In this document: positions 1 through 64,000 of the stretch, piece by piece
Layout of the letters: each line of letters opens with the position of its first letter
How positions within the stretch are numbered: the first letter of the stretch is position 1
Assembly (NCBI RefSeq): GCF_900112525.1
Contig: NZ_FOMD01000003.1
Coordinates: 496,001-560,000 of the forward strand
DNA length: 64,000 bases
From: Klenkia taihuensis
Lineage (GTDB): Bacteria; Actinomycetota; Actinomycetes; Mycobacteriales; Geodermatophilaceae
Direction: 5' to 3'
Notes under the pieces: model-generated
What the model saw: the letters and a program-made list of their open reading frames with translations, nothing else
Told to the model about the DNA's origin: nothing
Database searches by the model: none
Program-made: the position numbers and the translations under genes

Positions 1-1
1 G

Positions 2-73
2 GAGCTCGACGAGACCGTGGGCCACCTGGCCGCGATCGACCACAAAATCGGGTTCTACGAGCGCTCGGTTTGA
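2..73 (+). CDS. MerR-family regulator, C-terminal end (partial)
   Basis: The first bases hold the last 23 codons and TGA stop of a gene that begins outside the window. The peptide ends [16 protein letters not shown], which resembles the C-terminal helix of MerR-family transcription regulators, where the final helix packs in the dimer coiled coil. The DNA-binding domain is not visible. MerR genes often sit directly beside the aldo/keto reductase they control, which fits the next gene. The assignment rests on a short tail and its neighbour. Confidence 0.5.
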
Positions 74-91
74 CTTCGAGCGCGCTCGAAG
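74..91. promoter_or_regulatory. 18-bp perfect palindrome after the merR stop codon
   Basis: CTTCGAGCGCGCTCGAAG reads the same on both strands. It starts one base after the merR-like TGA stop and its right edge runs into the purine-rich stretch before the aldo/keto reductase. It could be a repressor site or an RNA hairpin that modulates translation of the next gene. It lacks a T-run, so it is a poor terminator. Confidence 0.45.
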
Positions 92-107
92 GGGTTCGGT
101 GGTCGGC

Positions 108-1106
<999 letters not shown>

Positions 1107-1189
1107 TCGCGCACGACCGATCCGTGGTCGGAGGTGTAGTCCTGACCCACAGGGGTACCCGGCGTCACCCCCTTGCGCGGGAAACGGAT

Positions 1190-1195
1190 TAAAAT
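1190..1195 (+). promoter_or_regulatory. Candidate -10 element of sigA
   Basis: TAAAAT is an isolated A/T-rich hexamer in a GC-rich 230-bp intergenic region and matches the actinobacterial TANNNT -10. No -35 at a normal distance is convincing: a TTGCGC lies only 11 bp upstream. The leader to the sigA start would be about 135 nt. Confidence 0.4.
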
Positions 1196-1259
1196 GGCAC
1201 AGGCCGCGCTCCGGCGCAGGCCGCAGACCCCCCGTCCCTCACCGTGGGCGGCCTGTGCC
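1196..1259 (+). repeat. Inverted repeat in sigA leader
   Basis: GGCACAGGCCGC (1196-1207) and its exact reverse complement GCGGCCTGTGCC (1248-1259) are 40 nt apart in the region between the candidate -10 and the sigA start. The left arm overlaps the expected transcription start, so it may act as DNA (an operator) rather than as a full RNA stem. Confidence 0.45.
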
Positions 1260-1336
1260 GTCCCTCCGGGGGCGGCCTCTCCGCCAGGACCTCACCGGTC
1301 CTCGCGACGCCGCACGACACCCCCAGGAGAGGCTGG

Positions 1337-2502
<1,166 letters not shown>

Positions 2503-2515
<13 letters not shown>

Positions 2516-3966
2516 TCGGTCGAACCCAGGAGGCCCGGAACCGGTTCGGTTCCGGGCCTCCTGCGTTCGGCGGTGACCAGCAGGACGACGGCGGCCAGCG
2601 CGGCGGTGGCCGAGCAGACCGCCCACACGGTGAGGTAGCCCGACAGCGGCGCGGCGCCGGCGGTGGGGTCCTCGATGCCGCCGGTGGAGGCCAGCGCGAC
2701 GGCGAACACCGCCGACGCGATCGCCCCGCCCACGGTCTTGGAGCAGTTGGTCATCCCCGCGGCGAACCCGGTGCGCGCCGGCGGGGCCGCGGCCACCGCG
2801 GCGGCGGGCAGCGCGGCGACCAGCAGGCCCGAGCCCACGCCGGCGACGGCCATGTTGGTCAGCGCCTGCCCGGTGGTGTCGTGGAGGGGCAGCCACAGCG
2901 CGTACCCGACCGCCACGGTGGCGCTGCCCGCGGCCATCGCCCGCCGGGTGCCCAGCCAGCGGGCCAACGGGGTGAGCAGCAGCGCGCCGGTGAGCAGGGT
3001 GAGCACGTACAGCCCGATCAGCACCGACACGAACGACGCCTCGGCGCCCAGGCCGTAGCCGGTGACGGCGGGGTCGGCGCGGGCGTAGGTGGACAGCGGG
3101 ATCTGCGCGCCCAGCACCGACATGCCCGACAGGAACGCGGTCGCCTGCACCGGCCACTGCGCCCGTGCGGCGAGCACGCCGACGTCGACCAGCGGCTCGG
3201 CGGCGCGCCGCTCCACCCGGACCAGCTGCGCACCGGTGGCCAGCCCGGCGGCGACGAGCACCCACGGCAGCGCGGCGCCGGGCCCCAGCAGCCGGACGGC
3301 GACCAGCCCGGCCATCACCAGCAGCAGCGCCGCGGTCAGCAGCCCCAGGCCCGGCAGGTCCAGCCGGCCGGGTGCGCGCGGCGGGTCCGGCTCCACGCCG
3401 ACGGCGACGACGACCAGGCAGGCGGTGACCACCAGCGCCGGGATGGCCAGCAGCACCGGCACGGGCACCGACTCCACCAGCGCACCGCTGGTCAGCGCCC
3501 CGGCCAGCACGCCCAGCTGGAGGAACGCGACCAGGACGCCGGCTGCCCGGCGGGTGCGGCGGTCGTCGGCGGCGGCGCGGCGGTGCACGATGGCCACCTC
3601 CAGCGGCAGCCACACCACGTAGGCGCCCTGCAGCGCCGACCCGACGACGAAGACGCCGAACCCGGCCGCCCCGGTCGCCGGCGCCACGGCCATCACCCAG
3701 CTGCCCAGGGCGGTGACCGCGGTGGAGACCAGCAGCACCCGGCGGTGGCCGTGCAGGTCGGCCAGCCGGGCCAGCACCGGCACCAGCAGCGCCGAGGCCA
3801 CCAGCTGAGCGGCCTCGAACCAGTTGACGTCGCCGTCGGAGATGCCCAACGCGCGGGCGACGTCGGTGAAGACGGGGGTGTAGAAGCCCTGCAGCACGCC
3901 GCTGGCCACCTCGACGACCGAGAGCGCGCCGACGACGGCGAACAGCGTCTGCGCCCTGCGGTTCAT
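2503..3966 (-). CDS. MFS transporter
   Basis: Integral membrane transporter of the major facilitator superfamily, 487 residues, with many hydrophobic segments and the family loop motif as [15 protein letters not shown] between the second and third segments. It resembles actinobacterial efflux proteins, but the substrate cannot be read from sequence. The start ATG overlaps the stop of the upstream M20 peptidase gene (ATGA), so the two are one operon. The C-terminal codons run through the sigA terminator hairpin and into the end of sigA, so both genes share these bases on opposite strands. Confidence 0.88.
2527..2563 (+). terminator. sigA rho-independent-type terminator
   Basis: A perfect 16-bp stem (CAGGAGGCCCGGAACC, 2527-2542, with its complement at 2548-2563) and a 5-nt loop, 12 bp past the sigA stop. 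The following bases are only weakly T-rich, as is common in high-GC actinobacteria. It lies inside the coding sequence of the convergent MFS gene. Confidence 0.85.
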
Positions 3967-5282
3967 GCCGGCAGCTCCTCGAGCAGCCGGCGGTACCAGC
4001 GGACGCCGTCCAGCAGGTCCTGCACGCCGATCCGCTCGTCGGCGGCGTGGATGGTGGCCCGCTGCTCCCTGGTCATCCGGAACGGGGTGAACCGGTAGAC
4101 CCGCTCGCTGATCGCGGTGAAGAAGCGGGCGTCGGTGGCGGCCATCATCACGTAGGGCGTGGGCACGGCGTCGGGGAACTCCTCGGTGGTGATCCGCTCC
4201 AGCAGCCGGAACGCGTCGTCGTCCCAGGGGGAGACCGGGCTGGGCTCGTTGCGCTCGACGACCTCCACCCGGACGCCGTCGCCGACGACCTCCCGCACGT
4301 GGGCGAGCACGCCGTCGACGGTGTCGCCCACCATCACCCGCAGGTTCACCCCGGCGCGGGCGGAGGAGGCGATGACGTTGAGCGCGGGGGAGCCCGAGAG
4401 GGTGGTGACCGCGGCCGTCGTCCGCACCATCGCGGCGGCCTCGGCGCCGGCGGCCCGCAGCACCCGGGTGAGCACCGGGGCCAGCCGGTCGGCGCGGGCC
4501 AGCAGCGGGCGCAGCGGCGCGGGCAGCTGCGGGCCGAGCCGGCGCAGCAGCTCCAGGGTGGGGGCGGGTGCCCGGGCCGGCAGCGGGCTGCGCTCCAGCG
4601 CCGTGATCGCGCGGGCCAGCCGGGCGGTCGGGCCGTTCGCCGCGGGGGTGGACGCGTGCCCGCCGGCCCCCTCGGCGACCAGCTCGACCGAGGTCACGCC
4701 CTTCTCGGTCACCCCGACGACGGCCAGGGGAGCGGTGACCATCGGGAAGGCGCCGGAGGCGACCGCGCCGCCCTCGTCGAGCACGAACCACGGCGTCACC
4801 CCGCGGGAGCGCAGCTGCGCCACCGCGTCGACCGCGGTCGTCCCCGAGACCTCCTCGGTGGACCCGAAGGACAGCCACACGTCGCGGCTGGGCACGAAGC
4901 CCTCGGCGAGCAGCTCCTCGACGGCGGCGCAGATGCCGACCACGGAGCCCTTGTCGTCCAGCGTGCCGCGGCCCCACACCGCGCCGTCGTGGATCTCCGC
5001 GGCGAAGGGCGGGTGGGTCCAGCCGTCCTCGACCGGGACGACGTCCAGGTGCGCCATGAGGACGACGGGGTCGCCCGGCGTCCGGCCCGGCCAGCGGACC
5101 AGCAGCGCGTGCGGCTCGACGTCGGTCAGCTCCAGGTCGTGCAGCCGCGGGAAGTGCTCGGCCAGCGTCGCGCGCAGCGCGGTGAAGGGGGCGGGGTCGG
5201 TGCGCGCGGGGTCGCGGTCGGCCACCGTGGGGTGCCGGACGAGCGCCTGCAGGGCCAGCACCGCGGGGTGGTCCTCGGTCAC
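3963..5282 (-). CDS. M20/M25/M40 family metallopeptidase
   Basis: Predicted zinc-dependent amidohydrolase/peptidase of the M20 family (439 residues), of the PM20D1/carboxypeptidase type. Metal-site signatures are MAHLDVVPVE, WGRGTLDDKG and the catalytic EE of STEEVSG, followed by the lid-domain segment EGAGGHASTP. The family cleaves N-acyl amino acids or dipeptides; the exact substrate is unknown. No signal peptide is evident. I chose the GTG at 5282 because the protein domain begins there; no strong ribosome site is visible and the upstream frame has no better start. It is the first gene of an operon with the MFS transporter, which might export or import the product. Confidence 0.85.
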   Translation of the reverse strand: MTEDHPAVLALQALVRHPTVADRDPARTDPAPFTALRATLAEHFPRLHDLELTDVEPHALLVRWPGRTPGDPVVLMAHLDVVPVEDGWTHPPFAAEIHDGAVWGRGTLDDKGSVVGICAAVEELLAEGFVPSRDVWLSFGSTEEVSGTTAVDAVAQLRSRGVTPWFVLDEGGAVASGAFPMVTAPLAVVGVTEKGVTSVELVAEGAGGHASTPAANGPTARLARAITALERSPLPARAPAPTLELLRRLGPQLPAPLRPLLARADRLAPVLTRVLRAAGAEAAAMVRTTAAVTTLSGSPALNVIASSARAGVNLRVMVGDTVDGVLAHVREVVGDGVRVEVVERNEPSPVSPWDDDAFRLLERITTEEFPDAVPTPYVMMAATDARFFTAISERVYRFTPFRMTREQRATIHAADERIGVQDLLDGVRWYRRLLEELPA

Positions 5283-5314
5283 CCGGCGGATGCTGTCACA
5301 GGGTGTGGGACACG

Positions 5315-5337
5315 CGACATCACGTGACGCAATGTCG
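5315..5337. promoter_or_regulatory. Inverted repeat between divergent genes
   Basis: CGACAT (5315-5320) and ATGTCG (5332-5337) flank an 11-nt centre containing the palindrome TCACGTGA. It lies between the M20 start and the promoter of the riboswitch-controlled gene, where it could serve either direction. The regulator is unknown. Confidence 0.3.
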
Positions 5338-5345
5338 TCGACTGC

Positions 5346-5375
5346 TTGGCGCGTCCTGTGCGGAGTGGCTACCGT
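5346..5375 (+). promoter_or_regulatory. Promoter for riboswitch and wall-hydrolase-like gene
   Basis: TTGGCG (5346-5351) and TACCGT (5370-5375) with an 18-bp spacer form a good sigma-A type promoter. Transcription would begin about 5382, just upstream of the riboswitch. Confidence 0.6.
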
Positions 5376-5395
5376 GGCCGGGTCCGCCCATCCGG

Positions 5396-5560
5396 GGGGA
5401 CGCCGTCGAGTCGCCACTGGTCTGGAGAGGCACAGGGCGAACCGGGGACCCAACCGCAGTTCTGGGGTGCATCCCCCGACCGGCCGCGCGCGGCCGCGAG
5501 GGGGTAGGGCGACTTCCCGCCCGAACCCGTCAGCTAACCCGGTAGGCGGCATCGGAAGAC
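5396..5560 (+). promoter_or_regulatory. c-di-AMP riboswitch (ydaO/yuaA type)
   Basis: The leader carries the conserved core of the ydaO-yuaA riboswitch class. In order it has GGGGACCCAACC (about 5444-5455), GGGGTGCATC (about 5464-5473), GTAGGGCGACTTCCCGCCCG (about 5504-5523), AACCCGTCAGCTAACCCGG (about 5524-5542) and a closing TAGGCGGC. The last can pair with CGCC at about 5401. In actinobacteria this class senses c-di-AMP, usually turns expression off, and commonly sits before cell-wall hydrolase and resuscitation-factor genes. The downstream secreted protein matches that pattern. Boundaries are approximate. Confidence 0.93.
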
Positions 5561-5577
5561 GTCTGGAGTGCCGCCGC

Positions 5578-6399
5578 ATGGCGACCCCCTCATCCTCTGC
5601 GCGTGCCAGTCACCGGCGCGTGCCCACCGGGCGGCGACGCCCGGTCGTGCTCCTCGGCGTGACCGCGACCGGTGCCGTGCTCGCGCACGTGCTGGTCGGG
5701 TCCGCACCCGCCGCGCCGGTCGCCGCCACCGAGCCGGTCAGCGTCGCCGCCGAGCTGGGTCTGAGTGCGCAGACCGCGCCCGACATGACCCAGCTGGCCG
5801 ACCTCGCCGCCAGCCGCAGCAGCCGCGAGGACCAGCAGGCCGCCGCGGCCGCCGCGCAGGCCGCCGCCGACCAGGCGGTGCTGGACCAGCAGGCCGCCGA
5901 GGCCGCCGCGGCGGAGGCCGCCGCCGCCGAGGCCGCTGCTGCTGCGGAGGCCGCTGCTGCTGCGGAGGCCGCCGCCGCCGCGTCGTCCTCGTCGTCCTCG
6001 GCCGGTTCGGCGTCCGCGTCGACCGCCGCGGTCGCCGGGGTCGCGCAGATCCGCAACTCCGCCGGCCCGGTGTCCTCGCGGGTGCAGGCCGCCGCCGACG
6101 CGGTGGTCAGCAACGTGCCCGGCGCGGACTCGATCACCCTCGGCGGGACCCGGCCCAGCGCGACCGACCCCGACGGTCACCCCTCGGGCAACGCGCTGGA
6201 CTACATGGTCATGACCGACGAGGCCCTCGGCGACGCGATCGTGGCCTACCACCGCGCGCACTGGGACGAACTCGGCGTGGAGTACCTGATCTGGAACCAG
6301 CGGATGCTGTCCTCGGCGGGCGGCTCCTGGGTCATGATGGAGGACCGCGGCGGCACGACCGCGAACCACTACGACCACGTGCACGTGAACTACCGCTGA
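5578..6399 (+). CDS. Secreted coiled-coil protein with VldE/ARB_07466-like C-terminal domain
   Basis: 273 residues. An arginine-rich N-terminus is followed by a hydrophobic export segment (about residues 21-44). Residues 70-135 are an Ala/Glu/Gln-rich stretch likely to form a coiled coil, followed by a Ser/Ala linker. The C-terminal domain (about 150-273) has TRPSATDPDGHPSGNALDYMV, YLIWNQRM and the ending HYDHVHVNYR. The conserved His/Asp residues suggest a metal-dependent wall-active enzyme, seen in many actinobacterial proteins beside NlpC/P60 or Rpf families. Catalysis is inferred. Expression is probably under the upstream c-di-AMP riboswitch, linking it to turgor and wall remodelling. The ATG at 5578 lies 18 nt after the riboswitch. 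Confidence 0.82.
   Translation: MATPSSSARASHRRVPTGRRRPVVLLGVTATGAVLAHVLVGSAPAAPVAATEPVSVAAELGLSAQTAPDMTQLADLAASRSSREDQQAAAAAAQAAADQAVLDQQAAEAAAAEAAAAEAAAAAEAAAAAEAAAAASSSSSSAGSASASTAAVAGVAQIRNSAGPVSSRVQAAADAVVSNVPGADSITLGGTRPSATDPDGHPSGNALDYMVMTDEALGDAIVAYHRAHWDELGVEYLIWNQRMLSSAGGSWVMMEDRGGTTANHYDHVHVNYR
5932..5967 (+). repeat. Tandem 18-bp repeat in coding sequence
   Basis: Two perfect copies of GCCGCTGCTGCTGCGGAG, each encoding AAAAAE, within the coiled-coil part of the secreted protein. Likely prone to length variation; the surrounding Ala/Glu region shows degenerate copies. Confidence 0.8.
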
Positions 6400-6403
6400 C
6401 GGG

Positions 6404-7843
6404 CTACGTCCCGCAGTAGGTGACGTAGGTGCCGGCCGGGCCGGGGGTGCTGAAGCGCTCCAGGCCCGGCCGTTCGTCGTAGGGGGCCCGGAGCACCTCG
6501 ACCAGCTCGTGCACCGGGCCCAGGTCGCCGTCGGTCGCGGCGGCCAGCGCGGCCTCGACGACGTGGTTGCGCGGCACGTACACCGGGTTGACCCGGTCCA
6601 TGGCGTCGGCGTCGGGGTGGGCGGCCAGCCAGCGGGCGGCCCAGGCGTCGAACCCGGCCAGGTCCAGCACCAGCTGCCGGGCCGGCTCGGCGTCCCCCCG
6701 CGCGGCGGTGCCCAAGGCCCGGAAGAAGCCGGTGTGGTCGGGGTGGTTCGCGTCCAGCAGCGCCTGCAGGTCGGTGACCAGCGCCGGGTCGGCGTCCTCG
6801 CCCAGCCCGAGCTTGGCCCGCATCCCCGCGGTCCAGGCCGCCTCGTACCGGGGCAGGAACGTCTCCAGGACGGCGACGGCCTGGCCGATCGCGGTGTCCA
6901 CGTCGGGGTGCACGAGCGGCAGCAGCGCCTCGGCGAGCCGGGCCAGGTTCCACTGCGCGGCCAGCGGCTGGTTGCCGTACCGGTACCGGCCGCCGGAGTC
7001 GATGGAGCTGAACACGGTGTCGGCGTCGTGCGCGTCGAGGAAGGCGCACGGCCCGTAGTCGATGGTCTCGCCGGAGATCGTCATGTTGTCGGTGTTCATC
7101 ACGCCGTGCACGAACCCGACCAGCATCCACTGCGCCACCAGCTGCGCCTGCGCGGCGACCACGTGCTCGTACAGCGCCAGCGCCGGCACCTCGGCGTCTG
7201 CGGCGGCGGGGGCGTGCCGGGCGACGGCGTGGTCCAGCAGCCGGCGCAGCAGGTCGGTGTCGTCGGTGGCCCGGACCAGCTGGAAGGACCCCACCCGCAG
7301 GTGGCTGGCCGCCGTCCGGGCGAGGACGGCGCCGGGCTGGCCGGTCTCGCGCTGCACGGTGCGCCCGGTCCCGACCACGGCCAGCGACCGGGTGGTCGGG
7401 ATGCCCAGCGCGTGCATGGCGGTGCTGACCACGAACTCGCGCAGCATCGGCCCGACCACGGCCAGCCCGTCGCCGCCGCGGGACCAGGGGGTGCGCCCCG
7501 AGCCCTTCAGGTGCAGGTCCGTGGTGGCGGGCCAGTCGCCGAGCTCGCCGAGCAGCAGGGCCCGGCCGTCGCCGAGGCGCGGGGAGTAGTTGCCGAACTG
7601 GTGGCCGGCGTACCCCTGCGCGACCGGCCGGGCGCCGTCCGGCACCTGGGTCCCGGTGAGGAACCCCAGGCCGGACGGCGTCCGCAGCCAGGCCGGGTCG
7701 AGCCCGAGCTGGGCGGCCAGGGCCTCGTCCAGCGCGAGCAGGCGCGGCTCGGGTGCCTCGTCGGCCTGCCACGGCACGGACAGCTCGGGCAGGGCGTCGG
7801 CGAAGCGGTGCCCGAGCTGGACGGCGGTCTGCGTGCTGCTCAT
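6404..7843 (-). CDS. selO: Protein adenylyltransferase SelO (YdiU/UPF0061 family)
   Basis: Pseudokinase-fold enzyme that transfers AMP from ATP to Ser/Thr/Tyr of target proteins (AMPylation), linked in E. coli to oxidative stress. Family hallmarks are [63 protein letters not shown] (the catalytic and metal-binding stretch) and [12 protein letters not shown]. It has 479 residues, the usual length, and ends YCGT, with cysteine in the C-terminal region where eukaryotic homologues carry selenocysteine. It is convergent with the upstream secreted-protein gene with a 4-bp gap. The start looks leaderless (see -10 at 7851-7856). Confidence 0.93.
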
Positions 7844-7850
7844 CCTGGCG

Positions 7851-7856
7851 ACGGTA
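7851..7856 (-). promoter_or_regulatory. -10 of apparently leaderless selO transcript
   Basis: TACCGT on the minus strand, separated from the selO ATG by 7 nt (CGCCAGG). At this spacing transcription would start at or next to the A of ATG. Confidence 0.5.
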
Positions 7857-7862
7857 CGACGA

Positions 7863-9053
7863 TCAGACGCCGGCGGGCTTGAGCAGCACCTTTTGCCAGC
7901 CCTCCTCCTTGGCCCGGAAGTTCTTGTAGGCCTCGGGTGCGTCCTCGATCGGCAGCCGGTGCGAGGCGAAGGTGTCCACGCCGAGCGGGTCGTCGTCGGT
8001 GAGCAGCGGCATGATCTCCGGCACCCACTTCTTGACGTTGCACTGGCCCATCGTCAGCTGCAGCTGCTTGTCGAACAGGGTGAGCATCGGGATGGGGTCG
8101 GCGGCGCCGCCGTAGACGCCGGACAGCGAGATGGTGCCGCCGCGCCGGCAGATGTCGATGGCGGAGTACAGCGCGGCCAGCCGGTCGACCCCGGCGGTCT
8201 TCTGCAGCGGGGCGGCGAGGACGTCGGGGAGCAGCCCGGCGGCCTTCTGCACGAAGGTGGTGGCGGGGGAGCCGTGCGCCTCCAGGCCGACCGCGTCGAC
8301 GACGGAGTCCGGCCCGCGGCCGTCGGTCATGTCGCGGATGGCGTCGCCGAGGTCGTCCTCGTGCTCCCGCAGGTCGACCACCTCCACGCCGCGCAGCCGG
8401 GCCCGCTCCAGCCGGTCGGGGACCAGGTCGACGCCGATGACGCGGTAGCCCTTGTGCAGGCCGATGCGGGCGGCGAAGTCGCCCACCGGGCCGAGGCCGA
8501 GCACGACGAGCGTGCCGCCCTCGGGGACGTGCGCGTAGGCCACGGCCTGCCAGGCGGTGGGCAGGATGTCGGAGAGGTAGGCGAACCGGTCGTCGGCCGG
8601 CCCCTCCGGCAGCTTGACGTGGGTGAACTGGGCCTGCGGCACCCGCAGGAACTCGGCCTGGCCGCCGGGGACGGAGCCGTACATCTTCGAGTAGCCGAAC
8701 AGCGCCGCACCCGACCCCTGGTCGCGCACCTGGGTGGTCTCGCACTGGGTGTACAGGCCGCGGTCGCACATCCAGCAGTGCCCGCAGGAGATCTGGAAGG
8801 GGATGGAGACCCGGTCGCCGACCCGCAGGTCGCCGGTCTCGCCGCCGACCTCGACCACCTCGCCCATGGTCTCGTGGCCCATCACGTCGCCGACGCTCAT
8901 GAACGGGGCCAGCGGCTCGACCAGGTGCAGGTCCGAGCCGCAGATGTTGGTGGTGGTGACGCGGACGATCGCGTCGGTGGGCTGCTGGATGACGGGGTCG
9001 GGGACCTCGTCCACCCGGACGTCGCCCTTGCCGTGCCAGGTCACTGCCTTCAT
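7863..9053 (-). CDS. Zinc-dependent alcohol dehydrogenase (MDR family)
   Basis: Medium-chain dehydrogenase/reductase of 396 residues, cytosolic, NAD(P)-dependent. Catalytic zinc ligands lie in NICGSDLHL and [12 protein letters not shown], and the structural zinc site is the four-cysteine stretch [15 protein letters not shown]. The Rossmann glycine motif is [11 protein letters not shown]. Length and the insertion around [16 protein letters not shown] resemble glutathione-independent formaldehyde dehydrogenase-like proteins, but the substrate is unproven. The ATG at 9053 follows GAGGGGG. It is transcribed away from the yggT gene, sharing a 176-bp intergenic region in which I see no clear operator. 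Confidence 0.9.
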
Positions 9054-9229
9054 GGGGTTCCCCCTCGGTCGCGCGGAACGGTCGCGCCCGTGTTCTCCAG
9101 GCCTCGGTCGACCCTCCCCACCCCCGAGGGGGGCTGAAACCGGGCGTGCAGCCGACCCGCAGGCAGCGCACAGGTCGCGCACGAGCGGCGCCGTGACCAT
9201 CGACGGCAGGAACCACCCGAGGAGATGCC

Positions 9230-9499
9230 GTGATCGCGTTGCTGGCCACCGTGCTGCTGCTGTTCCAGCTGGTCCTGGTCGCCCGCGTGGTGGTCGACTG
9301 GGTCGGCGTGCTGTCCCCGGCCGGGGGCGCCCGCACCGGTGGCGTCCGCCGGGTCACCCACGGCCTGACCGAGCCGGTCATCGCCCCGGTGCGCCGCCTG
9401 CTGCCCCCGCTGCGGCTGGGCGGCCTGGGCGTCGACCTGGCGTTCACGGTCGTCTTCCTGGCCGTCGTCGTCCTGCGGTCGGTGCTGCTGGCCTACTGA
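9230..9499 (+). CDS. YggT family membrane protein
   Basis: 89-residue protein with two hydrophobic segments, the first near residues 3-30 and the second near 66-86, joined by a loop containing VTEPVIAPVRRLLPP-like YggT sequence (TEPVIAPVRRLLPPLRLGG). YggT proteins are small membrane proteins often near cell-division genes; here the neighbours are not division genes. The GTG start follows GAGGAG. The stop overlaps the convergent hypothetical gene by 7 bp. Confidence 0.85.
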   Translation: MIALLATVLLLFQLVLVARVVVDWVGVLSPAGGARTGGVRRVTHGLTEPVIAPVRRLLPPLRLGGLGVDLAFTVVFLAVVVLRSVLLAY

Positions 9500-9870
9500 T
9501 CGAACAGGACGACGTCCCCGGGCTCGGCGGTGAACGGGTTCGCCCACTCCGACGCGGCACCGGTGATCGGGGCGGCGTCGGTGACCACCGTGCAGGGCCG
9601 CCCCGGGTAGACCGCCAGCACCCGCGTGGTCGACGTCAGCTCGACGGTGTGCTCGAGCAGCTCGCCCCGCCGCATCTGCCGCGTGGTGCGGGTGCCGCGC
9701 AGCTCCTCCCCGACCGCCGCGGTCCAGCGGGCGCCGTCGGCGTCGAAGGTGAGGGACGCGATCCGCTCCCCGCGCGGGGCGGGCTCGCACGCGGCGAACT
9801 CCGCCAGGGCCTCGTAGAGCCGCTCGGCCTGGTCGGGGTCCTCGGCGCGGGGCAGGAAGAAGGCGGGCAC
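9493..9870 (-). CDS. Conserved hypothetical protein
   Basis: 125 residues, no signal peptide or membrane segment, acidic, probably a small cytosolic beta-rich protein. I do not recognise a family. Segments RIASLTFDADGARWTAAVGEELRG and a closing EPGDVVLFDQ are the most ordered-looking parts. It starts at GTG and lies 6 bp downstream of the methyltransferase gene, so the two are probably cotranscribed. Confidence 0.6.
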   Translation of the reverse strand: MPAFFLPRAEDPDQAERLYEALAEFAACEPAPRGERIASLTFDADGARWTAAVGEELRGTRTTRQMRRGELLEHTVELTSTTRVLAVYPGRPCTVVTDAAPITGAASEWANPFTAEPGDVVLFDQ

Positions 9871-9876
9871 GACCGG

Positions 9877-10584
9877 TCAGGATGCCCGGGCGGTGGCGAA
9901 CGTGCACACGCCCTCCCCGGGCCCGGGCGGCTGGCGCAGGCCCAGGGCGGACAGCAGCAGCGTCTCGGCCCGGTGCGCGAGCTGCCGCGGGCCCGCGTAG
10001 TCGGTGCTGCCCGCGTAGCCGAGCTCGACCTGGTCGAAGCCGGCCTGGCGCAGGTGCTCGGCGAGCATCCAGTCCGGGACGACCGAGATGTGCCCGGGTG
10101 CGTAGTAGTGCCGGGGCCCGAACAGGTAGGGCGCGCCGCGCAGCAGGAACTTCAGCCGGGAGTGCGGGTGACCCACGTGCGGCGTGCTGACCAGCACGTG
10201 GTCGCCGGGGCGCAGCACGCCGCGGACCTGGCGCAGCACCCGCCGCGGGTTCTCGGTGTGCTCCAGGGTCTCCACGCAGACGACCAGGTCGAACGGGCCC
10301 GCGGTGGCGGGGGTCCACTCCGGGTCGTCGAGGTCGAGCCGGTGGATCCAGTCGTGCGGCGGGTCCAGGTCGGTGGGGACGACGTCGAAGCCGGCGGCGC
10401 GCAGCCGCAGCGCCAGCGCGCCGCAGCCGGCGCCCACCTCCAGCACCCGCCCGCCGTCCGGGAGCAGCCGGCGGGCGAGCTCGACGGCGTGCTCGTGCAC
10501 CCCCGGGGCGGCGTGGACCGCGTGGCCCTCGTAGGTGCGCACGGCGGTGGTGCGCTGCACGGTGACGGGTGCGGTGTCGGCCAT
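9877..10584 (-). CDS. Class I SAM-dependent methyltransferase
   Basis: 235 residues. Motif I is RVLEVGAGCGALALRLRAAGF, with the acidic PTDLDPP at the end of beta-strand 2 and VCVETLEHTENPRRVLRQVRGVLRPGG-like sequence typical of UbiE/methyltransf_11 or _23 proteins. The acceptor is unknown; HYYAPGHISVVPDWMLAEHLRQAGF is seen in methyltransferases acting on glycolipid or sugar-linked acceptors. I chose ATG at 10584, preceded by AGGG. An upstream in-frame GTG at 10599 is possible. Confidence 0.85.
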   Translation of the reverse strand: MADTAPVTVQRTTAVRTYEGHAVHAAPGVHEHAVELARRLLPDGGRVLEVGAGCGALALRLRAAGFDVVPTDLDPPHDWIHRLDLDDPEWTPATAGPFDLVVCVETLEHTENPRRVLRQVRGVLRPGDHVLVSTPHVGHPHSRLKFLLRGAPYLFGPRHYYAPGHISVVPDWMLAEHLRQAGFDQVELGYAGSTDYAGPRQLAHRAETLLLSALGLRQPPGPGEGVCTFATARAS

Positions 10585-10646
10585 GCTGCACCCTGTCACG
10601 CGCGGACCGCGGGGAGCCGGAACCGCGTCGTACTAGCCTCCCCGAC

Positions 10647-11723
10647 GTGCACCGGCTCGGCGTCGACGAGGCCCGGCGGATCGCCGTCCGGGCCCAGCTG
10701 CTGGACGCCGACCGGCCTGCCGGCCTGCTCGGCGTCGTCGACCGGCTGGCCTTCCTCCAGCTGGACCCCACCGCCGCGGTCGCGCCCAGCGCGGACCTCG
10801 TGCTGTGGACCCGGCTCGGCGCGGCGTACCGGCCCGAGGAGCTGCGGCGGGCGCTGGACGTCGACCGCACCCTGTTCGAGCTGCACGCCTGTGTCCGGCC
10901 GATGGCCGACCTGCGGCTGTTCCGGGCGCGGATGCAGCGCGCCCCGGAGTACCTGCGGCCGCGGGAGTGGCTGGCCGCCAACCGGGCCTTCGCCGCCGAC
11001 GTGGTCGCCCGGCTGCGCGCCGACGGGCCGCTGCTGTCCAAGGAGATCCCCGACACCGCCGCCGTGCCGTGGGCCTCGACCGGCTGGACCGGCAACCGCA
11101 ACGTGACCCAGATGCTGGAGGTGCTGGCCGGGCGCGGCGAGGTCGCGATCGGCGGCCGGCGCGGCAAGCAGCGGCTGTGGGACCTCGCCGAGCGGGTCTA
11201 CCCCTCCGACGTCGAGGTGCTGCCGTTCGCCGAGGCCGAGCAGGAGCGGGACCGGCGCCGGTTGCGCGCGCTGGGCATCGCCCGGTCGCGGACCGACCAG
11301 TCGTCGGTGGAGGCCAACGACGTCGGCGAGGCCGGGGAGCCCGCCGTGGTGGACGGCGTGCCGGGGGAGTGGCGGGTCGACCCCGACCAGCTGGGCCGCA
11401 CGTCCACCGGCCGCACCGCGCTGCTCTCGCCCTTCGACCGGCTGGTGCACGACCGCCGCCGGGCGCTGGAGCTGTTCGGCTTCGAGTACACGCTGGAGAT
11501 GTACAAGCCGGCCGCCGCGCGCCGGTGGGGCTACTTCGCGCTGCCGGTGCTGCACGCCGACCGGCTGGTCGGCAAGGTCGACGCCGCCGCCGACCGCCGG
11601 GCCGGCACGTTCACCGTCGCCGCCGTCCACCAGGACGTGCCCTTCACCCCGGCCGTGACCGAGGACGTCGACGCCGAGCTCGCCGCCCTCGCCGACTGGC
11701 TCGGCCTCGCCCTGCGCCGCTGA
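10647..11723 (+). CDS. AlkZ/YcaQ-like DNA glycosylase (HTH_42)
   Basis: Predicted winged-helix DNA glycosylase of the AlkZ/YcaQ superfamily (358 residues), which unhooks interstrand crosslinks or removes alkylated bases. The diagnostic catalytic Q-x-D motif is present as FLQLDP (Gln38, Asp40). Further family segments are ELHACVRPM, SKEIPDT, LLSPFDRLVHDRRRALELFGFEYTLEMY and a C-terminal GKVDAAADR. The GTG at 10647 starts the domain; there is no ribosome site and TACTAG lies 10 nt upstream, so the mRNA may be nearly leaderless. It is divergent from the methyltransferase gene. Confidence 0.88.
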   Translation: MHRLGVDEARRIAVRAQLLDADRPAGLLGVVDRLAFLQLDPTAAVAPSADLVLWTRLGAAYRPEELRRALDVDRTLFELHACVRPMADLRLFRARMQRAPEYLRPREWLAANRAFAADVVARLRADGPLLSKEIPDTAAVPWASTGWTGNRNVTQMLEVLAGRGEVAIGGRRGKQRLWDLAERVYPSDVEVLPFAEAEQERDRRRLRALGIARSRTDQSSVEANDVGEAGEPAVVDGVPGEWRVDPDQLGRTSTGRTALLSPFDRLVHDRRRALELFGFEYTLEMYKPAAARRWGYFALPVLHADRLVGKVDAAADRRAGTFTVAAVHQDVPFTPAVTEDVDAELAALADWLGLALRR

Positions 11724-11729
11724 GCCGGG

Positions 11730-12518
11730 TCAGCCCGCCAGGTCGGCCAGGAGGCCGAGCTGGGTCCGCCAGACCGGGGACGACGGGTCGATGAGCACGA
11801 AGTGGTCGCCGTCGACCTCGGTGAGGGTGGCGTCGGCGCCGGCCGCGGTGGCCGCCTGCACGTAGGTCACCGACTGCGACAGCGGCACGTTGGTGTCGGC
11901 CCGGCCGTGCACGCACCGCACGGGGACCGGCAGCGGCACCTGCTGCAGCGGGTCGACCGCGGCGTCCACCGGGCCGCCGACGAAGGCCTGCACCGCCCCC
12001 GCGCCCAGGTCCTCGGCCTCCGCGCCGCGCAGGTCCAGCACGCCGGCCTGCGACACCGCGCCGGTCAGCGGGACCCGCGCACCCCGGCGCCCGGCGGCCC
12101 ACACCGCCAGGTGCCCGCCGGCGGAGTGGCCCAGCGCCAGCACCGTGGACAGGTCGAGGTCGGTGGTGGCCAGCGCGTCGATGCCGGCGGCGACGTCGTC
12201 CAGCGTGGCCGGCACGCCACCGCCGTCGCCCACCCGGCGGTACTCCAGGTTCCACGCCGCCCACCCCTCGGCGGCCAGCGCCCCGGCCAGCGGCGCGCCG
12301 AGCGAGGCGTCGTACTGCGCCCGCCAGAAGCCGCCGTGGATGACCACCACGACCCCGCGCGGGGTGCCCTCGGGCCGGTACAGCTCGGCCCACTGGCTGG
12401 GGTCGTCGCCGTAGGCGGTGCGGGAGCCAGGGGCGGGGGGGCGCGAGCAGCCGGCGGTCACCGCGCCGAGTGTGCCCCAGGCGGCCAGCTGCAGCAGGGT
12501 CCGTCGACGCAGGGGCAC
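11730..12518 (-). CDS. Alpha/beta hydrolase, predicted lipoprotein
   Basis: 262 residues. The N-terminus PLRRRTLLQLAAW...AVTAGC combines an arginine-rich (possibly Tat) export signal with a lipobox, so the mature protein should be lipid-anchored outside the membrane. The hydrolase domain has the oxyanion sequence IHGGFWR, the nucleophile elbow GHSAGGH, VHGRADTNVP carrying the acid and DGDHFVLIDP carrying the His, like BD-FAE/DUF-type esterases related to kynurenine formamidase. The substrate is unknown. The GTG start at 12518 is chosen because the export signal begins there. It is divergent from the LRR lipoprotein gene (61-bp gap). Confidence 0.82.
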   Translation of the reverse strand: MPLRRRTLLQLAAWGTLGAVTAGCSRPPAPGSRTAYGDDPSQWAELYRPEGTPRGVVVVIHGGFWRAQYDASLGAPLAGALAAEGWAAWNLEYRRVGDGGGVPATLDDVAAGIDALATTDLDLSTVLALGHSAGGHLAVWAAGRRGARVPLTGAVSQAGVLDLRGAEAEDLGAGAVQAFVGGPVDAAVDPLQQVPLPVPVRCVHGRADTNVPLSQSVTYVQAATAAGADATLTEVDGDHFVLIDPSSPVWRTQLGLLADLAG

Positions 12519-12565
12519 GCCCGGGGTTCGCAGCGCGGCGCCGTCCCGGACTGGGTGCGTCCGGC

Positions 12566-12571
12566 TACGGT
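12566..12571 (+). promoter_or_regulatory. -10 of apparently leaderless LRR lipoprotein gene
   Basis: TACGGT followed by 8 nt and the GTG start at 12580; no ribosome-binding site lies between them. Confidence 0.5.
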
Positions 12572-12579
12572 CGCGAGCC

Positions 12580-13464
12580 GTGCGCGTGCTCCGGTCGCTG
12601 GTCACCGTCGCGCTGCTCGCCGTCGCCGGGTGCGGGTCCGGCGAGCTCGGCGGCGGGCGGCCGGTGCTGGAGGTGTTCCCCGACGCCGTCCTCGCCGACT
12701 GCGTGGTCGCCGCCGCCGGGGTGCCCTCGAGCTCCTCGCCGGTGACCCCGCAGGGCCTGGCCGCGATCACCGAGCTGCAGTGCGACGGGCAGCGGTCCAC
12801 CGCGGGCCCGGTCCGGTCGCTGGAGGGCGTGCAGGAGCTCACCGGGCTCACCACCCTGGGCGTCGCGCACAACGCGATCAGCGACCTCGGCCCGCTGGCC
12901 GGTTCGTCGATCGGCACGCTGACGCTCACCGACAACGACGTCACCGACCTCTCCCCGCTGACCGGTCTCCCGCTGGTCGACCTGGGCCTGTCGCAGAACC
13001 CGGTCGCGGACCTCGCGCCGCTGGCGGGGACGACGACGCTGCGCACGCTGGGCGTCGCGGCGGCGCAGCTGACCGACATTCCCCCGCTGGCCGGGCACGA
13101 CGGGCTCGCGGAGCTGGACCTGTCCTCGAACGGGGTCGTGGACGTCGCGCCGCTGGCGGGGCTGGCGAACCTGGACACCGTGCGGCTGGCGCGCAACGCC
13201 GTCGTCGACCCCGCGCCGCTGGGCACCGTGCCGACGCTGCTGGTCCTCGACCTGTTCGGCAACCAGGTGGCCGACGTCACCGGGCTGGCCGGCGCACCGC
13301 TGCTGCAGGAGCTGCAGCTGGGCGCGAACCCGGTGACCGATCTCCGGCCGCTGCTGCGGGTGGGTACGCTCATCAACCTGGGGCTGGACGAGACCGACGG
13401 CACCCGCCTGACCGGCGTCGCCGAACTGCGCGCCGCCGGGGTCTCGGTGAACGGGCTCGCCTGA
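12580..13464 (+). CDS. Internalin-like leucine-rich-repeat lipoprotein
   Basis: 294 residues. The signal peptide ends in the lipobox LAVAGC (Cys18), predicting a lipid-anchored surface protein. From about residue 85 to the C-terminus there are eight to nine leucine-rich repeats of 20-23 residues, each with a pattern such as LTTLGVAHNAISDLGPLAG or LAELDLSSNGVVDVAPLAG. This is the internalin/SDS22-type repeat. Two cysteines before the repeats (near residues 42 and 67) may form a cap disulphide. LRR proteins bind protein partners; nothing indicates the partner here. It stands alone with a likely leaderless promoter. Confidence 0.87.
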   Translation: MRVLRSLVTVALLAVAGCGSGELGGGRPVLEVFPDAVLADCVVAAAGVPSSSSPVTPQGLAAITELQCDGQRSTAGPVRSLEGVQELTGLTTLGVAHNAISDLGPLAGSSIGTLTLTDNDVTDLSPLTGLPLVDLGLSQNPVADLAPLAGTTTLRTLGVAAAQLTDIPPLAGHDGLAELDLSSNGVVDVAPLAGLANLDTVRLARNAVVDPAPLGTVPTLLVLDLFGNQVADVTGLAGAPLLQELQLGANPVTDLRPLLRVGTLINLGLDETDGTRLTGVAELRAAGVSVNGLA

Positions 13465-13553
13465 CCGGATCGCCGGTCACGCCGCCGTCCCCGCAGGGTG
13501 CGCCGCCGTGTGCGACGGGCGGCGCCGCACAGCACGTCTTCTGGAGGTAGCGA

Positions 13554-15674
13554 GTGGCTCGAGCAGGCCAGCGTCGTGACGGCGCTCGCCGCACCGCCGG
13601 TCGGGGTGGCCACCGGCCGCGCAACGGCGACCTGGTCGCCGAGCTCGCCCGCGCCGTCCGCGACGTCGAGGCCGCGGCCAAGCGCAACCGGGTGACCCCG
13701 ACGGTGCGGGCCACCTTCCAGGCCGTCGCGCTGCTGCTGCGCGAGGAGCGCGCGCGGGTGCGGACGGCGGCGGTCAGCGACAGCCACCGCACCGAGCAGC
13801 TCAAGCGGCTGGAGGGCCTGGCCACGATCATGGCCACCACCGCCGTCCGCGACGCCGGCCTGCTGGCCCTGCTCGCCGACGAGGCGGTGCCCTCGGAGGC
13901 CGCGCGCCGCATCGCCAAGGAGATGAAGCGCGACCTCGGCGTCGAGGTGGAGGAGGAGCCGGAGCCCGAGCCGGTCGCCGTCGCCCCGGTCGAGGCCACC
14001 CGCCGCGTCGTCCCGCAGTCGGTCGCCGCCCGGCAGCTGGCCAACCCCTTCCTCGCGCCGGACTACGACGCCGGCGCCGCCCAGCGGGGCCCCCGGCCCG
14101 GCCGGCTGGCCGGCTGGGAGCTCATGGGTCCGCTGCTGGCCTCCTTCGAGCGGGCCGGCGGCGGCGCCCCCGCCTGCATGCCGCTGCCCTTCCCGACGCA
14201 GCGGTTCACCCCGGCGGGCCTGGAGCTCATGCCGCACCAGGGCCAGCTGGTCGCCGCCGTCGCCGAGGGGCACCGCAGCTTCCTGCTCGCCGACGAGCCC
14301 GGCCTGGGCAAGACCGCGCAGGCGCTGCTGGCCGCCGAGGCCGCGATGGCCTACCCGCTGCTGGTCGTCGTCCCCAACGTGGTGAAGACCAACTGGGCCC
14401 GCGAGGCCGCGCTGTGGACGCCGCACCGGCCGGCCACCGTCGTCCAGGGGGACGGCGACACCGTCGACGGGTTCGCCGACATCGTCGTCGTCAACTACGA
14501 GGTGCTGGACCGGCACCGCGGGTGGCTGGAGGAGTTCGGCTTCCGCGGGATGGTCGTGGACGAGGCGCACTTCATCAAGAACGTCACCTCGCAGCGCTCC
14601 CAGCACGTGCTCGCGCTGTCGGCCGGGCTGCGGGTGCGCACCGCCAAGCCGTTGCTCATGGCGCTGACCGGCACCCCGCTGATCAACGACGTCGACGACT
14701 TCCGCGCCATCTGGCGCTTCCTCGGGTGGGTCGACGAGACCAAGCCGCTGGCCCAGCTCACCGAGTGCCTGGAGGCCACCGGCTACGTCCCGGCCGACCG
14801 GGAGTTCTACGAGGCCGCCCGCCGGTGCGTCGTCGACATGGGCATCGTGCGCCGCCGCAAGGTCGACGTCGCCGCCGACATCCCCGCCCGCCGGATCGCC
14901 GACCTGCCGGTCGAGCTGGACGGCGCCGTGGGCCGCTCCATCCGGGCCGCCGAGCGCGAGCTGGCGCAGCGGATGGTGGCCCAGTACCGGTCGGCGATGT
15001 CCTACCGCGACGTCGTCGACGACGAGCTCGACATGGACCTGGTGCGCCGGGTGGCCAAGAGCGAGCTCAAGGACGCGATGACCCGCCAGACCGGCGAGAA
15101 CGTGTTCTCGATGATGCGCCGGATCGGCCTGGCCAAGGCCGAGCTGGCCGCCGACTACGCCGCGCAGCTGGCCCGCAGCGCCGGCAAGGTCGTCTTCTTC
15201 GCCAAGCACATCGCGGTCATGGACGCCGCCGAGGCCTCCTTCGAGAAGGCCGGCGTGCGGTTCTCCTCCATCCGCGGGGACCAGACGCCCTCGGTCCGGC
15301 AGAAGGAGGTCGACGCCTTCGTCAACGACCCGGGCGTGCAGGTCGCGGTCTGCTCGCTGACCGCCGCCGGCGTCGGGCTGAACCTGCAGGTGGCCTCCAA
15401 CGTCGTGCTCGCGGAGCTGTCCTGGACCGACGCCGAGCAGACCCAGGCCATCGACCGCAGCCACCGGATCGGGCAGACCGAGCCGGTCACCGCGTGGCGG
15501 ATCATCGCCGCGCAGACCATCGACTCCCGCATCGCCGAGCTCATCGGCTCCAAGGCCGGGCTCGCCGCCCGCGCGCTGGACGGCTCGGACGAGGAGGTCG
15601 CGGCCACCGGCGACGTCCAGCTGGAGGCGTTGGTCGCGCTGCTGGTCGACGCGCTGCGGGCCGAGACCGCCTGA
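13554..15674 (+). CDS. SNF2-family DEAD/DEAH-box helicase (SMARCAL1-like core)
   Basis: 706 residues. The first 220 form a charged region with no recognisable domain, including a Glu/Pro-rich linker near 135-150. The SNF2 ATPase core has motif I LADEPGLGKTAQ (about 243-254), motif II VVDEAHFIKN (DEAH near 336), motif III ALTGTPLIND, motif V SLTAAGVGLNLQVA and motif VI QTQAIDRSHRIGQ. These proteins translocate on double-stranded DNA and remodel protein-DNA complexes or reanneal forks. No nuclease, HARP or methyltransferase domain is fused, and no restriction or phage-defence genes are adjacent, so a repair or fork role is more likely than defence. GTG start with GGAGG 8 nt upstream. A perfect terminator follows. 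Confidence 0.92.
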   Translation: MARAGQRRDGARRTAGRGGHRPRNGDLVAELARAVRDVEAAAKRNRVTPTVRATFQAVALLLREERARVRTAAVSDSHRTEQLKRLEGLATIMATTAVRDAGLLALLADEAVPSEAARRIAKEMKRDLGVEVEEEPEPEPVAVAPVEATRRVVPQSVAARQLANPFLAPDYDAGAAQRGPRPGRLAGWELMGPLLASFERAGGGAPACMPLPFPTQRFTPAGLELMPHQGQLVAAVAEGHRSFLLADEPGLGKTAQALLAAEAAMAYPLLVVVPNVVKTNWAREAALWTPHRPATVVQGDGDTVDGFADIVVVNYEVLDRHRGWLEEFGFRGMVVDEAHFIKNVTSQRSQHVLALSAGLRVRTAKPLLMALTGTPLINDVDDFRAIWRFLGWVDETKPLAQLTECLEATGYVPADREFYEAARRCVVDMGIVRRRKVDVAADIPARRIADLPVELDGAVGRSIRAAERELAQRMVAQYRSAMSYRDVVDDELDMDLVRRVAKSELKDAMTRQTGENVFSMMRRIGLAKAELAADYAAQLARSAGKVVFFAKHIAVMDAAEASFEKAGVRFSSIRGDQTPSVRQKEVDAFVNDPGVQVAVCSLTAAGVGLNLQVASNVVLAELSWTDAEQTQAIDRSHRIGQTEPVTAWRIIAAQTIDSRIAELIGSKAGLAARALDGSDEEVAATGDVQLEALVALLVDALRAETA

Positions 15675-15679
15675 CCGGT

Positions 15680-15710
15680 CCCGGGGACGGCGGTCGCCGC
15701 CGTCCCCGGG
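15680..15710. terminator. Bidirectional hairpin terminator
   Basis: Perfect 14-bp GC-rich stem (CCCGGGGACGGCGG with its complement at 15697-15710) and a 3-nt TCG loop, lying between the convergent SNF2 and wrbA genes 6 bp after one stop and 8 bp before the other. Confidence 0.85.
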
Positions 15711-15717
15711 TCGGTGG

Positions 15718-16317
15718 TCAGCCGCGGATCTTCGCGGTGATCTCCGCCAGCCGCCTGCCCTGGTAGCGGGCCGCGGTGAGCGCCTCGTCGCTGGCCGCGG
15801 CCGAGTTGCCGGCCGAGGGCACCGAGGTGCCGTAGGGGTTGCCGCCCGCGGCGAACAGCAGCGGGTCGGTGTAGCCCGGGGGCACGATGACCGCGCCGAA
15901 GTGCGAGAACACGTTGAACAGCGTGAGGATCGTGGACTCGTTGCCGCCGTGGGTGTTCTGCGCGCTGGTGAAGGCGGTGGCGCCCTTGTTGGCCAGGGTG
16001 CCGTTGGCCCACAGGCCGCCGAGGGTGTCGATGTAGGCCTTGAGCTGGGCGGACGGCGTCCCGAACCGGGTGGGGGTGCCGAAGGCGTAGCCGTCGGCCC
16101 AGGCCAGGTCGTCGGGGGTGGCGACCTCGACGCCGGACACCTCGTCCAGGTGCGCCCGCCACGCCGGGTTGCTGTCGATCGCGGCGTCGGGGGCGGTCTC
16201 GGCCACCCGGCGCAGGCGCACCTCGGCGCCGGCCTCCTGCGCGCCCTCGGCGACGGCCTGCGCGAGCTGGTGGGTGTTGCCCGTCGAGGAGTAGTAGACG
16301 ACGGCGATGTTGGTCAC
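15718..16317 (-). CDS. wrbA: NAD(P)H:quinone oxidoreductase WrbA
   Basis: Flavodoxin-fold FMN enzyme that reduces quinones by two electrons, protecting against redox cycling. The FMN phosphate loop is YYSSTGNTHQLA near the N-terminus. FGTPTRFGTPSAQLKAYIDTLGGLW, AFTSAQNTHGGNESTILTLFNVFSHFGAVIVPPGY and GNPYGTSVPSAG are WrbA-specific signatures. 199 residues, the normal length. GTG start preceded by GGGAGGA. Confidence 0.95.
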   Translation of the reverse strand: MTNIAVVYYSSTGNTHQLAQAVAEGAQEAGAEVRLRRVAETAPDAAIDSNPAWRAHLDEVSGVEVATPDDLAWADGYAFGTPTRFGTPSAQLKAYIDTLGGLWANGTLANKGATAFTSAQNTHGGNESTILTLFNVFSHFGAVIVPPGYTDPLLFAAGGNPYGTSVPSAGNSAAASDEALTAARYQGRRLAEITAKIRG

Positions 16318-16374
16318 GGGGGTCCTCCCGGTCGCGGATCTGGTTGCACGCTCAATCGTCGAAGACGTGCACCG

Positions 16375-17679
16375 TCACCGCAACCGGCGGGTGCGGAGGA
16401 ACCCGGGGACGTCGACCTCCTCGACCGTCCCCGTGCGGGCGAACCCGGCCCAGACCGCCCGCAGCTCCCGGCCCCTGCGCTCGACCTCGGACCAGGGGAC
16501 CCCCGCCAGCAGGGGCGCCCCGCGCCACGCCTGCGCCGAGCCGAACAGCAGCGGGAGGTCGGTGCAGTGCGCGGCCCGCAACGGTGCCCCGGGTGCGCCC
16601 CAGTCCAGCCGGTAGGTCGACGCCCGGCCACCGGCCCGGGCGTGCCGCCGGGCCAGCGACCGCACCGCCCGGCCGTAGACCACCCAGCTGGCCAGCGCGA
16701 CCGCGGCCCGGGCCAGCAGCGGCACCCGCCGGACGACGGCGAGCCGCTCGGGCAGGCCGGGCAGGAACAGCGCCACCTCCCGCGCGGTGCTGCCCACCAG
16801 CAGGTCGACGTGCGCGGCGGCGGCCGACCAGGCGGCGTCCACGGCGTCCTCGGCCGGCAGCGGCGGGTGGCCGTACCGGGTGCCGAAGGGCATCGCCGCC
16901 ACCAGGCCGAACGGTGCGGCGGCGGCCTCGACGCGGGCCTCGGCGGCCAGCAGCTCCGCCAGCGGCGTGCCGGCGTCCAGGTCGCCGGCGGCGGCGTCCA
17001 TGGCCGCGGACATCCGGGCCCGGCCGCGGCTGATGCCCAGCGGCGCGCTCTGCACGACCGCCCGCCGGAAGAGGCCGCGGGCGCCGTCGGCGGCCATCAG
17101 GTGGGCGACGGCGTCCCCGCCGGCCGAGTGGCCGAACACGGTGACGGCGTCCGGGTCGCCCCCGAACCCGGCGATCGCCCGCTGCACCCAGCGCAGCGCG
17201 GAGAGCTGGTCGAGCAGGCCGAGGTTGGCCTGACGCGGGCCGCCACCCAGGTAGCCGAGCAGGCCGAGCCGGTAGGTGACCGCGACCAGCACCACGCCCT
17301 GCTCGCGCACCAGCGGCCGCGGGTCGAAGACGGGGGAGTCGCCGGCGCCGGCGCGGTAGGAGCCGCCGTGCAGGAACACCATCACCGGGGCGCCCTGCAC
17401 ACCGGCGGGGGCGGTGACCGACAGCCGCAGGCAGTCCTCGTCGACGACCAGGTCGCCCATCGGGTCGACGAGCAGGTCGTCCAGCAGCGGGGTGGGGTTC
17501 TGCGGACAGGCGGGGGCGAGCCGGGTGGCGTCGACCGGGTCGGCGGCCGCGGGCTCGTCGACCGGGGCGCGGAACCGCTCGGCGCGGGCGTACCGGATCC
17601 CGGTGGCCCGCACCAGGTCGCCCTCCCGCCGGGCGAGGAAGGTGCCCGCTGCGGTCTCGACGGTCACGGGCGTCTCCAC
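16375..17679 (-). CDS. Carboxylesterase type B family protein
   Basis: 434-residue alpha/beta hydrolase. The N-terminal family signature is EDCLRLSVTAP, the oxyanion loop is VFLHGGSYRAGAG, and the nucleophile elbow is GHSAGG, where most family members have GESAGG. WVQRAIAGFGGDPDAVTVFGHSAGG is the standard layout. The family hydrolyses carboxylic esters; no export signal is visible, so it should be cytosolic. The GTG at 17679 starts the domain and sits 7 nt after a TAGCGT -10, suggesting a leaderless mRNA. Confidence 0.88.
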   Translation of the reverse strand: METPVTVETAAGTFLARREGDLVRATGIRYARAERFRAPVDEPAAADPVDATRLAPACPQNPTPLLDDLLVDPMGDLVVDEDCLRLSVTAPAGVQGAPVMVFLHGGSYRAGAGDSPVFDPRPLVREQGVVLVAVTYRLGLLGYLGGGPRQANLGLLDQLSALRWVQRAIAGFGGDPDAVTVFGHSAGGDAVAHLMAADGARGLFRRAVVQSAPLGISRGRARMSAAMDAAAGDLDAGTPLAELLAAEARVEAAAAPFGLVAAMPFGTRYGHPPLPAEDAVDAAWSAAAAHVDLLVGSTAREVALFLPGLPERLAVVRRVPLLARAAVALASWVVYGRAVRSLARRHARAGGRASTYRLDWGAPGAPLRAAHCTDLPLLFGSAQAWRGAPLLAGVPWSEVERRGRELRAVWAGFARTGTVEEVDVPGFLRTRRLR

Positions 17680-17686
17680 CGCCGCG

Positions 17687-17692
17687 ACGCTA
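17687..17692 (-). promoter_or_regulatory. -10 of apparently leaderless carboxylesterase gene
   Basis: TAGCGT on the minus strand, 7 nt before the GTG start at 17679. Confidence 0.45.
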
Positions 17693-18073
17693 CGGCGCAC
17701 CCTCCGCCGACAGCCGATGCACGCCACGGGTGACGGGCGTCGAGTGTGCAGCCACCGCCCTTCGGGACCGCTCGCGGGGGCGGTGGCTGCGCACTCGGGC
17801 CGCCGCGTGCGCCGCCGACCGGTCGCCCGTGCGGCGCACCCGTGCATCGAGCGGCCAGCAGCCGACCTCGCCGCACCCGCACCCGAGCAGCGTCACCGTC
17901 CGCCCGGGCGCGGGGCCGACGGACGCGTGCCCCTGGTCGAGCGGCGCCGGCGCGTAGCCCCCGACGACGTCGACACCGCGCTCTGCCTCGTAGGCGGCCA
18001 CCAGGTCGACGAGGGCCTCGCCGTCGACGAGGGGGAGGGCACCCGCGCAGTCCCCGAACCGCGGCCGGCCGGG
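17690..18073 (-). pseudogene. Relic of a conserved hypothetical gene
   Basis: The minus-strand frame is open from a stop at 18074-18076 and reads FGDCAGALPLVDGEALVDL, AYEAERGVDVVGGYAPAPLD, then TVTLLGCGCGEVGCWPLDAR. The cysteine-rich LLGCGCGEVGCWPL block looks like genuine protein and reminds me of an uncharacterised actinobacterial family. There is no proper start in frame. After WPLDARV the frame degenerates into arginine-rich sequence that runs through a long palindrome. I read it as the middle of a gene that lost both ends. A short intact protein starting at the GTG at 18001 cannot be excluded. Confidence 0.45.
17741..17797. repeat. Long palindromic element 1
   Basis: 20-nt arms (17741-17760 and 17778-17797), beginning CGAGTGTGCAGCCACCGCCC, pair at 19 of 20 positions; the exception would be a G-U pair in RNA. 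A 17-nt loop separates them. It lies in the 509-bp gene-poor gap. It resembles REP-type palindromes rather than a terminator, because it has no T-tract and sits far from the ends of intact genes. Confidence 0.6.
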
Positions 18074-18106
18074 TCACCACCTCCGACGGCGTCCTCCTGC
18101 GCGGAA

Positions 18107-18146
18107 GTCCGTCCTCCTGCGCCAGATCTGGTGCAGGAGGACGGAC
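18107..18146. repeat. Long palindromic element 2
   Basis: A 40-bp palindrome with a single mismatched pair, centred on CCAGATCTGG and flanked by GTCCGTCCTCCTGC and its complement. A further copy of CGTCCTCCTGCGC lies 20 bp upstream (18090-18102). It sits 43 bp beyond the stop of the minus-strand CNNM gene. It could act as that gene's terminator, but its size and the extra half-copy suggest a dispersed repeat. Confidence 0.6.
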
Positions 18147-18188
18147 GTCGACCAGGGGCCCTGATCAACGCTGACCGGGCGGCGGGCG

Positions 18189-19202
18189 TCAGGCGACCGG
18201 CTCGGGCTGCGGGAACAGCCGGCGCAGCACGTCGGCCAGGGTGACCACGCCGGTCACCCGGTCGCCGTCGGTGACCACGGCCAGGTGGTTGCGGGTCTCC
18301 TGCATCCGCTGCAGCGCGGTGGCCACCGGCGTGCCGGCCGTCAGCGCGAACACCGGCCGGCCGACCGGCGCGGCCGGGGCGTCGTCGGGCAGCACCAGGG
18401 TGTCCCGGACGTGGACGACGGTGCCCAGCCGGTCGCCGTCCCCGAGCAGGATCCGCAGGTGGCCGCTGGACCGGGTGGCGGCGCGGACGTCGCCCGCGGT
18501 GGCCGACCCCGGCACGGAGGCCACCGGCCCGCCGTCGACGAGGTCGGCGACGGTGAGCTCCTGCAGCTGCAGGGCCCCGGCGATCTGGCTGGAGAAGCCC
18601 TCCTCCAGGGCGCCGACCTCGACCGAGTGCTCGACCAGCACCCGCAGGGTGTCGGGGCTGTGGCCGGCCGCGACCTCGTCCACCGGCTCGACCCCGACCC
18701 GGCGCAGCATCCAGTTGGCACTGCCGTTCATGGCCCTGAGCGCCGGGCGGAACAGCCACATGAAGGCCCGCATGGCCGGGCCCAGCAGCACCGAGGACCG
18801 CTCCGGGTGCGCGATCGCCCACGACTTCGGCGCCATCTCGCCCACCACCAGGTGGATGAACGTGACCACGAACAGCGAGACCACGAAACCGGTGACGTCC
18901 GCGGCCACCGGCGGCAGGCCGACCGACTCGAACGCGGGGGTCAGCCACGCGTCGACGGCGGGCTTGCTCAGCGCACCGAGGGCCAGGACGCAGGCGGTGA
19001 TGCCCAGCTGCGCGCCGGCCAGCACCAGGGTCAGCTCGGCGGAGTTGCGCAGCGCCGCGCGGGCGGAGCGGCTGGTGGGCGCCATCTCCTCGAGCCGGTG
19101 CCGCTTGGCCGCGAGGGCCGCGAACTCGACGGCGACGAAGAACGCGCTCAGCGCGACGATGACCACGGTGGCCGGGACGACCACCCACGGGTCGGCGCTC
19201 AT
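18189..19202 (-). CDS. CNNM/hemolysin family membrane protein with CBS domains (short paralogue)
   Basis: 337 residues. An N-terminal CNNM (DUF21) membrane domain of three to four segments (FVAVEFAALAAKRHRLEEM, LAGAQLGITACVLALGALS, HLVVGEMAPKSWAIAHPE) is followed by a CBS pair in the cytosol (from about 200 to the end). The CorC_HlyC domain found in its partner is absent. The family is linked to magnesium or cobalt homeostasis. The start ATG overlaps the stop of the upstream paralogue (ATGA), a common actinobacterial pairing that suggests a heteromeric transporter. Confidence 0.9.
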   Translation of the reverse strand: MSADPWVVVPATVVIVALSAFFVAVEFAALAAKRHRLEEMAPTSRSARAALRNSAELTLVLAGAQLGITACVLALGALSKPAVDAWLTPAFESVGLPPVAADVTGFVVSLFVVTFIHLVVGEMAPKSWAIAHPERSSVLLGPAMRAFMWLFRPALRAMNGSANWMLRRVGVEPVDEVAAGHSPDTLRVLVEHSVEVGALEEGFSSQIAGALQLQELTVADLVDGGPVASVPGSATAGDVRAATRSSGHLRILLGDGDRLGTVVHVRDTLVLPDDAPAAPVGRPVFALTAGTPVATALQRMQETRNHLAVVTDGDRVTGVVTLADVLRRLFPQPEPVA

Positions 19203-20581
19203 CGGGCCTCCTCCACGGCGGGCTGGTCGGCGGACCCGGGCAGGTGCAGCCGCACCCGGGTGGGCACGTGCCGCTCGACCGCCAGCACCTCGACCTCGGC
19301 GTGCCGGACCGTCGGCTCGTCCTCGTGCACCAGTTCGGCGGGGTCGGGCGGCAGCTCGACGCGCACCCGCTCGCCCTCGCCGGGCAGCCCGCCGTGGGCG
19401 GCGATGACCAGCCCGGCGACGGTCTCGAAGTCACCGCGCGGCAGGTCGACCCCGACCGCGCGCTCGACCTCGTCGACCGGCACGTCGCCGGCCATCTCCC
19501 AGCTCCCGCCGGCGTCGACCGGCAGGCCGACCAGCTCGGGGTCGTGCTCGTCGCTGATCTCGCCGACCAGCTCCTCGGCCAGGTCCTCCACGGTGACGAC
19601 GCCGGCCAGCGCGCCGTACTCGTCGACCACGCAGGCCAGCTGGTTGCGGGTGGCGGTCAGCTCGGCGAGGACGGCGGGCAGCGGGGTCAGGTGCGAGACG
19701 ACCACGGCCGGCCGCGCGATGGCGGACACCGGCGCGTCGTCGTCCTCGGTGGTGGTGAGCAGGTCCTCCAGGTGCACCACCCCGGTGACGTCGCCGTCCG
19801 AGGCCGACAGCACCGGGTAGCGCGAGTGGCCGGTGGCCATCAGCTCGCGCAGCCGGCCCAGGGTGTCGGCCTCGGCCACGGTGTCGACCCGGTGGCGGGG
19901 GACCATCGCGTGCTCGGCGTCCTGCTCGGGGAAGTCGATGATGCGGTCCAGCAGCACCGACAGCTCCGGCGGTAGGTCCCCGCTGGCCTTCGAGTCGGCC
20001 ACGATGCTGTCCAGGTCGCGCGCGGTGGCGGAGTGCTCGACGTCGTGCACCGGCTCGATGCGCAGCGCGCGCAGCAGCAGGTTGGAGGACTGGTCGAAGA
20101 ACCAGATCAGCCAGCCGAAGACCTTGAGGTAGACCACCGTCGAGGTGGCCAGCCAGCGCGAGACCGGCTCGGGCCGGGCGATGGCCAGGTTCTTCGGGAA
20201 CAGCTCGCCCAGCAGCATCTGCACCAGGGTGGACAGCACCAGCGCGGCGACCGCGCCGACGGCGATGCCCACGCCGGTCGGGACGCCGACGCCGCCGAGC
20301 AGGGTGCCCAGGCTCTGCCCGACCAGCGGCTCGGCGGTGTAGCCGACCAGCAGGCCGGTGACGGTGATGCCCAGCTGGGCGCCCGACAGCATGAAGGAGG
20401 TGCGGCGGGTGACCTGCAGCGCCCGTCCCGAGGCGCCGTCACCGGCCTGCGCGCGGGCCCCGAGGCGGGAGCGGTCCACCGACATGTAGGCGAACTCCTG
20501 CGCCACGAAGTAGCCGGTGGCGACGGTGATGGCCAGCACCACCAGCACGCCGAGCAGGAGGGTCAGGACGGCGGCGGTCAT
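19199..20581 (-). CDS. CNNM/hemolysin family membrane protein with CBS and CorC_HlyC domains
   Basis: 460 residues. The CNNM domain (residues about 1-200) has AQEFAYMSVDRSRL, LSGAQLGITVTGLLVGYTAEPLVG and LGELFPKNLAIARPEP. Two CBS repeats follow (MVPRHRVDTV... and ACVVDEYGALAGVVTVEDLAEELVGEI), then the CorC_HlyC transporter-associated domain (about 345-430) with GDFETVAGLVIAAHGGLPGEGE. A role in divalent cation export or homeostasis is inferred from family members. It is the first gene of the two-gene operon. The 228-bp region upstream is shared with the divergent surface-protein gene. Confidence 0.92.
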   Translation of the reverse strand: MTAAVLTLLLGVLVVLAITVATGYFVAQEFAYMSVDRSRLGARAQAGDGASGRALQVTRRTSFMLSGAQLGITVTGLLVGYTAEPLVGQSLGTLLGGVGVPTGVGIAVGAVAALVLSTLVQMLLGELFPKNLAIARPEPVSRWLATSTVVYLKVFGWLIWFFDQSSNLLLRALRIEPVHDVEHSATARDLDSIVADSKASGDLPPELSVLLDRIIDFPEQDAEHAMVPRHRVDTVAEADTLGRLRELMATGHSRYPVLSASDGDVTGVVHLEDLLTTTEDDDAPVSAIARPAVVVSHLTPLPAVLAELTATRNQLACVVDEYGALAGVVTVEDLAEELVGEISDEHDPELVGLPVDAGGSWEMAGDVPVDEVERAVGVDLPRGDFETVAGLVIAAHGGLPGEGERVRVELPPDPAELVHEDEPTVRHAEVEVLAVERHVPTRVRLHLPGSADQPAVEEAR

Positions 20582-20658
20582 GTCGGGGTCCTGCGGTGCG
20601 GGTCGGCGGTCACGGGTCTGTGGCTGTCGGCCATGGCTCTTCCGGCTCGGGGACGGGA

Positions 20659-20684
20659 CGACGGCGGACCTCGGTCCGCCGTCG
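20659..20684. repeat. Perfect hairpin in divergent intergenic region
   Basis: CGACGGCGGACC and its exact complement, with a 2-nt TC spacer, about 80 bp upstream of the CNNM start and 125 bp upstream of the surface-protein start. A second, weaker inverted repeat (GAACGGT with ACCGTTC) follows within 40 bp. This may be an operator or part of a structured 5' leader. Confidence 0.5.
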
Positions 20685-20809
20685 CGCCGCCAACGAACGG
20701 TGCCGGGCAACCGTTCCTGGGCGCGCGCTGTGCACCCGGCCCACCCGCAGGGGTGAGGCCGCCCGCACCCGGATGGTTTGAGGGGACTGGATCGTCCGAT
20801 ATCCGGGCC

Positions 20810-22777
20810 GTGACTCCACCGCGCCGCGCCTCCCTGCGCCCCGTCGCCGGCGCCCTGCTGCTGGCCGCGGCGGCGACGGGGCTGTCCTGGGGCCAGGCGC
20901 CCCCGGCCTCGGCTGCACCGTCGTGCCAGCAGGCGCACCTGCTGGTCAACACCGGGACCACGTCCGGCCAGGAGCAGCTGCTGCGCTACGACCCCACCGG
21001 TCGGCTGCGTGCCTCCGTCCCGGCCCAGCGGCCCTACGGGGACGTCGCCGTCCTGCCCGACGGCACGCTCTTCGGCGTCGACCTCGACACCGGCGCGGAC
21101 ACCCTGTACCGGGTCGACCTCGGCACCGGCGCGGAGACCGCGTCGGTGCCCATCACCGGCCCGCCCGGGCTCACCTACGACGCGCTGAGCGGCGCACCGG
21201 ACGGCGACCTGCTGCTCGGTGCCCACCAGGACGACCGGGTCCTGGAGGTGGACCCGGCCACCGGCGCCACCACCCTGTTCGCGACCCTGCCGCCCGGCTA
21301 CGGCTCCGCCGGCGACTTCCTCACCCTGGCCGACGGCGACGTGCTGGCCGTGGCCGAGGGCGGCGGGGGCAACGCCCTGGTCCGCATCCACCCCGGTGGG
21401 GCCACCACGCTCATCGGCACCGTGCCGGAGTCCTACGGCGCCATGCAGTCCGGCGGCCAGGTCTACCTGGCCGGCAGCGACGGCACCGTCCGCCGGGTCG
21501 ACGCGCTGCCGACGACGGCGGGCACCGCGCCGCTGCCGACCACCGACGTCGTGTCGACCGGGACCGACCTCTACGGCGCGACGTCCGTCGGCGACGCCGG
21601 CCTGTGCGCCGACCTGGTCACCGACCTCGCGGTGTCGCCCGCCGACGGCGCGGTCGTCGACGCCGGGGGCACCGCCACCTAGGTGCTCACCCTCGACAAC
21701 ACCGACGGCGCCGCCGCCGCGCAGGTGGACTCCGTGCTGGTGCTCGACGGCGTGCTCGACGACGCCGTGGTCGAGGCGCCGGCCACGGCCACACCCGGCT
21801 CCGGGGTCCAGGTCGGGCCGCTGACCGGGGGCCGCATCGAGGTCGGTGGCCTGCTGCCGCCGGGCACCACCGCCACCGTCACCCTCCGCGTCCGGGTCAC
21901 CCCGTCGGGCACCGGCGACCACCTGCTGCGCGCCCTGGTCGTGCCCTTCGGCACCCCGGTCCCGGCGAGCTGCGCCCCCGGGTCGCCCGGCTGCACCGAG
22001 AACCTCGTCGCCGACCTCGCGCTGACCCAGAGCGGCACCCCGGTGACCCGGACCGGGCAGACCGTGACCTGGACGCACCGGGTGACCAACACCGGCCGCG
22101 CCGCGCTCACCGGGCTCGTCGTCACCGGGCCCGGGGGCGGTCCGGTGAGCTGCCCGACCACCTCGCTGGCGCCCGGCGCCGCCACCACCTGCACCGCCAC
22201 GACCACCGCGACCCAGGCCGACGTCGACACCGGCACCCTCACGGCGTCCGCCACCGCCCGGGCCGGCCGCGGGGGCGCGACCCTGCAGGCGGCCCCGGCG
22301 TCCGCGGTGGTCGCCGTCCCGGCCGCGCCCGCGCTGACCGTCACCCAGACCGGCCGGCTGGCCGGCGACCGGGTGCGCTGGACCTACCGGGTCACCAACA
22401 CCGGCACCGTCACCCTGCACGGGCTGGCCGTCACCGGGTCCGGCGCCACCGCGGTGACCTGCCCGGTCGCGGTCCTCGCGCCCGGCGCGCACACCACCTG
22501 CACCCTCGAGACCACCCCGACCGACGCGGACCGGGCGGCGGGCGCCGTGACGGGGACGGCCGTCGCCTCGGCCCTGCCGCCGGGCGCCTCCGCGCCGGTG
22601 GTGTCGGCGCCCGCGCAGGCCACGGTGCGCCTGCCGGCCGCCCCCGCACCGCAGGCCGCGCCGCCCCGCGACCTGCCGGTCACCGGGGTCGAGGGTGCGC
22701 GGACCACCGGTGCCGCGCTGGTGCTGCTCGGCACCGGCACCGCCGCGCTCACCCTGGCCCGGCGCCGCCGGGCCTGA
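20810..22777 (+). pseudogene. LPXTG surface protein gene interrupted by an in-frame amber codon
   Basis: A single reading frame of 656 codons is broken only by TAG at 21680-21682 (codon 291). The first part has a signal peptide ending near ASAAPSC. A beta-propeller-like domain follows, with repeats such as LLRYDPTGRLRASVP, LYRVDLGTGAETASVP and VLEVDPATGATTLFATLP. After the TAG the frame continues with a beta strand (VLTLDNTDG), then two DUF11/DUF7507-like repeats (LTQSGTPVTRTGQTVTWTHR; LTVTQTGRLAGDRVRWTYR), a proline linker and a sortase signal LPVTG (codons 622-626) with hydrophobic tail and RRRRA. TAC to TAG is the simplest explanation. As written, a secreted propeller would be released without its wall anchor. 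Confidence 0.8.
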
Positions 22778-22783
22778 CCCGGG

Positions 22784-23374
22784 TCAGCCGGCCAGCCAGC
22801 GGCGGGCCCAGCCGGACCCGTCGCGACGGAACTGCAGCCGCCGGCTGGCGGTGTCCGCCCCGCCGGCCCAGAACGTCAGCTCGACGGGGGCCACCCGGAA
22901 CCCCACCCAGGACGGCGCCGGCGGCGACCCGGCGTCCGTGGGCACGTCGGCGGCCCAGGCCGCCACCCGGCCGGCGCGGTCGCGCGCGGCCAGGTCGTCG
23001 TCGTTGAGCCAGGCCAGCCGGCGCAGGTGGTCCGACCGGGCCGCCCACACCCGGGCCGCGGACGCGTCGGCGTCGGGGACGACGTCGCCGCGCACCACCA
23101 GCTGACGGGTGGACCCGGGCCAGCTGAGCACCAGGGCGGCCCGGGGGAGGACGTCCAGCTCGGCGACCTTGCGGCTGGACCGGTGGGTGTGGAAGGCGAA
23201 CCCGGACCGGTCCACCGCGCTGACCAGCACGGTGCGGGCGTTCGGGTAGCCGTCGGCGCCGGTTGTGGACAGCACCGCCTGCGGCCGGTCGGCGTCGTCG
23301 TCGGCGGGCAGCCAGTCGGCCACCAGCTCCCACGGGTCGTCGCCGGGGTCGGCGTCGGCCTGCAGGTCGATCAC
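22784..23374 (-). CDS. Pyridoxamine 5'-phosphate oxidase-like flavoprotein
   Basis: 196 residues, FMN-binding split-barrel fold. PQAVLSTTGADGYPNARTVLV, FAFHTHRSSRKVAEL, AALVLSWPGSTRQLVVRGDV and GFRVAPVELTFWAGGADTASRRLQF follow the PdxH pattern. The C-terminal WARRWLAG departs from the PdxH ending, so a different substrate is possible. The GTG start overlaps the stop of the FAD-linked oxidase gene (GTGA), so the two flavoproteins are cotranscribed. It could be the vitamin B6 enzyme or a dedicated oxidase of the adjacent catabolic cluster. Confidence 0.8.
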   Translation of the reverse strand: MIDLQADADPGDDPWELVADWLPADDDADRPQAVLSTTGADGYPNARTVLVSAVDRSGFAFHTHRSSRKVAELDVLPRAALVLSWPGSTRQLVVRGDVVPDADASAARVWAARSDHLRRLAWLNDDDLAARDRAGRVAAWAADVPTDAGSPPAPSWVGFRVAPVELTFWAGGADTASRRLQFRRDGSGWARRWLAG

Positions 23375-24705
23375 CGGACGGCGCCCTTGGTGGGGCCGCC
23401 GTAGTCGGGGTTGAGCTTGCCCGGGTTGAGCAGGCCGCCGGGGTCGGTGCGCCGGGCGGTCTCGACCGTGCGGGCGAGCTGGAAGTCCACGTTCCACTGG
23501 TGCGGGTCGTGCACGCCCACGCCGAGGGCCTCCAGCGCCGCGATGCCCTCGCGCACCTGCTCGGGGCTGCGGTAGACCCCGGCGAGCATGCCGATCGGCC
23601 CGGAGTGGCCGACCTCGTTGTGCAGCAGCGCACCCTCGAAGACCTGGTGCACCTCGTCGACCCGGTCGACCAGCGCCTGGCCGCCGACCTCGAGGTGGAA
23701 GTAGACCCCCGGGGCGCTCTTCTGCAGCCACTCGATGGGGTGGTTGTAGCTGAGCACGCTGAGGCCCAGCGGCACCTGCGGGCCCTCGCGCACGTCCTCG
23801 ACGCGCCCGCCGGCCGCCTCCACCGCCGCGCGGGCGGCCTCGACCGTGGAGGCCTCCAGGATCCCGCGCACGCTGGCCCGCCCGGCCGGGAACGCCGGGT
23901 CCTCGGGCAGCGCGGCGGTGATCTCGGGGGTGTCGGCCGAGACCAGCCGCGGCGTGGGCTCCAGCTTCCCCAGCGCCACCATGACGGCCTGCGCGGTGCG
24001 GAAGTCCGCGCAGCTGGCGTAGAACCCGACCCACTCCTGCAGCGGCTCCAGCCGCACGGTCGCGCGGGCGATGACCCCCGCCGTCCCGTAGTTGTGCACG
24101 TAGAGCTGGGCCTCCTCGCCCTCGACGTGCACCAGCTCGCCGGAGCCGTCGGCGTGCACCACGTCCAGGGCGGCGACGAAGCCGGCGTCGTTGGTGCCGT
24201 GCACGATGCTGCCGGTGCCGCCGGACCCGCCGGCGAGGAAACCGCCCAGCGAGCTCTGCACCGTCGAGGGGTACATCCACAGCTGCTGGCCGGTGGCCTG
24301 CGCGGCCCGCTCGCAGGTGACCATCGGGGTGCCCGCCTCGGCGGTGAGCAGGCCGTCGGTGACCTCGACGACCGCGCGGGCCCGGGAGAGGTCGAGCACC
24401 AGGCCGCCGGCCATCGGGATGCCCTGCCCGTAGTTGCCGGTGCCCTTGCCGCGCGGGGTCACCGGCACGCCCAGCCGGACGGCGGCGGCCACCGCCTGCG
24501 CGGCGAGCTCCGCGGTGGTGGGGAAGGCGACCAGGTCGGCGACGCCGAGGGGCAGCAGCTCGCTGATGATCGGGCTCATCCGCGCGCCGTCCACCGAGAC
24601 CCGTTCGCGCACCCGCAGCTCGCTGCTGACGTTGCGCTCGCCGAGCAGCGCGGCGAGCTCGGTCTCCAGCTGGGACAGGGCGGTGGGGGCGGCCGTCGTC
24701 GTCAC
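23371..24705 (-). CDS. FAD-binding oxidoreductase (VAO/PCMH type)
   Basis: 444 residues. The PCMH-type FAD domain has LVAFPTTAELAAQAVAAAV, TPRGKGTGNYGQGIPMAGG and GGFLAGGSGGTGSI. The C-terminal segment GGLLNPGKLNPDYGG closes the family pattern. Members oxidise alcohols, hydroxy acids or amines, with FAD often covalently held; here no histidine can be assigned as the linkage with confidence. It is divergent from the reductase gene at 24795 across an 89-bp region with candidate operators, which ties it to the catabolic cluster. Confidence 0.85.
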   Translation of the reverse strand: MTTTAAPTALSQLETELAALLGERNVSSELRVRERVSVDGARMSPIISELLPLGVADLVAFPTTAELAAQAVAAAVRLGVPVTPRGKGTGNYGQGIPMAGGLVLDLSRARAVVEVTDGLLTAEAGTPMVTCERAAQATGQQLWMYPSTVQSSLGGFLAGGSGGTGSIVHGTNDAGFVAALDVVHADGSGELVHVEGEEAQLYVHNYGTAGVIARATVRLEPLQEWVGFYASCADFRTAQAVMVALGKLEPTPRLVSADTPEITAALPEDPAFPAGRASVRGILEASTVEAARAAVEAAGGRVEDVREGPQVPLGLSVLSYNHPIEWLQKSAPGVYFHLEVGGQALVDRVDEVHQVFEGALLHNEVGHSGPIGMLAGVYRSPEQVREGIAALEALGVGVHDPHQWNVDFQLARTVETARRTDPGGLLNPGKLNPDYGGPTKGAVR

Positions 24706-24714
24706 GCCGTGGAC

Positions 24715-24746
24715 GGAACCGCACCGCGGTTACATCCGTGTGACCC
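24715..24746. promoter_or_regulatory. Candidate operator in divergent region
   Basis: GGAACCGC and GCGGTTAC (24715-24733) form a near-perfect inverted repeat. The right arm continues as GGTTACATCCGTGTGACCC, which closely resembles GGTTACGTCTGCGTGCACCC at 39014 in another divergent region of the same cluster. A common regulator is an inference. Confidence 0.35.
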
Positions 24747-24794
24747 TTCTGCGTCATCTGCACCCGGCGGGCCCGACGTGTGCAGGATCGGCCG

Positions 24795-25751
24795 GTGAGC
24801 TTCTTCTCCGACGTCGAACGCGACCTGGTGGTGGCCGGTCGCACCCTGCTCGCCGACGGCGTGCTGGCCCTGGACCTGGTGTCCCACAACGGCCGCGACC
24901 TGCCCGCGTGGACGCCCGGCTCGCACCTGGACCTCGTCGTCCGCCCGGGCCTGGAGCGGCAGTACTCGCTGTGCGGGGACGTCGCCGACCGGGCCACCTG
25001 GCGGGTCGCCGTGCTGCGCGAGGCCGACGGCGGCGGCGGGTCGCGGGCGCTGCACGACGACGTCGAGGTGGGCCAGCGGCTGCGGGTGCGCGGGCCGCGC
25101 AACCACTTCCCGTTCGAGGTCACCCCGGGCACCCGGTACCTCTTCGTCGCCGGCGGCATCGGCATCACCCCGCTGCGCGCGATGGTCGCCGCCGCCGACG
25201 CGGCGGGCGCGGACTGGACCCTGGAGTACGCCGGCCGCTCGCGGGCGCGGATGGCCTTCGCCGCCGAGCTGGCCGCCGCCCACCCCGGCCGGGTGCGGCT
25301 GCACGCCGGCGACGAGGGAGACCGGCTCGACGTCGCGGCGCTGGACGTCGACGCGACCACCGCCGTCCACGCCTGCGGCCCGGCCAAGCTGCTCGACGCG
25401 CTGGAGGCCGCCGCCGCGGGCTGGGCCGGCACACTGCACGTCGAGCGGTTCGAGGCGAAGGAGTTCGGCGCCCCGGTGTGGCCGGACCCCTTCGAGGTGG
25501 AGCTCGCGCTCACCGGCACGACCGTCGTCGTCGAGCCCGGCACCTCGGTGCTCGACGCCCTGTCCGCCGAGGGGGTCGACGTGCTGTCGTCCTGCCGGGT
25601 GGGCACCTGCGGCACCTGCGAGACCCCCGTGCTGGAGGGTGCGGTCGAGCACCGCGACTCCGTGCTCAGCCCCGGCGAGCAGGCCGACGGCACCGCGATG
25701 ATGGTCTGCGTCTCCCGCGCCGCCGGCCCCCGGCTCGTGCTCGACCTGTGA
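24795..25751 (+). CDS. PDR/VanB-family oxidoreductase (FNR-like plus 2Fe-2S)
   Basis: 318-residue electron-transfer protein that passes electrons from NAD(P)H through FMN/FAD and a 2Fe-2S cluster to an oxygenase. The flavin site is RQYSLCGD, the nucleotide site is FVAGGIGITPLRAM, and the C-terminal ferredoxin domain has cysteines 267, 272, 275 (CRVGTCGTC) and 305. Such reductases serve Rieske demethylases (VanB type), and the only Rieske oxygenase here is at 36217. The GTG at 24795 follows AGGA; a GTG at 24780 is an alternative. The stop overlaps the next start (GTGA). Confidence 0.92.
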   Translation: MSFFSDVERDLVVAGRTLLADGVLALDLVSHNGRDLPAWTPGSHLDLVVRPGLERQYSLCGDVADRATWRVAVLREADGGGGSRALHDDVEVGQRLRVRGPRNHFPFEVTPGTRYLFVAGGIGITPLRAMVAAADAAGADWTLEYAGRSRARMAFAAELAAAHPGRVRLHAGDEGDRLDVAALDVDATTAVHACGPAKLLDALEAAAAGWAGTLHVERFEAKEFGAPVWPDPFEVELALTGTTVVVEPGTSVLDALSAEGVDVLSSCRVGTCGTCETPVLEGAVEHRDSVLSPGEQADGTAMMVCVSRAAGPRLVLDL

Positions 25752-26746
25752 CCGCCCCCGCCTGCCCCAAGGCGATGACCTACGGGCCGTGCGGCGGGGT
25801 GGCCGAGGACGGCAGCTGCGAGGTCGCACCGCACCCGTGCGCCTTCCTGCCGCTGCCCACGGTGCGCTGGCCCGGCGACCGGGTGACCCGCCCGGGCCCC
25901 GAGCCCCGGCTGCTCGCGCTGCTGCGGCAGCGGCCGGTGGTGGTGGCCGACCTGCCGGCCGTCGCGCTGTCCCGCGGGTCGCTGGAGCGCTGCGCGGACC
26001 TCGTCGCCGCCCGGGTGGACGCCGTGCTGCTGGGCGACCACGCGGCCGCCCGGGTGCAGTTCCCGCCGGCCTACCGCGCCGCGCTGGTGCAGGCCCGCGG
26101 CGTCCCGGTCTGGCAGGGCCTGAACTGCCGCGACCGCAACCGGGTCGCGCTGGAGGGCGAGCTGGCCGCGCTGGCCGACCTCGGCGTCGGCGCGGTGCAC
26201 TGCGTGACCGGCGACCACACCGCCACCGGCGACCGGCCCGACGCCCAGCCGGTGTTCGACCTGGACTCCACGCAGCTGGCCGCCGCGGCCCGGGCCGCCG
26301 GCCTGCTGGTGTCGGTGGGGGAGACCCCGCACGGCCCGCCCGCGCAGCGCCGCCCGCACCGGCTGGTCGAGAAGGCCCGCGCCGGCGCCGAGGTCTGCTT
26401 CGTCGACCACGCCGGCGGACCGGCCGAGCTGGCCGAGTTCGTCGGCGCGGCCACCGACGCCGGCGCGGACGTGCCCTTCGTCGCCTGCGTCGCGGTGGCC
26501 ACCGACCCCGGCTCGGTCGCCGAGCTGCGCCGGTTCACCGGGCTGCGGCTGCCCGCGGGCTACCTGGCCGGCATCGAGGGCGCCCGCGACCCCCGCCGGG
26601 CCGGGGTCGCCGCCGCCGTCGCGCTGGCCGAGGCCTACCTCGCCGTCCCCGGCGTGCGCGGCGTGGACCTCTCCGGGGTCGCCGCCCCCGGCACCGAAGC
26701 CACCACCGCCGCGGCCCTCGCGGAGATCGGGAGAGCACTGACATGA
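25748..26746 (+). CDS. Methylenetetrahydrofolate reductase-like protein with N-terminal Cys domain
   Basis: 332 residues. Residues 1-35 (CPKAMTYGPCGGV, DGSCEV, PCAF) carry four cysteines in the MTHFR_C/MetV-like arrangement, probably a metal site. The remainder is a MetF-like TIM barrel with GLNCRDRNRVALEGEL and VTGDHTATGDR. Where MetF has a conserved Gln in ITQFFF, this protein reads AEVCFVDHA, so folate binding or chemistry may differ. It lies between the demethylase-type reductase and a deaminase, with 4-bp overlaps on both sides. That suggests it handles methyl or C1 groups released from the cluster's substrate; this role is inferred. Confidence 0.78.
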   Translation: MTAPACPKAMTYGPCGGVAEDGSCEVAPHPCAFLPLPTVRWPGDRVTRPGPEPRLLALLRQRPVVVADLPAVALSRGSLERCADLVAARVDAVLLGDHAAARVQFPPAYRAALVQARGVPVWQGLNCRDRNRVALEGELAALADLGVGAVHCVTGDHTATGDRPDAQPVFDLDSTQLAAAARAAGLLVSVGETPHGPPAQRRPHRLVEKARAGAEVCFVDHAGGPAELAEFVGAATDAGADVPFVACVAVATDPGSVAELRRFTGLRLPAGYLAGIEGARDPRRAGVAAAVALAEAYLAVPGVRGVDLSGVAAPGTEATTAAALAEIGRALT

Positions 26747-27978
26747 GCCTGCTGCTGCGGTCGGTCACCACCGTCGACGGCGACGTCGTCGACGTCCGCT
26801 GCGACGGGGGGACGGTCGCCGAGGTCGCGCCGGTGCTCATCCCGGGCCCGGACGACGAGGTGCACGAGCTCGCCGGGTCCCACCTGCTGCCCGCCCCGGC
26901 CGAGCCGCACGCCCACCTGGACAAGGCGCTGACCAGCCACCGCGCGCCGAACCGCACCGGGGACCTGGCCGGCGCGATCGAGGCGATCCGGACCATCGCG
27001 GCCGGGTTCACCCACGAGGACCTGGTCGACCGGGCCACCCGCGCCGCGCACGAGTACCTGGCGAACGGCACCACCGCGATCCGCACGCACGCCGACCTCG
27101 GTGCGCACACCGGCCTGCGGCACGTCCGGGCGCTGCTGGAGGTCCGCGACGCCCTGGCGGGGCTGGTCGACGTCCAGGTCGTGGCGCTGTGCAGCGCGCC
27201 GTGGTCGCCGGGGGAGGCCGAGGCCAACGCCCGGCTGCTGGAGGAGGCCTGCGACCTGGGCGTCGACCTCGTCGGCGGCGCCCCGCACATGTGGCCCGAC
27301 CGCGCCGCCGGGCTGGACCTGTCCTTCGGCGTCGCGCAGCGCCGCGGCCTGCCGCTGGACCTGCACACCGACGAGACGCTGGACCCCACCGCGCAGGGCC
27401 TGCTGCACCTGGCACAGCGCGTGCGGGCCACCGGCTTCGGCCCCGGCGTCACCGCCAGCCACTGCGTCTCCCTGGGCGTGCACCCCCTGGAGGTCGCCCG
27501 GGCCACCGCCGCCGAGGTGGCCGCGGCCGGGGTCGGCGTCGTCGCGCTGCCGCAGACCAACCTCTACCTGCAGGGCCGGGAGTCGACCGTGGCCACCCCG
27601 CGCGGGCTGACCGCCGTCCGGGCGCTGCTGGACGCCGGGGCCGTGCTCGGCGCCGGCGGGGACAACCTGCGCGACCCGTTCAACCCGATGGGCCGGGCCG
27701 ACGCCTGCGAGGCGGCGTCCCTGCTGGTCACCTCCGGGCACCTGTCCACCCGCGAGGCCTGGGACGCCGTCAGCGCCGGCGCCCGGCGCTGCATGGGTCT
27801 GCCGGTGCCCGCGGCCGCCCCCGGGTCGGTCGCGGAGTTCCTCGTGGTGCGCGCGGAGAGCCTGGACGCCGCCGTCGCCGGGGCGGGCACCGACCGCCTC
27901 GTGGTCTCCCGCGGCCGGGTGGTGGCGAGCACGCAGGTGCAGCGGGTGTTCCCGGGGAGGGTCGTGGCCCAGTCGTGA
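26743..27978 (+). CDS. Cytosine-deaminase-like amidohydrolase
   Basis: 411-residue metal-dependent hydrolase of the CodA branch. Metal ligands are expected in EPHAHLDKAL (His56, His58), LDLHTDE, ASHCVS and AGGDNLRDPFNPMGRAD. Family members deaminate cytosine, creatinine, isoguanine and related cyclic amidines; the substrate cannot be assigned. The ATG overlaps the previous stop (ATGA), making the third gene of an operon of reductase, MTHFR-like protein and deaminase. Confidence 0.87.
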   Translation: MSLLLRSVTTVDGDVVDVRCDGGTVAEVAPVLIPGPDDEVHELAGSHLLPAPAEPHAHLDKALTSHRAPNRTGDLAGAIEAIRTIAAGFTHEDLVDRATRAAHEYLANGTTAIRTHADLGAHTGLRHVRALLEVRDALAGLVDVQVVALCSAPWSPGEAEANARLLEEACDLGVDLVGGAPHMWPDRAAGLDLSFGVAQRRGLPLDLHTDETLDPTAQGLLHLAQRVRATGFGPGVTASHCVSLGVHPLEVARATAAEVAAAGVGVVALPQTNLYLQGRESTVATPRGLTAVRALLDAGAVLGAGGDNLRDPFNPMGRADACEAASLLVTSGHLSTREAWDAVSAGARRCMGLPVPAAAPGSVAEFLVVRAESLDAAVAGAGTDRLVVSRGRVVASTQVQRVFPGRVVAQS

Positions 27979-28093
27979 CCAACCGGTCGGCGCCGTTCAC
28001 CGACGGCACACGCAGGCGAAACAGACCGCGCCCAAGGTGACCGCATCGCCCGGACAGCCGCCCGGGTGACCGCACACCGCACCGGAGGTGACC

Positions 28094-28873
28094 GTGAGCG
28101 CACCGGCCCCGACCGCTCCGCCCGCCGCCCCACCCACCGCGACCCGGGTCCTGGAGTTCGCCGACGTCGCCCGGCAGTTCCCCGACGGCACGGTCGCGCT
28201 CGAGGGCGTGGACCTGACCATCGACCGCGGTGAGTTCGTCACCGTCGTCGGCCCGTCCGGCTGCGGCAAGTCCACCCTGCTGCGCATCGCGTCGGGGCTG
28301 GACGCCGCCAGTGCCGGCTCGGCCCGGGTGGACGCCGAGCGGATCGGCTACGTCTTCCAGGACGCCACGCTGCTGCCCTGGCGCAGCGTGAAGAAGAACG
28401 TCGAGCTGCTCGCGGAGCTGCACGGCATGAGCAGGACCGCCACCAACCAGGCCGCCCTCGACGCCATCGAGCTCGTCGGGCTGCGCGGGCACGAGAAGAA
28501 GCTGCCCCGGGCGCTGTCCGGGGGCATGAAGATGCGCGCCTCCCTGGCCCGCTCGCTCACCCTCGACCCCGACCTCTTCCTCTTCGACGAGCCCTTCGGC
28601 GCGCTGGACGAGATCACCCGCGAGCGCCTCAACGACGAGCTCATCCGGCTGTTCGTGGCCAAGGGCTTCGGCGCGCTGTTCATCACCCACTCGGTGTCCG
28701 AGGCGGTCTACATGTCGACCCGGGTGCTGGTCATGAGCGGCCGCCCGGGCCGCATCGTGGAGTCCTTCGACGTCCCCTTCGGCAGCGACCGGACACCGGA
28801 GCTGCGGTTCACCCCGGAGTTCGCCAAGCTCGCCGGCGAGGTCTCCCACGCCCTGCGGGAGGGCCACTCGTGA
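28094..28873 (+). CDS. ABC transporter ATP-binding protein (NitT/TauT type)
   Basis: 259 residues. Walker A is GPSGCGKST, the Q-loop region VFQDATLLPW, the signature LSGGMKMRASLARSL, Walker B LFLFDEPFGALDE and the switch ITHSV. VFQDATLLPWRSVKKNV is typical of the nitrate/taurine/alkanesulfonate/pyrimidine importers. It energises uptake with the permease and binding protein that follow. I chose GTG at 28094, 5 nt after GGAGG; GTG at 28088 overlaps that site. The 115-bp region upstream separates it from the deaminase gene. Confidence 0.93.
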   Translation: MSAPAPTAPPAAPPTATRVLEFADVARQFPDGTVALEGVDLTIDRGEFVTVVGPSGCGKSTLLRIASGLDAASAGSARVDAERIGYVFQDATLLPWRSVKKNVELLAELHGMSRTATNQAALDAIELVGLRGHEKKLPRALSGGMKMRASLARSLTLDPDLFLFDEPFGALDEITRERLNDELIRLFVAKGFGALFITHSVSEAVYMSTRVLVMSGRPGRIVESFDVPFGSDRTPELRFTPEFAKLAGEVSHALREGHS

Positions 28874-29736
28874 CCGCCACCCTGGAGACCCCGACCACCA
28901 CCCCGGTGGCCGCCGGCACCACCCCCGCGCCGGTCGTGCGCCGCCGCCGGGGCCGCCGGGCGGTGAACCTGGTCCTGCCGGTCGCGGTGTTCGCCGCGCT
29001 CCTCGGGGTCTGGTACGCCATCACCTACCTGGTGCTGGACCCGGGCCGCCGGTTCCTCATGCCGGCCCCGCACACGCTCGTCACCGACGCGCTGCTGGAC
29101 CCCACCATCACCGACAAGGTGTGGCCGGCGCTGGGCCGCTCCATCGTGGTCACCTTCACCGGCCTGGCCATCGCCATCGTGATCGGCATGCTGTGGGCGA
29201 TCGCGATGAGCCAGAGCAAGGCCGTGGAGAGCTCGCTGTACCCCTACGCGGTCGCGCTGCAGTGCATCCCGATCCTGGCCCTGGTGCCGCTGATCGGCTT
29301 CTGGTTCGGGTTCGGCTTCCCGTCCCGGGTCATCGTCTGCGTGATGATCGCGCTGTTCCCGATCGTGTCGAACACGCTGTTCGGCATCCAGTCGGTCGAC
29401 CGCGGCCACCACGAGCTGTTCACCCTGCACAAGGCCGGCCGGACCACCCGGCTGCTCAAGCTGCAGCTGCCCGCGGCGCTGCCGGCCATCTTCGCCGGGT
29501 TCCGCATCTCCGCCGGCCTCTCGGTGGTCGGTGCGATCGTCGGTGACCTGTTCTTCAAGCAGGGCGAACCGGGCTTGGGGATCCTGCTGTCCAACTTCAG
29601 CTCCCGCCTGCAGGGCGCCCCGCTGTTCTTCACGATCGTGGTCACCGCCGCGCTCGGCTTCGCGGTGTTCTTCCTCTTCGGCTGGCTGTCCAAGCTCGTG
29701 GTCGGCAGCTGGTACGACCAGTCCCGCGACCGCTAG
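28870..29736 (+). CDS. ABC transporter permease (NitT/TauT type)
   Basis: 288 residues with about six membrane segments after a proline/arginine-rich cytoplasmic N-terminus. The EAA-type loop that contacts the ATPase is the segment ELFTLHKAGRTTRLLKLQLP, followed by ALPAIFAGFRISAGLSVVGAIVGDLF, as in SsuC/ThiX-type permeases. GTG start overlaps the ATPase stop. Confidence 0.92.
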   Translation: MTATLETPTTTPVAAGTTPAPVVRRRRGRRAVNLVLPVAVFAALLGVWYAITYLVLDPGRRFLMPAPHTLVTDALLDPTITDKVWPALGRSIVVTFTGLAIAIVIGMLWAIAMSQSKAVESSLYPYAVALQCIPILALVPLIGFWFGFGFPSRVIVCVMIALFPIVSNTLFGIQSVDRGHHELFTLHKAGRTTRLLKLQLPAALPAIFAGFRISAGLSVVGAIVGDLFFKQGEPGLGILLSNFSSRLQGAPLFFTIVVTAALGFAVFFLFGWLSKLVVGSWYDQSRDR

Positions 29737-29842
29737 GCAGCCCCCTCCCGGACCGCACCACCCGGGGCGCCCGTCGCCGTCCGTCCCGGTCACCGACACC
29801 CCGAACCCGAGGTGCCGGCCCCACCCATCCCCAGGAGCACGT

Positions 29843-31018
29843 GTGCGCATCACCCGTTCCACGACGGCCCTCGCGGCCACCGCCGTGCTGGCGCTGTCGC
29901 TGGCCGCATGCGGCAGCGACGACGGCGGCTCGGCCGCCGCAGGTCCCTCCGGCGAGGTCGGCAGCAACGACCTGGCCGCCGCCGGCTGCCCCAGCACCAT
30001 CGTGGTGCAGACCGACTGGAACCCCGAGTCCGAGCACGGGGGCCTGTACGAGTCGCTGGGGGACGACTACGTGGTCGACGCCGGCAGCAAGTCGGTCACC
30101 GGCACGCTGATCGACAGCGAGGGCGAGAGCACCGGGGTGACCCTGGAGATCCGGGCCGGCGGCCCGGCCATCGGCTTCCAGACCGTGACGTCGCAGATGT
30201 ACGCCGACACCGACATCACCATGGGGTACATCGCCACCGACGAGGCCATCCAGCTCTCGGACACCCAGCCCACCACCGCGGTGCTGGCCCCGCTGGAGAA
30301 GTCGCCCACGATGATCATGTGGGACCCCTCGACCTACCCCGACGTGGAGTCCATCGCCGACCTGGGCAGCGAGGGCGTCACGGTGCGGTACTTCGAGGGC
30401 TCGGCCTACATGGCCTACCTGACCGGGGCCGGGGTCCTCAACACCGACCAGGTCGACGGCTCGTACGACGGCACGCCGTCGGGCTTCGTCGCCGCGGCCG
30501 GCGAGGTCGCCCAGCAGGGCTTCGCCTCGGCCGAGCCCTACATCTACAAGAACGAGGTCGAGGCCTGGGGCAAGGACGTGAGCTACCAGCTCGTCTACGA
30601 CGCCGGCTTCCAGCCCTACCAGTCCTCGATCTCGGTGCGCTCCGGTGACCTGGACTCGATGTCGGACTGCCTGACCGCGCTCGTCCCGCTCATGCAGCAG
30701 GCCGACGTGGACTACCTCGAGGACCCGGCGCGGGTGAACGACATCATCCTGGACCTGGTGCAGCAGTACGACACCGGCTGGGTGTACTCGCAGGGCGTCG
30801 CCGACTACTCGGTGGAGACGCAGAAGGAGCTCGGCCTGGTCGGCAACGGCCCGGACGACGTCCACGGCAACTTCGACACCGACCGGGTGGAGACGCTCAT
30901 CGAGCAGACCACGCCGATCTTCACCGAGCAGGGCACCCCGCCCACGGACGGCCTGACCGCCGACGACCTCGTCAGCAACGAGTTCATCGACGACTCGATC
31001 GGCGTCCCCGCCAGCTGA
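29843..31018 (+). CDS. ABC transporter substrate-binding lipoprotein
   Basis: 391 residues with a lipoprotein signal ending LSLAAC, so anchored outside the membrane. The NMT1/ThiY-like fold is suggested by TIVVQTDWNPESEHGG near the mature N-terminus, the motif in which ThiY-type proteins bind pyrimidine or related aromatic ligands. FQTVTSQMYADTDITMGYIATDEAIQL continues it. GTG start at 29843, 5 nt after AGGAG. A 106-bp gap separates it from the permease, and a strong terminator follows at 31031. Confidence 0.9.
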   Translation: MRITRSTTALAATAVLALSLAACGSDDGGSAAAGPSGEVGSNDLAAAGCPSTIVVQTDWNPESEHGGLYESLGDDYVVDAGSKSVTGTLIDSEGESTGVTLEIRAGGPAIGFQTVTSQMYADTDITMGYIATDEAIQLSDTQPTTAVLAPLEKSPTMIMWDPSTYPDVESIADLGSEGVTVRYFEGSAYMAYLTGAGVLNTDQVDGSYDGTPSGFVAAAGEVAQQGFASAEPYIYKNEVEAWGKDVSYQLVYDAGFQPYQSSISVRSGDLDSMSDCLTALVPLMQQADVDYLEDPARVNDIILDLVQQYDTGWVYSQGVADYSVETQKELGLVGNGPDDVHGNFDTDRVETLIEQTTPIFTEQGTPPTDGLTADDLVSNEFIDDSIGVPAS

Positions 31019-31030
31019 TCCACCGCACAC

Positions 31031-31068
31031 CCGGCGCCCGTCACCCCACCCGGGGTGGCGGGCGCCGG
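31031..31068 (+). terminator. Terminator of the ABC importer operon
   Basis: 17-nt arms (CCGGCGCCCGTCACCCC, with its complement at 31052-31068) pair with one wobble, around a 4-nt loop, 12 bp after the binding-protein stop. Confidence 0.8.
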
Positions 31069-31082
31069 TGCGTTGCGCGACC

Positions 31083-31098
31083 GGAACGTCGGGGAAAC
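31083..31098 (+). promoter_or_regulatory. GGAAC-N6-GAAAC motif upstream of LLM gene
   Basis: GGAAC (31083-31087) and GAAAC (31094-31098) are spaced exactly 11 bp, one helical turn, 24 bp before the LLM oxygenase start. The same pair at the same spacing occurs upstream of the Rieske gene (37404-37419, minus strand). Confidence 0.35.
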
Positions 31099-31121
31099 GT
31101 CCGGGTCCGAGGATCGGCGGC

Positions 31122-32306
31122 ATGCGGATCGACACCAACCTGCTCGGCGCGGTCGCGATGCCCGACGCCGGCCTCGACGGCCCGCCGGCCACCGAGCGGC
31201 GCTACGGCCGGGCGGACTTCGCCGCGGCGTACGAGGACTTCGTCGCGCTCGCCGAGGCCGGTGACCGGCTCGGCTACGACACGATGTGGTGGACCGAGCA
31301 CCACTTCCAGCACGAGGGCTACGAGGTCGTCGGCAACCAGATCCTGCTGGGCCTGTGGTGCGCGGCCCGCACACCGCGGATGCGCTACGGGCAGATGTTC
31401 AACATCGTCCCGCAGTGGAACCCGCTGCGGCTGGCCGAGGACTTCGCGACGGCCGACCTGCTCACCGGCGGCCGGATGCGGTTCGGCGTCGGCCGGGGCA
31501 CCGTGCCGCGCGAGATGGAGACCCTCGGCGCGAGCATCGAGAGCAACGACAACGACATGGACACCGGCGCCGAGCAGCGCAACCGGGAGGTGTTCGCCGA
31601 GGCCATGGAGGTCATCCGCACAGCCTGGGCCAACGACCGGTTCGCCTACTCGGGCAAGCACTTCACGCTGCCCCCGCCCGGCATCCCCGACCGCGGCGGC
31701 GTGGTCACCGACCTCACCCTGGTGCCCAACGTGACCCGGCCGGTGGAGATCCACCAGGCGTGCACCTCCCCGGCGACGGTGAAGTACGTCGCCGAGCACG
31801 GCCACACCGGGGTGTACGCCTGGCAGTCCCCGGACACCATGGCCCGCCGCTGGGCCGAGCACGCCGCCCACGCCGAGGCCGCCGGGCGCACCCTGGCCCC
31901 GGGCGAGGAGCGGATGCTGGTGCTGCACGTCTGCGTGGGCCGGACCCGTGAGGAGGCGATGGCCGCTGCCCGCCCCAACCACGAGGAGGTCGTCAAGCTG
32001 CTCGCGCCCTACGGCCGCTACAACAGCTACGACCTGCCCGAGGGGTGGACGTCCAAGCCGCACGACTTCGCCCCCACCCTGGAGGAGTCGGTGCGGCAGC
32101 GGATCTGGGCGGTGGGCACCGCCGACGACGTCGCCGAGGTCATCGACGAGTACCGCACCAAGCTGGGGATGACGACGATCTCGGTCGCCGTCGACGGCCC
32201 CGGCACCACCCGGGACAGCGTCGAGGAGCAGCTGACCCTGGTGGCCGAGGAGGTCGCCCCCCGGCTGGGCGTGGCGATGACCGGCCCTCGGGCCGCCGCC
32301 GCATGA
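31122..32306 (+). CDS. LLM-class flavin-dependent monooxygenase
   Basis: 394 residues, luciferase-like TIM barrel using FMNH2 or F420. Signature segments are YDTMWWTEHHFQHEGYEVVGNQILLG, RMRYGQMFNIVPQWNPLRLAEDFATADLLTGGRMRFGVGRGT and VKYVAEHGHTGVYAWQSPD. Family members include ring-opening enzymes such as RutA as well as luciferases and demethylases, and the reaction here is unknown. It is the first gene of a two-gene operon with the amidase (ATGA overlap), which suggests oxygenation followed by amide hydrolysis. GAGGAT precedes the ATG at 31122. Confidence 0.9.
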   Translation: MRIDTNLLGAVAMPDAGLDGPPATERRYGRADFAAAYEDFVALAEAGDRLGYDTMWWTEHHFQHEGYEVVGNQILLGLWCAARTPRMRYGQMFNIVPQWNPLRLAEDFATADLLTGGRMRFGVGRGTVPREMETLGASIESNDNDMDTGAEQRNREVFAEAMEVIRTAWANDRFAYSGKHFTLPPPGIPDRGGVVTDLTLVPNVTRPVEIHQACTSPATVKYVAEHGHTGVYAWQSPDTMARRWAEHAAHAEAAGRTLAPGEERMLVLHVCVGRTREEAMAAARPNHEEVVKLLAPYGRYNSYDLPEGWTSKPHDFAPTLEESVRQRIWAVGTADDVAEVIDEYRTKLGMTTISVAVDGPGTTRDSVEEQLTLVAEEVAPRLGVAMTGPRAAAA

Positions 32307-33712
32307 CCAGCACCGCGCTGGACAGCCTGGTCGACGGCACCGCCATGCTGGCGGCGCTGGCCGCCGGCGACGTGTCGGCCGAGGAGCTCACCCGGGCCCA
32401 CCTGGACCGGATCGCCGGCCCGGGCGCGGCGGTGAACGCGCTCGTCGCGGTCGACGCCGACGGCGCGGTGGCCGCTGCCCGCGCCCTGGACGCCGACCGC
32501 GCGGCGGGCCGCCCGCTCGGCCCGCTGGCCGGGCTGCCGATCACGGTCAAGGACTCCGTCGACGCCCTCGGCCTGCCCAGCTCGCACGGCCGGGCCCTCG
32601 ACCGGCGGGTGGCCACCGCCGACGCGCCGGCCGTGCGCCGGCTGCGGGAGGCCGGCTGCGTGGTGCTGGGCAAGACCAACGTCCCGGTCTGGCTGGCGAG
32701 CATGCACAGCGAGAACGAGCTGTTCGGCGCCACGCTCAACCCGTGGGACCCGACCCGCTCCAGCGGCGGTTCCAGCGGCGGGTCCTCGGCCGCCGTCGCC
32801 GCGGGCCTCGGGGTGGCCGACCTGGGCAGCGACCTCTCCGGCTCGCTGCGCGTGCCGGCCGCCTGGTGCGGCCTGTTCGGCCACCGGCCCAGCAACGGCG
32901 CGGTGTCCAAGCTGGGCAACCTGCCGTGGCCGGACGGCGGCCTGCTGGAGCCGATGGTCAGCGCGATCGGCCCGTTCGCCCGCTCCGCCGCCGACACCGC
33001 GGCCTTCAGCGAGGTGCTGTTCGGCGCGGAGGGGATCGAGGCCGTGGGCTGGCAGCTGCGGCTGCCCCCGCCCCGGGTCACCTCGCTGACCGGCCTGCGG
33101 GTCGGCGTGTGGCTCACCGACCCCGTCGCCCCGGTCGACCCCGAGGTGGCGACGGCGATCCGCGGGTTCGCCGACGCCCTGGCCGGCGCGGGCGCCCACG
33201 TCGCCGAGCTGGCCGACCCGCCGGTGGGCGGGGCCGACGACCTGGCGCTGTACCTGCGGCTGCAGTCGGCGGAGATCGTGCACGGGTTCGACGCCGACGA
33301 CCTCGCCGCCGCCGACGACCGGTACCACCAGTCGGTGTGGGCGGCGCTGCGCGACCTGGAGGCGCAGCGCGCGGCCACGGCCCGCTGGGCGGAGGTGTTC
33401 ACCGGGGTCGACGTCGTCCTGTGCCCGGCGGTCTCGCGGGTGGCCACCACCTACACGTCCGCGATGACCGCCCCGGAGACCGTCGTCGTGGACGGCCGCG
33501 AGGTGCCGATCGACTCGGTCTGCGACTGGGCCCGGCTGTCCAGCCTGGGCCGGCTGCCGGCCACCGTCGTCCCGCTGGGGCCGGGCCGGGTCAGCGGGCT
33601 GCCCGTCGGTGCGCAGCTGCTCGGCCCCTACCTGGAGGACCGCACCCCGCTGGCCGTCGCGTGCCTCGCCGAGCAGGCCGGGCTCGTGGCCTTCACCCGC
33701 CCGCCCATCTGA
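32303..33712 (+). CDS. Amidase (amidase-signature family)
   Basis: 469 residues. The Ser-cisSer-Lys catalytic machinery is visible: Lys83 in ITVKDSVD, the serine-rich SSGGSSGGSSAAVAAGLG, and the nucleophile region GSDLSGSLRVPAAWCGLFGHRPS. The family hydrolyses linear amides and carbamoyl groups. Coupled to the LLM oxygenase, so it may act on the ring-opened product; the substrate is inferred only in outline. It ends 19 bp from the convergent formamidase gene. Confidence 0.92.
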   Translation: MTSTALDSLVDGTAMLAALAAGDVSAEELTRAHLDRIAGPGAAVNALVAVDADGAVAAARALDADRAAGRPLGPLAGLPITVKDSVDALGLPSSHGRALDRRVATADAPAVRRLREAGCVVLGKTNVPVWLASMHSENELFGATLNPWDPTRSSGGSSGGSSAAVAAGLGVADLGSDLSGSLRVPAAWCGLFGHRPSNGAVSKLGNLPWPDGGLLEPMVSAIGPFARSAADTAAFSEVLFGAEGIEAVGWQLRLPPPRVTSLTGLRVGVWLTDPVAPVDPEVATAIRGFADALAGAGAHVAELADPPVGGADDLALYLRLQSAEIVHGFDADDLAAADDRYHQSVWAALRDLEAQRAATARWAEVFTGVDVVLCPAVSRVATTYTSAMTAPETVVVDGREVPIDSVCDWARLSSLGRLPATVVPLGPGRVSGLPVGAQLLGPYLEDRTPLAVACLAEQAGLVAFTRPPI

Positions 33713-33731
33713 GCAGCCCGGCTGGCCGGTC

Positions 33732-34862
33732 CTACGGTTCTGCCGGCCCCGCCGCAGGGGCCCGCCGCGTGCGGAGCGCGTGGCGGGGGGCGGCGGGGTC
33801 GTTCTCGAAGTCGGACTTCCGGATGGTGGCGTGCACACCCTTGACCACGTCGACGACCTGGCTGATCCGGAAGTCGGTCGCGGCCGAGAGGTAGGCGTAG
33901 GCGAGGGAGGGGTCCATGCCGAACCGGGCCTGCAGGAGGGCGACGGCCGCGCGCACGCAGTCGGCGACGGCCAGGTCGAGGTCCTCGTCCATCCCGGTGG
34001 GCACCAGGAACTCCGCCGTCTCCGCGAGCGGCCCGACCAGCTCGCCGAACCGGGCCAGCGCGTCCTCCCGGGCCACCACGTCCAGCCGCACCGTGGCCCG
34101 CAGGCTCGCCTCCATCGCGGTCAGCGACACCTCGCCGTCCCCCTGCGCGAAGTGCGGGTCGCCGACGTAGGCCAGCCCGCCGTCGGCCTGCACCGGCAGG
34201 TAGAGCGTGGACCCGGCGGTCAGCAGGGCGATGTCGACGTTCCCGCCGTGCCGTCCCGGCGGCACCGAGTGCGGGCGCTGCCGGCCGGCCACCGCCACGC
34301 CCATCACGCCGAGGAAGGGCCGCAGGGGGAAGGCCACCGTCGGTTCCGCACCGGGGGTCAGCGGCAGCAGGCCGTGCGTCCCGTCCTCGCTGACCGTGGC
34401 GAAGGCGCTGAACACCGGCGCCCCGCCGAGCGGGTGCTCGCCGACCAGCACACCCTTGCCGTGCCGGTTGGAGATCACCCCGTAGGGCACCCGCGGGGTG
34501 GCGTCGAGCAGCGTCATCGCGAGCAGGTCCCCGACCTGCGCGCCGGCCACCGCCACCGGCCGGCTGACCACGTGCGGGCCGTCCACGCCGAACCGGTGCG
34601 GGTGCTCGCTCGCGGCCAGCGCGACGGCGTCGGCGAGCACCTCGGTCACCCCGTGCGCGCCGAAGAACGCCGCCGGGTCGCGGCCCTGGTCCTCCAGGAT
34701 CCCCTCGTGGCTGATCGTGTCGACCGTGACCGCGGTGCCCGGCTCGACCTCCAGCACCGGCTCGTCGGCCGCGCAGGGCAGCCGGCCCCACAGCACGTGC
34801 TCCGGCGCCGCCGTGAGGTGCACGTCGCCGAGGACGGGACCGGTGCCCGGCTGCAGGATCAC
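33732..34862 (-). CDS. Acetamidase/formamidase family protein
   Basis: 376 residues of the FmdA/AmdA family. Typical segments are VTVDTISHEG near the N-terminus, PYGVISNRHGKG, GRHGGNVDIALLTAGSTLYLPV, GDPHFAQGDGEVSLTAMEASL and the C-terminal DCVRAAVALLQARFGMDPSLAYAYLSAATDFRISQVVD. The family releases ammonia and carboxylate from small amides such as formamide, a plausible late step of heterocycle breakdown. GTG start overlaps the stop of the amidohydrolase gene, so it is third in the Rieske operon. Confidence 0.92.
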   Translation of the reverse strand: MILQPGTGPVLGDVHLTAAPEHVLWGRLPCAADEPVLEVEPGTAVTVDTISHEGILEDQGRDPAAFFGAHGVTEVLADAVALAASEHPHRFGVDGPHVVSRPVAVAGAQVGDLLAMTLLDATPRVPYGVISNRHGKGVLVGEHPLGGAPVFSAFATVSEDGTHGLLPLTPGAEPTVAFPLRPFLGVMGVAVAGRQRPHSVPPGRHGGNVDIALLTAGSTLYLPVQADGGLAYVGDPHFAQGDGEVSLTAMEASLRATVRLDVVAREDALARFGELVGPLAETAEFLVPTGMDEDLDLAVADCVRAAVALLQARFGMDPSLAYAYLSAATDFRISQVVDVVKGVHATIRKSDFENDPAAPRHALRTRRAPAAGPAEP

Positions 34863-36220
34863 CCGCCCAGGTCCGCGGCGATCCGGGCCAGCCGCTCGTG
34901 CACCTGGGACTCCACCTCGCCGGCCTGCGGGTCGACCAGGTCGGCACCGTGCGCCACGGCCTTCCCGCCGACCCACACCGAGCGCAGGTTGCGCAGCGAG
35001 CAGGCCAGCACGTAGGTGCCGACGGCGTCCCACACCGGCCCGGTGTCGGGGCGGCGCGGGTCCACGACGCAGAAGTCGGCGTACCGGCCCACCCGCAGCG
35101 AGCCGACGTCGCCGTCCACGCCCAGGGCCTCGGCGCCGCCGCGGGTGTGCATCATCAGCACGTCGCCGACGGGCGCGGCGGTGGGGTCCTTGTACTGCGC
35201 GCGCAGCAGCGCGATGCCGGTGCGCATGTTGTTCCACGGGTCGGCGACGTCGGTGCAGGACTGGTCGTCCAGGCCCATCCCGACCCGCATCCCGGCCGCC
35301 CGGATCTCCGGGATCGACGCCACCCCGCTGGCCAGGCGGCCGTTGCTCATCGGCTGCCAGCTCATCGCGCAGCCGGCCGCCGCCGCGGTCGCGATGATCT
35401 CCGGCGTCGTCTGGATGAAGTGGCCGAACACCAGCTGCGGCGACAGCGCCCCGGAGTCGGCGTACCAGGCGAACTTCGAGCGCTGCAGGTCCAGCATCTC
35501 GGCGGTCTCCAGGAAGTGCGCCTGGTTGACCAGCCCGTACCGGCGCATCACCTCGGTCTCCAGCGCGGCGGTGTCCGGGGTCGGCGCCCACTGCACCGCG
35601 CCGCTGACCGCCACGCCCAGCAACAGCGAGGGGTCGGCGTCCGCGGCGGCCCCGACCGTCTCCTCGACGTGGGCCAGCGCATCGGCCCGGGGCACGTGCC
35701 CCTGGGCCAGCATCACCGAGTGCAGGCTGCGCAGCCCGGCGTCGGTCTTGGCCCGTAGCTGGGCGTGCTGGCGGTCCAGGGACGGGATGCGGTCGCCGAA
35801 GCTGGCGATGGACGGGTCGAACTGCAGTCCGCCGTCGGTGAAGTCGTAGGCGGTGGTGATGCCGTTGCGCAGGAAGTCCTGGGCGCCGTGCCGGGTGCAC
35901 CAGTACATGTCCTCGGGGCTGGCCGGCAGCACGTAGCGGAGCATCGCCTCGATCCAGCCGTAGAGCGTGGAGTCCATGCCCAGCCCGCGGCTGCCCGAGG
36001 TGAACAGGTGGCTGTGCGCGGAGACGAAGCCCGGCCCGATGATCGTCCCGCCGGCGTCGAGCACCTCGGCCGCCTGCGCGAGCTGCTCCGGCGTCGGCTC
36101 GCCGGGCTCCACGGCGGTGATCCGGCCGTCGTCCCCGACGGAGAACCAGCCCACGAACGGGTCGGGGCGCTCCGGGTCGACGGTGAGCAGGGTGGCGCCG
36201 TGCACGAGCAGCTCGGTCAT
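34859..36220 (-). CDS. Amidohydrolase (ATZ/TRZ/chlorohydrolase-like)
   Basis: 453 residues. Metal ligands are expected in GPGFVSAHSHLF (His69, His71), NQAHFLET, VFGHFIQTT and GLDDQSCTDVADPWNNMRTGIALLRAQ. The last resembles the DD/ND block of triazine and S-adenosylhomocysteine deaminases. The reaction is predicted hydrolytic deamination or dechlorination of a ring substituent. It lies between the Rieske oxygenase and the formamidase with overlapping stop/start codons, so the three form an oxygenase-deaminase-amidase operon. Confidence 0.9.
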   Translation of the reverse strand: MTELLVHGATLLTVDPERPDPFVGWFSVGDDGRITAVEPGEPTPEQLAQAAEVLDAGGTIIGPGFVSAHSHLFTSGSRGLGMDSTLYGWIEAMLRYVLPASPEDMYWCTRHGAQDFLRNGITTAYDFTDGGLQFDPSIASFGDRIPSLDRQHAQLRAKTDAGLRSLHSVMLAQGHVPRADALAHVEETVGAAADADPSLLLGVAVSGAVQWAPTPDTAALETEVMRRYGLVNQAHFLETAEMLDLQRSKFAWYADSGALSPQLVFGHFIQTTPEIIATAAAAGCAMSWQPMSNGRLASGVASIPEIRAAGMRVGMGLDDQSCTDVADPWNNMRTGIALLRAQYKDPTAAPVGDVLMMHTRGGAEALGVDGDVGSLRVGRYADFCVVDPRRPDTGPVWDAVGTYVLACSLRNLRSVWVGGKAVAHGADLVDPQAGEVESQVHERLARIAADLGG

Positions 36221-37320
36221 CGGGTCTCCACGGCGGTGGTCGGGTGCGGGGTGGGGATCCAGGCGCCGGTGACGAGCTCGGTGTACATCCGGCGCAGCAG
36301 CAGGCTGTTCTTGTCCGCCTTGGCGTGCGCGTTGAGGTGCTGGGCCAGCGGGAACTCGTCGGGCAGCCGGTCCAGCAGGGCCTTGTCCTCCAGCTCGACC
36401 TGGTGGTCGAAGGCCCGGATGTCGGCGGCCGGCCGGTCGGCCTCGGTGTCGGTGCGCAGCACGACCTGGTGGATGGTGCAGTGGCTGTCGTCGACCGGCG
36501 TGATGGCCTTGAGCATCACGTGGCCCAGGCCGTCGGGGTAGCGGATGAGCAGGTGCATGAAGAACGGCAGGTGCACCTGGCTCCAGGTGTGCCGCACCGT
36601 CGCGCCGTCCTCACCCGGCCGGCCCTCGACCGGGACGTCGGTCCAGGTGATGAGCCCGTACGGCGTGCGCTGCACGTTCTGGTCGGTGAGCTCGGGGTTG
36701 TCGGGGTTGCCGAAGCTGTTCATGTGCACGAAGGCCACGTGGCCCGGGTCGATGTTGTTCTCGACCAGGTGCATGGCGGTGCAGTCGAAGTCCCACGAGC
36801 CCTCGGGCACCTGGCGCCAGGCGGGGTCGTCCCACTCGACGACCTCCGGGATGTCCGCGACCGGCCCGCCCTCGGCGTCGGTGGCCAGGCAGACCCAGAC
36901 CAGGCCGTACCTCTCCTGGCTGCGCACCATCGTCAGGCCCGACTTGGTGGGGTGCGGGGCCCCGGGGAACTGCGGGATGCGCTGGGTCAGGCCGTCCTTG
37001 TCCCACTCCCAGCCGTGGTACGGGCAGACCAGGTGGCAGTCGGCGACCCAGCCCATCGACAGCGGCGCGTCGCGGTGGGCGCACCGGTCGTGGGCGACGC
37101 TGACCGGGCCGGCGGGGTCGGGCCGCCAGACCACGAGGTCGGTGCCGAGGACCGTCCGGTGCAGCGGCGCGGCGCCGCGGCGGCCGGGCTCGACCTCGGT
37201 GCGCACGTCGTCGACGGCGCACACGGCGTACCAGAAGCGGCGGAAGACGGGGTGCTCGGACAGCACGAGGGTCTCGGGTCCGGCATGGCGGGTGGTGCGG
37301 GGCTCCTGCAGGGCGGTCAT
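36217..37320 (-). CDS. Rieske-type aromatic ring-hydroxylating/demethylating oxygenase, alpha subunit
   Basis: 367 residues. The Rieske 2Fe-2S ligands are Cys80, His82, Cys99 and His102 (CAHRDAPLSMG and CPYHGWEW). The mononuclear iron site is in VENNIDPGHVAFVH, with Asp191 bridging to His194 and His199. Length and organisation match one-component-terminal oxygenases that N- or O-demethylate (vanillate, caffeine) or hydroxylate small rings. No reductase or ferredoxin gene adjoins it; the VanB-type reductase at 24795 is the likely partner. The ATG overlaps nothing upstream, and a candidate operator lies at 37404-37419. Confidence 0.93.
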   Translation of the reverse strand: MTALQEPRTTRHAGPETLVLSEHPVFRRFWYAVCAVDDVRTEVEPGRRGAAPLHRTVLGTDLVVWRPDPAGPVSVAHDRCAHRDAPLSMGWVADCHLVCPYHGWEWDKDGLTQRIPQFPGAPHPTKSGLTMVRSQERYGLVWVCLATDAEGGPVADIPEVVEWDDPAWRQVPEGSWDFDCTAMHLVENNIDPGHVAFVHMNSFGNPDNPELTDQNVQRTPYGLITWTDVPVEGRPGEDGATVRHTWSQVHLPFFMHLLIRYPDGLGHVMLKAITPVDDSHCTIHQVVLRTDTEADRPAADIRAFDHQVELEDKALLDRLPDEFPLAQHLNAHAKADKNSLLLRRMYTELVTGAWIPTPHPTTAVETR

Positions 37321-37403
37321 GGTGGTTCCCGGTGGTGACGGCGGGCCGCTCGCGCCGTTCGCGCGGCCCCGCGTGCACGCTGCCGGGCGGTCGTTGCGGC
37401 CCG

Positions 37404-37419
37404 GTTTCGCCCCCGTTCC
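37404..37419 (-). promoter_or_regulatory. GGAAC-N6-GAAAC motif upstream of Rieske gene
   Basis: Read on the minus strand, GGAAC (37419-37415) and GAAAC (37408-37404) recur at the 11-bp spacing seen at 31083. The site is 84-99 bp before the Rieske start and lies just past the stop codon of the flavoprotein gene. Confidence 0.35.
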
Positions 37420-37421
37420 GG

Positions 37422-38981
37422 TCAGCGCCGGTCCAGGTCGGCACGGACGACGGCGGCGGCGTTGCGGCCCGACGCGCCCCACACGCCGGCGCCGGGGAAC
37501 GTGCCCGCGCCGGTCAGGTAGAGCCCGCGCACCGGGGTGGCGTAGCGGGTCAGCTCCCGGTCCCGGCCGACCAGCGCGGCCAGCGGCCCGCCGGAGAAGG
37601 ACGGCGCCCACCCGCGCGGCAGGCCGAGGTCGCGCTCGTAGTCCTCGGGCGTGACCACCCGCCACCGCCGGACCCCGGCCGCGAACGCCGGGCCGACCTG
37701 CGCGGTCAGCAGGTCCAGCCAGCGCCGCGGCTCGGCCGAGGTCGCCCAGCCGCCCGGGACGGCGTAGGGCGTCCAGAGCACCTCCAGGGACAGCACGTGG
37801 TCCTCGCCCACCCGCATCGAGGGGTCCAGCGCCGAGGGAGTGTTCACCAGCGCCATCGGCCGGGCGGCGACCTCGCCGCGGTGCAGCGCCGCGTGCGCCC
37901 GCTCGATCGCCGCGGTATCGGGGGCGAGGGTGACGGTGGGTGCGTGCTGGTCGAACGGACCCACCAGCTCCTGCAGCCGCTGCACCTGCGGGAACACCGG
38001 CAGGGTGCCGACGACGGCGTCCAGCTTGGACTCGTAGCCGTCGGGGGTGGTGCGCGCCCGCCAGCGGGCGACCACCGCCTCGGCGCCGGCCGGCGGGTGC
38101 GGGCCCAGCCAGTCCACGACCGTCGTCCGCGGGTCGACCGAGCTGACCACGACCTCGGCGGGCACCTCCTCGCCGGTGTCCAGCAGCACCCCTCGCGCCG
38201 CGTCGCCCTCGGCCAGGACCCGGGTCACCCGGGCGCCGGTGCGCACCCGGCCGCCGGCGGCCTCCAGCGCCGACCGCAGCGCCGCGGGCAGCGCGCCGGA
38301 CCCGCCGACCGGCCGGCCGATGCCCACCAGGTGCCGCATCGCGATGCCGACCGCGCCCAGCCCGGTGCCGGGGGTGGACGGCGCGGCACCCCAGACCGCG
38401 GGCCCGGTGGTGAAGGCGCCGGCCACCAGGAACGGGTCGGTCAGGTAGCGGCCGAGCACCTCGCCGACGCTGCGGCGGGACCAGTCCAGCAACCGGGGGA
38501 GCGCGGTGACCCGGCGGTCGGCGAGCGTGGCGAGCACCCGCCCGGGGGTGGGCGGGGTCGAGGTGAGCTCGGTGAGCAGCCGGGCCACGGGGGTGGCGTC
38601 GGCCAGGTAGCGGCGGTAGCCCTCGACCTGGGTGGGGTGGGTGCGGGCGAGGGCGTCCAGGGTCCGCTCGACCTCGCGGAACTGCACGAAGGCGGGGCCC
38701 GCGGCGTCGTCCCAGCCGACGTGCAGCGCCTGCGGGTCGACCTCGAGGTAGCGCAGGCCGTGCGCGGCGAGGTCGAGCTCGTCGGCGATCGCGGTGGTGC
38801 GGACCATCGTGTGGTCGCAGTTGCAGATGTTCACCCGGGCGCCGAGCGCGTCGACGGTGGCAGCGCACCCGCCGGTGTCCGGGCCGGCCTCGAGCACGGT
38901 GACGTCGTGGCCGGCGCGCGCGAGGTAGGCGGCGCAGACCAGGCCGTTGTGCCCGCCGCCGACCACCACCACCGTCGCCAT
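37422..38981 (-). CDS. Phytoene-desaturase-like FAD oxidoreductase (PYROXD2 type)
   Basis: 519 residues. An N-terminal Rossmann FAD site VVVGGGHNGLVCAAYLARAG with the Glu of VLEAGPDTGG, and the family's C-terminal FAD segment LYLTGAGTFPGAGVWGASGRNAA. It is related to carotenoid desaturases and PYROXD2, but no carotenoid genes are near, so an amine or ring oxidation in the surrounding pathway is more likely. It is divergent from the 2-oxoglutarate oxygenase gene. The ATG is 6 nt after a CACCGT -10-like hexamer. Confidence 0.88.
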   Translation of the reverse strand: MATVVVVGGGHNGLVCAAYLARAGHDVTVLEAGPDTGGCAATVDALGARVNICNCDHTMVRTTAIADELDLAAHGLRYLEVDPQALHVGWDDAAGPAFVQFREVERTLDALARTHPTQVEGYRRYLADATPVARLLTELTSTPPTPGRVLATLADRRVTALPRLLDWSRRSVGEVLGRYLTDPFLVAGAFTTGPAVWGAAPSTPGTGLGAVGIAMRHLVGIGRPVGGSGALPAALRSALEAAGGRVRTGARVTRVLAEGDAARGVLLDTGEEVPAEVVVSSVDPRTTVVDWLGPHPPAGAEAVVARWRARTTPDGYESKLDAVVGTLPVFPQVQRLQELVGPFDQHAPTVTLAPDTAAIERAHAALHRGEVAARPMALVNTPSALDPSMRVGEDHVLSLEVLWTPYAVPGGWATSAEPRRWLDLLTAQVGPAFAAGVRRWRVVTPEDYERDLGLPRGWAPSFSGGPLAALVGRDRELTRYATPVRGLYLTGAGTFPGAGVWGASGRNAAAVVRADLDRR

Positions 38982-39013
38982 GCGGGCACGGTGCCGGTGC
39001 GGCGTGACGTCTG

Positions 39014-39034
39014 GGTTACGTCTGCGTGCACCCC
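39014..39034. promoter_or_regulatory. Candidate operator in divergent region
   Basis: GGTTACGTCTGCGTGCACCC, closely similar to the sequence at 24728-24746, and preceded by a second ACGTCTG 11 bp upstream. It lies between the divergent flavoprotein and 2-oxoglutarate oxygenase genes. Confidence 0.3.
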
Positions 39035-39120
39035 TGGACGGCGGCCGCCGGGCGCGGTGAGGATCGCCGCACTCCCCGATGCGGCCACCCTGTCGCCGGG
39101 TACGAGGAAGGCACGCCATC

Positions 39121-40104
39121 GTGTCCAGCACCCCCGCCATCCCCGTCGTCGACGTATCGCCGGCGTTCGGCGACGACCCCGAGGCGCTGGCCGCCTGCGT
39201 CGCGCAGCTGCGGCACGCCCTGACCGAGGTCGGCTTCCTGCAGGTCGTCGGCCACCGCGTCGACCCCGCCGTGGTCGACGCGGCCTACGCCGCGATGGAC
39301 CAGGTCGCGGCCATGCCCGACGCCGAGCGGCGGGCGCTGGTCCGGCCCCGGGCCAGCTCGCGCGGGCTGTTCGAGGAGATCGACGACCGCGGCCGGGTGC
39401 TCAACCGGGCGCTGCAGTTCATGAAGTACAACGACCTTGCCGCCGCCGAGGCCGACGACGCGGTGGGCGGGCACCCCGACTACTTCGTGCCGAACGTGTG
39501 GCCCGAGCAGCTGCCGGGGTTCCGCACCACCTGGAAGGACTACGACGCCGCGACCCGGTCGCTGGCCGGCACGCTGATGGGCCTGTTCGCGCTGGCCATG
39601 GGCCTCCCGCGGGACTTCTTCGCCGAGCCGTTCAGCAAGGACGTGACGCTGTTCAGCGTCAACCTGTACCCGCCGCAGCCGGTGGACGACGACTACGTCG
39701 AGGAGGTCGTGCTCAACCCGCACGCCGACTCCGGTGGGCTGACCGTGCTGCACCAGCGCGGCACCTACGAGGGGCTGCAGGTGCGCGACGCGGCGGCCGG
39801 CTGGGTCACCGTGCCGCTGCGCGAGGACGCGTTCGTGATCAACATCGGGCACCTGATGTCGCGGTGGACCAACGGCCGGTTCCCGGCGACCGTGCACCGG
39901 GTGGTGGCCGGCCCCGACACGTCGGCGGAGCGGCAGTCGATCGCGATGTTCTTCCTGCCCAACATCGACCAGGTGGTGGCGCCGGTGGACACCATGGTCG
40001 GCGCCGAGGGCGCCCGCTTCCTGCCCATCACCGCCTACGACTGGCAGGAGCAGTTCATGAAGGAGTACGTGCTGGTCAACAGCTACGCCGAACCGGTCAG
40101 CTGA
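39121..40104 (+). CDS. 2-oxoglutarate/Fe(II)-dependent oxygenase (IPNS-like)
   Basis: 327 residues, double-stranded beta-helix fold. An N-terminal DIOX_N-like domain (IPVVDVSPAFGDD...VGFLQVVGHRV) is followed by the iron triad His201-x-Asp203 (NPHADSGGLTVL) and His259 (ATVHRVV). The 2-oxoglutarate-binding Arg would be in the following AERQSIAMFFLP. Family members hydroxylate or N/O-demethylate small molecules; in this setting a second demethylation or ring hydroxylation is plausible. GTG start with AGGAAGG upstream. Confidence 0.9.
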   Translation: MSSTPAIPVVDVSPAFGDDPEALAACVAQLRHALTEVGFLQVVGHRVDPAVVDAAYAAMDQVAAMPDAERRALVRPRASSRGLFEEIDDRGRVLNRALQFMKYNDLAAAEADDAVGGHPDYFVPNVWPEQLPGFRTTWKDYDAATRSLAGTLMGLFALAMGLPRDFFAEPFSKDVTLFSVNLYPPQPVDDDYVEEVVLNPHADSGGLTVLHQRGTYEGLQVRDAAAGWVTVPLREDAFVINIGHLMSRWTNGRFPATVHRVVAGPDTSAERQSIAMFFLPNIDQVVAPVDTMVGAEGARFLPITAYDWQEQFMKEYVLVNSYAEPVS

Positions 40105-40176
40105 CCGCCGGCGCCGCCCCCTGCCCGGCACGTCCTCCCGCCCGACGTCGGGCCGTGGGCCACGCTGGGGTCGGCC

Positions 40177-41460
40177 TCAGCGGCGGGCGGCGAGCAGGCG
40201 GCGCAGGTCGGCGGCGACGTCGGCCTCGTCGCGGGTGACCAGCCGGCCGTCGCGCACGACCACCCGGCCACCGACCACCACGTGCTTCGGGCGCCGGCCG
40301 GGGGAGGCCCACAGCAGCCCCGCCACCGGGTCGGCCACCCCGGCGTCGGCGACCCCGCTGACGTCCCAGCAGACCAGGTCGGCGCGGGCCCCCACCTCCA
40401 GCCGGCCGAGGTCGGGCCGGCCCAGGCCGTCGGCCGAGCCGCGGGTGGCGAAGCCCAGCACCTCCTCCGCCGACAGCACCCGGCCGACGAGCGGCGCGAC
40501 CTGCATCGCCAGCCGGGCGTCGGCCAGGAGGTGACCGGCGTCGTTGGACCCGCCGCCGCTGGTGCCCAGCCCCACCGGCACGCCGGCGTCGGCCAGGGCG
40601 GCCACCGGCGCGATGCCCCACCCCATCGGCAGGTCGCAGCCCGGCGCGTGCGTCGCGCTCACCCCGGCCGCCGCGAGCCGGGCGACCTCGGCGTCGGTGA
40701 CGCCGCACAGGTGCGCCAGCGTGACGTCGGGGGCCAGCCAGCCCCACTCGTCGAGCAGCTCCAGCGGCCGCCGTCCGTACCGCTGCGCCGCGATGTCGAC
40801 GTCGACCTGCTCGTTGGCCTGGGTCCGGCGGCGCAGACCCCGCGCCGCGGCGACCTCGGCCATCAGGCGGAAGGTGTCCGGGCCGTCGCTGTGCACCCCG
40901 GCCGGGCCGACCGCCACCTGCAGGGTGCCGTCGGCGGTCACGCCGCCGTGGGGGACCAGCGCCGCGGCGACCGCGTCGGCCGAGGCGGCGGCGCCGGCCG
41001 CGTCGTCCCTGGCCGACCCGCGGACGAAGACCAGCCGGGCGCCGAGCTCCCGCGCCGCCGTCGCCACGGCGGAGGCGATCGCCACCCCGTCGCCGGTCGA
41101 CGCCGGCCAGGTGAGGTGGTGGTCGGCCACGGTGGTCACGCCGCACAGCAGCGCCTCCGCCAACCCGGCCGACGCCGCCGCGTGCGCCAGCTCCGGGTCG
41201 ACACCGACCGCGCCGTAGGCCGCAGCCATCGTCGGCAGCCACTGCGCCATCGGTACGCCGCGGGTGCCCGGCAGCGTGCGGAACGCCGTCTGCAGCAGGT
41301 GGTGGTGGGCGTTCACCAGCCCCGGCGTCACCACGCAGCCGGTGGCGTCCAGCACCTCGCCGCCCACCGCCGCGAACCCGGCCACCAGCCCGTCGTCGTC
41401 GCACGAGACCTCCCGGGAGGTCGACCCGAGCACGGCCACGGCACCGGTCACGTCCATCAC
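40177..41460 (-). CDS. Amidohydrolase, 8-oxoguanine-deaminase-like
   Basis: 427 residues. Metal-binding HxH is in PGLVNAHHHLLQT (His52, His54), with TTVADHHLTW, ANEQ (in place of the usual HxxE), ATHAPGCDLPMGWGIAPV and GTSGGGSNDAGHLLADARLAM. The overall pattern is that of 8-oxoguanine deaminase and hydroxyatrazine hydrolases, but the HxxE ligand appears replaced by NEQ and the canonical catalytic Asp region reads GGGSND. The predicted substrate is an amino-substituted ring. GTG at 41460 is chosen over the adjacent ATG because CAGGGT sits 7 nt upstream, as in leaderless genes nearby. Confidence 0.85.
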   Translation of the reverse strand: MMDVTGAVAVLGSTSREVSCDDDGLVAGFAAVGGEVLDATGCVVTPGLVNAHHHLLQTAFRTLPGTRGVPMAQWLPTMAAAYGAVGVDPELAHAAASAGLAEALLCGVTTVADHHLTWPASTGDGVAIASAVATAARELGARLVFVRGSARDDAAGAAASADAVAAALVPHGGVTADGTLQVAVGPAGVHSDGPDTFRLMAEVAAARGLRRRTQANEQVDVDIAAQRYGRRPLELLDEWGWLAPDVTLAHLCGVTDAEVARLAAAGVSATHAPGCDLPMGWGIAPVAALADAGVPVGLGTSGGGSNDAGHLLADARLAMQVAPLVGRVLSAEEVLGFATRGSADGLGRPDLGRLEVGARADLVCWDVSGVADAGVADPVAGLLWASPGRRPKHVVVGGRVVVRDGRLVTRDEADVAADLRRLLAARR

Positions 41461-41540
41461 GCGACCGACCCTGGCAGCCGTGTGTTCCGGTCAGGTGTCG
41501 GCTGGAACGCGACCGTCACCGGGCTGCAACGACGCGGTCC

Positions 41541-41546
41541 TAGCGT
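41541..41546 (+). promoter_or_regulatory. -10 of leaderless creatininase operon
   Basis: TAGCGT, 8 nt before the GTG start of the creatininase-family gene. Upstream, GGAAC (41504), GTCAC (41515) and GCAAC (41526) recur at 11-bp steps and may be an activator site. Confidence 0.45.
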
Positions 41547-41554
41547 CCGCTGCC

Positions 41555-42334
41555 GTGACCGCCCGCCTGCTCACCGAGCTCTCCGCCCCCGCCATCGCCG
41601 ACGCGCTCGGCCCGGACTCGGTGCTGGTGCTGCCGACCGGGGCGATCGAGCAGCACGGCCCGCACCTGCCGGTCGCCACCGACCTGATCACCGCGCAGAG
41701 CATGGCCGAGCGTGCGGTCGCGGAGTTCGGCGAGGAGCTCGACCTCTGGCTGCTGCCGCCGCTGGCCTACACCAAGAGCAACGAGCACCACTGGAGCTGC
41801 GGCACCTTCTGGCTCTCGGCGCAGACGCTGCTGGGCGTGCTGCACGACCTTTGCGCCTCGATGACGAAGACCCCGGCCCGCCGGCTGGCGTTCCTCAACG
41901 GCCACGGCGGCAACTCCGCGCTGCTGCAGGTGGCCGCCCGCGACCTGCGGATCGCCTACGGCCTGCGCACCTTCACGATGCACCCCTCGCTGCCGGCCGA
42001 CCACGGCGGGACGAGCCCGGAGAGCGAGCTCGGCCTGGGCATCCACGGCGGGCACGAGGAGACCTCGCTGATGCTGCACCTGCGTCCGGAGCTGGTGGAC
42101 ATGGAGCAGGCGCAGCGCTGGGTGCCCGAGCAGCTGACCGAGTACCGGCACGTCCGGTTCGGCGGGTCGGTGAGCTTCGGCTGGACCTCCGACGACTTCG
42201 GCCCGGACGGGGTGATCGGCGACGCCAGCACCGCCACCGCCGAGCACGGCAAGGAGAAGGCCGAGGCGATGCTCGCCCACCTCGGCGAGGCCTTCGCCGA
42301 GGTGGCCCGCTTCGACCCCGGCCCGCGCGCGTGA
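41555..42334 (+). CDS. Creatininase family protein
   Basis: 259 residues. Metal ligands follow the family pattern: Glu32 and His34 in PTGAIEQHGPHLP, Asp43, NGHGGNS (114-120) and the HEET block near 166-169. The family opens cyclic amides (creatinine, formylaminopyrimidines) and also includes MftE peptidases; no mycofactocin genes are present. As first gene of a tightly overlapped five-gene operon it probably performs a ring-opening step. The start appears leaderless. Confidence 0.9.
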   Translation: MTARLLTELSAPAIADALGPDSVLVLPTGAIEQHGPHLPVATDLITAQSMAERAVAEFGEELDLWLLPPLAYTKSNEHHWSCGTFWLSAQTLLGVLHDLCASMTKTPARRLAFLNGHGGNSALLQVAARDLRIAYGLRTFTMHPSLPADHGGTSPESELGLGIHGGHEETSLMLHLRPELVDMEQAQRWVPEQLTEYRHVRFGGSVSFGWTSDDFGPDGVIGDASTATAEHGKEKAEAMLAHLGEAFAEVARFDPGPRA

Positions 42335-43086
42335 GGCTGGCCGGCAAGCGCGTCGTCGTCACCGGCGGCGCACGCGGCATCGGCGCGGCCATGGTGCGCA
42401 CCTTCGCCGCCGAGGGCGCCGCGGTCGCCGTCCTGGACGTGCTGGCCGAGGAGGCCGGCAAGCTCGCCGCGGAGGTGGGCGGGCACGCCGTCGAGGTCGA
42501 CCTGGCCGACGTGGCCGCCACCCGCGCGGCCACCCAGAGCGCCGTCGACGCCCTCGGCGGGGTCGACGTGCTGGTCAACAACGCCGGCATCCTGCGCTTC
42601 GCCCCGCTGCTGGACATCGAGCCGCACGAGTGGGACGAGGTGTTCGCCGTCAACGTCCGCGCGATGCTGGTCACCACCCAGGTCGCCGTCACCTCGATGG
42701 TCGCCCAGCGGGCCCCGGCGTTCCCCGGCGACGTCGTCGGCAAGGTCGTCAACACCGCGTCGATGGGCGGCAAGGCCGGGGGCGCGGGGCAGGCGCACTA
42801 CGCCGCGTCCAAGGCCGCGGTCATCGGGCTCACCCGCGCGGCCGCCGAGGAGCTGGGGCCGCTGGGCATCACCGCCACCTGCCTGTGCCCGGGGTACGTG
42901 CTCACCGAGATGGGCGCCGGCACGCGCACCGACGCCGACGTCGCCCGCTGGTCGGCGCGGTCGCCGCTGGGCCGGCTGGGCCAGCCCGAGGACGTCGCCC
43001 GCGCCGCGCTGTTCCTGGCGTCCCCGGACTCCGACTACCTGACCGGCGAGGCGCTCAACGTGGCCGGCGGGATGGTCACGCATTGA
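42331..43086 (+). CDS. SDR family oxidoreductase
   Basis: 251 residues, classical short-chain dehydrogenase: TGGARGIG cofactor loop (about 11-18), LVNNAG, catalytic Ser in NTASMGG, Tyr and Lys in YAASK. Asp in AVLDVLAEE at the end of beta-2 suggests NAD(H) preference. It oxidises or reduces an alcohol/carbonyl in the operon's pathway. GTG start overlaps the creatininase stop (GTGA). Confidence 0.93.
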   Translation: MRLAGKRVVVTGGARGIGAAMVRTFAAEGAAVAVLDVLAEEAGKLAAEVGGHAVEVDLADVAATRAATQSAVDALGGVDVLVNNAGILRFAPLLDIEPHEWDEVFAVNVRAMLVTTQVAVTSMVAQRAPAFPGDVVGKVVNTASMGGKAGGAGQAHYAASKAAVIGLTRAAAEELGPLGITATCLCPGYVLTEMGAGTRTDADVARWSARSPLGRLGQPEDVARAALFLASPDSDYLTGEALNVAGGMVTH

Positions 43087-43832
43087 CCCGCAATGCCTGG
43101 ACCCTCAGCGAGGACCACGTCGACCTGCGCCGGCCGGCGCAGGCACCCAGGCCCGTCGAGGTCATGGCGCTGCCCCAGCGGCTGACCCTCGACCTGGCCC
43201 GCACCGCGCTGGTCGCCGTCGACCTGCAGAACGACTTCTGCCACCCCGACGGCTGGCTGGCCTCGATCGGCGTCGACGTCTCCGGTGCTGCGGCGCCCGT
43301 CGCCGCGCTCGCCGCCGCCCTGCCCGGGCTGCGCGCGGCCGGCGTCCCCGTGGTGTGGCTGAACTGGGGCAACCGGCCCGACCGGGCCGACCTGCCGCCC
43401 GGCGTCCGGCACGTCTACGACCCCGACGGCGCCTCCACCGGCATCGGCGACCCGCTGCCGGGCGGGTCCCGGGTGCTCGAAGCCGGCTCCTGGTCGGCCG
43501 CGCTGGTCGACGAGCTGGTGCCCGGCCCGGGCGACCTGCACGTGGCCAAGCAGCGGATGAGCGGGTTCCCCGGCACCCCGCTGGACGCCGTGCTGCGCAA
43601 CCTGCGGGTGGACACCCTGCTGTTCGCCGGGGTCAACACCGACCAGTGCGTCTACGCCACGCTCGTCGACGCGGCGAACCTCGGCTACGACGTCGTCCTG
43701 GTCGAGGACCTGTGCGGCACCACCTCGCCGGGCTTCTGCACCGAGGCGACCGTCTACAACGTGCGCCAGTGCTTCGGCTTCACCACCACCTCGGCCGACC
43801 TGCGCGCCGGCCTCGACCCCCAGGAGCCCTGA
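43083..43832 (+). CDS. Cysteine hydrolase, RutB/biuret-hydrolase-like (isochorismatase superfamily)
   Basis: 249 residues. The catalytic triad is Asp47 (VAVDLQNDFC), Lys156 (HVAKQRMSGF) and Cys189 (NTDQCVYAT). The pattern of FPGTPLDAVLRNLRVDTLLF and EDLCGTTSP is that of RutB, biuret amidohydrolase and N-carbamoylsarcosine amidohydrolase, which cleave ureido/carbamoyl groups to ammonia and CO2. I chose TTG at 43083, which overlaps the SDR stop as TTGA, because the N-terminal block NAWTLSEDHVDLRRPAQAPR looks like conserved family sequence; ATG at 43164 would remove it. Confidence 0.88.
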   Translation: MTRNAWTLSEDHVDLRRPAQAPRPVEVMALPQRLTLDLARTALVAVDLQNDFCHPDGWLASIGVDVSGAAAPVAALAAALPGLRAAGVPVVWLNWGNRPDRADLPPGVRHVYDPDGASTGIGDPLPGGSRVLEAGSWSAALVDELVPGPGDLHVAKQRMSGFPGTPLDAVLRNLRVDTLLFAGVNTDQCVYATLVDAANLGYDVVLVEDLCGTTSPGFCTEATVYNVRQCFGFTTTSADLRAGLDPQEP

Positions 43833-44269
43833 TGGCCCTCGCCCCCGTCGTCAAGTCGCTGTCCGACATCACCCCGCACTACATCGGCGAGAACCGCACC
43901 GTGCGGCTGGCCGTGCTGTCCGGCCCGGCCGACGGGTCCTCGACCACGGTGGTGCTGGAGATCTGGGAGCCCGGCGGCTCGCAGCCGGACAACTCGCACG
44001 AGGCCTCCACCGAGACCTTCGTGGTGCTGCGCGGGACCGCGCGGGCGCACAGCGACGAGCACGTCGCCGACCTCGGGCCGGGTGACGTCATCGTGCTGCC
44101 GGCCACCTCGGTGCACCACATCGTCAACACCTCGGCGACCGAGCGGCTGTACACGATCACCGTGATGGAGAACGACGGCGGCTTCGCCGACCTGATCCTC
44201 ACCGGCCCGGAGGCCTTCCTGGACGCCGACGACGCCGCGGTGCTCGGCGCAGTCCTCACCTCGGCGTGA
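43832..44269 (+). CDS. Cupin domain protein
   Basis: 145 residues with a single cupin barrel: ETFVVLRGTARAHSDEHVADLGPGDVIVLPATSVHHIVNTS. Metal ligands are likely among NSHEASTE and HHIVN. It could be an isomerase or dioxygenase of the pathway, or a small regulator. ATG shares one base with the previous stop (TGATG). Confidence 0.85.
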   Translation: MALAPVVKSLSDITPHYIGENRTVRLAVLSGPADGSSTTVVLEIWEPGGSQPDNSHEASTETFVVLRGTARAHSDEHVADLGPGDVIVLPATSVHHIVNTSATERLYTITVMENDGGFADLILTGPEAFLDADDAAVLGAVLTSA

Positions 44270-45789
44270 CGGTCGAGCAGGAGGTCCGGGCCGCCGTCGC
44301 GCGGTACGAGGCGGCGCTGGCCGCCGACGACCTGGCCGAGCTCGACGCCCTGTTCGCCCCCGGCGAGGACACCCTGCGGGCCGACGCCGCCGGCGTGCTC
44401 GTCTCGCACGCCGCGATCAGCGCCTACCGCCGCGGCCGCGGCGGCGCGCCGGCGCGGGAGGTCGTCGCGCTGCACGTCGTCGCGCACACCCCGGACCTGG
44501 CGACGGCGGTCGCGGAGACCCGCCGGCCCGACGGCACCCGCGGGCTGCAGACCCAGGTCTGGGAGCGCGGCGCGGCCGGCTGGCAGGTCCGGGTCGCGCA
44601 CGTCAGCTCCGGCCCCCAGCCGCTGGACCCGGTCGAGGACCCCACGACCTGGCGGGTGCTGGGCTCCCCGCTGGTGGCGCCCACCGGCACCGGCCCGCTG
44701 GACGGCGTGGCGGTCGCGGTCAAGGACCTGGTGGCCGTCGCCGGGCAGCGGGTGGGCGCGGGCAACCCGACCAAGCTCGCGCTGGCCCGCACCGAACCCG
44801 CGCACGCGCCGGTGCTCGCCGCGCTGCTGGCCGCCGGGGCGCACGTGCGGGGCATCGCCACCACCGACGAGCTGGCCTACAGCATCTCGGGCACCAACGT
44901 GCACACCGGCAGCCCGGCCAACCCGTGGGGCGCCGGGCTGGCCGTCGGCGGGTCGACCAGCGGACCGGCCGGCGCGGTCGCCCGCGGCCAGGCCGACCTG
45001 GGGCTGGGCACCGACACCGCCGGGTCGATCCGGGTGCCGGCGTCCTGGTGCGGGCTGCACGGCCTGCGGCCCACCCACGGCGCGCTGCCGCTGGACGGCG
45101 TGGCCCCGCTGGCCTCCGGCTTCGACGTCGTCGGCTGGCTGACCCGCGACGCCGGGCTGCTGCACCGCACCGCGCAGGTGCTGCTGCCCCCGGCCGACCC
45201 GGTCACCGAGCTGCTGCTGGCCGAGGACCTGCTGGAGCTGGCCGCCCCGCCGGTCGCCGACCTGGTGCGGGCGGTGGCCGCGGCGTCCGGGCTGCCGGTG
45301 CGCACCACGCGGCTGACCGCCGGCGAGGAGCACGAGGCCTGGTTCACCGCGTTCCGCGCCGCGCAGGGCGCGCAGGCGTGGGCGGTGCACGGGGCCTGGG
45401 TGACCGCGCACGGCGGCACGCTCGGCCCGGGCATCGCGCAGCGGTTCGCCGACGCCGCCGCGGTGACCGCCGCCGACGCCGAGCGCGCCGCCGAGGTGGT
45501 GGCCGCGGCCCGGACGGCGCTGCGCGACCGCATCGGACCGGGCACCGCCGTCCTCGCCCCGGCCACCAGCACCACCGCCCCGCCGGTGGTCGCGGCCGCC
45601 GCGGACAAGGCGGCGCTGCGCGGGGCCACGCTGCGGCTGACCTGCCTGGCCGGTCTCGGTGGGCTGCCCTCGGCGGTGGCCCCCGCCGGCCGGGTCGGCG
45701 GCCACCCGGCCGGCGTCGCGCTGATCGGGGCGGCCGGGGCGGACACCGCGCTCACCGGCCTGCTGGCCGCCTGGGACCGGACGCCGTAG
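44266..45789 (+). CDS. AtzH-like domain fused to amidase
   Basis: 507 residues. Residues 1-125 are an NTF2-like AtzH domain (ARYEAALAADDLAELDALF, VSHAAISAYRRGRG). From about 140 the amidase-signature domain begins: Lys153 in AVAVKDLVAVAG, VGGSTSGPAGAVARG, LGLGTDTAGSIRVPASWCGLHGLRP. Residue spacing around the Ser-cisSer-Lys triad is intact. In cyanuric acid breakdown AtzE is an amidase and AtzH a separate protein, both acting on carboxylated ureas; here the two are one chain. Predicted last hydrolytic step, on a ureido or carbamate product. GTG start overlaps the cupin stop. Confidence 0.9.
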   Translation: MTVEQEVRAAVARYEAALAADDLAELDALFAPGEDTLRADAAGVLVSHAAISAYRRGRGGAPAREVVALHVVAHTPDLATAVAETRRPDGTRGLQTQVWERGAAGWQVRVAHVSSGPQPLDPVEDPTTWRVLGSPLVAPTGTGPLDGVAVAVKDLVAVAGQRVGAGNPTKLALARTEPAHAPVLAALLAAGAHVRGIATTDELAYSISGTNVHTGSPANPWGAGLAVGGSTSGPAGAVARGQADLGLGTDTAGSIRVPASWCGLHGLRPTHGALPLDGVAPLASGFDVVGWLTRDAGLLHRTAQVLLPPADPVTELLLAEDLLELAAPPVADLVRAVAAASGLPVRTTRLTAGEEHEAWFTAFRAAQGAQAWAVHGAWVTAHGGTLGPGIAQRFADAAAVTAADAERAAEVVAAARTALRDRIGPGTAVLAPATSTTAPPVVAAAADKAALRGATLRLTCLAGLGGLPSAVAPAGRVGGHPAGVALIGAAGADTALTGLLAAWDRTP

Positions 45790-45790
45790 G

Positions 45791-47791
45791 TCAGACCTCG
45801 ATGCGGGCGCCCATCACCACGGTGCGGTCCTTGGGCAGCTCGAAGGAGCGGGCCGCGTCGGTGGTCAGGTGCGAGGTCGCGGTGAACACCGCGCGCCGCC
45901 AGCGCGGCAGCTCGCCGGGCCGGTGGTGGCCGGGGGAGCGGCTGACGTCGATGGTGGACAGGAACCAGGAGGCCCGCTCGAGGTCGACGTCGAGGTCGGC
46001 CTGCGCCAGGGCCCGGGCGAGGGCCTTCGGGACGTCGGTGCGCTGCCGGTAGCCGAAGTGCAGGGCCACCAGCACCACCGAGCCGTCGCTGCCCTCGGGG
46101 ACGGTGACCGTGCCGATCTCCTCGTCGACCACCCACGGGCTCAGCGCGGTGGTCAGCGAGACCACCAGCACCCGCTCGTGCAGGGCGTGCAGGTGCTCGA
46201 CGGTGGAGCGCAGGGCCAGCGGCGCGGTGGGCTCGCCCGCGGTGGCCCGGTTGAGGTAGACCGCCGTGCCGGGCACCCGGACCACCGACGACCCCGGCCC
46301 GCAGGCGTCGGTCAGCAGGTCGTCCAGCGGGCCCTCCTGCTCGTGCCGGCGCTTGGTCACCAGCAGCCGGCCGCGGAACCACGTCGTCATCACGGTGAAC
46401 AGCAGGACACCGATGACCAGCGGCACCCAGGCGCCGTGGGCGAGCTTGGTCAGGTTGGCGGCCAGGAAGCCGAGCATGATCGCCCCGACGAACGCGGCCC
46501 CGGCCAGCACCAGCGGCCGCGGCCAGCCCCACCGGTGCACCGCCACGACCGACGTCAGCACGATCGTCACCAGCACCGTGCAGGTCACCGCCATGCCGTA
46601 GGCGAAGGCCAGCGCCGCCGAGCTGCGGAAGGACAGCACCAGCAGGACGACGGCGACCATCAGCCCGTAGTTGACGTAGGGCACGTAGACCTGGCCGATG
46701 GTGTGCGCGGAGGTGTGCACGATCCGCAGCCGCGGCAGGTAGCCCAGCTGCACGGCCTGCCGGACGACGGAGAACGCGCCGGTGATCACCGCCTGGGAGG
46801 CGATCACCGTGGCCAGGGTGGCCAGCACGACCAGCGGGACCAGCGCCCAGTCGGGGACCACCCGGAAGAACGGCGCGGTGATCGGGCCGTCGGGGGACAG
46901 GTCGCCGATGACCAGCGCGCCCTGCCCGTAGTAGGACAGCATGCAGGCCGGGTAGACCAGGAACAGCCACGCCCGGGTGATCGGCGCCCGGCCGAAGTGA
47001 CCGAGGTCGGCGTACAGCGCCTCGGCGCCGGTGATGACCAGCACCACCGCGGCGAGGGCGAAGAACGCGGTGCCGGGCTGGTCGAGGAAGAAGCCGACGG
47101 CGTAGGTGGGCGACAGCGCGCGCAGCACACCGGGCTCCTGGACCACCCGGGACAGCCCGGACAGCCCGATGACCAGGAACCAGGCCACCATCACCGGCCC
47201 GAAGGCCGCGCCGACCTTGGCCGTGCCGAACCGCTGGACGCCGAAGAGCACCACCACGATGACCAGGACGGCGGGGACGACGAGGTCGCCGAGCGCCGGG
47301 TCGATGACCGTCACGCCCTCGACGGCGGACAGCACCGAGATGGCCGGGGTGATCATGCTGTCGGCGAGGAAGAGCGCGGCCCCGGCGATGCCGGCCAGGG
47401 CCAGCCGGCGCACGACCACCGGGGGCAGCTTCCGGCCGTCCCCGCCGCGGCGGCCGACCAGGGTGATCAGCGACATGATGCCGCCCTCGCCGTGGTTGTC
47501 GGCGTGCAGCACGACCCCCACGTACAGGCCGGTGACCACGATCGTCGCGGCCCAGAAGATCAGCGACAGCAGGCCGAGCAGGTTGGCCTCGGTCAGCGGC
47601 ACCGGGTGCGGGTCGTCGGGGCTGAACAGGGTCTGCAGCGTGTAGATGGGGCTGGTGCCGATGTCGCCGAACACGACGCCGAGCGCGCCCAGGGTCAGCG
47701 CCGCCCGGGTCGGGGACCCGCCGCCGGGGCGCACCCGGCCGCGGCCGGCAGGCCCGTCGTGCGGCGGCGCCGGGGCGGTCTGCTCGGTCAC
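45791..47791 (-). CDS. kup: Kup-type potassium uptake transporter
   Basis: 666 residues with about 12 membrane segments and a C-terminal cytosolic domain of about 200 residues. N-terminal signature LGALGVVFGDIGTSPIYTLQTLF, then WAATIVVTGLYVGVVLHADNHGEGG and SVLSAVEGVTVIDP are diagnostic. Low-affinity, proton-coupled K+ uptake at the membrane is the family function. The GTG at 47791 is chosen for family length; an in-frame GTG at 47827 exists. It is convergent with the amidase gene, with a 1-bp gap. No c-di-AMP riboswitch is seen in front of it. Confidence 0.94.
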   Translation of the reverse strand: MTEQTAPAPPHDGPAGRGRVRPGGGSPTRAALTLGALGVVFGDIGTSPIYTLQTLFSPDDPHPVPLTEANLLGLLSLIFWAATIVVTGLYVGVVLHADNHGEGGIMSLITLVGRRGGDGRKLPPVVVRRLALAGIAGAALFLADSMITPAISVLSAVEGVTVIDPALGDLVVPAVLVIVVVLFGVQRFGTAKVGAAFGPVMVAWFLVIGLSGLSRVVQEPGVLRALSPTYAVGFFLDQPGTAFFALAAVVLVITGAEALYADLGHFGRAPITRAWLFLVYPACMLSYYGQGALVIGDLSPDGPITAPFFRVVPDWALVPLVVLATLATVIASQAVITGAFSVVRQAVQLGYLPRLRIVHTSAHTIGQVYVPYVNYGLMVAVVLLVLSFRSSAALAFAYGMAVTCTVLVTIVLTSVVAVHRWGWPRPLVLAGAAFVGAIMLGFLAANLTKLAHGAWVPLVIGVLLFTVMTTWFRGRLLVTKRRHEQEGPLDDLLTDACGPGSSVVRVPGTAVYLNRATAGEPTAPLALRSTVEHLHALHERVLVVSLTTALSPWVVDEEIGTVTVPEGSDGSVVLVALHFGYRQRTDVPKALARALAQADLDVDLERASWFLSTIDVSRSPGHHRPGELPRWRRAVFTATSHLTTDAARSFELPKDRTVVMGARIEV

Positions 47792-47837
47792 GACGGGCAG
47801 TGAACCCCGTGGCCCTGTGCGGCACACCTCGACGCGC

Positions 47838-48125
47838 TCAGTTGGGGAACCGGCGGCGGCTGGGGGAGGGGCGCCGGGGCTCGGGCTCGAGTCTGCGCAG
47901 GTAGCCGGCCTGCACCCAGGTGTCGATCACCGCCGGGCCCAGCCCCTGCGGCACGGTGTAGGCCACCCGGCCCCACCAGCGGCCGTCGCCGTCGCGGCCC
48001 CAGCCGAGCAGGATGGCCGGCCAGGCATCGTCGAGCTGGCCGGGCATGCCGGTCACCCAGCAGTGCTGCGCCGGCCGGACGGGCGTCGAGACGCCCTCCG
48101 GCGGCTCGCCCGTCCGACCCGCCAC
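47838..48125 (-). CDS. Small conserved hypothetical protein
   Basis: 95 residues with a Trp-rich centre (QHCWVTGMPGQLDDAWPAIL, WGRDGDGRWWGRVAY) and a basic, disordered tail. No signal peptide. I recognise similar short proteins in actinobacteria but know no function. GTG start with a CATGCT hexamer 6 nt upstream, as in leaderless genes of this window. Confidence 0.65.
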   Translation of the reverse strand: MAGRTGEPPEGVSTPVRPAQHCWVTGMPGQLDDAWPAILLGWGRDGDGRWWGRVAYTVPQGLGPAVIDTWVQAGYLRRLEPEPRRPSPSRRRFPN

Positions 48126-48162
48126 CCCGACAGCATGCCACGGGTGTCGAACACGTGTTCGA

Positions 48163-49107
48163 TCAGCGCGCCACGTCGAGGGCGACGCCGGCCTGGGCGA
48201 GGGACAGGTCCCACACCCGGCGGGCGGCGGCCTCGTCGGTCAGGGTCCGGTACAGGTCCTGCCGGGCCGCCGGTCCGCCCACGTGGCCCGGGCCGGAGGG
48301 CCCGAAGAGGGCCCCGCCGGCGTCGGGCGCGGTGGCGGCGAGCAGCGCCGGCTCGGCGGCGCTGGCCACCGTGCCGACCAGCAGGCCGCGGGCGGACAGG
48401 AACCGGATCACCCGGCGCGCGGCGGTGTCGGAGCTGCGGCCGACCTCGGGCCGGGCGGCCAGCAGGTTGGTCGGCGCCACCCCGGGGTGGGCCAGCGCGC
48501 TGGTGATGCCCCAGCCGCCCGCCGTGCTGCGCCGCTGCAGCTCGAGGCCGAACAGGCCCAGCGCGATCTTCGACGAGCGGTAGGCGCGCATGCCGTCGTA
48601 GGAGCGCTCCGAGTCCGGGTCGTCGACCTGCACCGTGCCGCGGGCGGCCGCGATGCTCAGCTGCGAGACCACCCGGGCGCGGCCGGCGACCAGCAGCGGC
48701 AGCAGGTGCCCGACCAGCGCGACGTGGCCCAGGTGGTTGGTGCCCCACTGCAGCTCGTGGCCGTCAGCGGTGGTCTGCCGCTCCGGCGGGGTCATCACGC
48801 CGGCGTTGGCGACCAGCAGGTGCACCGGCCGGTCCTCGGCCCGCAGGGTGTCGCCGAGGGCCGCGACCGAGGCCAGCGAGGACAGGTCCAGCTCGCGCAG
48901 CGAGACGTCGGCACCGGGGACGGCGGCGCGCACCGCGGCGACCGCGGCCTCGCCCTTGGCGGGGTTGCGGACCGGCAGCACCACCTCGGCGCCGGCCGAG
49001 GCCAGCCGGGTGGCGATCACCTGGCCCATGCCGTCGCTGGCGCCGGTGACCACGGCGCGGCGGCCGGTGAGGTCGGGGAGGGGGACGAGCTGGGGTGTGC
49101 GTGCCAC
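48163..49107 (-). CDS. SDR family NAD(P)-dependent oxidoreductase
   Basis: 314 residues, retinol-dehydrogenase-like [12 protein letters not shown], arginine in [11 protein letters not shown] suggesting NADP(H), [24 protein letters not shown] and the active-site Tyr/Lys as YRSSK. The substrate is unknown. It is divergent from an XRE regulator (138-bp shared region), an arrangement very common for xenobiotic or carbonyl reductases controlled by the neighbour. The GTG at 49107 follows AAGGAG. Confidence 0.92.
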
Positions 49108-49181
49108 GGTGTGCTCCTTCGGTCGGTCGGTGTGCGGCCCACGCTGCCGCGGTCCGCGGAGGCGCACCACGGCCTGCTCAT

Positions 49182-49196
49182 CCTGGGATCGCCAGG
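49182..49196. promoter_or_regulatory. Candidate operator of XRE regulator
   Basis: CCTGG-GATCG-CCAGG, a palindrome with 5-bp arms in the region between the divergent SDR and XRE genes, of the sort found beside MmyB-type regulators. Confidence 0.45.
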
Positions 49197-49245
49197 TCCA
49201 GGCTCAGCCCTCCCTCGGGGCGGCGCCGGCGGGCAGGATCGCGGC

Positions 49246-50085
49246 GTGGACATCGACCGGGCCGGGCTGGCCGACTTCCTGCGCCGCTGCCGGGAGGCCC
49301 TGCAGCCCGAGGACGTCGGTCTGCCCCGCGGGCAGCGGCGCCGCACGGCCGGCCTGCGGCGCGAGGAGGTGGCCGCGCTGGCGCACATGTCGCCGGACTA
49401 CTACTCGCGGCTGGAGCGCGAGCGCGGCCCGCAGCCGTCGGAGTCGATGGTCGCCTCGATCGCCGCGGGCCTGCACCTGTCGCTGGACCAGCGCGACCAC
49501 CTGTTCCGGCTCGCCGGCCACCAGCCCCCGCCCCGCGGCGCCGAGGGCACCCACGTCGGGCCGGGCATGCTGCGCATCCTCGACCGGCTCGACGACACCC
49601 CCGCCGAGGTGGTCACCGAGCTCGGCGAGACGCTGCGGCAGACCCGCCTCGGGGTGGCCCTGCTGGGCGACGCGTCGCTGCGCACCGGCCCGGCCCGCAG
49701 CCTCGGCTACCGCTGGTTCACCGACCCCGAGGTGCGCCGCCGCTACCACCCCGACGACCACGAGCACCTGGGCCGGCTGTGGGCCTCGGGGCTGCGCGCG
49801 GTGGTCGCCGTCCGGGGACCCCGGTCCCGCGCGGCGGCGCTGGCCGAGGACCTGCTGGCCCGCAGCGAGGAGTTCCGCGAGGTGTGGGCCCGGCACGAGG
49901 TGGGGCTGCGGCCGACCGACGGCAAACGGCTCGTGCACCCCGAGGTCGGCCTGCTGGAGCTGCAGTGCCAGACGCTGCAGGACCCGCAGCAGGGCCACAC
50001 GCTGCTGGTCTACACCGCCGTCCCCGGCAGCGAGACCCACGAGAAGCTGCAGCTGCTGTCGGTGCTCGCCGGGCGGGTTCTGTAA
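49246..50085 (+). CDS. XRE-family regulator with MmyB-like ligand domain
   Basis: 279 residues. The HTH_31 domain (about residues 4-70) has RTAGLRREEVAALAHMSPDYYSRLERERGPQPSESMVASIAAGL. The rest is an MmyB-like domain (SLGYRWFTDPEVRRRYHPDDHE, GLRPTDGKRLVHPEVGLLELQCQTL), thought to bind fatty-acid-like ligands. Predicted to repress the divergent SDR gene. Its TAA stop lies inside a direct repeat that may serve the next promoter. GTG start preceded by AGGA. Confidence 0.92.
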   Translation: MDIDRAGLADFLRRCREALQPEDVGLPRGQRRRTAGLRREEVAALAHMSPDYYSRLERERGPQPSESMVASIAAGLHLSLDQRDHLFRLAGHQPPPRGAEGTHVGPGMLRILDRLDDTPAEVVTELGETLRQTRLGVALLGDASLRTGPARSLGYRWFTDPEVRRRYHPDDHEHLGRLWASGLRAVVAVRGPRSRAAALAEDLLARSEEFREVWARHEVGLRPTDGKRLVHPEVGLLELQCQTLQDPQQGHTLLVYTAVPGSETHEKLQLLSVLAGRVL

Positions 50086-50098
50086 AGGCTCTGTGAAG
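50079..50098 (+). promoter_or_regulatory. Direct repeat, candidate response-regulator site
   Basis: TCTGTAAAG (50079-50087) and TCTGTGAAG (50090-50098), an 11-bp-phased direct repeat 40 bp upstream of the MFS promoter -10. OmpR-family regulators bind such direct repeats, and an OmpR/TctD-type regulator is encoded just downstream of the MFS gene. Confidence 0.45.
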
Positions 50099-50137
50099 AA
50101 GGCCCGCTCCGGGTCGGTGTGTGGTGCCGGTCATACC

Positions 50138-50155
50138 TAGCGTCGGTGCACCGAC
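50138..50155 (+). promoter_or_regulatory. MFS promoter -10 with overlapping palindrome
   Basis: TAGCGT (50138-50143) is a good -10 with no recognisable -35, consistent with dependence on an activator. The perfect palindrome GTCGGTGCACCGAC (50142-50155) covers the expected transcription start. Confidence 0.45.
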
Positions 50156-50172
50156 ACCAACGGAGGTGCCCC

Positions 50173-51507
50173 ATGAGCTCGACACCATCCCGGACGCAGC
50201 CTGCGCCGCTGACCGCCCCGTCCACCCGCAGGGCGGTGTTCAACACCATCCGCGGGTCGCTGGGCAACCTCGTCGAGTGGTACGACGTCTACATCTACAC
50301 GGTCTTCGCGACCTACCTGCAGGCCAACTTCTTCGCCGAGGGCGAGCCCAACGCCGGCATCTACACGCTGGCGATCTTCGCGGTCACCTTCGTCATGCGG
50401 CCGGTGGGCTCGTGGTTCTTCGGCCGCTACGCCGACCGGCACGGCCGCCGTCCGGCCCTGGTGTTCAGCATCTCGCTGATGGCCGCGGCGTCCCTGGTCA
50501 TCGCGGTCACCCCGACCGCGGAGACCATCGGCGCCGGCGCCGTCGTCCTGCTGGTGCTCTGCCGGCTGGTGCAGGGCTTCGCGACCGGCGGTGAGTACGG
50601 CACCTCCGCCACCTACATGTCCGAGGCGGCCACCCAGGGCCGGCGCGGCTTCTTCTCCTCGTTCCAGTACGTGACCCTGGTCGGCGGGCACGTGCTCGCC
50701 CAGGCCACCCTGCTGATCCAGCAGGCGTTCCTCACCGACGAGCAGATCAACGACTTCGGCTGGCGCATCGCCTTCTTCATCGGGGCCATCAGCGCGGTCG
50801 TCGTGCTCTTCCTGCGCCGCGGCATGGACGAGACCATGCGTCACGACGGCACGAAGAAGTCCGGCTCGATGGTCGAGCTGTTCACCGCCTACCCCAAGCA
50901 GCTGCTGGTCTGCTTCCTGGTCACCCTCGGCGGGACCATCGCCTTCTACACCTACAGCGTCAACGGCCCGCGGATCATCAAGGGCGTCTACGCCGAGGAC
51001 GGCATGACCGGCACGTGGATCAACTTCATCGCGCTGGTGCTGCTCATGCTCATGCAGCCCGTCGGCGGGTGGCTGTCGGACAAGGTCGGCCGGCGCCCGC
51101 TGCTCATCGGCTTCGGCGTCGCCGGGGTGCTGTGGACCTACACCTTCCTCACCCTGCTGCCCACCGTGACCAGCCCGGTCGCGTCGTTCCTGCTCATCAC
51201 CGGGACCTACGTGATCCTGACCGGCTACACCTCCATCAACGCCGTGGTGAAGGCCGAGCTGTTCCCCTCCCACGTCCGGGCGCTGGGCGTCGGCCTGGGC
51301 TACGCGCTGGCCAACTCGATCTTCGGCGGCACCGCGCCGGTGATCTACGAGGCGGCCACCGAGAACGGTGCGGAGTCGGCGTTCGCGATCTACGTGACCG
51401 CGGCGATCGCGGTCTCCCTGGTCGTCTACGTGTTCGTCCTGCAGCGCTCGAGGAACTACCTGGACACCGAGGTGGTCGAGCGCAGCCCGGAGCCCGCCCG
51501 GGTCTGA
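50173..51507 (+). CDS. MFS metabolite:H+ symporter (KgtP/ShiA-like)
   Basis: 444 residues, about 12 membrane segments, MHS family. Signatures are GSLGNLVEWYDVYIY near the N-terminus, RPVGSWFFGRYADRHGRRPAL, VQGFATGGEYGTSATYMSEAA and PVGGWLSDKVGRRPLLIG. Relatives import 2-oxoglutarate, citrate, shikimate or proline/betaine. The neighbouring TctDE-like two-component system and TAXI binding protein point to a carboxylate. ATG start with GGAGG 6 nt upstream. Confidence 0.92.
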   Translation: MSSTPSRTQPAPLTAPSTRRAVFNTIRGSLGNLVEWYDVYIYTVFATYLQANFFAEGEPNAGIYTLAIFAVTFVMRPVGSWFFGRYADRHGRRPALVFSISLMAAASLVIAVTPTAETIGAGAVVLLVLCRLVQGFATGGEYGTSATYMSEAATQGRRGFFSSFQYVTLVGGHVLAQATLLIQQAFLTDEQINDFGWRIAFFIGAISAVVVLFLRRGMDETMRHDGTKKSGSMVELFTAYPKQLLVCFLVTLGGTIAFYTYSVNGPRIIKGVYAEDGMTGTWINFIALVLLMLMQPVGGWLSDKVGRRPLLIGFGVAGVLWTYTFLTLLPTVTSPVASFLLITGTYVILTGYTSINAVVKAELFPSHVRALGVGLGYALANSIFGGTAPVIYEAATENGAESAFAIYVTAAIAVSLVVYVFVLQRSRNYLDTEVVERSPEPARV

Positions 51508-51518
51508 GCAGGGTCCCG

Positions 51519-51556
51519 CCGTACCGGGCCGTGGCGGACGCCGCGGCCCGGTACGG
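51519..51556 (+). terminator. Terminator hairpin with embedded promoter
   Basis: Perfect 13-bp arms CCGTACCGGGCCG (51519-51531) and CGGCCCGGTACGG (51544-51556), 12-nt loop, starting 11 bp after the MFS stop. The right arm contains TACGGT (51552-51557), a good -10 for the response-regulator gene that starts at 51581. Confidence 0.7.
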
Positions 51557-51580
51557 TGCGCGCGGACGGAGGGGTCACGG

Positions 51581-52258
51581 GTGCGGGTGCTGCTGGTCGA
51601 GGACGACGCCGGGGTCGCCGAGGCGCTGACCCAGGGGCTGCGCGGCAGCGGCTGGACCGTCCGGCACGCGGCCACCGGCCGGGCGGCGCTCGAGGCGCTG
51701 GACGACGGGACCGACGGCCGCACCGACCTCGTGCTGCTGGACATGGGGCTGCCCGACCACGACGGGTTGTGGGTCTGCGCCCGGATCCGCGAGCGCAGCG
51801 ACGTCGCCGTCGTCGCGCTCACCGCCCGGCGGGCCGAGGCCTCGGTGGTCGCGGCGCTGCGGGCCGGCGTCGACGACTACGTGGTCAAGCCCTACAGCCT
51901 GGCCGTGCTGCTGGCCCGGATGGAGGCCGTGGTGCGGCGCAGCGGCGGCCGCGCCGCCCCCGCACCGGCCGTGGACGCCGGGTTCTCCCTGGACGTCGAG
52001 GCCCGCCGGGTGCGCACGGCCGACGGCGAGGTGGCGCTGACGGCCAAGGAGGCCGAGCTGCTGGCCGCCCTGCTGCGCCAGGCCGGCCGACCGGTCACCC
52101 GGGCCGCCCTGATGGAGGAGGTCTGGGACACCACCTGGATCGGCGCCTCCCGCACCCTCGACGTCCACGTCGGCACGCTGCGGGCCAAGCTCGGCGCCGA
52201 CGTGGTGGAGACCGTCCGCGGGGTGGGCTACCGGCTGGTGCCGCGGGGGGAGCGGTGA
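51581..52258 (+). CDS. TctD/OmpR-family response regulator
   Basis: 225 residues. Receiver domain with phosphoacceptor Asp54 (LVLLDMGLPDHDG), Thr in ALTARRAE and Lys in DDYVVKPYSLAVLLARM. The C-terminal winged helix has TAKEAELLAALLRQAG and GASRTLDVHVGTLRAKLG...TVRGVGYRLVP. It probably regulates the adjacent MFS and/or TAXI genes. GTG start with GGAGGGG upstream. Stop overlaps the histidine kinase start (GTGA). Confidence 0.94.
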   Translation: MRVLLVEDDAGVAEALTQGLRGSGWTVRHAATGRAALEALDDGTDGRTDLVLLDMGLPDHDGLWVCARIRERSDVAVVALTARRAEASVVAALRAGVDDYVVKPYSLAVLLARMEAVVRRSGGRAAPAPAVDAGFSLDVEARRVRTADGEVALTAKEAELLAALLRQAGRPVTRAALMEEVWDTTWIGASRTLDVHVGTLRAKLGADVVETVRGVGYRLVPRGER

Positions 52259-53631
52259 GGCGCCGGCTGCTGGTGCTCGCGCTGCTGACCACGGCCGGTC
52301 TGCTCGCCGCGCTCGTCGTCCCGCTGCTGGTGGCCTACGCCGAGGGGCGCGCGGAGGCACTGCACCAGGAGCGGCTGTCGGCGGCGACCCGGTTCGCCAC
52401 GCTGGCCGCGGCCGACGACCCCGACGTGCTCGCCCCCGACCTGGCGCGCTACCGCGACGTCACCGGGGTGCAGGCATGGCTGGTGGGCACCGACCGCTCG
52501 CTGCTGGCCTCCTCGGGCACCCCGCTGCCCGACGGCGCGCTGGTGGACGCCGCGCTGCGCGCCGCCCTGGACGGCGTCCCGTCGGCGCCGCCGCCGGCCG
52601 TGTGGCCCTGGCGGACCGACCCGCTGGTGGTCGCGACCCCGGTCGGCCGGGACGCCCAGGTGCTCGGCGCGGTGCTGCTGGTCGAGGGCACCGACCGGGT
52701 GCGCACGGAGGTGGCCCGGCGGATCGCCGCGGCGGCCGCCGGCAGCCTGGTGCTGCTGGGCCTGCTCGGCTGGCTGGTGGCCAGCCCCCTGGTCGGCTGG
52801 ATCGCCCGCCCGCTCAGCGACCTGGAGGACCAGGTGCGGCAGGTGGGGGAGGGCCGGCCGGCACGGGCCCGCATCGAGGGCCCGCCGGAGCTGCGCCGGC
52901 TGGCCGAGTCGTTCAACACGATGTCCGCCCAGGTCGAGCGCTCCCAGCAGCAGCAGCGCGACCTGGTCGCCGACGTCTCCCACCAGCTGGCCAACCCGCT
53001 GACCGCGCTGCGGCTGCGGCTGGAGTCCCTGTCCGCCGACCGGCCGGCCGACGTGGGCCCGGTGCTGGCCGAGACCGACCGGATGGCCCGCATCCTCGAC
53101 GGGCTGGTCGAGGTCAGCCGCACGGGCGCCGCCGACCGGGAGCCCGTGGCGCAGGACGTCACCGCGCGGGTGCGCGACCGGGTGCAGCTGTGGGAACCGC
53201 TTTTCGGCGGCCGGCTGGTGCTGGCCCTGCCCGACGTGCCGGTGCCCGCGGTGCTGGAGCGCGACCTGGTGGAGACCGTCGTGGACGCGCTGCTGGACAA
53301 CGCCGCCAAGTACGCCCCCGACGCCGTCGTCGAGGTGTCGCTGCAGCCCTCGGGCGCCGGCTGCGTGCTCGCCGTCCGCGACCACGGGCCGGGCGTGACG
53401 CCGGCGGAGGCCGCCGAGCTCGGCCGGCGGTTCCACCGGCTGGCCCGGCACGCCGACGTCGACGGCACCGGGCTGGGCCTGGCCATCGTGGCCGGCCGGG
53501 TGACCGACGCCGGCGGGACGACGACGGTCGAGGCGGCCCACCCCGGCCTGCGGGTGGCGGTCAGCCTCCCCGGCGGTCCCGGTCCCGGAACCAGCGCAGC
53601 GCCCCCGGGTGCAGCGGTACCGGCTGGGTGA
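52255..53631 (+). CDS. Sensor histidine kinase (TctE-like)
   Basis: 458 residues. Membrane segment 1 (about 5-27), an extracellular sensor of about 125 residues, membrane segment 2 (about 155-178), HAMP, then a HisKA helix with phosphoacceptor His243 (LVADVSHQLANPLTALRLRL), and the ATPase domain with N box LLDNAAKYAP, G1 DHGPGV and G2 DGTGLGLAI. It signals to the response regulator just upstream. Its last 24 codons overlap the 3' end of the convergent TAXI gene, giving a low-complexity Gly/Pro/Ala tail. Confidence 0.94.
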   Translation: MRRRLLVLALLTTAGLLAALVVPLLVAYAEGRAEALHQERLSAATRFATLAAADDPDVLAPDLARYRDVTGVQAWLVGTDRSLLASSGTPLPDGALVDAALRAALDGVPSAPPPAVWPWRTDPLVVATPVGRDAQVLGAVLLVEGTDRVRTEVARRIAAAAAGSLVLLGLLGWLVASPLVGWIARPLSDLEDQVRQVGEGRPARARIEGPPELRRLAESFNTMSAQVERSQQQQRDLVADVSHQLANPLTALRLRLESLSADRPADVGPVLAETDRMARILDGLVEVSRTGAADREPVAQDVTARVRDRVQLWEPLFGGRLVLALPDVPVPAVLERDLVETVVDALLDNAAKYAPDAVVEVSLQPSGAGCVLAVRDHGPGVTPAEAAELGRRFHRLARHADVDGTGLGLAIVAGRVTDAGGTTTVEAAHPGLRVAVSLPGGPGPGTSAAPPGAAVPAG

Positions 53632-54541
53632 ACATGCCCGCGGCGGTGGTGGGCTGCCGGACGTCGGGCACCCGGTCGCGGATGGCGTCCTGCCGGTCGA
53701 ACACCACGCTGCACACCCCGTACGCGGCCTCCTCCGACAGGTCCGCCGCGGCCAGGAGGTAGGTCTTCACCGCCACGGTCCGCACCGCCTCCGGCAGCCC
53801 GTAGGGCCCGGCGGGCAGCGGCCCGGCGACGTACTGCGGGCCGTGCGCCTCGACCAGCGGGGCGACCAGGTCGCCGAGGTCCAGCGCCCGCAGCGGCAGC
53901 GACCGGCCGAGCTCGACCAGGGCCGGGGCGGGGAAGCCGCTGCCGTAGGCCAGCGCGTCGGCGGCGCCGGTGCGCAGTTGCTCCGCGCCCTCGGCCAGCG
54001 GCCCGCCGAGCAGCTCGACCTGCCCCTCGATGCCCAGGGCGGCCAGGCAGCGGGAGACCACCACCCGGCCGCCGGAGCCGGTGCCGCCGTCGGCCAGCCG
54101 CCGCCCGGCCAGGTCGGCCAGGGTCCGCACGGGGGAGTCCCGGGGGACGACCACCTGCAGGAAGCTGTCGTAGAGCCGGGCCAGCCCGGTGGGGCTGAGC
54201 GGGGTGGTGAAGGGGTCCTCGCCGGCCAGCGCGAGCAGCACGGTGTCGCCGAGGGAGAACGCGACGTCGGCCCGGCCGTCGGCCAGCGCCAGGTCGTTGT
54301 CCACCGACCCGGTGGTGGTCAGCACGTCGGCACCGACGCCGGGCATGAGCAGCCCGGCCTCGGCCGCCAGCGCCGAGCCGTACCGGTCGAACACCGCGCC
54401 GGGCGACCCGGTGGCGATCCGCAGCCGGCCGGTCGCGCCGTCCGCGGGCCCGGACGAGGCGCAGCCGGGCAGCGCGGCCGCGGCGCCGACGGCGACCAGC
54501 CCGCCCAGGAACCGCCGCCGGTCCAGGGGAAGGCTGCGCAC
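53561..54541 (-). CDS. TAXI-family solute-binding lipoprotein
   Basis: 326 residues. The N-terminus LDRRRFLGGLVAVGAAAALPGC combines a twin-arginine-like signal and a lipobox. The mature protein matches TAXI TRAP-transporter binding proteins: LRIATGSPGAVFDRYGSALA, DVLTTTGSVDNDLALADGRADVAFSLGD, QVVVPRDSPVRTLADLAGRRLADG and GGTGSGGRVV. No TRAP membrane subunit is encoded nearby. Next to a TctDE-like kinase pair it may act as a ligand-binding co-sensor rather than a transporter part. The GTG start is 6 nt after a TACGCT -10. Confidence 0.9.
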   Translation of the reverse strand: MRSLPLDRRRFLGGLVAVGAAAALPGCASSGPADGATGRLRIATGSPGAVFDRYGSALAAEAGLLMPGVGADVLTTTGSVDNDLALADGRADVAFSLGDTVLLALAGEDPFTTPLSPTGLARLYDSFLQVVVPRDSPVRTLADLAGRRLADGGTGSGGRVVVSRCLAALGIEGQVELLGGPLAEGAEQLRTGAADALAYGSGFPAPALVELGRSLPLRALDLGDLVAPLVEAHGPQYVAGPLPAGPYGLPEAVRTVAVKTYLLAAADLSEEAAYGVCSVVFDRQDAIRDRVPDVRQPTTAAGMFTQPVPLHPGALRWFRDRDRRGG

Positions 54542-54547
54542 GCGCCG

Positions 54548-54553
54548 AGCGTA
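54548..54553 (-). promoter_or_regulatory. -10 of apparently leaderless TAXI gene
   Basis: TACGCT on the minus strand, 6 nt before the GTG start at 54541. Confidence 0.5.
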
Positions 54554-54641
54554 GGGGCTGGGCGTGGTTGACCGGTCGCCGTGGCGGGCAGGGGCGGGGT
54601 GGTCCAGCCGGTGGCCGCACCGCCGTCCGGAGGAGCCGACC

Positions 54642-55343
54642 GTGACCGATCCGTCCCTGCCCACCATCGCCGACCGCCCCGCCGCCGAGCTCGGGGGTGA
54701 GCGCAGCGTGCTGGTCCGCCAGCGGGCCGACCACGTCGAGCTCGACCGGCTGCTGCACGAGCTGGACGGCACGACCGGGGACGCCCAGCGCGCCGTGCTG
54801 CGGCGGATCGACCGGTTGGTGTTCAGCCACGCCTTCGCCGAGGAGGTCGTGCTGTGGCCGGTGCTGCGGCGGGTGCTCCCCGACGGTGCACAGCTGACCA
54901 CCCAGGTGGAGCGGGAGCACCAGGAGGTCAACGACCTGGTCGCCGACCTGGAGCGCACCGCCGACGACGACCCGCGGCGGGCGGCGCTGCTGGACCGCCT
55001 GGTGACGGTGCTGCGCGAGGACGTCCGCGACGAGGAGGACCAGCTGTTCCCCCGGCTGCGGGACCGCCTCGACGACCGGGCGCTGCGCCAGCTCGGGTGG
55101 GCGTGGGCGGTCGTGGCCCGGGTGTCGCCGACCCGGCCGCACCCCACGGTCGGCCGCCGGCCGCCGGGCAACGCGCTGTCCGGGCTGCCGCTGTCGGTGC
55201 TGGACCGGGGCCGCGACCACCTCGACGCGCACGCCGGGTGGCCCGGGGCGCGCGCGGCGTCGGCCCTGCTGGCCCGGGTCGCCGGGCTGGTCGAGCGCAC
55301 CCCGGCGGCCCGGCACGGCGACACCCCGGCGACCCACCGGTGA
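54642..55343 (+). CDS. Hemerythrin domain protein
   Basis: 233 residues. An HHE-type four-helix domain occupies about residues 20-150, with ligands suggested by RADHVELDRLLHEL, FSHAFAEEVVLWPVL, EREHQEVNDLV and RDEEDQLFPRL, a probable di-iron site sensing or storing oxygen or NO. The C-terminal 80 residues (TRPHPTVGRRPPGNALSGLP) are Pro/Arg-rich, as in other actinobacterial homologues. GTG start at 54642, 6 nt after GGAGGAG. Confidence 0.88.
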   Translation: MTDPSLPTIADRPAAELGGERSVLVRQRADHVELDRLLHELDGTTGDAQRAVLRRIDRLVFSHAFAEEVVLWPVLRRVLPDGAQLTTQVEREHQEVNDLVADLERTADDDPRRAALLDRLVTVLREDVRDEEDQLFPRLRDRLDDRALRQLGWAWAVVARVSPTRPHPTVGRRPPGNALSGLPLSVLDRGRDHLDAHAGWPGARAASALLARVAGLVERTPAARHGDTPATHR

Positions 55344-55349
55344 CGTGAC

Positions 55350-55355
55350 TACCGT
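55350..55355 (+). promoter_or_regulatory. -10 of apparently leaderless nei2 gene
   Basis: TACCGT, 8 nt before the GTG start at 55364. Confidence 0.5.
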
Positions 55356-55363
55356 GGGCAGCC

Positions 55364-56170
55364 GTGCCAGAGGGGGACACCATCTACCGGCTCGCGCGCC
55401 GGATGCAGCCGCTCGTGGGCACCGTGGTCGAGAGCAGCGACTTCCGCGTCCCGCGCTTCGCCACCGCCGACCTGTCCGGGGCCCGGGTGCTGTCGCTGGT
55501 CCCGCGGGGCAAGCACATGCTCACCCGCTTCGACCACGACGGCCGGGCCGTCACGCTGCACACGCACCTGGAGATGGACGGCGAGTGGAGCATCGTCGGC
55601 CACGGCAAGCTGCTGCCGCGCCGGCTGATGGGCGACGCCCGCCTGGTGCTGGCCACCAGCGGGCCCACGGCGATCGGGCTGCGGCTGCCGGTGGTCGAGC
55701 TGCTGCCCACCGAGGCCGAGCACACCGTCGTCGGGCACCTGGGCCCCGACCTGCTCGACGACACCCGCCCCGCGCCGGAGGTCATCGCCGAGGCCACCGC
55801 GAACCTCGAGGCGCAGCCGGACCGGCCGCTGGTGTCGGCGCTGCTGGACCAGCGGCTGGTGCTCGGCCTGGGCAACGTCTGGGTCAACGAGCTGGCGTTC
55901 CTGCGCGGCCACCTGCCCTTCACCCCGGTCGGCCGGGTCGAGGTCGAGCCGCTCATCCGGCTGGCGGTGCGGGCGATGCGGTTCGCGGTCAGGCCCGGGG
56001 GTCCCGGACGGGTCACCACCGGCAACACCCGGCCCGGGGAGCGGTACTACGTCTACGGCCGCACCGGGGAGCCCTGCCGGCGCTGCGGCACGAAGCTCCA
56101 GTTCAGCCCGGAGATCCCCAACGAGCCGGGGGTGCGGCACACCTGGTGGTGCCCGCGCTGCCAGACCTGA
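55364..56170 (+). CDS. DNA glycosylase/AP lyase, Fpg/Nei family (Nei2-like)
   Basis: 268 residues. The catalytic N-terminus is PEGDTI (Pro as nucleophile, Glu3), with Lys in PRGKHML, the H2TH segment LVLGLGNVWVNELAFL, and a C-terminal zinc finger CRRCGT...WWCPRCQT. It excises oxidised pyrimidines and nicks the strand, as for mycobacterial Nei2. The arrangement and length are normal for the family. Apparently leaderless, 20 bp after the hemerythrin stop. Confidence 0.93.
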   Translation: MPEGDTIYRLARRMQPLVGTVVESSDFRVPRFATADLSGARVLSLVPRGKHMLTRFDHDGRAVTLHTHLEMDGEWSIVGHGKLLPRRLMGDARLVLATSGPTAIGLRLPVVELLPTEAEHTVVGHLGPDLLDDTRPAPEVIAEATANLEAQPDRPLVSALLDQRLVLGLGNVWVNELAFLRGHLPFTPVGRVEVEPLIRLAVRAMRFAVRPGGPGRVTTGNTRPGERYYVYGRTGEPCRRCGTKLQFSPEIPNEPGVRHTWWCPRCQT

Positions 56171-56180
56171 GGCGGCGCGC

Positions 56181-58250
56181 TCACTGCGCCGGGTGGGCCG
56201 GGGCCGGTACGCCCGGCGGCACCACCTGCGGCCCGGCCTCGGCCGGGCGCGGCCGGTCCTGCCGGTGCAGCCGGACGGCGACGAGCGCGATGTCGTCGTC
56301 GGGGTGGCCGTCGACGAGCTCGCGCACCAGGCCGTCGCACAGCTGCTGCAGGGGGAGGTGGCCCAGCCGGGCGGTGACCGCGGTCAGCCGCGCCGTCCCC
56401 TCGTCCAGGTCGGCGTCCCGCCGCTCGACCAGGCCGTCGGTGTAGAGCAGGACGGTGGCCCCGCGGTCGAGGACGACGACGTGCTCGGTGCGGGGCGTGC
56501 CGGGGTCGACCCCGAGCAGCAGCTGGGGCCGGCGCTCCAGGACGTCGACCCGGCCGTCGGTGTGCAGCACCAGCGGGGGCGGGTGGCCGGCGTTGGACCA
56601 CACCATGCGGGTCACCCCGCGCTCGACCTCGTCGGGTGTCTGCTCGAACCTGGCCACCGCGGCGGTGGCCAGGGCCCCGACCTGCAGCACCTCGACGGCC
56701 GCGTCCAGGCCCCGCAGCACCTCGGCCGGCCCGCCGTCGGAGTAGGTGGCGATCCCGCGCAGCAGGCCGCGCAGCTGACCCATCGCGGCCGCGGCGGCGG
56801 TGTCGTGCCCGACGACGTCCCCGATGACGACCATCGTCGTGCCGTCGCGCTGCAGGAAGGCGTCGTACCAGTCCCCGCCCACCCGGGCCGCCTCGGCGGC
56901 CGGCTGGTAGCGGACGACGACCTCGGCGTGGTCGGGCTCGGGCGGGGCCGTCAGCATGCTGCGCTGGAGGTCCTCGGCCAGCTGGGTCCGGGCCCGGCGG
57001 AGCCGGTCGGCGTCGAGGGCGGTCGCGACGCGGTCGGCGATGTCGACCACCACCCGCTCGGTGTCGGGGTCGCGGGGCCGGTCGGCGGCGCTGAGCAGGG
57101 AGAGGGCGCCCAGTACGCGGCCGCGGGTGCGCAGCGGCACGATGGACGCCCGCGCCGGCCCGAGGGCGTCCAGGTGCGTCCGGGCCACCGGGTGCAGGGG
57201 GAGGGCGGCGACCTGCTCCGGTGCGACGTGCCGTAGCAGCCCGGTGTGCACCACCTGCGCGAACGGTGTCGTGCCGGGCAGCTCGACCAGCCGCCTGGTG
57301 GCGTACGCGGCCAGGTCGGCGCGCTTGCCGGGGTCGGTGTGCCAGGAGCTCACGTCCCGGGCCCGGCCGTCGGGGCCCAGGACGGTGACGATGCAGGCGT
57401 CGGCGGTGAGGGGGACGAGCAGCCGGGGCAGGGCGTCGAGCACGTCGGCGACGTCGGGGGCGGTCACCAGCGCGTCGGCCACCTCGGCCAGCAGGGCGAG
57501 CCGCCCGGCGGTGGCCGCGGCACGCCGGTCGGCCAGGGCGCGCTCGGTCGCGTCGGCGAAGAACAGGGTCAACCCCTCGGGCGACGGCCAGCAGGAGACG
57601 TCGAACCAGACGTCCACCGGCGCCGGGTGGTGGGCGGTCAGGGTCTGCGCCTGCTGGGTCGAGACCGCGGTGCGGAAGGCCGTCTCCAGCTCCCCGCCGA
57701 GCACGGCGGGGAACGCCTCCCAGACGGTCCGGCCCAGCAGCTGGTGAGCCGGCTGCCGCAGCAGGACCTCCGCGGCGGGGTTCACCACGGTGAACCGCCA
57801 CGAGTGGTCCAGCACGACGAAGCCCCACGGCATCGTGGCCAGCAGCCGACCGGTGCGGACGTCCCCGGTGTGCACCTCGGTCGTGTCGTAGGCCGTGCCG
57901 ACGAACCGGACCGGCGCGCCGGTGCCGTCGGCGAGCACCCGGCCCCGGCCCTGGACCCAGCGGGTCCGGCCGTCGGGCAGCACGACCCGGTACTCGGCGA
58001 CGAACCCGCCCTGCGTCGCCACCGCGGCCTCCACCGCGCGCGTCACCCGGTCGCGGTCCTCGGGGTGCAGCCGGCGGAAGAAGGACTCGGTGGTGGGGCG
58101 GAAGTCGGCCGCGGTGTAGCCGAACATCTCCTGCAGGGCCGCGTTCCACCACATCGCGTCGCCGGTGAGGTCCCAGTCGAAGACGCCCACACCGCCGGCC
58201 TCCACGGCGAGGGCGACGGGGTCGGGGACCCCGGGGACGTCGGCGGGCAC
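56181..58250 (-). CDS. PAS/GAF-domain PP2C (SpoIIE-type) phosphatase
   Basis: 689 residues, soluble. PAS 1 (about 15-125, WWNAALQEMFGYTAADF), PAS 2 (about 130-235, VVLDHSWRFTVVNPAAEVLL), GAF (about 245-405) and a SpoIIE phosphatase domain (about 430-660). The phosphatase has metal-site motifs GGDWYDAF, IGDVVGHD, NAGHPPPLVL, YTDGLVERR and DDIALVAVR. Such proteins dephosphorylate anti-anti-sigma factors and so control stress sigma factors. No anti-sigma kinase domain is fused. GTG start with GGGAG upstream. Confidence 0.93.
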   Translation of the reverse strand: MPADVPGVPDPVALAVEAGGVGVFDWDLTGDAMWWNAALQEMFGYTAADFRPTTESFFRRLHPEDRDRVTRAVEAAVATQGGFVAEYRVVLPDGRTRWVQGRGRVLADGTGAPVRFVGTAYDTTEVHTGDVRTGRLLATMPWGFVVLDHSWRFTVVNPAAEVLLRQPAHQLLGRTVWEAFPAVLGGELETAFRTAVSTQQAQTLTAHHPAPVDVWFDVSCWPSPEGLTLFFADATERALADRRAAATAGRLALLAEVADALVTAPDVADVLDALPRLLVPLTADACIVTVLGPDGRARDVSSWHTDPGKRADLAAYATRRLVELPGTTPFAQVVHTGLLRHVAPEQVAALPLHPVARTHLDALGPARASIVPLRTRGRVLGALSLLSAADRPRDPDTERVVVDIADRVATALDADRLRRARTQLAEDLQRSMLTAPPEPDHAEVVVRYQPAAEAARVGGDWYDAFLQRDGTTMVVIGDVVGHDTAAAAAMGQLRGLLRGIATYSDGGPAEVLRGLDAAVEVLQVGALATAAVARFEQTPDEVERGVTRMVWSNAGHPPPLVLHTDGRVDVLERRPQLLLGVDPGTPRTEHVVVLDRGATVLLYTDGLVERRDADLDEGTARLTAVTARLGHLPLQQLCDGLVRELVDGHPDDDIALVAVRLHRQDRPRPAEAGPQVVPPGVPAPAHPAQ

Positions 58251-58370
58251 GGCGCGGCTCCCTGCTCGGCCGGGGGCGTCGCTCGAGGGCTACGAGGTGC
58301 GCGCCCGCGTTCCGCGCGGCCGCCCGTCCCGGACGTGCACGACCCTAACGGCCCGCGCGCGGACGGTCGG

Positions 58371-60643
<2,273 letters not shown>

Positions 60644-60716
60644 ACCGAGGTTTACGGCGTTACGTGTGCGGTCACCTGGTGGCCCGCAACCGATGTCCGC
60701 TTCGAGAAGAGGAGCC

Positions 60717-61523
60717 ATGGCCACCGCCGCCCGCACTGCCCGACCCACCCCCGCCGCCCCGGCAGCACCCGCCCAGCCGGCGCTGCCCATCCGGGCACTC
60801 GCTGAGTTCCTCGGTACCGCCCTGCTGGTGATCGGCGGTGTCGGCACCGCGGTCGCCGCTCCCGGGACCGGCACCGTGGGGATCGCCCTCGCCTTCGGCC
60901 TGAGCCTGCTGGTCCTGGCCTACACGATCGGCCCGGTCTCCGGCGCGCACGTCAACCCCGCCGTCACCCTCGGCGCGCTGATCGCCAAGCGCATCGAGCC
61001 CGCCGCGGCCGGCGCCTACGTGGTCGCCCAGCTGCTGGGCGGTCTGGCCGGCGCGGGCGTGGTCTACGCCTTCCGCTCGGCGGACCCGAGCTTCGACCTG
61101 GCCACCGACGGCCTGGGCACCAACGGCTGGGGCGCCGCCTCCACCGGCGGCTACGGCATCGGCGCCGCGATCACCGTCGAGCTGGTCTTCACCGCGCTGC
61201 TGGTGATGGTCGTCCTGGCCGCCACCGCGCGCAGCTCCAACGCCGCGGTCGCCGGCATCCCGATCGGCCTGGTCCTGGTCGTGGCGCACCTGGTCGCCAT
61301 CCCGGTCGACGGCACCTCGGTCAACCCGGCCCGCTCGCTGGGCCCGGCGCTGGTCTCCGGCGGCACCGCGCTGTCGCAGGTCTGGCTGTTCGTCGTCGTC
61401 CCGCTGGTGGGTGCGGTGATCGGTGCCCTGCTGCACAAGGTGCTGTGGAGCGCCGACGGCGGCCACTCCGTCGCCGCCGCCGTCACGACGCCCGACCCGA
61501 CGACCAAGGCCGGTGCCCGCTGA
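60717..61523 (+). CDS. Aquaporin (MIP family, AqpZ-like)
   Basis: 268 residues, six membrane segments and both NPA boxes (SGAHVNPAVTLG and TSVNPARSLGPAL), so a water or small-solute channel in the inner membrane. The Ala/Pro-rich N-terminus (about 30 residues) and the C-terminal tail are cytosolic. The ATG follows AAGAGGAG, and its stop shares a base with the next small ORF. Confidence 0.94.
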   Translation: MATAARTARPTPAAPAAPAQPALPIRALAEFLGTALLVIGGVGTAVAAPGTGTVGIALAFGLSLLVLAYTIGPVSGAHVNPAVTLGALIAKRIEPAAAGAYVVAQLLGGLAGAGVVYAFRSADPSFDLATDGLGTNGWGAASTGGYGIGAAITVELVFTALLVMVVLAATARSSNAAVAGIPIGLVLVVAHLVAIPVDGTSVNPARSLGPALVSGGTALSQVWLFVVVPLVGAVIGALLHKVLWSADGGHSVAAAVTTPDPTTKAGAR

Positions 61524-61633
61524 TGGCCGCCAAGAAGAACGCCTTCGCCGCCGTCGGCTGGGTCGTGGTGAAGCTGGCCGCGAAGGTCGGCGTCCCCTAC
61601 GCCAAGCGCAAGGTGCGCGACCGCAGGCACTGA
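61523..61633 (+). CDS. Small basic protein, 36 residues, coupled to aquaporin
   Basis: MAAKKNAFAAVGWVVVKLAA begins the product, which ends KRKVRDRRH: a short hydrophobic helix with a strongly basic C-terminus. The ATG overlaps the aquaporin stop (TGATG), so translation is probably coupled, and a terminator follows directly. The composition suggests a peripheral membrane or aquaporin-associated peptide; no function is known to me. Confidence 0.55.
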   Translation: MAAKKNAFAAVGWVVVKLAAKVGVPYAKRKVRDRRH

Positions 61634-61651
61634 TCCGGTACTCCAGGACCA

Positions 61652-61692
61652 GGCGGGTCCGTCCGCAGGCTGATGCCTGCGACGGGCCCGCC
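61652..61692 (+). terminator. Terminator of the aquaporin operon
   Basis: A stem of about 18 bp with one bulge and one wobble pair joins GGCGGGTCCGTCCGCAGGC (61652-61670) to GCCTGCGACGGGCCCGCC (61675-61692) with a TGAT loop. Confidence 0.7.
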
Positions 61693-61708
61693 CCGTCATG
61701 CTGCAGGC

Positions 61709-62224
61709 GTGATCACCAACTGGCTGCTGGACCACCCGTGGGCGACCACGGCGGGTCCCCTGGTGCTCCTCGTCGCCGGTCCGCTCCTCGCGGCGGGCCT
61801 GGCGGGTCGGCCGCGGGTGGCGGGGTGGCTTGCCGCGGCGTGGCTGGTGCCGCTCGCCGCGCTGACGCTCAGCCCGACCGGGCGCGTGACCGGCACGGTC
61901 GGGTGCACGGTGCAGTGGTCGCTGCCCTCGTGGGGCGCGGTCGAGCTGGTCGCCAACGTGCTGCTGTTCGTCCCGCCGGCGCTGCTGGCGACGGTGGCCA
62001 CCCGCCGGCCGTGGGCCGTGCTGCTGGCCGCCAGCGGGTTGTCCGCCGGCGTCGAGGCCGTGCAGGCGGTGGCCACCGGGCTGGGCCGCGCCTGCGACAC
62101 CACCGACTGGACGTCGAACACCCTCGGCGCCGCGGCCGGGGTGGCGCTCGGCGTCCTGGGGCTGTGGCTGGCCCGTCTCAGCCGAGCCGGTCGAGCACCC
62201 CGGGGAGTGCGTGCAGGTCGGTGA
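61709..62224 (+). CDS. VanZ-like membrane protein
   Basis: 171 residues, about four membrane segments. The VanZ pattern is seen in LTLSPTGRV, LVANVLLFVPPALLATV and [37 protein letters not shown]. VanZ proteins are associated with glycopeptide tolerance, but no van genes are nearby. The GTG start is 6 nt after CATGCT, possibly leaderless. Its last 47 bases overlap the convergent HAD gene. Confidence 0.82.
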   Translation: MITNWLLDHPWATTAGPLVLLVAGPLLAAGLAGRPRVAGWLAAAWLVPLAALTLSPTGRVTGTVGCTVQWSLPSWGAVELVANVLLFVPPALLATVATRRPWAVLLAASGLSAGVEAVQAVATGLGRACDTTDWTSNTLGAAAGVALGVLGLWLARLSRAGRAPRGVRAGR

Positions 62225-62834
62225 CCGTGTGCGCAGGCTGCGGGCCGGCCGGGTCGGTGCGGTGCCCGGGCCGGGCCACCCGGACGACGGCGATCCCCGC
62301 CTCCAGCGCACCGCGGGTGTCGCGCGCCGACGCCGGGACGTGCACGTCCACCCCGGCGTCGACGGCCCGCCGGTAGAGGGCGGGCGAGGGCTTGTACGCG
62401 CGCAGCCGCTCGCTGGTGAGCCGGTCGGCGTCGTCGACCAGCGGCGCGACCCGGGTGCGGGCGAGCAGGTCGTCGTCCACGTTGGACAGCACCCCGACCC
62501 GGTGCCCGGCGGCCCGCACCCCGGGGAGGGCGTCGGCGACGTCGGGCCACAGCGGCCAGTCCGGCAGCGAGCCCAGCAGCGCGGCGGCCGGTGCGTCGCC
62601 GGCGTCCCAGCCGCGGGCCGCCCAGGTCGCGACCAGGGCCTGCCGGCAGTGCTCGGCGAAGGGCACCCAGTCGGTGCGGTCGCGCTGGGTGGCCTTGTTC
62701 CGGGCGTCCCAGTCGTCGTACAGCTCGCCGCCGTCGGCGTCGTGGCCCTGGTCGGCGGCCAGCGCGGCCAGCACCGGCGCCGCGCCGCTGCGGCTGTCGA
62801 CCAGCGCGCTGAACAGGTCGATGGTCACGAACAC
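62178..62834 (-). CDS. HAD-family hydrolase (haloacid dehalogenase-like)
   Basis: 218 residues. Nucleophile Asp in TIDLFSALVDS, motif II Ser in VGVLSNVDDD, Lys in RAYKPSPALYRRAVD, and ASARDTRGALEAGIAVV as motif IV. This is the layout of 2-haloacid dehalogenase-like or small phosphatase members; the substrate is unknown. GTG at 62834, 6 nt after CAGGGT, suggesting a leaderless message; GTG at 62828 is an alternative. Confidence 0.85.
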   Translation of the reverse strand: MFVTIDLFSALVDSRSGAAPVLAALAADQGHDADGGELYDDWDARNKATQRDRTDWVPFAEHCRQALVATWAARGWDAGDAPAAALLGSLPDWPLWPDVADALPGVRAAGHRVGVLSNVDDDLLARTRVAPLVDDADRLTSERLRAYKPSPALYRRAVDAGVDVHVPASARDTRGALEAGIAVVRVARPGHRTDPAGPQPAHTVTDLHALPGVLDRLG

Positions 62835-62964
62835 CGGCCCACCCTGGCACGCGGACGGTGCGCGGACGAGACGGATGACGCTGGTGGGCCGGCGGCGCGG
62901 GGGCGGAGCGTGCGCGGTGACCGGTGCGCCGAGCCCAGGCGGCCGGGTGCACCCGGAGGACGCC

Positions 62965-64000
62965 GTGACCGACCGCTACACCTTCCGCCCGCCGCGCAGC
63001 ACGCCGGAGTCCCGGGGCGGCCGGCCGCCGCAGCACCGGGTGGAGCGCCGTCCGGGCATGGTGGTCGAGCGCGACGTCGCGGTCCCCTTCGGCGACCAGG
63101 GGCACGTGCTCCACGTCGACGTGTACCGGCCCGACACCGACGTCCCGGCGGCGCCGCTGGTGAGCTGGTCGCCCTACGGCAAGCACAACCCCGCACCCAT
63201 CGGGCAGATCTACCCGCGCGCGGGCGTGCGGCCGGAGTGGACGTCGGACCTGACCACCTTCGAGGCCCCCGACCCGGAGTACTGGGTGCCGCACGGCTAC
63301 GCGATCGTGCTCGCCGACGTCCCCGGTACCTGGTACTCGCAGGGCCGGGCGACCTACCACTCCCCGGAGGAGGCGGCCGCCTTCGCCGACCTTGTGGAGT
63401 GGGCCGGCACCCAGCCGTGGAGCGCCGGGAAGGTCGGGCTGTCGGGGGTGTCCTACCTGTCCAGCCTGCAGTGGTTCGTCGCCGCGCTGGACCCGCCGCA
63501 CCTGGCGGCGATCAACCCCTGGGAGGGCTGGAACGACACCTACCGGGAGGTCGCCCGGCACGGCGGGATCCCCGAGACGTCGTTCTGGCCCTACATCTGG
63601 GAACGCTGGGGCGCCAGCACGACCGAGGTGGAGGACCTCGAGGCCGAGACCGCCGCCCACCCCTGGTTCGACGAGTTCTGGGCCAGCAAGACCCCCGACC
63701 TGGAGGCCGTGCGGGTCCCGGCCTACGTGGTCGCCAGCTGGGCCGACCACGGCCTGCACAGCCGCGGCACGCTGGAGGGGTTCCGCCGGTTGGGGTCGGC
63801 CGAGAAGTGGCTGGACGTGCACGGCCGCAAGAAGTGGGCCTACTACTACGAGCCGGAGCTCGTCGACCGGCAGCGTGCCTTCTTCGACCGCTACCTCCTC
63901 GACCGCGGCCCCGGTCTCGACGGCCTGCCGCGGGTGCGGGCCGAGGTGCGGGAGGCCTACGGGCAGGGCACCTGGGTCGATGCGCGGGAGTGGCCGCTGG
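62965..64000 (+). CDS. CocE/NonD-family hydrolase (partial, runs off window)
   Basis: 345 codons visible, no stop before the window end. X-Pro dipeptidyl-peptidase/cocaine-esterase fold: MVVERDVAVPFGDQGHVLHVDVYRP, WSPYGKH, GYAIVLADVPGTWYSQG, nucleophile elbow KVGLSGVSYLSS, then SWADHGLHSRGTLEGF and HGRKKWAYYYEPE, which carry the likely acid and His. It hydrolyses esters or amides; the substrate is unknown. No export signal. GTG start at 62965 with CGGAGGA upstream. Confidence 0.88.
   Translation, partial: MTDRYTFRPPRSTPESRGGRPPQHRVERRPGMVVERDVAVPFGDQGHVLHVDVYRPDTDVPAAPLVSWSPYGKHNPAPIGQIYPRAGVRPEWTSDLTTFEAPDPEYWVPHGYAIVLADVPGTWYSQGRATYHSPEEAAAFADLVEWAGTQPWSAGKVGLSGVSYLSSLQWFVAALDPPHLAAINPWEGWNDTYREVARHGGIPETSFWPYIWERWGASTTEVEDLEAETAAHPWFDEFWASKTPDLEAVRVPAYVVASWADHGLHSRGTLEGFRRLGSAEKWLDVHGRKKWAYYYEPELVDRQRAFFDRYLLDRGPGLDGLPRVRAEVREAYGQGTWVDAREWPL

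Follow-up and report, generated by a model that had tools for sequence, protein, structure and literature searches.

What compound is broken down by the densely packed genes at positions 22784-45789 of the window, a stretch of 64,000 nucleotides of DNA from the soil actinobacterium Klenkia taihuensis? An earlier note had described a 20-gene island for an N-methylated nitrogen heterocycle. The codon-position gene map revealed 21 genes (genes 20-40), mostly overlapping or abutting and arranged in alternating blocks; the packed set was real, but its count was not 20. We propose that the core of the island is probably a cluster for the catabolism of pterins (folate-type pteridines), the ring part of folate-type vitamins, by import, deamination, flavin oxygenation, ring opening and drainage into urate/ureide catabolism.

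Results

Organization and conservation of the island

The families named previously were recovered in Pfam and NCBIfam scans, and comprise PNPOx/PhzG-like, FAD_binding_4 (VAO), VanB-type reductase, MTHFR, CodA-like, NitT/TauT-type ABC, LLM, amidase, FmdA, two TRZ/ATZ amidohydrolase, Rieske/VanA_C, 2OG-Fe(II), creatininase, SDR, isochorismatase (RutB/biuret-hydrolase-like), cupin and AtzH-amidase genes. Gene 33, formerly called PYROXD2-like, encodes an FAD protein that is CrtO/phytoene-desaturase-like by NCBIfam. Among the best 25 NCBIfam matches per protein, a curated cut-off was passed by the SDR gene only (216.3 versus 215 bits, subfamily model); because all other listed matches fell below theirs, the gene names used here are family-level. 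Neither a RidA gene, a carboxypeptidase G or other folate-specific gene, nor a creatinase or hydantoinase was recognized in these scans of the island genes (Pfam, and the best 25 NCBIfam matches per protein).

To assess conservation, we compared the island with 20 related genomes of Geodermatophilaceae and with 80 loci from actinobacteria more widely. Ten genes form the Geodermatophilaceae core: the PNPOx-like, VAO, VanB and CodA-like genes, the ABC importer, the two TRZ/ATZ amidohydrolases and the creatininase-family gene. The remaining eleven come and go among the 20 related genomes. Co-inheritance therefore held for a core of ten but not for all 20 genes as one unit, and the single 20-gene pathway was not borne out. 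Apart from the ten-gene core, the island has add-ons that vary and an AtzH-amidase/formamidase/isochorismatase/cupin module that is separable from the rest. Across 112 Geodermatophilaceae genomes, the binding-protein gene was present in 21 and the VAO gene in 19, all within those 21, a co-occurrence that exceeds chance (Fisher p = 1.5e-19, uncorrected for the kinship of the genomes). Two loci of more than 21 kb hold little of the core, with VAO and VanB in one (L153) and VAO and the binding protein in the other (L179).

Flavoproteins and their reductase

Gene 21 (23371..24705, minus strand; PF01565) encodes the core VAO-family flavoprotein. Among solved structures its profile matched 6v42/6v43 at E 1.8e-69, followed by D-lactate dehydrogenases at 7.1e-23. 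The AF2 model aligned with 6v42 over 415 of its 444 residues (Z 41.2, rmsd 2.1, 28% identity; next Z 32.6), so that the VAO fold is shared over nearly the whole chain. The function of 6v42 is taken from its deposit title in the PDB listing, which makes it a flavin oxygenase with a part in folate catabolism. VAO genes of Rhizobium plasmids are up to 66% identical to 6v42, and the solved protein is therefore of the proteobacterial type, from which gene 21 differs in its much lower identity. The profile match and the modelled fold suggest that gene 21 encodes a pterin-ring flavin oxygenase.

Gene 22 (24780..25751, plus strand; PF00111 and NCBIfam reductase matches) encodes a VanB-type FNR/2Fe-2S reductase of the core, present in 17 of the 20 related genomes and 63 of the 80 wider loci. 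VanB persists in Geodermatophilaceae genomes that lack a related Rieske gene, and an NAD(P)H oxidoreductase occupies its place in the Rhizobium and Agrobacterium clusters. Both observations fit a reductase of the VAO oxygenase better than one of an N-demethylase, and gene 22 is the likely electron donor to gene 21. The neighboring core gene 20 (22784..23374, minus strand; PF01243/PF10590) encodes a PNPOx/PhzG-like FMN oxidase, found in 16/20 related genomes and 66/80 wider loci. Its best NCBIfam model among 25 matches was PhzG (101.9 bits, cut-off 270) and its best solved relative was 4hmw (E 9.6e-24). It may act as an oxidase of reduced pterin.

Candidate ring-acting hydrolases and the urate-route neighborhood

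Three core genes encode hydrolases of the creatininase and TRZ/ATZ families. The creatininase-family gene 36 (41555..42334, plus strand; PF02633, 222 bits) is present in all 20 related genomes and 71 of the 80 wider loci. It aligns with solved creatininases, scored below the curated NCBIfam creatininase equivalog cut-off (102.6 versus 235 bits), and is a candidate ring-opening lactam hydrolase. Gene 31 (34859..36220, minus strand; PF01979), the TRZ/ATZ amidohydrolase AmdH1, is core in Geodermatophilaceae (18/20 related genomes) but occurs in only 11/80 wider loci; its alignment shows the HxH motif, the third and fourth His, and the Asp. Gene 35 (40177..41460, minus strand), the TrzN-like amidohydrolase AmdH2, is present in 19/20 related genomes and 54/80 wider loci and has TrzN (3ls9) as its best solved relative (E 1.5e-66). 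Two of its usual metal ligands, the third His and the Asp, are invariantly replaced: all aligned sequences that have a residue at these positions carry Gln214 (68/68) and Ser301 (70/70), respectively. TrzN keeps the third His and has Thr in place of the Asp.

Urate-route genes (uricase, allantoinase and others) lie within reach in 33 of the 80 wider loci and were not found in the other 47. None were found at the Klenkia island either; the Klenkia genome carries its genes for uricase, HIU hydrolase and OHCU decarboxylase on a different contig. In Herbiconiux (L134), five of the six urate-route genes sought lie with the core. Plasmid regions, one each from Rhizobium, Agrobacterium, Pseudooceanicola and Alloyangia, carry VAO and creatininase genes together with genes for an amidohydrolase (CodA-like or other), ABC proteins, an NAD(P)H oxidoreductase and RidA, and in one Klebsiella and one Pantoea plasmid the order is VanB (PDR/VanB)-deaminase-RidA-creatininase-ABC-VAO. 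All nine proteobacterial plasmid clusters read contain RidA; in two of the nine (Nitratireductor, Ruegeria) neither VanB nor an NAD(P)H oxidoreductase lies beside VAO.

The urate-route genes, together with a match of gene 35 to the 8-oxoguanine deaminase model (268 bits), might indicate a route for oxidized purines or purine salvage (8-oxoguanine-type bases or guanine, for example), with the deaminases acting on purines and the rest feeding the urate route. We consider this improbable. The match lies below the curated cut-off of 532 bits, and the ligands replaced in gene 35 are ones that 8-oxoguanine deaminase usually has. A VAO oxygenase, a creatininase-family enzyme and a ThiY-fold importer would also be needless for a plain purine route, and in none of the nine plasmid regions is a uricase gene annotated next to the cluster, with its VAO and creatininase genes.

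Importer

The importer is encoded by core genes 25 (ATPase; 28088..28873, plus strand; PF00005), 26 (permease; 28870..29736, plus strand; PF00528) and 27 (substrate-binding protein; 29885..31018, plus strand). The ATPase, with best NCBIfam matches of the taurine/nitrate type, is present in 19/20 and the permease in 20/20 related genomes, and the binding protein in 74/80 wider loci. Gene 27 had no match in scans of Pfam and NCBIfam; its AF2 model (pLDDT 93.7) supported the earlier description as ThiY-like. The nearest solved folds, of the ThiY/NMT1 type, bind aminopyrimidines: FAMP-binding 3ix1 (Z 26.9), thiamin-binding 4nmy (Z 26.5) and Thi5 (23.4). Judged from this model, gene 27 may be a pterin binder.

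Since these folds bind thiamin-type aminopyrimidines, a thiamin or HMP substrate would fit the binding protein equally well. The island could then serve catabolism of thiamin-derived aminopyrimidines (HMP/toxopyrimidine, FAMP); the 4-amino group could be removed by the CodA-like enzyme, and the hydroxymethyl arm oxidized by the PNPOx-like and SDR enzymes. This reading is very improbable, as the nearest solved VAO relative is titled a folate-catabolism oxygenase and the neighbors identified are purine rather than thiamin genes.

Accessory genes and the ureide module

The accessory genes vary in frequency. Gene 23 (25748..26746, plus strand) encodes an MTHFR-like protein (PF02219, 26.3 bits, cut-off 24) that has a 48% paralogue elsewhere in the genome, had no solved relative at E 0.01, and perhaps acts on reduced folate or pterin; it occurs in 10/20 related genomes and 30/80 wider loci. 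The Rieske oxygenase with a VanA_C domain (gene 32; 36217..37320, minus strand; PF00355/PF19112) was found in 11/20 related genomes, and at identities of at least 70% in 12 of the 112 Geodermatophilaceae genomes, window included. Also accessory are the LLM-class flavoprotein (gene 28; 31122..32306, plus strand; PF00296; 3/20), the amidase-signature protein (gene 29; 32303..33712, plus strand; PF01425; 8/20), the CrtO-like FAD protein (gene 33; 37422..38981, minus strand; NCBIfam CrtO 202.6 bits, cut-off 1000; 9/20), the 2OG-Fe(II) oxygenase (gene 34; 39121..40104, plus strand; PF03171/PF14226; 5/20) and the more frequent SDR dehydrogenase (gene 37; 42331..43086, plus strand; PF13561; 10/20, and 26/80 wider loci). 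All of these but the SDR gene are lineage-specific add-ons, possibly serving side chains or methylated or reduced folates.

The N-methylated substrate proposed earlier (such as creatinine, methylhydantoin or a methylxanthine, degraded by oxidative N-demethylation) would fit the presence of Rieske/VanA_C and VanB genes and of the MTHFR-like, creatininase-family and CodA-like genes. However, the Rieske, MTHFR-like and LLM genes, which hint at methyl chemistry, are missing in roughly half of the related clusters or in more, with the core retained, the creatininase score is below its cut-off, and the Pfam scans and the best 25 NCBIfam matches per protein gave no creatinase or hydantoinase among the island genes, which makes such a substrate highly improbable.

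Four genes form the ureide module. The FmdA formamidase-family gene 30 (33732..34862, minus strand; PF03069; 9/20 related genomes) adjoins AtzH-amidase, OHCU decarboxylase, HIU hydrolase, uricase and allantoinase genes in L094, L106, L107 and L108. Gene 38 (43083..43832, plus strand; PF00857; 11/20) encodes an isochorismatase-fold, RutB/biuret-hydrolase-like hydrolase below the RutB equivalog cut-off (TIGR03614, 133.4 versus 377.95 bits). The cupin gene 39 (43832..44269, plus strand; PF07883; 11/20) has a weak match (25.2 bits, cut-off 350) to a model that includes (S)-ureidoglycine aminohydrolase, and gene 40 (44266..45789, plus strand; PF11533 + PF01425; 12/20) encodes an AtzH domain fused to an amidase, with an HpxZ score of 74.5 bits, below the cut-off of 135.

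CodA-like deaminase

Gene 24 (26743..27978, plus strand), a core gene present in 19/20 related genomes and 71/80 wider loci, encodes a CodA-like amidohydrolase below the NCBIfam cytosine deaminase cut-off (PRK07583, 222.2 versus 403 bits). Its metal and catalytic residues H56, H58, H208, E211, H240 and D307 are invariant in 12 aligned cluster members. When the window protein alone was aligned with E. coli CodA, it lacked Gln at the Gln156 position and had Asn for Asp314, and this Asn is invariant in the 12 members. Gln156 and Asp314 are cytosine contacts in E. coli CodA. An oxidative pyrimidine route (cytosine to uracil, barbiturate and ureidomalonate, with VAO as uracil dehydrogenase and the creatininase-family enzyme replacing barbiturase) would explain why CodA-like, VAO, ring-opening and amidase enzymes occur in one set, yet it is the least credible reading, given the missing contacts and a VAO whose match to 6v42 far exceeds that to every other solved sequence.

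Gene 24 is 31-37% identical to the deaminases of the proteobacterial clusters. Between the Comamonadaceae and Rhizobium copies identity is 36-37%, and between other cluster pairs, such as Klebsiella and Rhizobium, 31-32%. The former value is close to the 37.0% published for the Variovorax pterin deaminase and Arad3529 (PMC9513972), although identity levels are weak evidence. The Variovorax sp. F1 enzyme, PDA, is a proven pterin deaminase with an 'endoribonuclease' gene downstream (PMC9513972). The cluster RidA proteins are 'Endoribonuclease L-PSP' in Pfam, and we read the Variovorax gene as RidA-type. Gene context and identity level thus point to gene 24 as a putative pterin deaminase.

Discussion

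The best leads to function (the folate-titled structure 6v42, the putative pterin deaminase, the aminopyrimidine-type binding protein and the neighboring urate genes) together favor a pteridine as the substrate. The broader idea of a nitrogen-heterocycle catabolic set for import, deamination, oxidation and ring opening, with a co-inherited core, was upheld, as was the statement that no complete Rut, creatinine, allantoin or cyanurate route is copied here.

From gene content, conservation, context, predicted folds and residues we infer the substrate, every reaction and the step order of pterin catabolism. The ThiY-fold binding protein and ABC importer would take up pterins, and the PhzG/PNPOx-like oxidase may first oxidize reduced forms. 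The CodA-like amidohydrolase would strip the 2-amino group (pterin to lumazine), and the VAO-type flavin oxygenase, supplied by the VanB reductase, would oxidize the pyrazine ring. The oxidized ring would be opened or rearranged by the creatininase-family enzyme and one TRZ/ATZ amidohydrolase, yielding a purine-like product for xanthine dehydrogenase, uricase and allantoinase-type enzymes. The AtzH-amidase/formamidase/isochorismatase/cupin module would complete ureide nitrogen release. A stronger version, in which the core encodes complete aerobic degradation of the pteridine ring from import to the xanthine/urate level and gene 35 performs a non-deaminating step such as contraction of the oxidized ring to an imidazole, is speculative and rather unlikely.

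The classical degradation of folate and isoxanthopterin in Alcaligenes runs via tetraoxopteridine and xanthine-8-carboxylate, and predicts deamination, ring oxidation and xanthine/urate entry, as the island neighborhood suggests. Conversion of tetraoxopteridine to xanthine-8-carboxylate is an activity known from the 1960s; to our knowledge no gene is known for this contraction, and none have been assigned to the later steps of the Alcaligenes route. Levenberg and Hayaishi (1959) and McNutt (1963) reportedly dealt with folate and pterin deamination, and Fan et al. (2013) are said to have worked on bacterial pterin deaminase (EC 3.5.4.11).

The pterin deaminases of Variovorax sp. F1 (PDA) and Agrobacterium radiobacter (Arad3529) are, like gene 24, amidohydrolases, and PDA has a neighboring endoribonuclease gene (PMC9513972). 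The CodA-like genes in the Klebsiella and Pantoea clusters have a RidA neighbor in the same way. The Klenkia island differs in lacking RidA and in its further genes, among them AmdH1 and AmdH2 as well as the PNPOx, MTHFR-like and Rieske genes. Gene 40 resembles AtzEGH/HpxYZ-type amidases in its AtzH-like domain and amidase, but joins the two in a single chain, and in four Geodermatophilaceae genomes and L163/L164 the AtzH-amidase is linked to uricase/allantoinase rather than cyanurate genes.

Almost all cells make folates and other pterins, yet little is known about which genes return the nitrogen of the pterin ring to the environment; our literature and PDB search for such genes turned up nothing beyond carboxypeptidase G, a pterin deaminase from bacteria and a single solved oxygenase, and the literature search found no published assay of the actinobacterial cluster proteins. 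With a ten-gene Geodermatophilaceae core, most of which is also conserved across actinobacteria more widely, and a reduced set carried by rhizobial and enterobacterial plasmids, the route becomes testable gene by gene. A pterin route would account for the uricase and allantoinase genes that often adjoin the core, and would correct the database names cytosine deaminase, creatininase and 8-oxoguanine deaminase.

Gene content and surroundings of the island

A gene map drawn from codon-position composition placed 21 genes, numbered 20-40, at 22784-45789, with gene 19 (B_ant repeat) on one side and kup (gene 41) on the other. The island described in the earlier note is real, and the gene families listed there were confirmed by family scans; its PYROXD2-like flavoprotein is gene 33, which matches CrtO and phytoene-desaturase models. 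Among the matches listed for the island genes, only the SDR gene passed a curated NCBIfam cut-off (216.3 vs 215), and the gene labels therefore tell the family but not the substrate.

The genome that holds the island (G000) comprises 4.3 Mb in 10 contigs. In a second genome of the same genus (G076), the VAO gene lies at 166288-167619 of contig C7. Genes 21, 27 and 32 were all unmatched in a third Klenkia genome (G077). Gene 17 lies within about 1 kb of gene 50 in this genome (locus L206), and the 18 kb read around the two contained no match to genes 18-49. The island is therefore located in a variable region, and the comparison with G077 showed variability over more than the island itself instead of a clean insertion.

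A near-perfect 46-nt palindrome (23-nt arms, 91%) is located at 18104-18149, between genes 15 and 16. The approximately 100 bases around it occur in at least dozens of copies, in both orientations, across the three Klenkia genomes, and the palindrome is a dispersed REP-like element of the genus. An Rfam scan of the window identified a c-di-AMP riboswitch ahead of gene 5 (5402-5563; 60.2 bits, gathering score 38), far upstream of the island, and nothing else. ARAGORN called a tRNA-Thr on the minus strand at 46453-46546, inside the kup gene, which is probably a false call.

Co-inheritance within Geodermatophilaceae

The binding-protein gene (gene 27) was present in 21 of 112 Geodermatophilaceae genomes and the VAO gene (gene 21) in 19, all 19 among those 21 (Fisher p = 1.5e-19, with the 112 genomes treated as independent of kinship). 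Genes were then counted in stretches fetched around the matches in the 20 other genomes, the window excluded, with 48% identity across 30% of the protein as the minimum for a match. Binding-protein, creatininase and permease genes were found in all 20 genomes, followed by the CodA-like, ATPase and AmdH2 genes (19 each), AmdH1 (18), VAO and VanB (17 each) and PNPOx (16). AtzH-amidase was found in 12 of the 20; Rieske, isochorismatase and cupin in 11 each; MTHFR-like and SDR in 10 each; FmdA and CrtO-like in 9 each; amidase in 8; 2OG in 5; and LLM in 3. Some of the absences in two genomes (G082 and G096) are due to contig ends. The VAO gene of G080 lies elsewhere in the genome, away from the fetched stretch, and G066 has no VAO gene in its genome.

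These counts indicated that ten genes form a core that is inherited together and that eleven are add-ons. The ten-gene core occurs without any of the other eleven in G018, G090, G093, G099, G100, G108, G109 and G110 (20 kb fetched), and G080 and G066 carry the Rieske gene and the AtzH-amidase/isochorismatase/cupin module separately from the core. Many family genomes have MTHFR-like genes elsewhere at a lower identity of about 50%, with a match of some kind in 59 of the 112. The co-occurrence of 20 genes that the earlier note proposed to look for was borne out for the core, but the other eleven genes come and go.

Several loci differ in detail. At the G066 locus (L089), the cluster lacks VAO, VanB and PNPOx genes near the binding-protein gene, and a 53% identical LLM gene adjoins the MTHFR-like gene. 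A second VAO-type gene, 29-35% identical, lies near a creatininase or AtzH-amidase gene at L097, L100, L102, L103, L086 and L094 (genus g9). The Rieske matches of G087 and G096 (L063, L065) cross one in-frame TGA, perhaps because the match reaches beyond the gene end.

The core in other actinobacteria and its urate-route neighbors

An alignment of VAO proteins scanned against 84,980 species genomes yielded at least 584 relatives. The best 80 of these were read as loci and, being chosen by the VAO gene, carry it in 80 of 80 by construction. Up to 10 kb on each side (at least 35% identity over half of the length), the binding protein was encoded in 74 loci, the ATPase and permease in 72 each, the CodA-like and creatininase proteins in 71 each, PNPOx in 66, VanB in 63, AmdH2 in 54 and AmdH1 in 11. 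Counts for the add-ons were 30 for MTHFR-like, 26 for SDR, 10 for FmdA, 8 for AtzH-amidase, 7 for cupin, 5 for isochorismatase, 3 for amidase and 2 for LLM; Rieske, CrtO-like and 2OG genes, which lie beyond the 10-kb reach in Klenkia loci, were found in none of the best 80. Co-occurrence in wider actinobacteria, which the earlier note also proposed to look for, held for most core genes.

Among the 63 loci of at least 20 kb, 62 carry the binding-protein gene and 61 the CodA-like gene, and two loci (L153, L179) keep one other core gene each besides VAO. Two Streptomyces loci (L187, L190) carry CodA-like, ABC, VAO, creatininase, cupin, AtzH-amidase, isochorismatase and FmdA genes in succession, and L191 is alike. 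When 246 genomes from across the phylum were searched with gene 21 (E 1e-30), only the window's own genome gave a match, suggesting that the cluster is uncommon despite its many relatives among the 84,980 species. Agreia PsM10 (L137, 1-4500) has a second match to the binding protein, next to the genes for AmdH1, isochorismatase and cupin.

One or more urate-route genes were within reach in 33 of the best 80 loci: allantoinase in 24, uricase in 21, XdhC and HIU hydrolase in 18 each, OHCU decarboxylase in 16 and a molybdenum hydroxylase subunit in 6. Identities were assigned by Pfam on examples, and for allantoinase by NCBIfam AllB (514.9 bits, cut-off 357.85). A Herbiconiux locus (L134) holds, within about 19 kb, XdhC, AmdH2, VanB, CodA-like, ABC, SDR, VAO, creatininase, PNPOx and MTHFR-like genes together with allantoinase, uricase, HIU hydrolase and OHCU decarboxylase. 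In four family genomes (G022, G021, G003, G091), the genes for FmdA and AtzH-amidase directly adjoin those for OHCU decarboxylase, HIU hydrolase, uricase and allantoinase, and at L163 and L164 they come after allantoinase. This adjacency suggests that the FmdA/AtzH-amidase part of the island is a ureide end-module. The window's own genome encodes uricase, HIU hydrolase and OHCU decarboxylase on contig 10 and has several molybdenum-hydroxylase-type matches.

Substrate clues from the core proteins

Modeled with AlphaFold2 (pLDDT 87.3), gene 21 matched 6v42 with Z 41.2 and 28% identity over 415 residues, followed by D-lactate dehydrogenase (Z 32.6) and others below. The profile search agreed (E 1.8e-69 for 6v42 vs 7.1e-23 for the next match). 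The function of 6v42 is known by its deposit title, 'flavin oxygenase with cofactor bound involved in folate catabolism'. For the binding protein (pLDDT 93.7), the best folds were tied between the FAMP-binding protein 3ix1 (Z 26.9) and the thiamin-binding protein 4nmy (Z 26.5), with Thi5 third (23.4); Foldseek also placed 3ix1 and 4nmy first. Solved relatives of gene 20 are PNPOx/PhzG proteins, and no relative of solved structure was found for the MTHFR-like gene 23 at E 0.01.

The protein 6v42 is up to 66% identical to VAO copies on Rhizobium plasmids, a close relative of which stands within a plasmid cluster that was read. Gene 21 shares 30-32% identity with VAO genes on three plasmids. All nine plasmid regions read, which were chosen from among the matches, combine VAO, creatininase and RidA genes with an amidohydrolase gene, annotated as cytosine deaminase or as amidohydrolase family. 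An ABC importer of three genes is present in eight of them; the ninth, Ruegeria TM1040, has one larger binding-protein gene with no ATPase or permease adjoining. Klebsiella and Pantoea have a PDR/VanB reductase. An NAD(P)H oxidoreductase is present instead in Rhizobium, Agrobacterium, Pseudooceanicola, Alloyangia and the Comamonadaceae record, and an FAD-dependent oxidoreductase in Nitratireductor; in Ruegeria no gene is named as such a reductase. On a Klebsiella pneumoniae plasmid (L193, 2734-10419), the genes for VanB, a pterin-deaminase-like protein, RidA, creatininase, the ABC importer and VAO form a single row.

Metal and catalytic residues of the CodA-like deaminase (gene 24) were invariant in 12 aligned cluster members. 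At the sites of Gln156 and Asp314, the cytosine contacts of E. coli CodA, the window protein does not have the same residues. Fan et al. reportedly suggested in 2013, from genome context, that Arad3529 begins an undescribed pterin degradation pathway. Cluster deaminases share 36-37% identity between Comamonadaceae and Rhizobium and 32% between Klebsiella and Rhizobium. An amidohydrolase of 399 residues from Variovorax sp. F1 deaminates folic and pteroic acid; its identity to Arad3529 of Agrobacterium radiobacter is 37.0%, and in V. paradoxus a conserved endoribonuclease gene lies downstream (PMC9513972). The two cluster RidA proteins tested were 'Endoribonuclease L-PSP' by Pfam. Behind the deaminase gene of Klebsiella and Pantoea come RidA, creatininase, ABC and VAO genes.

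AmdH2 (gene 35; 40177-41460) is nearest to the triazine hydrolase TrzN (E 1.5e-66). In an alignment of 70 sequences, in which a few genomes perhaps appear twice (as family genome and as named locus), the HxH motif, fourth His and Glu are kept, whereas the third His is replaced by Gln in all 68 sequences with a residue there and the metal Asp by Ser in 70 of 70. TrzN has Thr at the metal Asp position and keeps the third His. A conserved protein with a metal site altered in this way probably does not act as a plain 8-oxoguanine deaminase. A plasmid search with gene 35 gave no match at E 1e-80.

A proposed pterin route

The best reading of the island is a pterin route, which we regard as fairly probable. 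Pterins would be imported, and reduced pterins may be oxidized by the PhzG-like enzyme (gene 20). The pterin would then be deaminated at position 2 and oxygenated by the flavoprotein, with electrons presumably supplied by VanB or an NAD(P)H-type reductase. The creatininase-family enzyme may hydrolyze a cyclic amide, and the products could enter xanthine/urate and then ureide breakdown. An older route in the literature proceeds via tetraoxopteridine and xanthine-8-carboxylate, and such a route would explain the purine neighbor genes.

The earlier proposal of an N-methylated heterocycle as substrate is unlikely, and the pterin route is preferred. An oxidative pyrimidine route, a creatinine/methylhydantoin to parabanate route and a thiamin/HMP route were each worked through and dropped after the 6v42 match of gene 21.

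Among the papers listed, no description of the actinobacterial cluster was found in open-licence PMC literature, and of those papers PMC9513972 alone was pertinent. The excerpts of PMC9513972 treat the deaminase and carboxypeptidase G and not this cluster, and no such cluster was found by a term search of PMC7662398 or in passages from PMC11121863. Parts of the system are already known from Proteobacteria.

Follow-up and report, generated by a model that had tools for sequence, protein, structure and literature searches.

A candidate ring-opening and nitrogen-release operon at the end of a conserved catabolic gene island in Klenkia taihuensis

Contigs carrying biuH, gatA-like, creatininase and allFGHK genes are reported from ammonia-oxidising archaea, for which use of purine ureides is proposed (PMC12625717). 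In BiuH, Lys145 is essential (PMC5806882). Here we analysed a window of 64,000 nucleotides from Klenkia taihuensis, a member of the Geodermatophilaceae (the whole stretch, contig NZ_FOMD01000003.1, positions 496,001 to 560,000). Five ORFs on the + strand form an operon at 41555-45789:

41555-42334, + strand: creatininase-family amidohydrolase (259 aa, GTG start; Pfam PF02633, 222 bits)
42331-43086, + strand: short-chain dehydrogenase, SDR (251 aa; PF13561 adh_short_C2, 190 bits)
43083-43832, + strand: RutB-like isochorismatase-family cysteine hydrolase (249 aa, TTG start; PF00857, 130 bits)
43832-44269, + strand: single-domain cupin (145 aa; Cupin_2, 50 bits)
44266-45789, + strand: AtzH domain fused to an amidase-signature domain (507 aa; PF11533 AtzH-like and PF01425 Amidase)

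The original prediction described these five genes with four junctions that overlap or share bases, and our reading of the ORFs found them at the same coordinates: GTGA at 42331-42334 (creatininase/SDR), TTGA at 43083-43086 (SDR/RutB-like), TGATG at 43830-43834 (RutB-like/cupin) and GTGA at 44266-44269 (cupin/amidase). The further claim of translation as a unit held in part. In 9/9 operon-bearing genomes, creatininase and SDR lie only a few bases apart and the SDR/RutB-like NTGA sequence (TTG or CTG start) was seen; however, gaps of up to about 36 bases occur at the RutB-like/cupin and cupin/amidase junctions in several relatives. Because these two junctions are not conserved across relatives, co-translation of the five genes is a reasonable but inferred property.

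All five proteins scored above the Pfam cut-off of their families, their active sites are intact, the ORFs contain no internal stops, and dN/dS values relative to the closest relatives (G001 and G007) were 0.07-0.24. The intact frames and low ratios indicate that the five genes are maintained, in agreement with the view that no enzyme is decayed, and the substitution pattern shows purifying selection on all five among close relatives.

We propose, with a probability of roughly two in three, that the operon supplies the ring-opening and nitrogen-release half of an island that breaks down a cyclic amide or ureide. The idea of a coherent amide/ureide hydrolysis operon, proposed before, is supported. 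All four hydrolases stay below the curated cut-offs for named functions, so the substrate, the specific activities and the order of reactions given here are putative.

At 22784-45789 lies a conserved island of ~23 kb, and the operon makes up its right end. The original prediction covered the operon only; the island context extends further left:

22784-26746: PNPOx-like protein, FAD_binding_4 oxidase, ferredoxin reductase (VanB type) and MTHFR-like protein; left island end, order conserved in relatives
26743-27978, + strand: CodA/AtzC-like amidohydrolase, from sequence matches
28088-31018, + strand: ABC uptake system of ATPase, permease and substrate-binding protein (SBP, 29834-31018), Thi5/ThiY-like; accompanies the creatininase in every module-1 cluster
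31122-32306, + strand: LLM-class monooxygenase, absent in G003 and G005
32303-33712, + strand: second amidase, from its family profile
33732-34859, - strand: formamidase/acetamidase-family protein, FmdA (PF03069, 112 bits)
34859-36220, - strand: AH1, second COG0402-type amidohydrolase, kept in relatives
36217-37347, - strand: Rieske non-haem iron oxygenase (VanA/NdmA/SxtT type), from profile and PDB matches
37422-39083, - strand: CrtO-like FAD oxidoreductase, from its family profile; the G443 cluster has one too
39112-40104, + strand: accessory 2-oxoglutarate/Fe(II) oxygenase, not present in G003 or G005
40177-41460, - strand: AH2, 8-oxoguanine-deaminase/TrzN-like amidohydrolase, divergent from the operon (NF006055, 268 bits vs cut-off 532)
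41461-41554: intergenic spacer separating AH2 from the operon, from an alignment of eight genomes

Three deaminase-type amidohydrolases (AH1, AH2 and the CodA/AtzC-like protein) are thus encoded in the island. The FAD oxidase has 6V42 as its best PDB match. The SBP had no match by sequence in PDB, Pfam or NCBIfam; its predicted fold is nearest to ThiY (FAMP-binding) and thiamin-binding proteins, a family that includes sulfonate and taurine binders too. FmdA adjoins the AtzH-amidase in G060, G260, G114 and G344. We infer that the island is an uptake-and-breakdown gene set for a nitrogen-ring compound, conserved in Klenkia soil bacteria, whose uptake, deamination and oxygenation genes probably act before the operon enzymes.

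A narrower form of this explanation takes the substrate to be an N-methylated purine, pterin or guanidinium heterocycle (methylxanthine, methylated guanine or creatinine-like), which the Rieske and MTHFR-like proteins would demethylate before the operon opens the ring. The PDB entries closest to the Rieske protein are SxtDIOX/SxtT and the methylxanthine demethylases NdmA/NdmB; the island carries the MTHFR-like gene together with a VanB-type reductase, and AH2 resembles 8-oxoguanine deaminase. The match to NdmA (125 bits) is at family level only, however, and some related clusters do not show the Rieske and MTHFR-like genes: in G009 and G344 the creatininase has neither at its side. The annotated part of the island yielded no recognisable xanthine dehydrogenase or TmuM-type gene. 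We consider such a substrate unlikely.

In the RutB-like hydrolase, D47, K156 and C189, the Asp-Lys-Cys triad of PF00857, are invariant among nine orthologues. The protein scored 133 bits against the RutB model (TIGR03614; cut-off 378) and 124 bits against BiuH (NF050097; cut-off 370), and no rut genes were found around its gene. It belongs to a clade of 60 sequences (support 100/100, stem length 1.97) that leaves E. coli RutB and BiuH outside. By these sequence measures, the enzyme is neither RutB nor BiuH. In the fused protein, the AtzH-like domain (residues 3-115) scored 79.4 bits against a PF11533 cut-off of 27, and the amidase domain (PF01425, residues 142-296) scored 152.6 bits; the sequence and PDB alignments revealed the Lys / cis-Ser / Ser amidase signature (VAVKDL, GGSTSG, DTAGSIR). 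Scores for AtzE (TIGR02715/PRK09201; 122 vs 426 and 127 vs 461 bits) and HpxZ (NF033625; 75 vs 135 bits) were below the cut-offs. In G443, judged from the translation, the fusion partner of the AtzH domain is a metallo-beta-lactamase-like domain rather than an amidase.

These proteins bear on a reading of the locus as s-triazine catabolism, in which the three amidohydrolases would correspond to TrzN/AtzB/AtzC and the operon to AtzE/AtzH/BiuH on the cyanuric-acid side. AH2 is closest to TrzN (229 bits in PDB) and also matches AtzB and 8-oxoguanine deaminase, the CodA-like protein matches AtzC, the AtzH pocket appears intact, and an AtzD/barbiturase homologue is present in the genome (C10:5504-6583). 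That homologue lies on another contig, however, and neither AtzD nor AtzF was found among the annotated island genes. The island amidohydrolase scores are far under the triazine cut-offs, and no part in a triazine pathway is known for the creatininase, the cupin or the oxygenases. The separate clade of the RutB-like enzyme, its Met in place of Lys145 and the absence of AtzD and AtzF from the island led us to downgrade this reading, which we now regard as quite improbable.

The five-gene order is present in 7/9 Klenkia genomes examined (G000, G001, G003 and G005-G008; the G007 and G008 copies sit on short contigs) and in two genomes of a neighbouring genus (G378 and G277). It is therefore not unique to this strain; uniqueness would have counted against the original prediction. 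In G004 and G016, the creatininase-SDR and RutB-cupin-amidase halves are on different contigs; in G009 and G344, SDR, RutB-like gene and cupin are all absent beside the creatininase. The SDR is the least conserved of the five partners, and AH2 remains the creatininase neighbour in all split clusters. These split and partial clusters indicate that the Klenkia operon joins two separable modules, an upper one (ABC system, CodA, AH2, creatininase, sometimes SDR) and a lower one (RutB-like, cupin, AtzH, amidase, FmdA); the operon would have originated by the joining of the upper to the lower.

The divergent intergenic region contains a 25-bp conserved element, TGTTCC-N3-CAGGTG-N-C-N2-CTGGAA (41483-41507), and a -10-like TAGCGT (41541-41546) 8 bases ahead of the creatininase GTG. 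The element had no mismatches in the other operon-bearing genomes and was unrecognisable in the split-cluster genomes. With up to 3 mismatches allowed, it occurs once in the window and nowhere else in the genome; this single copy, together with the negative outcome in the split-cluster genomes, led us to reject a role as common operator of the other island genes.

Outside the family, 26/46 loci have a cupin no more than 2 kb from the RutB-like gene, where the local background rate would predict 0.3. At the same 46 loci, enrichment was modest for creatininase (6 vs 1.5 expected), amidase (8 vs 2.7) and FAD oxidase (3 vs 2.1), and gamma-glutamyltransferase (GGT) and FmdA were not enriched within 2 kb. 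Creatininase, AtzE-type amidase, AtzH/HpxZ and GGT, the last being the family of the oxamate amidohydrolase HpxW, recur at RutB-like loci in other phyla. The cupin residues N54, H56, E61, H95 and N99 are invariant in an alignment from which one plasmid-record row was left out, and its AlphaFold model (pLDDT 91) has the TM1459 Mn cupin as nearest predicted fold. Plasmid records annotate homologues as 'cysteine hydrolase family protein', 'cupin domain-containing protein' and 'creatininase family protein'.

An opportunistic assembly of detoxifying hydrolases without a linear pathway would account for the variable composition, the dispensability of SDR, LLM and 2-oxoglutarate enzymes in relatives, and the several intergenic gaps that vary. 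Against it stand the RutB-like/cupin linkage across four phyla, the recurrent presence of creatininase, AtzH and amidase alongside a dedicated importer, and the conservation of the predicted divergent promoter element; we judge it very unlikely.

The operon creatininase scored 222 bits against PF02633 (gathering cut-off 31.3) and 102.6 bits against creatininase proper (TIGR04448; cut-off 235), and in the tree it falls among creatininases from four phyla that are linked to the RutB-like gene. Among 20 aligned relatives, E32, H34, H117 and E169 are invariant and D43 is at least 90% conserved; we take these five to be metal-site residues. An MftE-type peptidase in an operon for peptide-cofactor (mycofactocin) maturation is refuted, although MftE (TIGR03964) is the best NCBIfam equivalog: the score of 128.8 bits is under the cut-off of 172, the true MftE lies elsewhere (C10:455179-455856, 332 bits), the MftE and operon groups, whose clustering the original prediction named as fatal to it, are on separate branches (93/86 and 99/99), and no mycofactocin genes were recognised in the annotated island.

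In the proposed ring-opening and nitrogen-release pathway, uptake, deamination and oxidation would come first, after which the creatininase-like metalloenzyme would hydrolyse a ring amide. The SDR might then oxidise a hydroxyl (e.g., ureidoglycolate-type to oxalurate-type), and the RutB-like cysteine hydrolase would cleave the ureide to carbamate, hence to CO2 and ammonia. The AtzH-amidase may act on a small, unstable carboxylated urea or amide, handing it from one of its domains to the other. The metal cupin could serve as isomerase, decarboxylase or aminohydrolase, or could shield an intermediate. An HpxW-like GGT is absent from the Klenkia island, and one GGT lies elsewhere on contig C10; an oxalurate/oxamate end is therefore a parallel only.

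More broadly, the RutB-like hydrolase together with its cupin partner and the creatininase subfamily linked to them may define an undescribed ureide/cyclic-amide degradation pathway in Actinomycetota, Pseudomonadota, Bacillota and Cyanobacteriota, with the Klenkia operon as one assembled form; we see the case for this as evenly balanced. A literature search covering few subscription journals returned no paper describing the five-gene set and no characterisation of the two enzymes that co-occur in four phyla. Annotation of isochorismatase-family hydrolases, cupins and creatininases often stops at family level. Here the three are linked subfamilies across four phyla, often with a dedicated importer, and this linkage turns vague annotation into a testable pathway for use of a nitrogen-ring compound.

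The operon proteins resemble described enzymes in part. The creatininase is of the same family as Pseudomonas creatininase and MftE and shares the conserved residues with MftE; it has NGHGGN where the Pseudomonas enzyme has NGHYEN, and differs from MftE in forming its own clade tied to RutB-like/cupin. The RutB-like protein has E. coli RutB as its best PDB match (128 bits) and shares its isochorismatase fold, triad and RxSGF-type motif after the catalytic Lys, but has a conserved N-terminal extension and a WGNRPD motif. BiuH is of the same superfamily, and equivalents of its Asp36, Gln38, Phe41, Lys142 and Cys175 are present, whereas Met occupies the position of Lys145 (PMC5806882). The AtzH domain retains 8/9 pocket residues (after PMC6219798), with equivalents of Tyr22, Arg46, Arg63, Arg66, Arg73, Arg96, Gln106 and Gln108 and with Thr at the Phe94 position. 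Its partner is an amidase-signature domain, as in AtzE/HpxY; unlike AtzH/HpxZ and AtzE/HpxY, both domains are fused into one protein, and this natural fusion supports the proposed AtzE-AtzH coupling via an unstable intermediate. The archaeal contigs likewise place an isochorismatase hydrolase near an amidase, with a creatininase too in one MAG; they differ in that the hydrolase is of the true BiuH clade and oxalurate is handled by AllFGH, and in the accessible part of the source neither cupin nor AtzH fusion is mentioned (PMC12625717).

The original prediction described five genes at 41555-45789 that overlap or share stop and start bases. All five were found at these coordinates with these junctions:

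41555-42334 (+), creatininase
42331-43086 (+), SDR
43083-43832 (+), RutB-like hydrolase
43832-44269 (+), cupin
44266-45789 (+), AtzH-amidase

Each protein scored above the cut-off of its Pfam family. dN/dS relative to the nearest relatives was 0.07-0.24 for all five genes (calculated by the simple NG86 method; the DNA is very GC-rich), indicating that they are maintained. The predicted compactness was retained in part: the spacing of a few bases between creatininase and SDR, and the NTGA at the SDR/RutB-like junction, where the start codon is the unusual TTG or CTG, were seen in all nine operon-bearing genomes; however, the RutB-like/cupin and cupin/amidase junctions are looser in several relatives, with as many as about 36 bases between the genes.

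The operon is the right end of an island (22784-45789). The right border of the island is marked by a convergent gene for a Kup potassium transporter, whose stop lies one base past the end of the operon. Other features are:

26743-27978, CodA/AtzC-like amidohydrolase
29834-31018, substrate-binding protein (SBP) of the importer
31122-32306, LLM monooxygenase
33732-34859 (-), FmdA
34859-36220 (-), AH1, COG0402-type amidohydrolase
36217-37347, Rieske oxygenase
39112-40104, 2OG oxygenase
40177-41460 (-), AH2, 8-oxoguanine-deaminase/TrzN-like amidohydrolase, divergent from the operon
45791-47827 (-), Kup

The island order is PNPOx-like protein, FAD oxidase, VanB-type ferredoxin reductase, MTHFR-like protein, CodA/AtzC-like amidohydrolase, ABC importer, LLM monooxygenase, amidase, formamidase-family protein, AH1, Rieske oxygenase, CrtO-like FAD enzyme, 2OG oxygenase, AH2, and the operon. 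Compared genomes G001 and G006 have the same order, as does G007 on a contig of 32 kb, where the LLM monooxygenase matched over its first 105 residues only. G003 and G005 have the island without the LLM monooxygenase and 2OG oxygenase; these two genes are either accessory or in the course of loss. In G008, all that is seen is a 3.8-kb piece with the operon. The five-gene order is not confined to this strain: it is present in other Klenkia and, together with most of the island, in two genomes of another genus of Geodermatophilaceae (G277, G378). The operon is absent from one Klenkia genome (G002).

G004, also a Klenkia, has the operon in split form. In G004 and G016, one contig carries creatininase and SDR with AH2, CodA, the ABC importer, and CrtO, and another carries RutB-like and cupin genes with a divergent AtzH-amidase, near a second, different creatininase. 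G009 and G344 have an importer-amidohydrolase-creatininase block, with SDR, RutB-like, and cupin genes not beside it. In G443 (another family of the same class), RutB-like, cupin, AtzH, amidase, LLM, creatininase, and CrtO genes form a single run, with FmdA divergent. The Klenkia operon is therefore read, from gene order, as an upper and a lower module assembled.

NCBIfam scores of the creatininase were 129 bits for MftE (cut-off 172) and 103 bits for creatininase (cut-off 235). True MftE was found in 20 of 31 genomes searched; the window's own genome has one on contig C10 (455179-455856, 332 bits). A maximum-likelihood tree (55 proteins) placed the operon creatininases in one group (support 99/99), joined to those linked to RutB-like/cupin genes in other phyla (98/94), apart from the MftE group (93/86). 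MftE identity was rejected because of the sub-cut-off score, the true MftE elsewhere, and the separate branch; the clustering with MftE peptidases that would have spoken against the original prediction was thus not seen. E32, H34, H117, and E169 were invariant across 20 relatives, and D43 was at least 90% conserved.

Sixty RutB-like sequences from four phyla formed one clade (100/100, stem length 1.97) in a 97-row tree. Outside the family, a homologous cupin lay within 2 kb of the RutB-like gene in 26 of 46 loci, against 0.3 expected from the frequency of cupins farther out in these loci, which serve as their own control; full 10-kb flanks were present in only part of the loci, and the loci are not independent because 18 clade rows are cyanobacterial. 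Public records showed RutB-like, cupin, creatininase, ABC, amidase, and HpxZ genes together in Roseomonas, and, in Rhizobium and Variovorax, RutB-like, amidase, and BMP-type importer genes near a gamma-glutamyltransferase gene. Remoter relatives (about 41%) occur without cupin on plasmids of Deinococcus and Rubrobacter (loci L166, L169), the latter adjoining a gamma-glutamyltransferase gene. The Paenibacillus cluster starts with a regulator recognised by eye as PucR-type-looking (purine catabolism; locus L097:5283-6938), a hint that the substrate may be purine-related.

Cupin residues N54, H56, E61, H95, and N99 did not vary across sequences as distant as those of Klenkia, Paenibacillus, and Nostoc and plausibly form a metal site. 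TM1459, a single-domain Mn cupin, was the structure nearest to the cupin model (pLDDT 91); lower in the ranking came a predicted oxalate decarboxylase and ectoine synthase. The amidase portion of the AtzH-amidase has the Lys, cis-Ser, and Ser motifs. Other actinomycetes also have the fusion (matches span residues 10-500), which suggests that an unstable intermediate may be handed over directly. A second kind of AtzH fusion, judged by eye, occurs in G443 (L247:7370-8815), where a metallo-beta-lactamase-like domain apparently carries the AtzH domain at its C-terminus; L074 and L246 have similar sequences as stand-alone proteins.

The 94-base gap between AH2 and the operon (41461-41554) holds a 25-bp element that is identical at fixed positions in 9/9 operon-bearing genomes and single-copy in the window's own genome, even at up to three mismatches. 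It is an imperfect palindrome (TGTTCC-N15-GGAA-type) and looks like a putative operator/promoter. TAGCGT, ending 7-9 bases 5′ of the creatininase GTG start, matches a TANNNT -10 box, and its spacing would be compatible with leaderless transcription. Among the island genes, none was recognised as a dedicated regulator.

The SBP had no sequence match in Pfam, NCBIfam, or PDB. Its AlphaFold model (pLDDT 84.5) was nearest to formylaminopyrimidine-binding ThiY (E 1.6e-16, TM 0.58/0.74), followed by a thiamin-binding protein, then TauA and Thi5; this fold favours a ring compound as the probable imported substrate. The nearest solved relatives of the Rieske oxygenase, at family-level similarity only, were SxtDIOX/SxtT (saxitoxin biosynthesis) and the methylxanthine demethylase NdmA. 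The operon enzymes most likely open the ring of a cyclic amide or ureide, carry out an oxidation, cleave a ureide, and hydrolyse a small carboxylated amide. As roles of operon or island, s-triazine catabolism and methylated-heterocycle catabolism are less likely alternatives. A specific hydantoin-to-ureidoglycolate-to-oxalurate-type route would use most operon enzymes, and it fits the finding that HpxZ and HpxW-like families recur in other phyla; however, the Klenkia island has no HpxW-like GGT, and the route is less likely than not. Elsewhere, the genome has an AtzD/barbiturase homologue (C10:5504-6583, in L244; 489 bits) and three hydantoinase-B genes (C10, C7, C5).

Where bona fide creatininase has the motif NGHYEN, the operon protein has NGHGGN. 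The AtzH domain, mapped by hand from an alignment to 6BJT, keeps the equivalents of Tyr22, Arg46, Arg63, Arg66, Arg73, Arg96, Gln106, and Gln108; the sole pocket change is Phe94 to Thr. The best solved relative of the RutB-like protein is E. coli RutB (128 bits), followed by BiuH. Both fall outside the 60-sequence clade, although the exact position of E. coli RutB is unsure because of its long branch (2.3). The Asp-Lys-Cys triad is present in every aligned orthologue. Lys145, essential in BiuH (PMC5806882), is Met in the operon protein, whose local motif resembles that of RutB.
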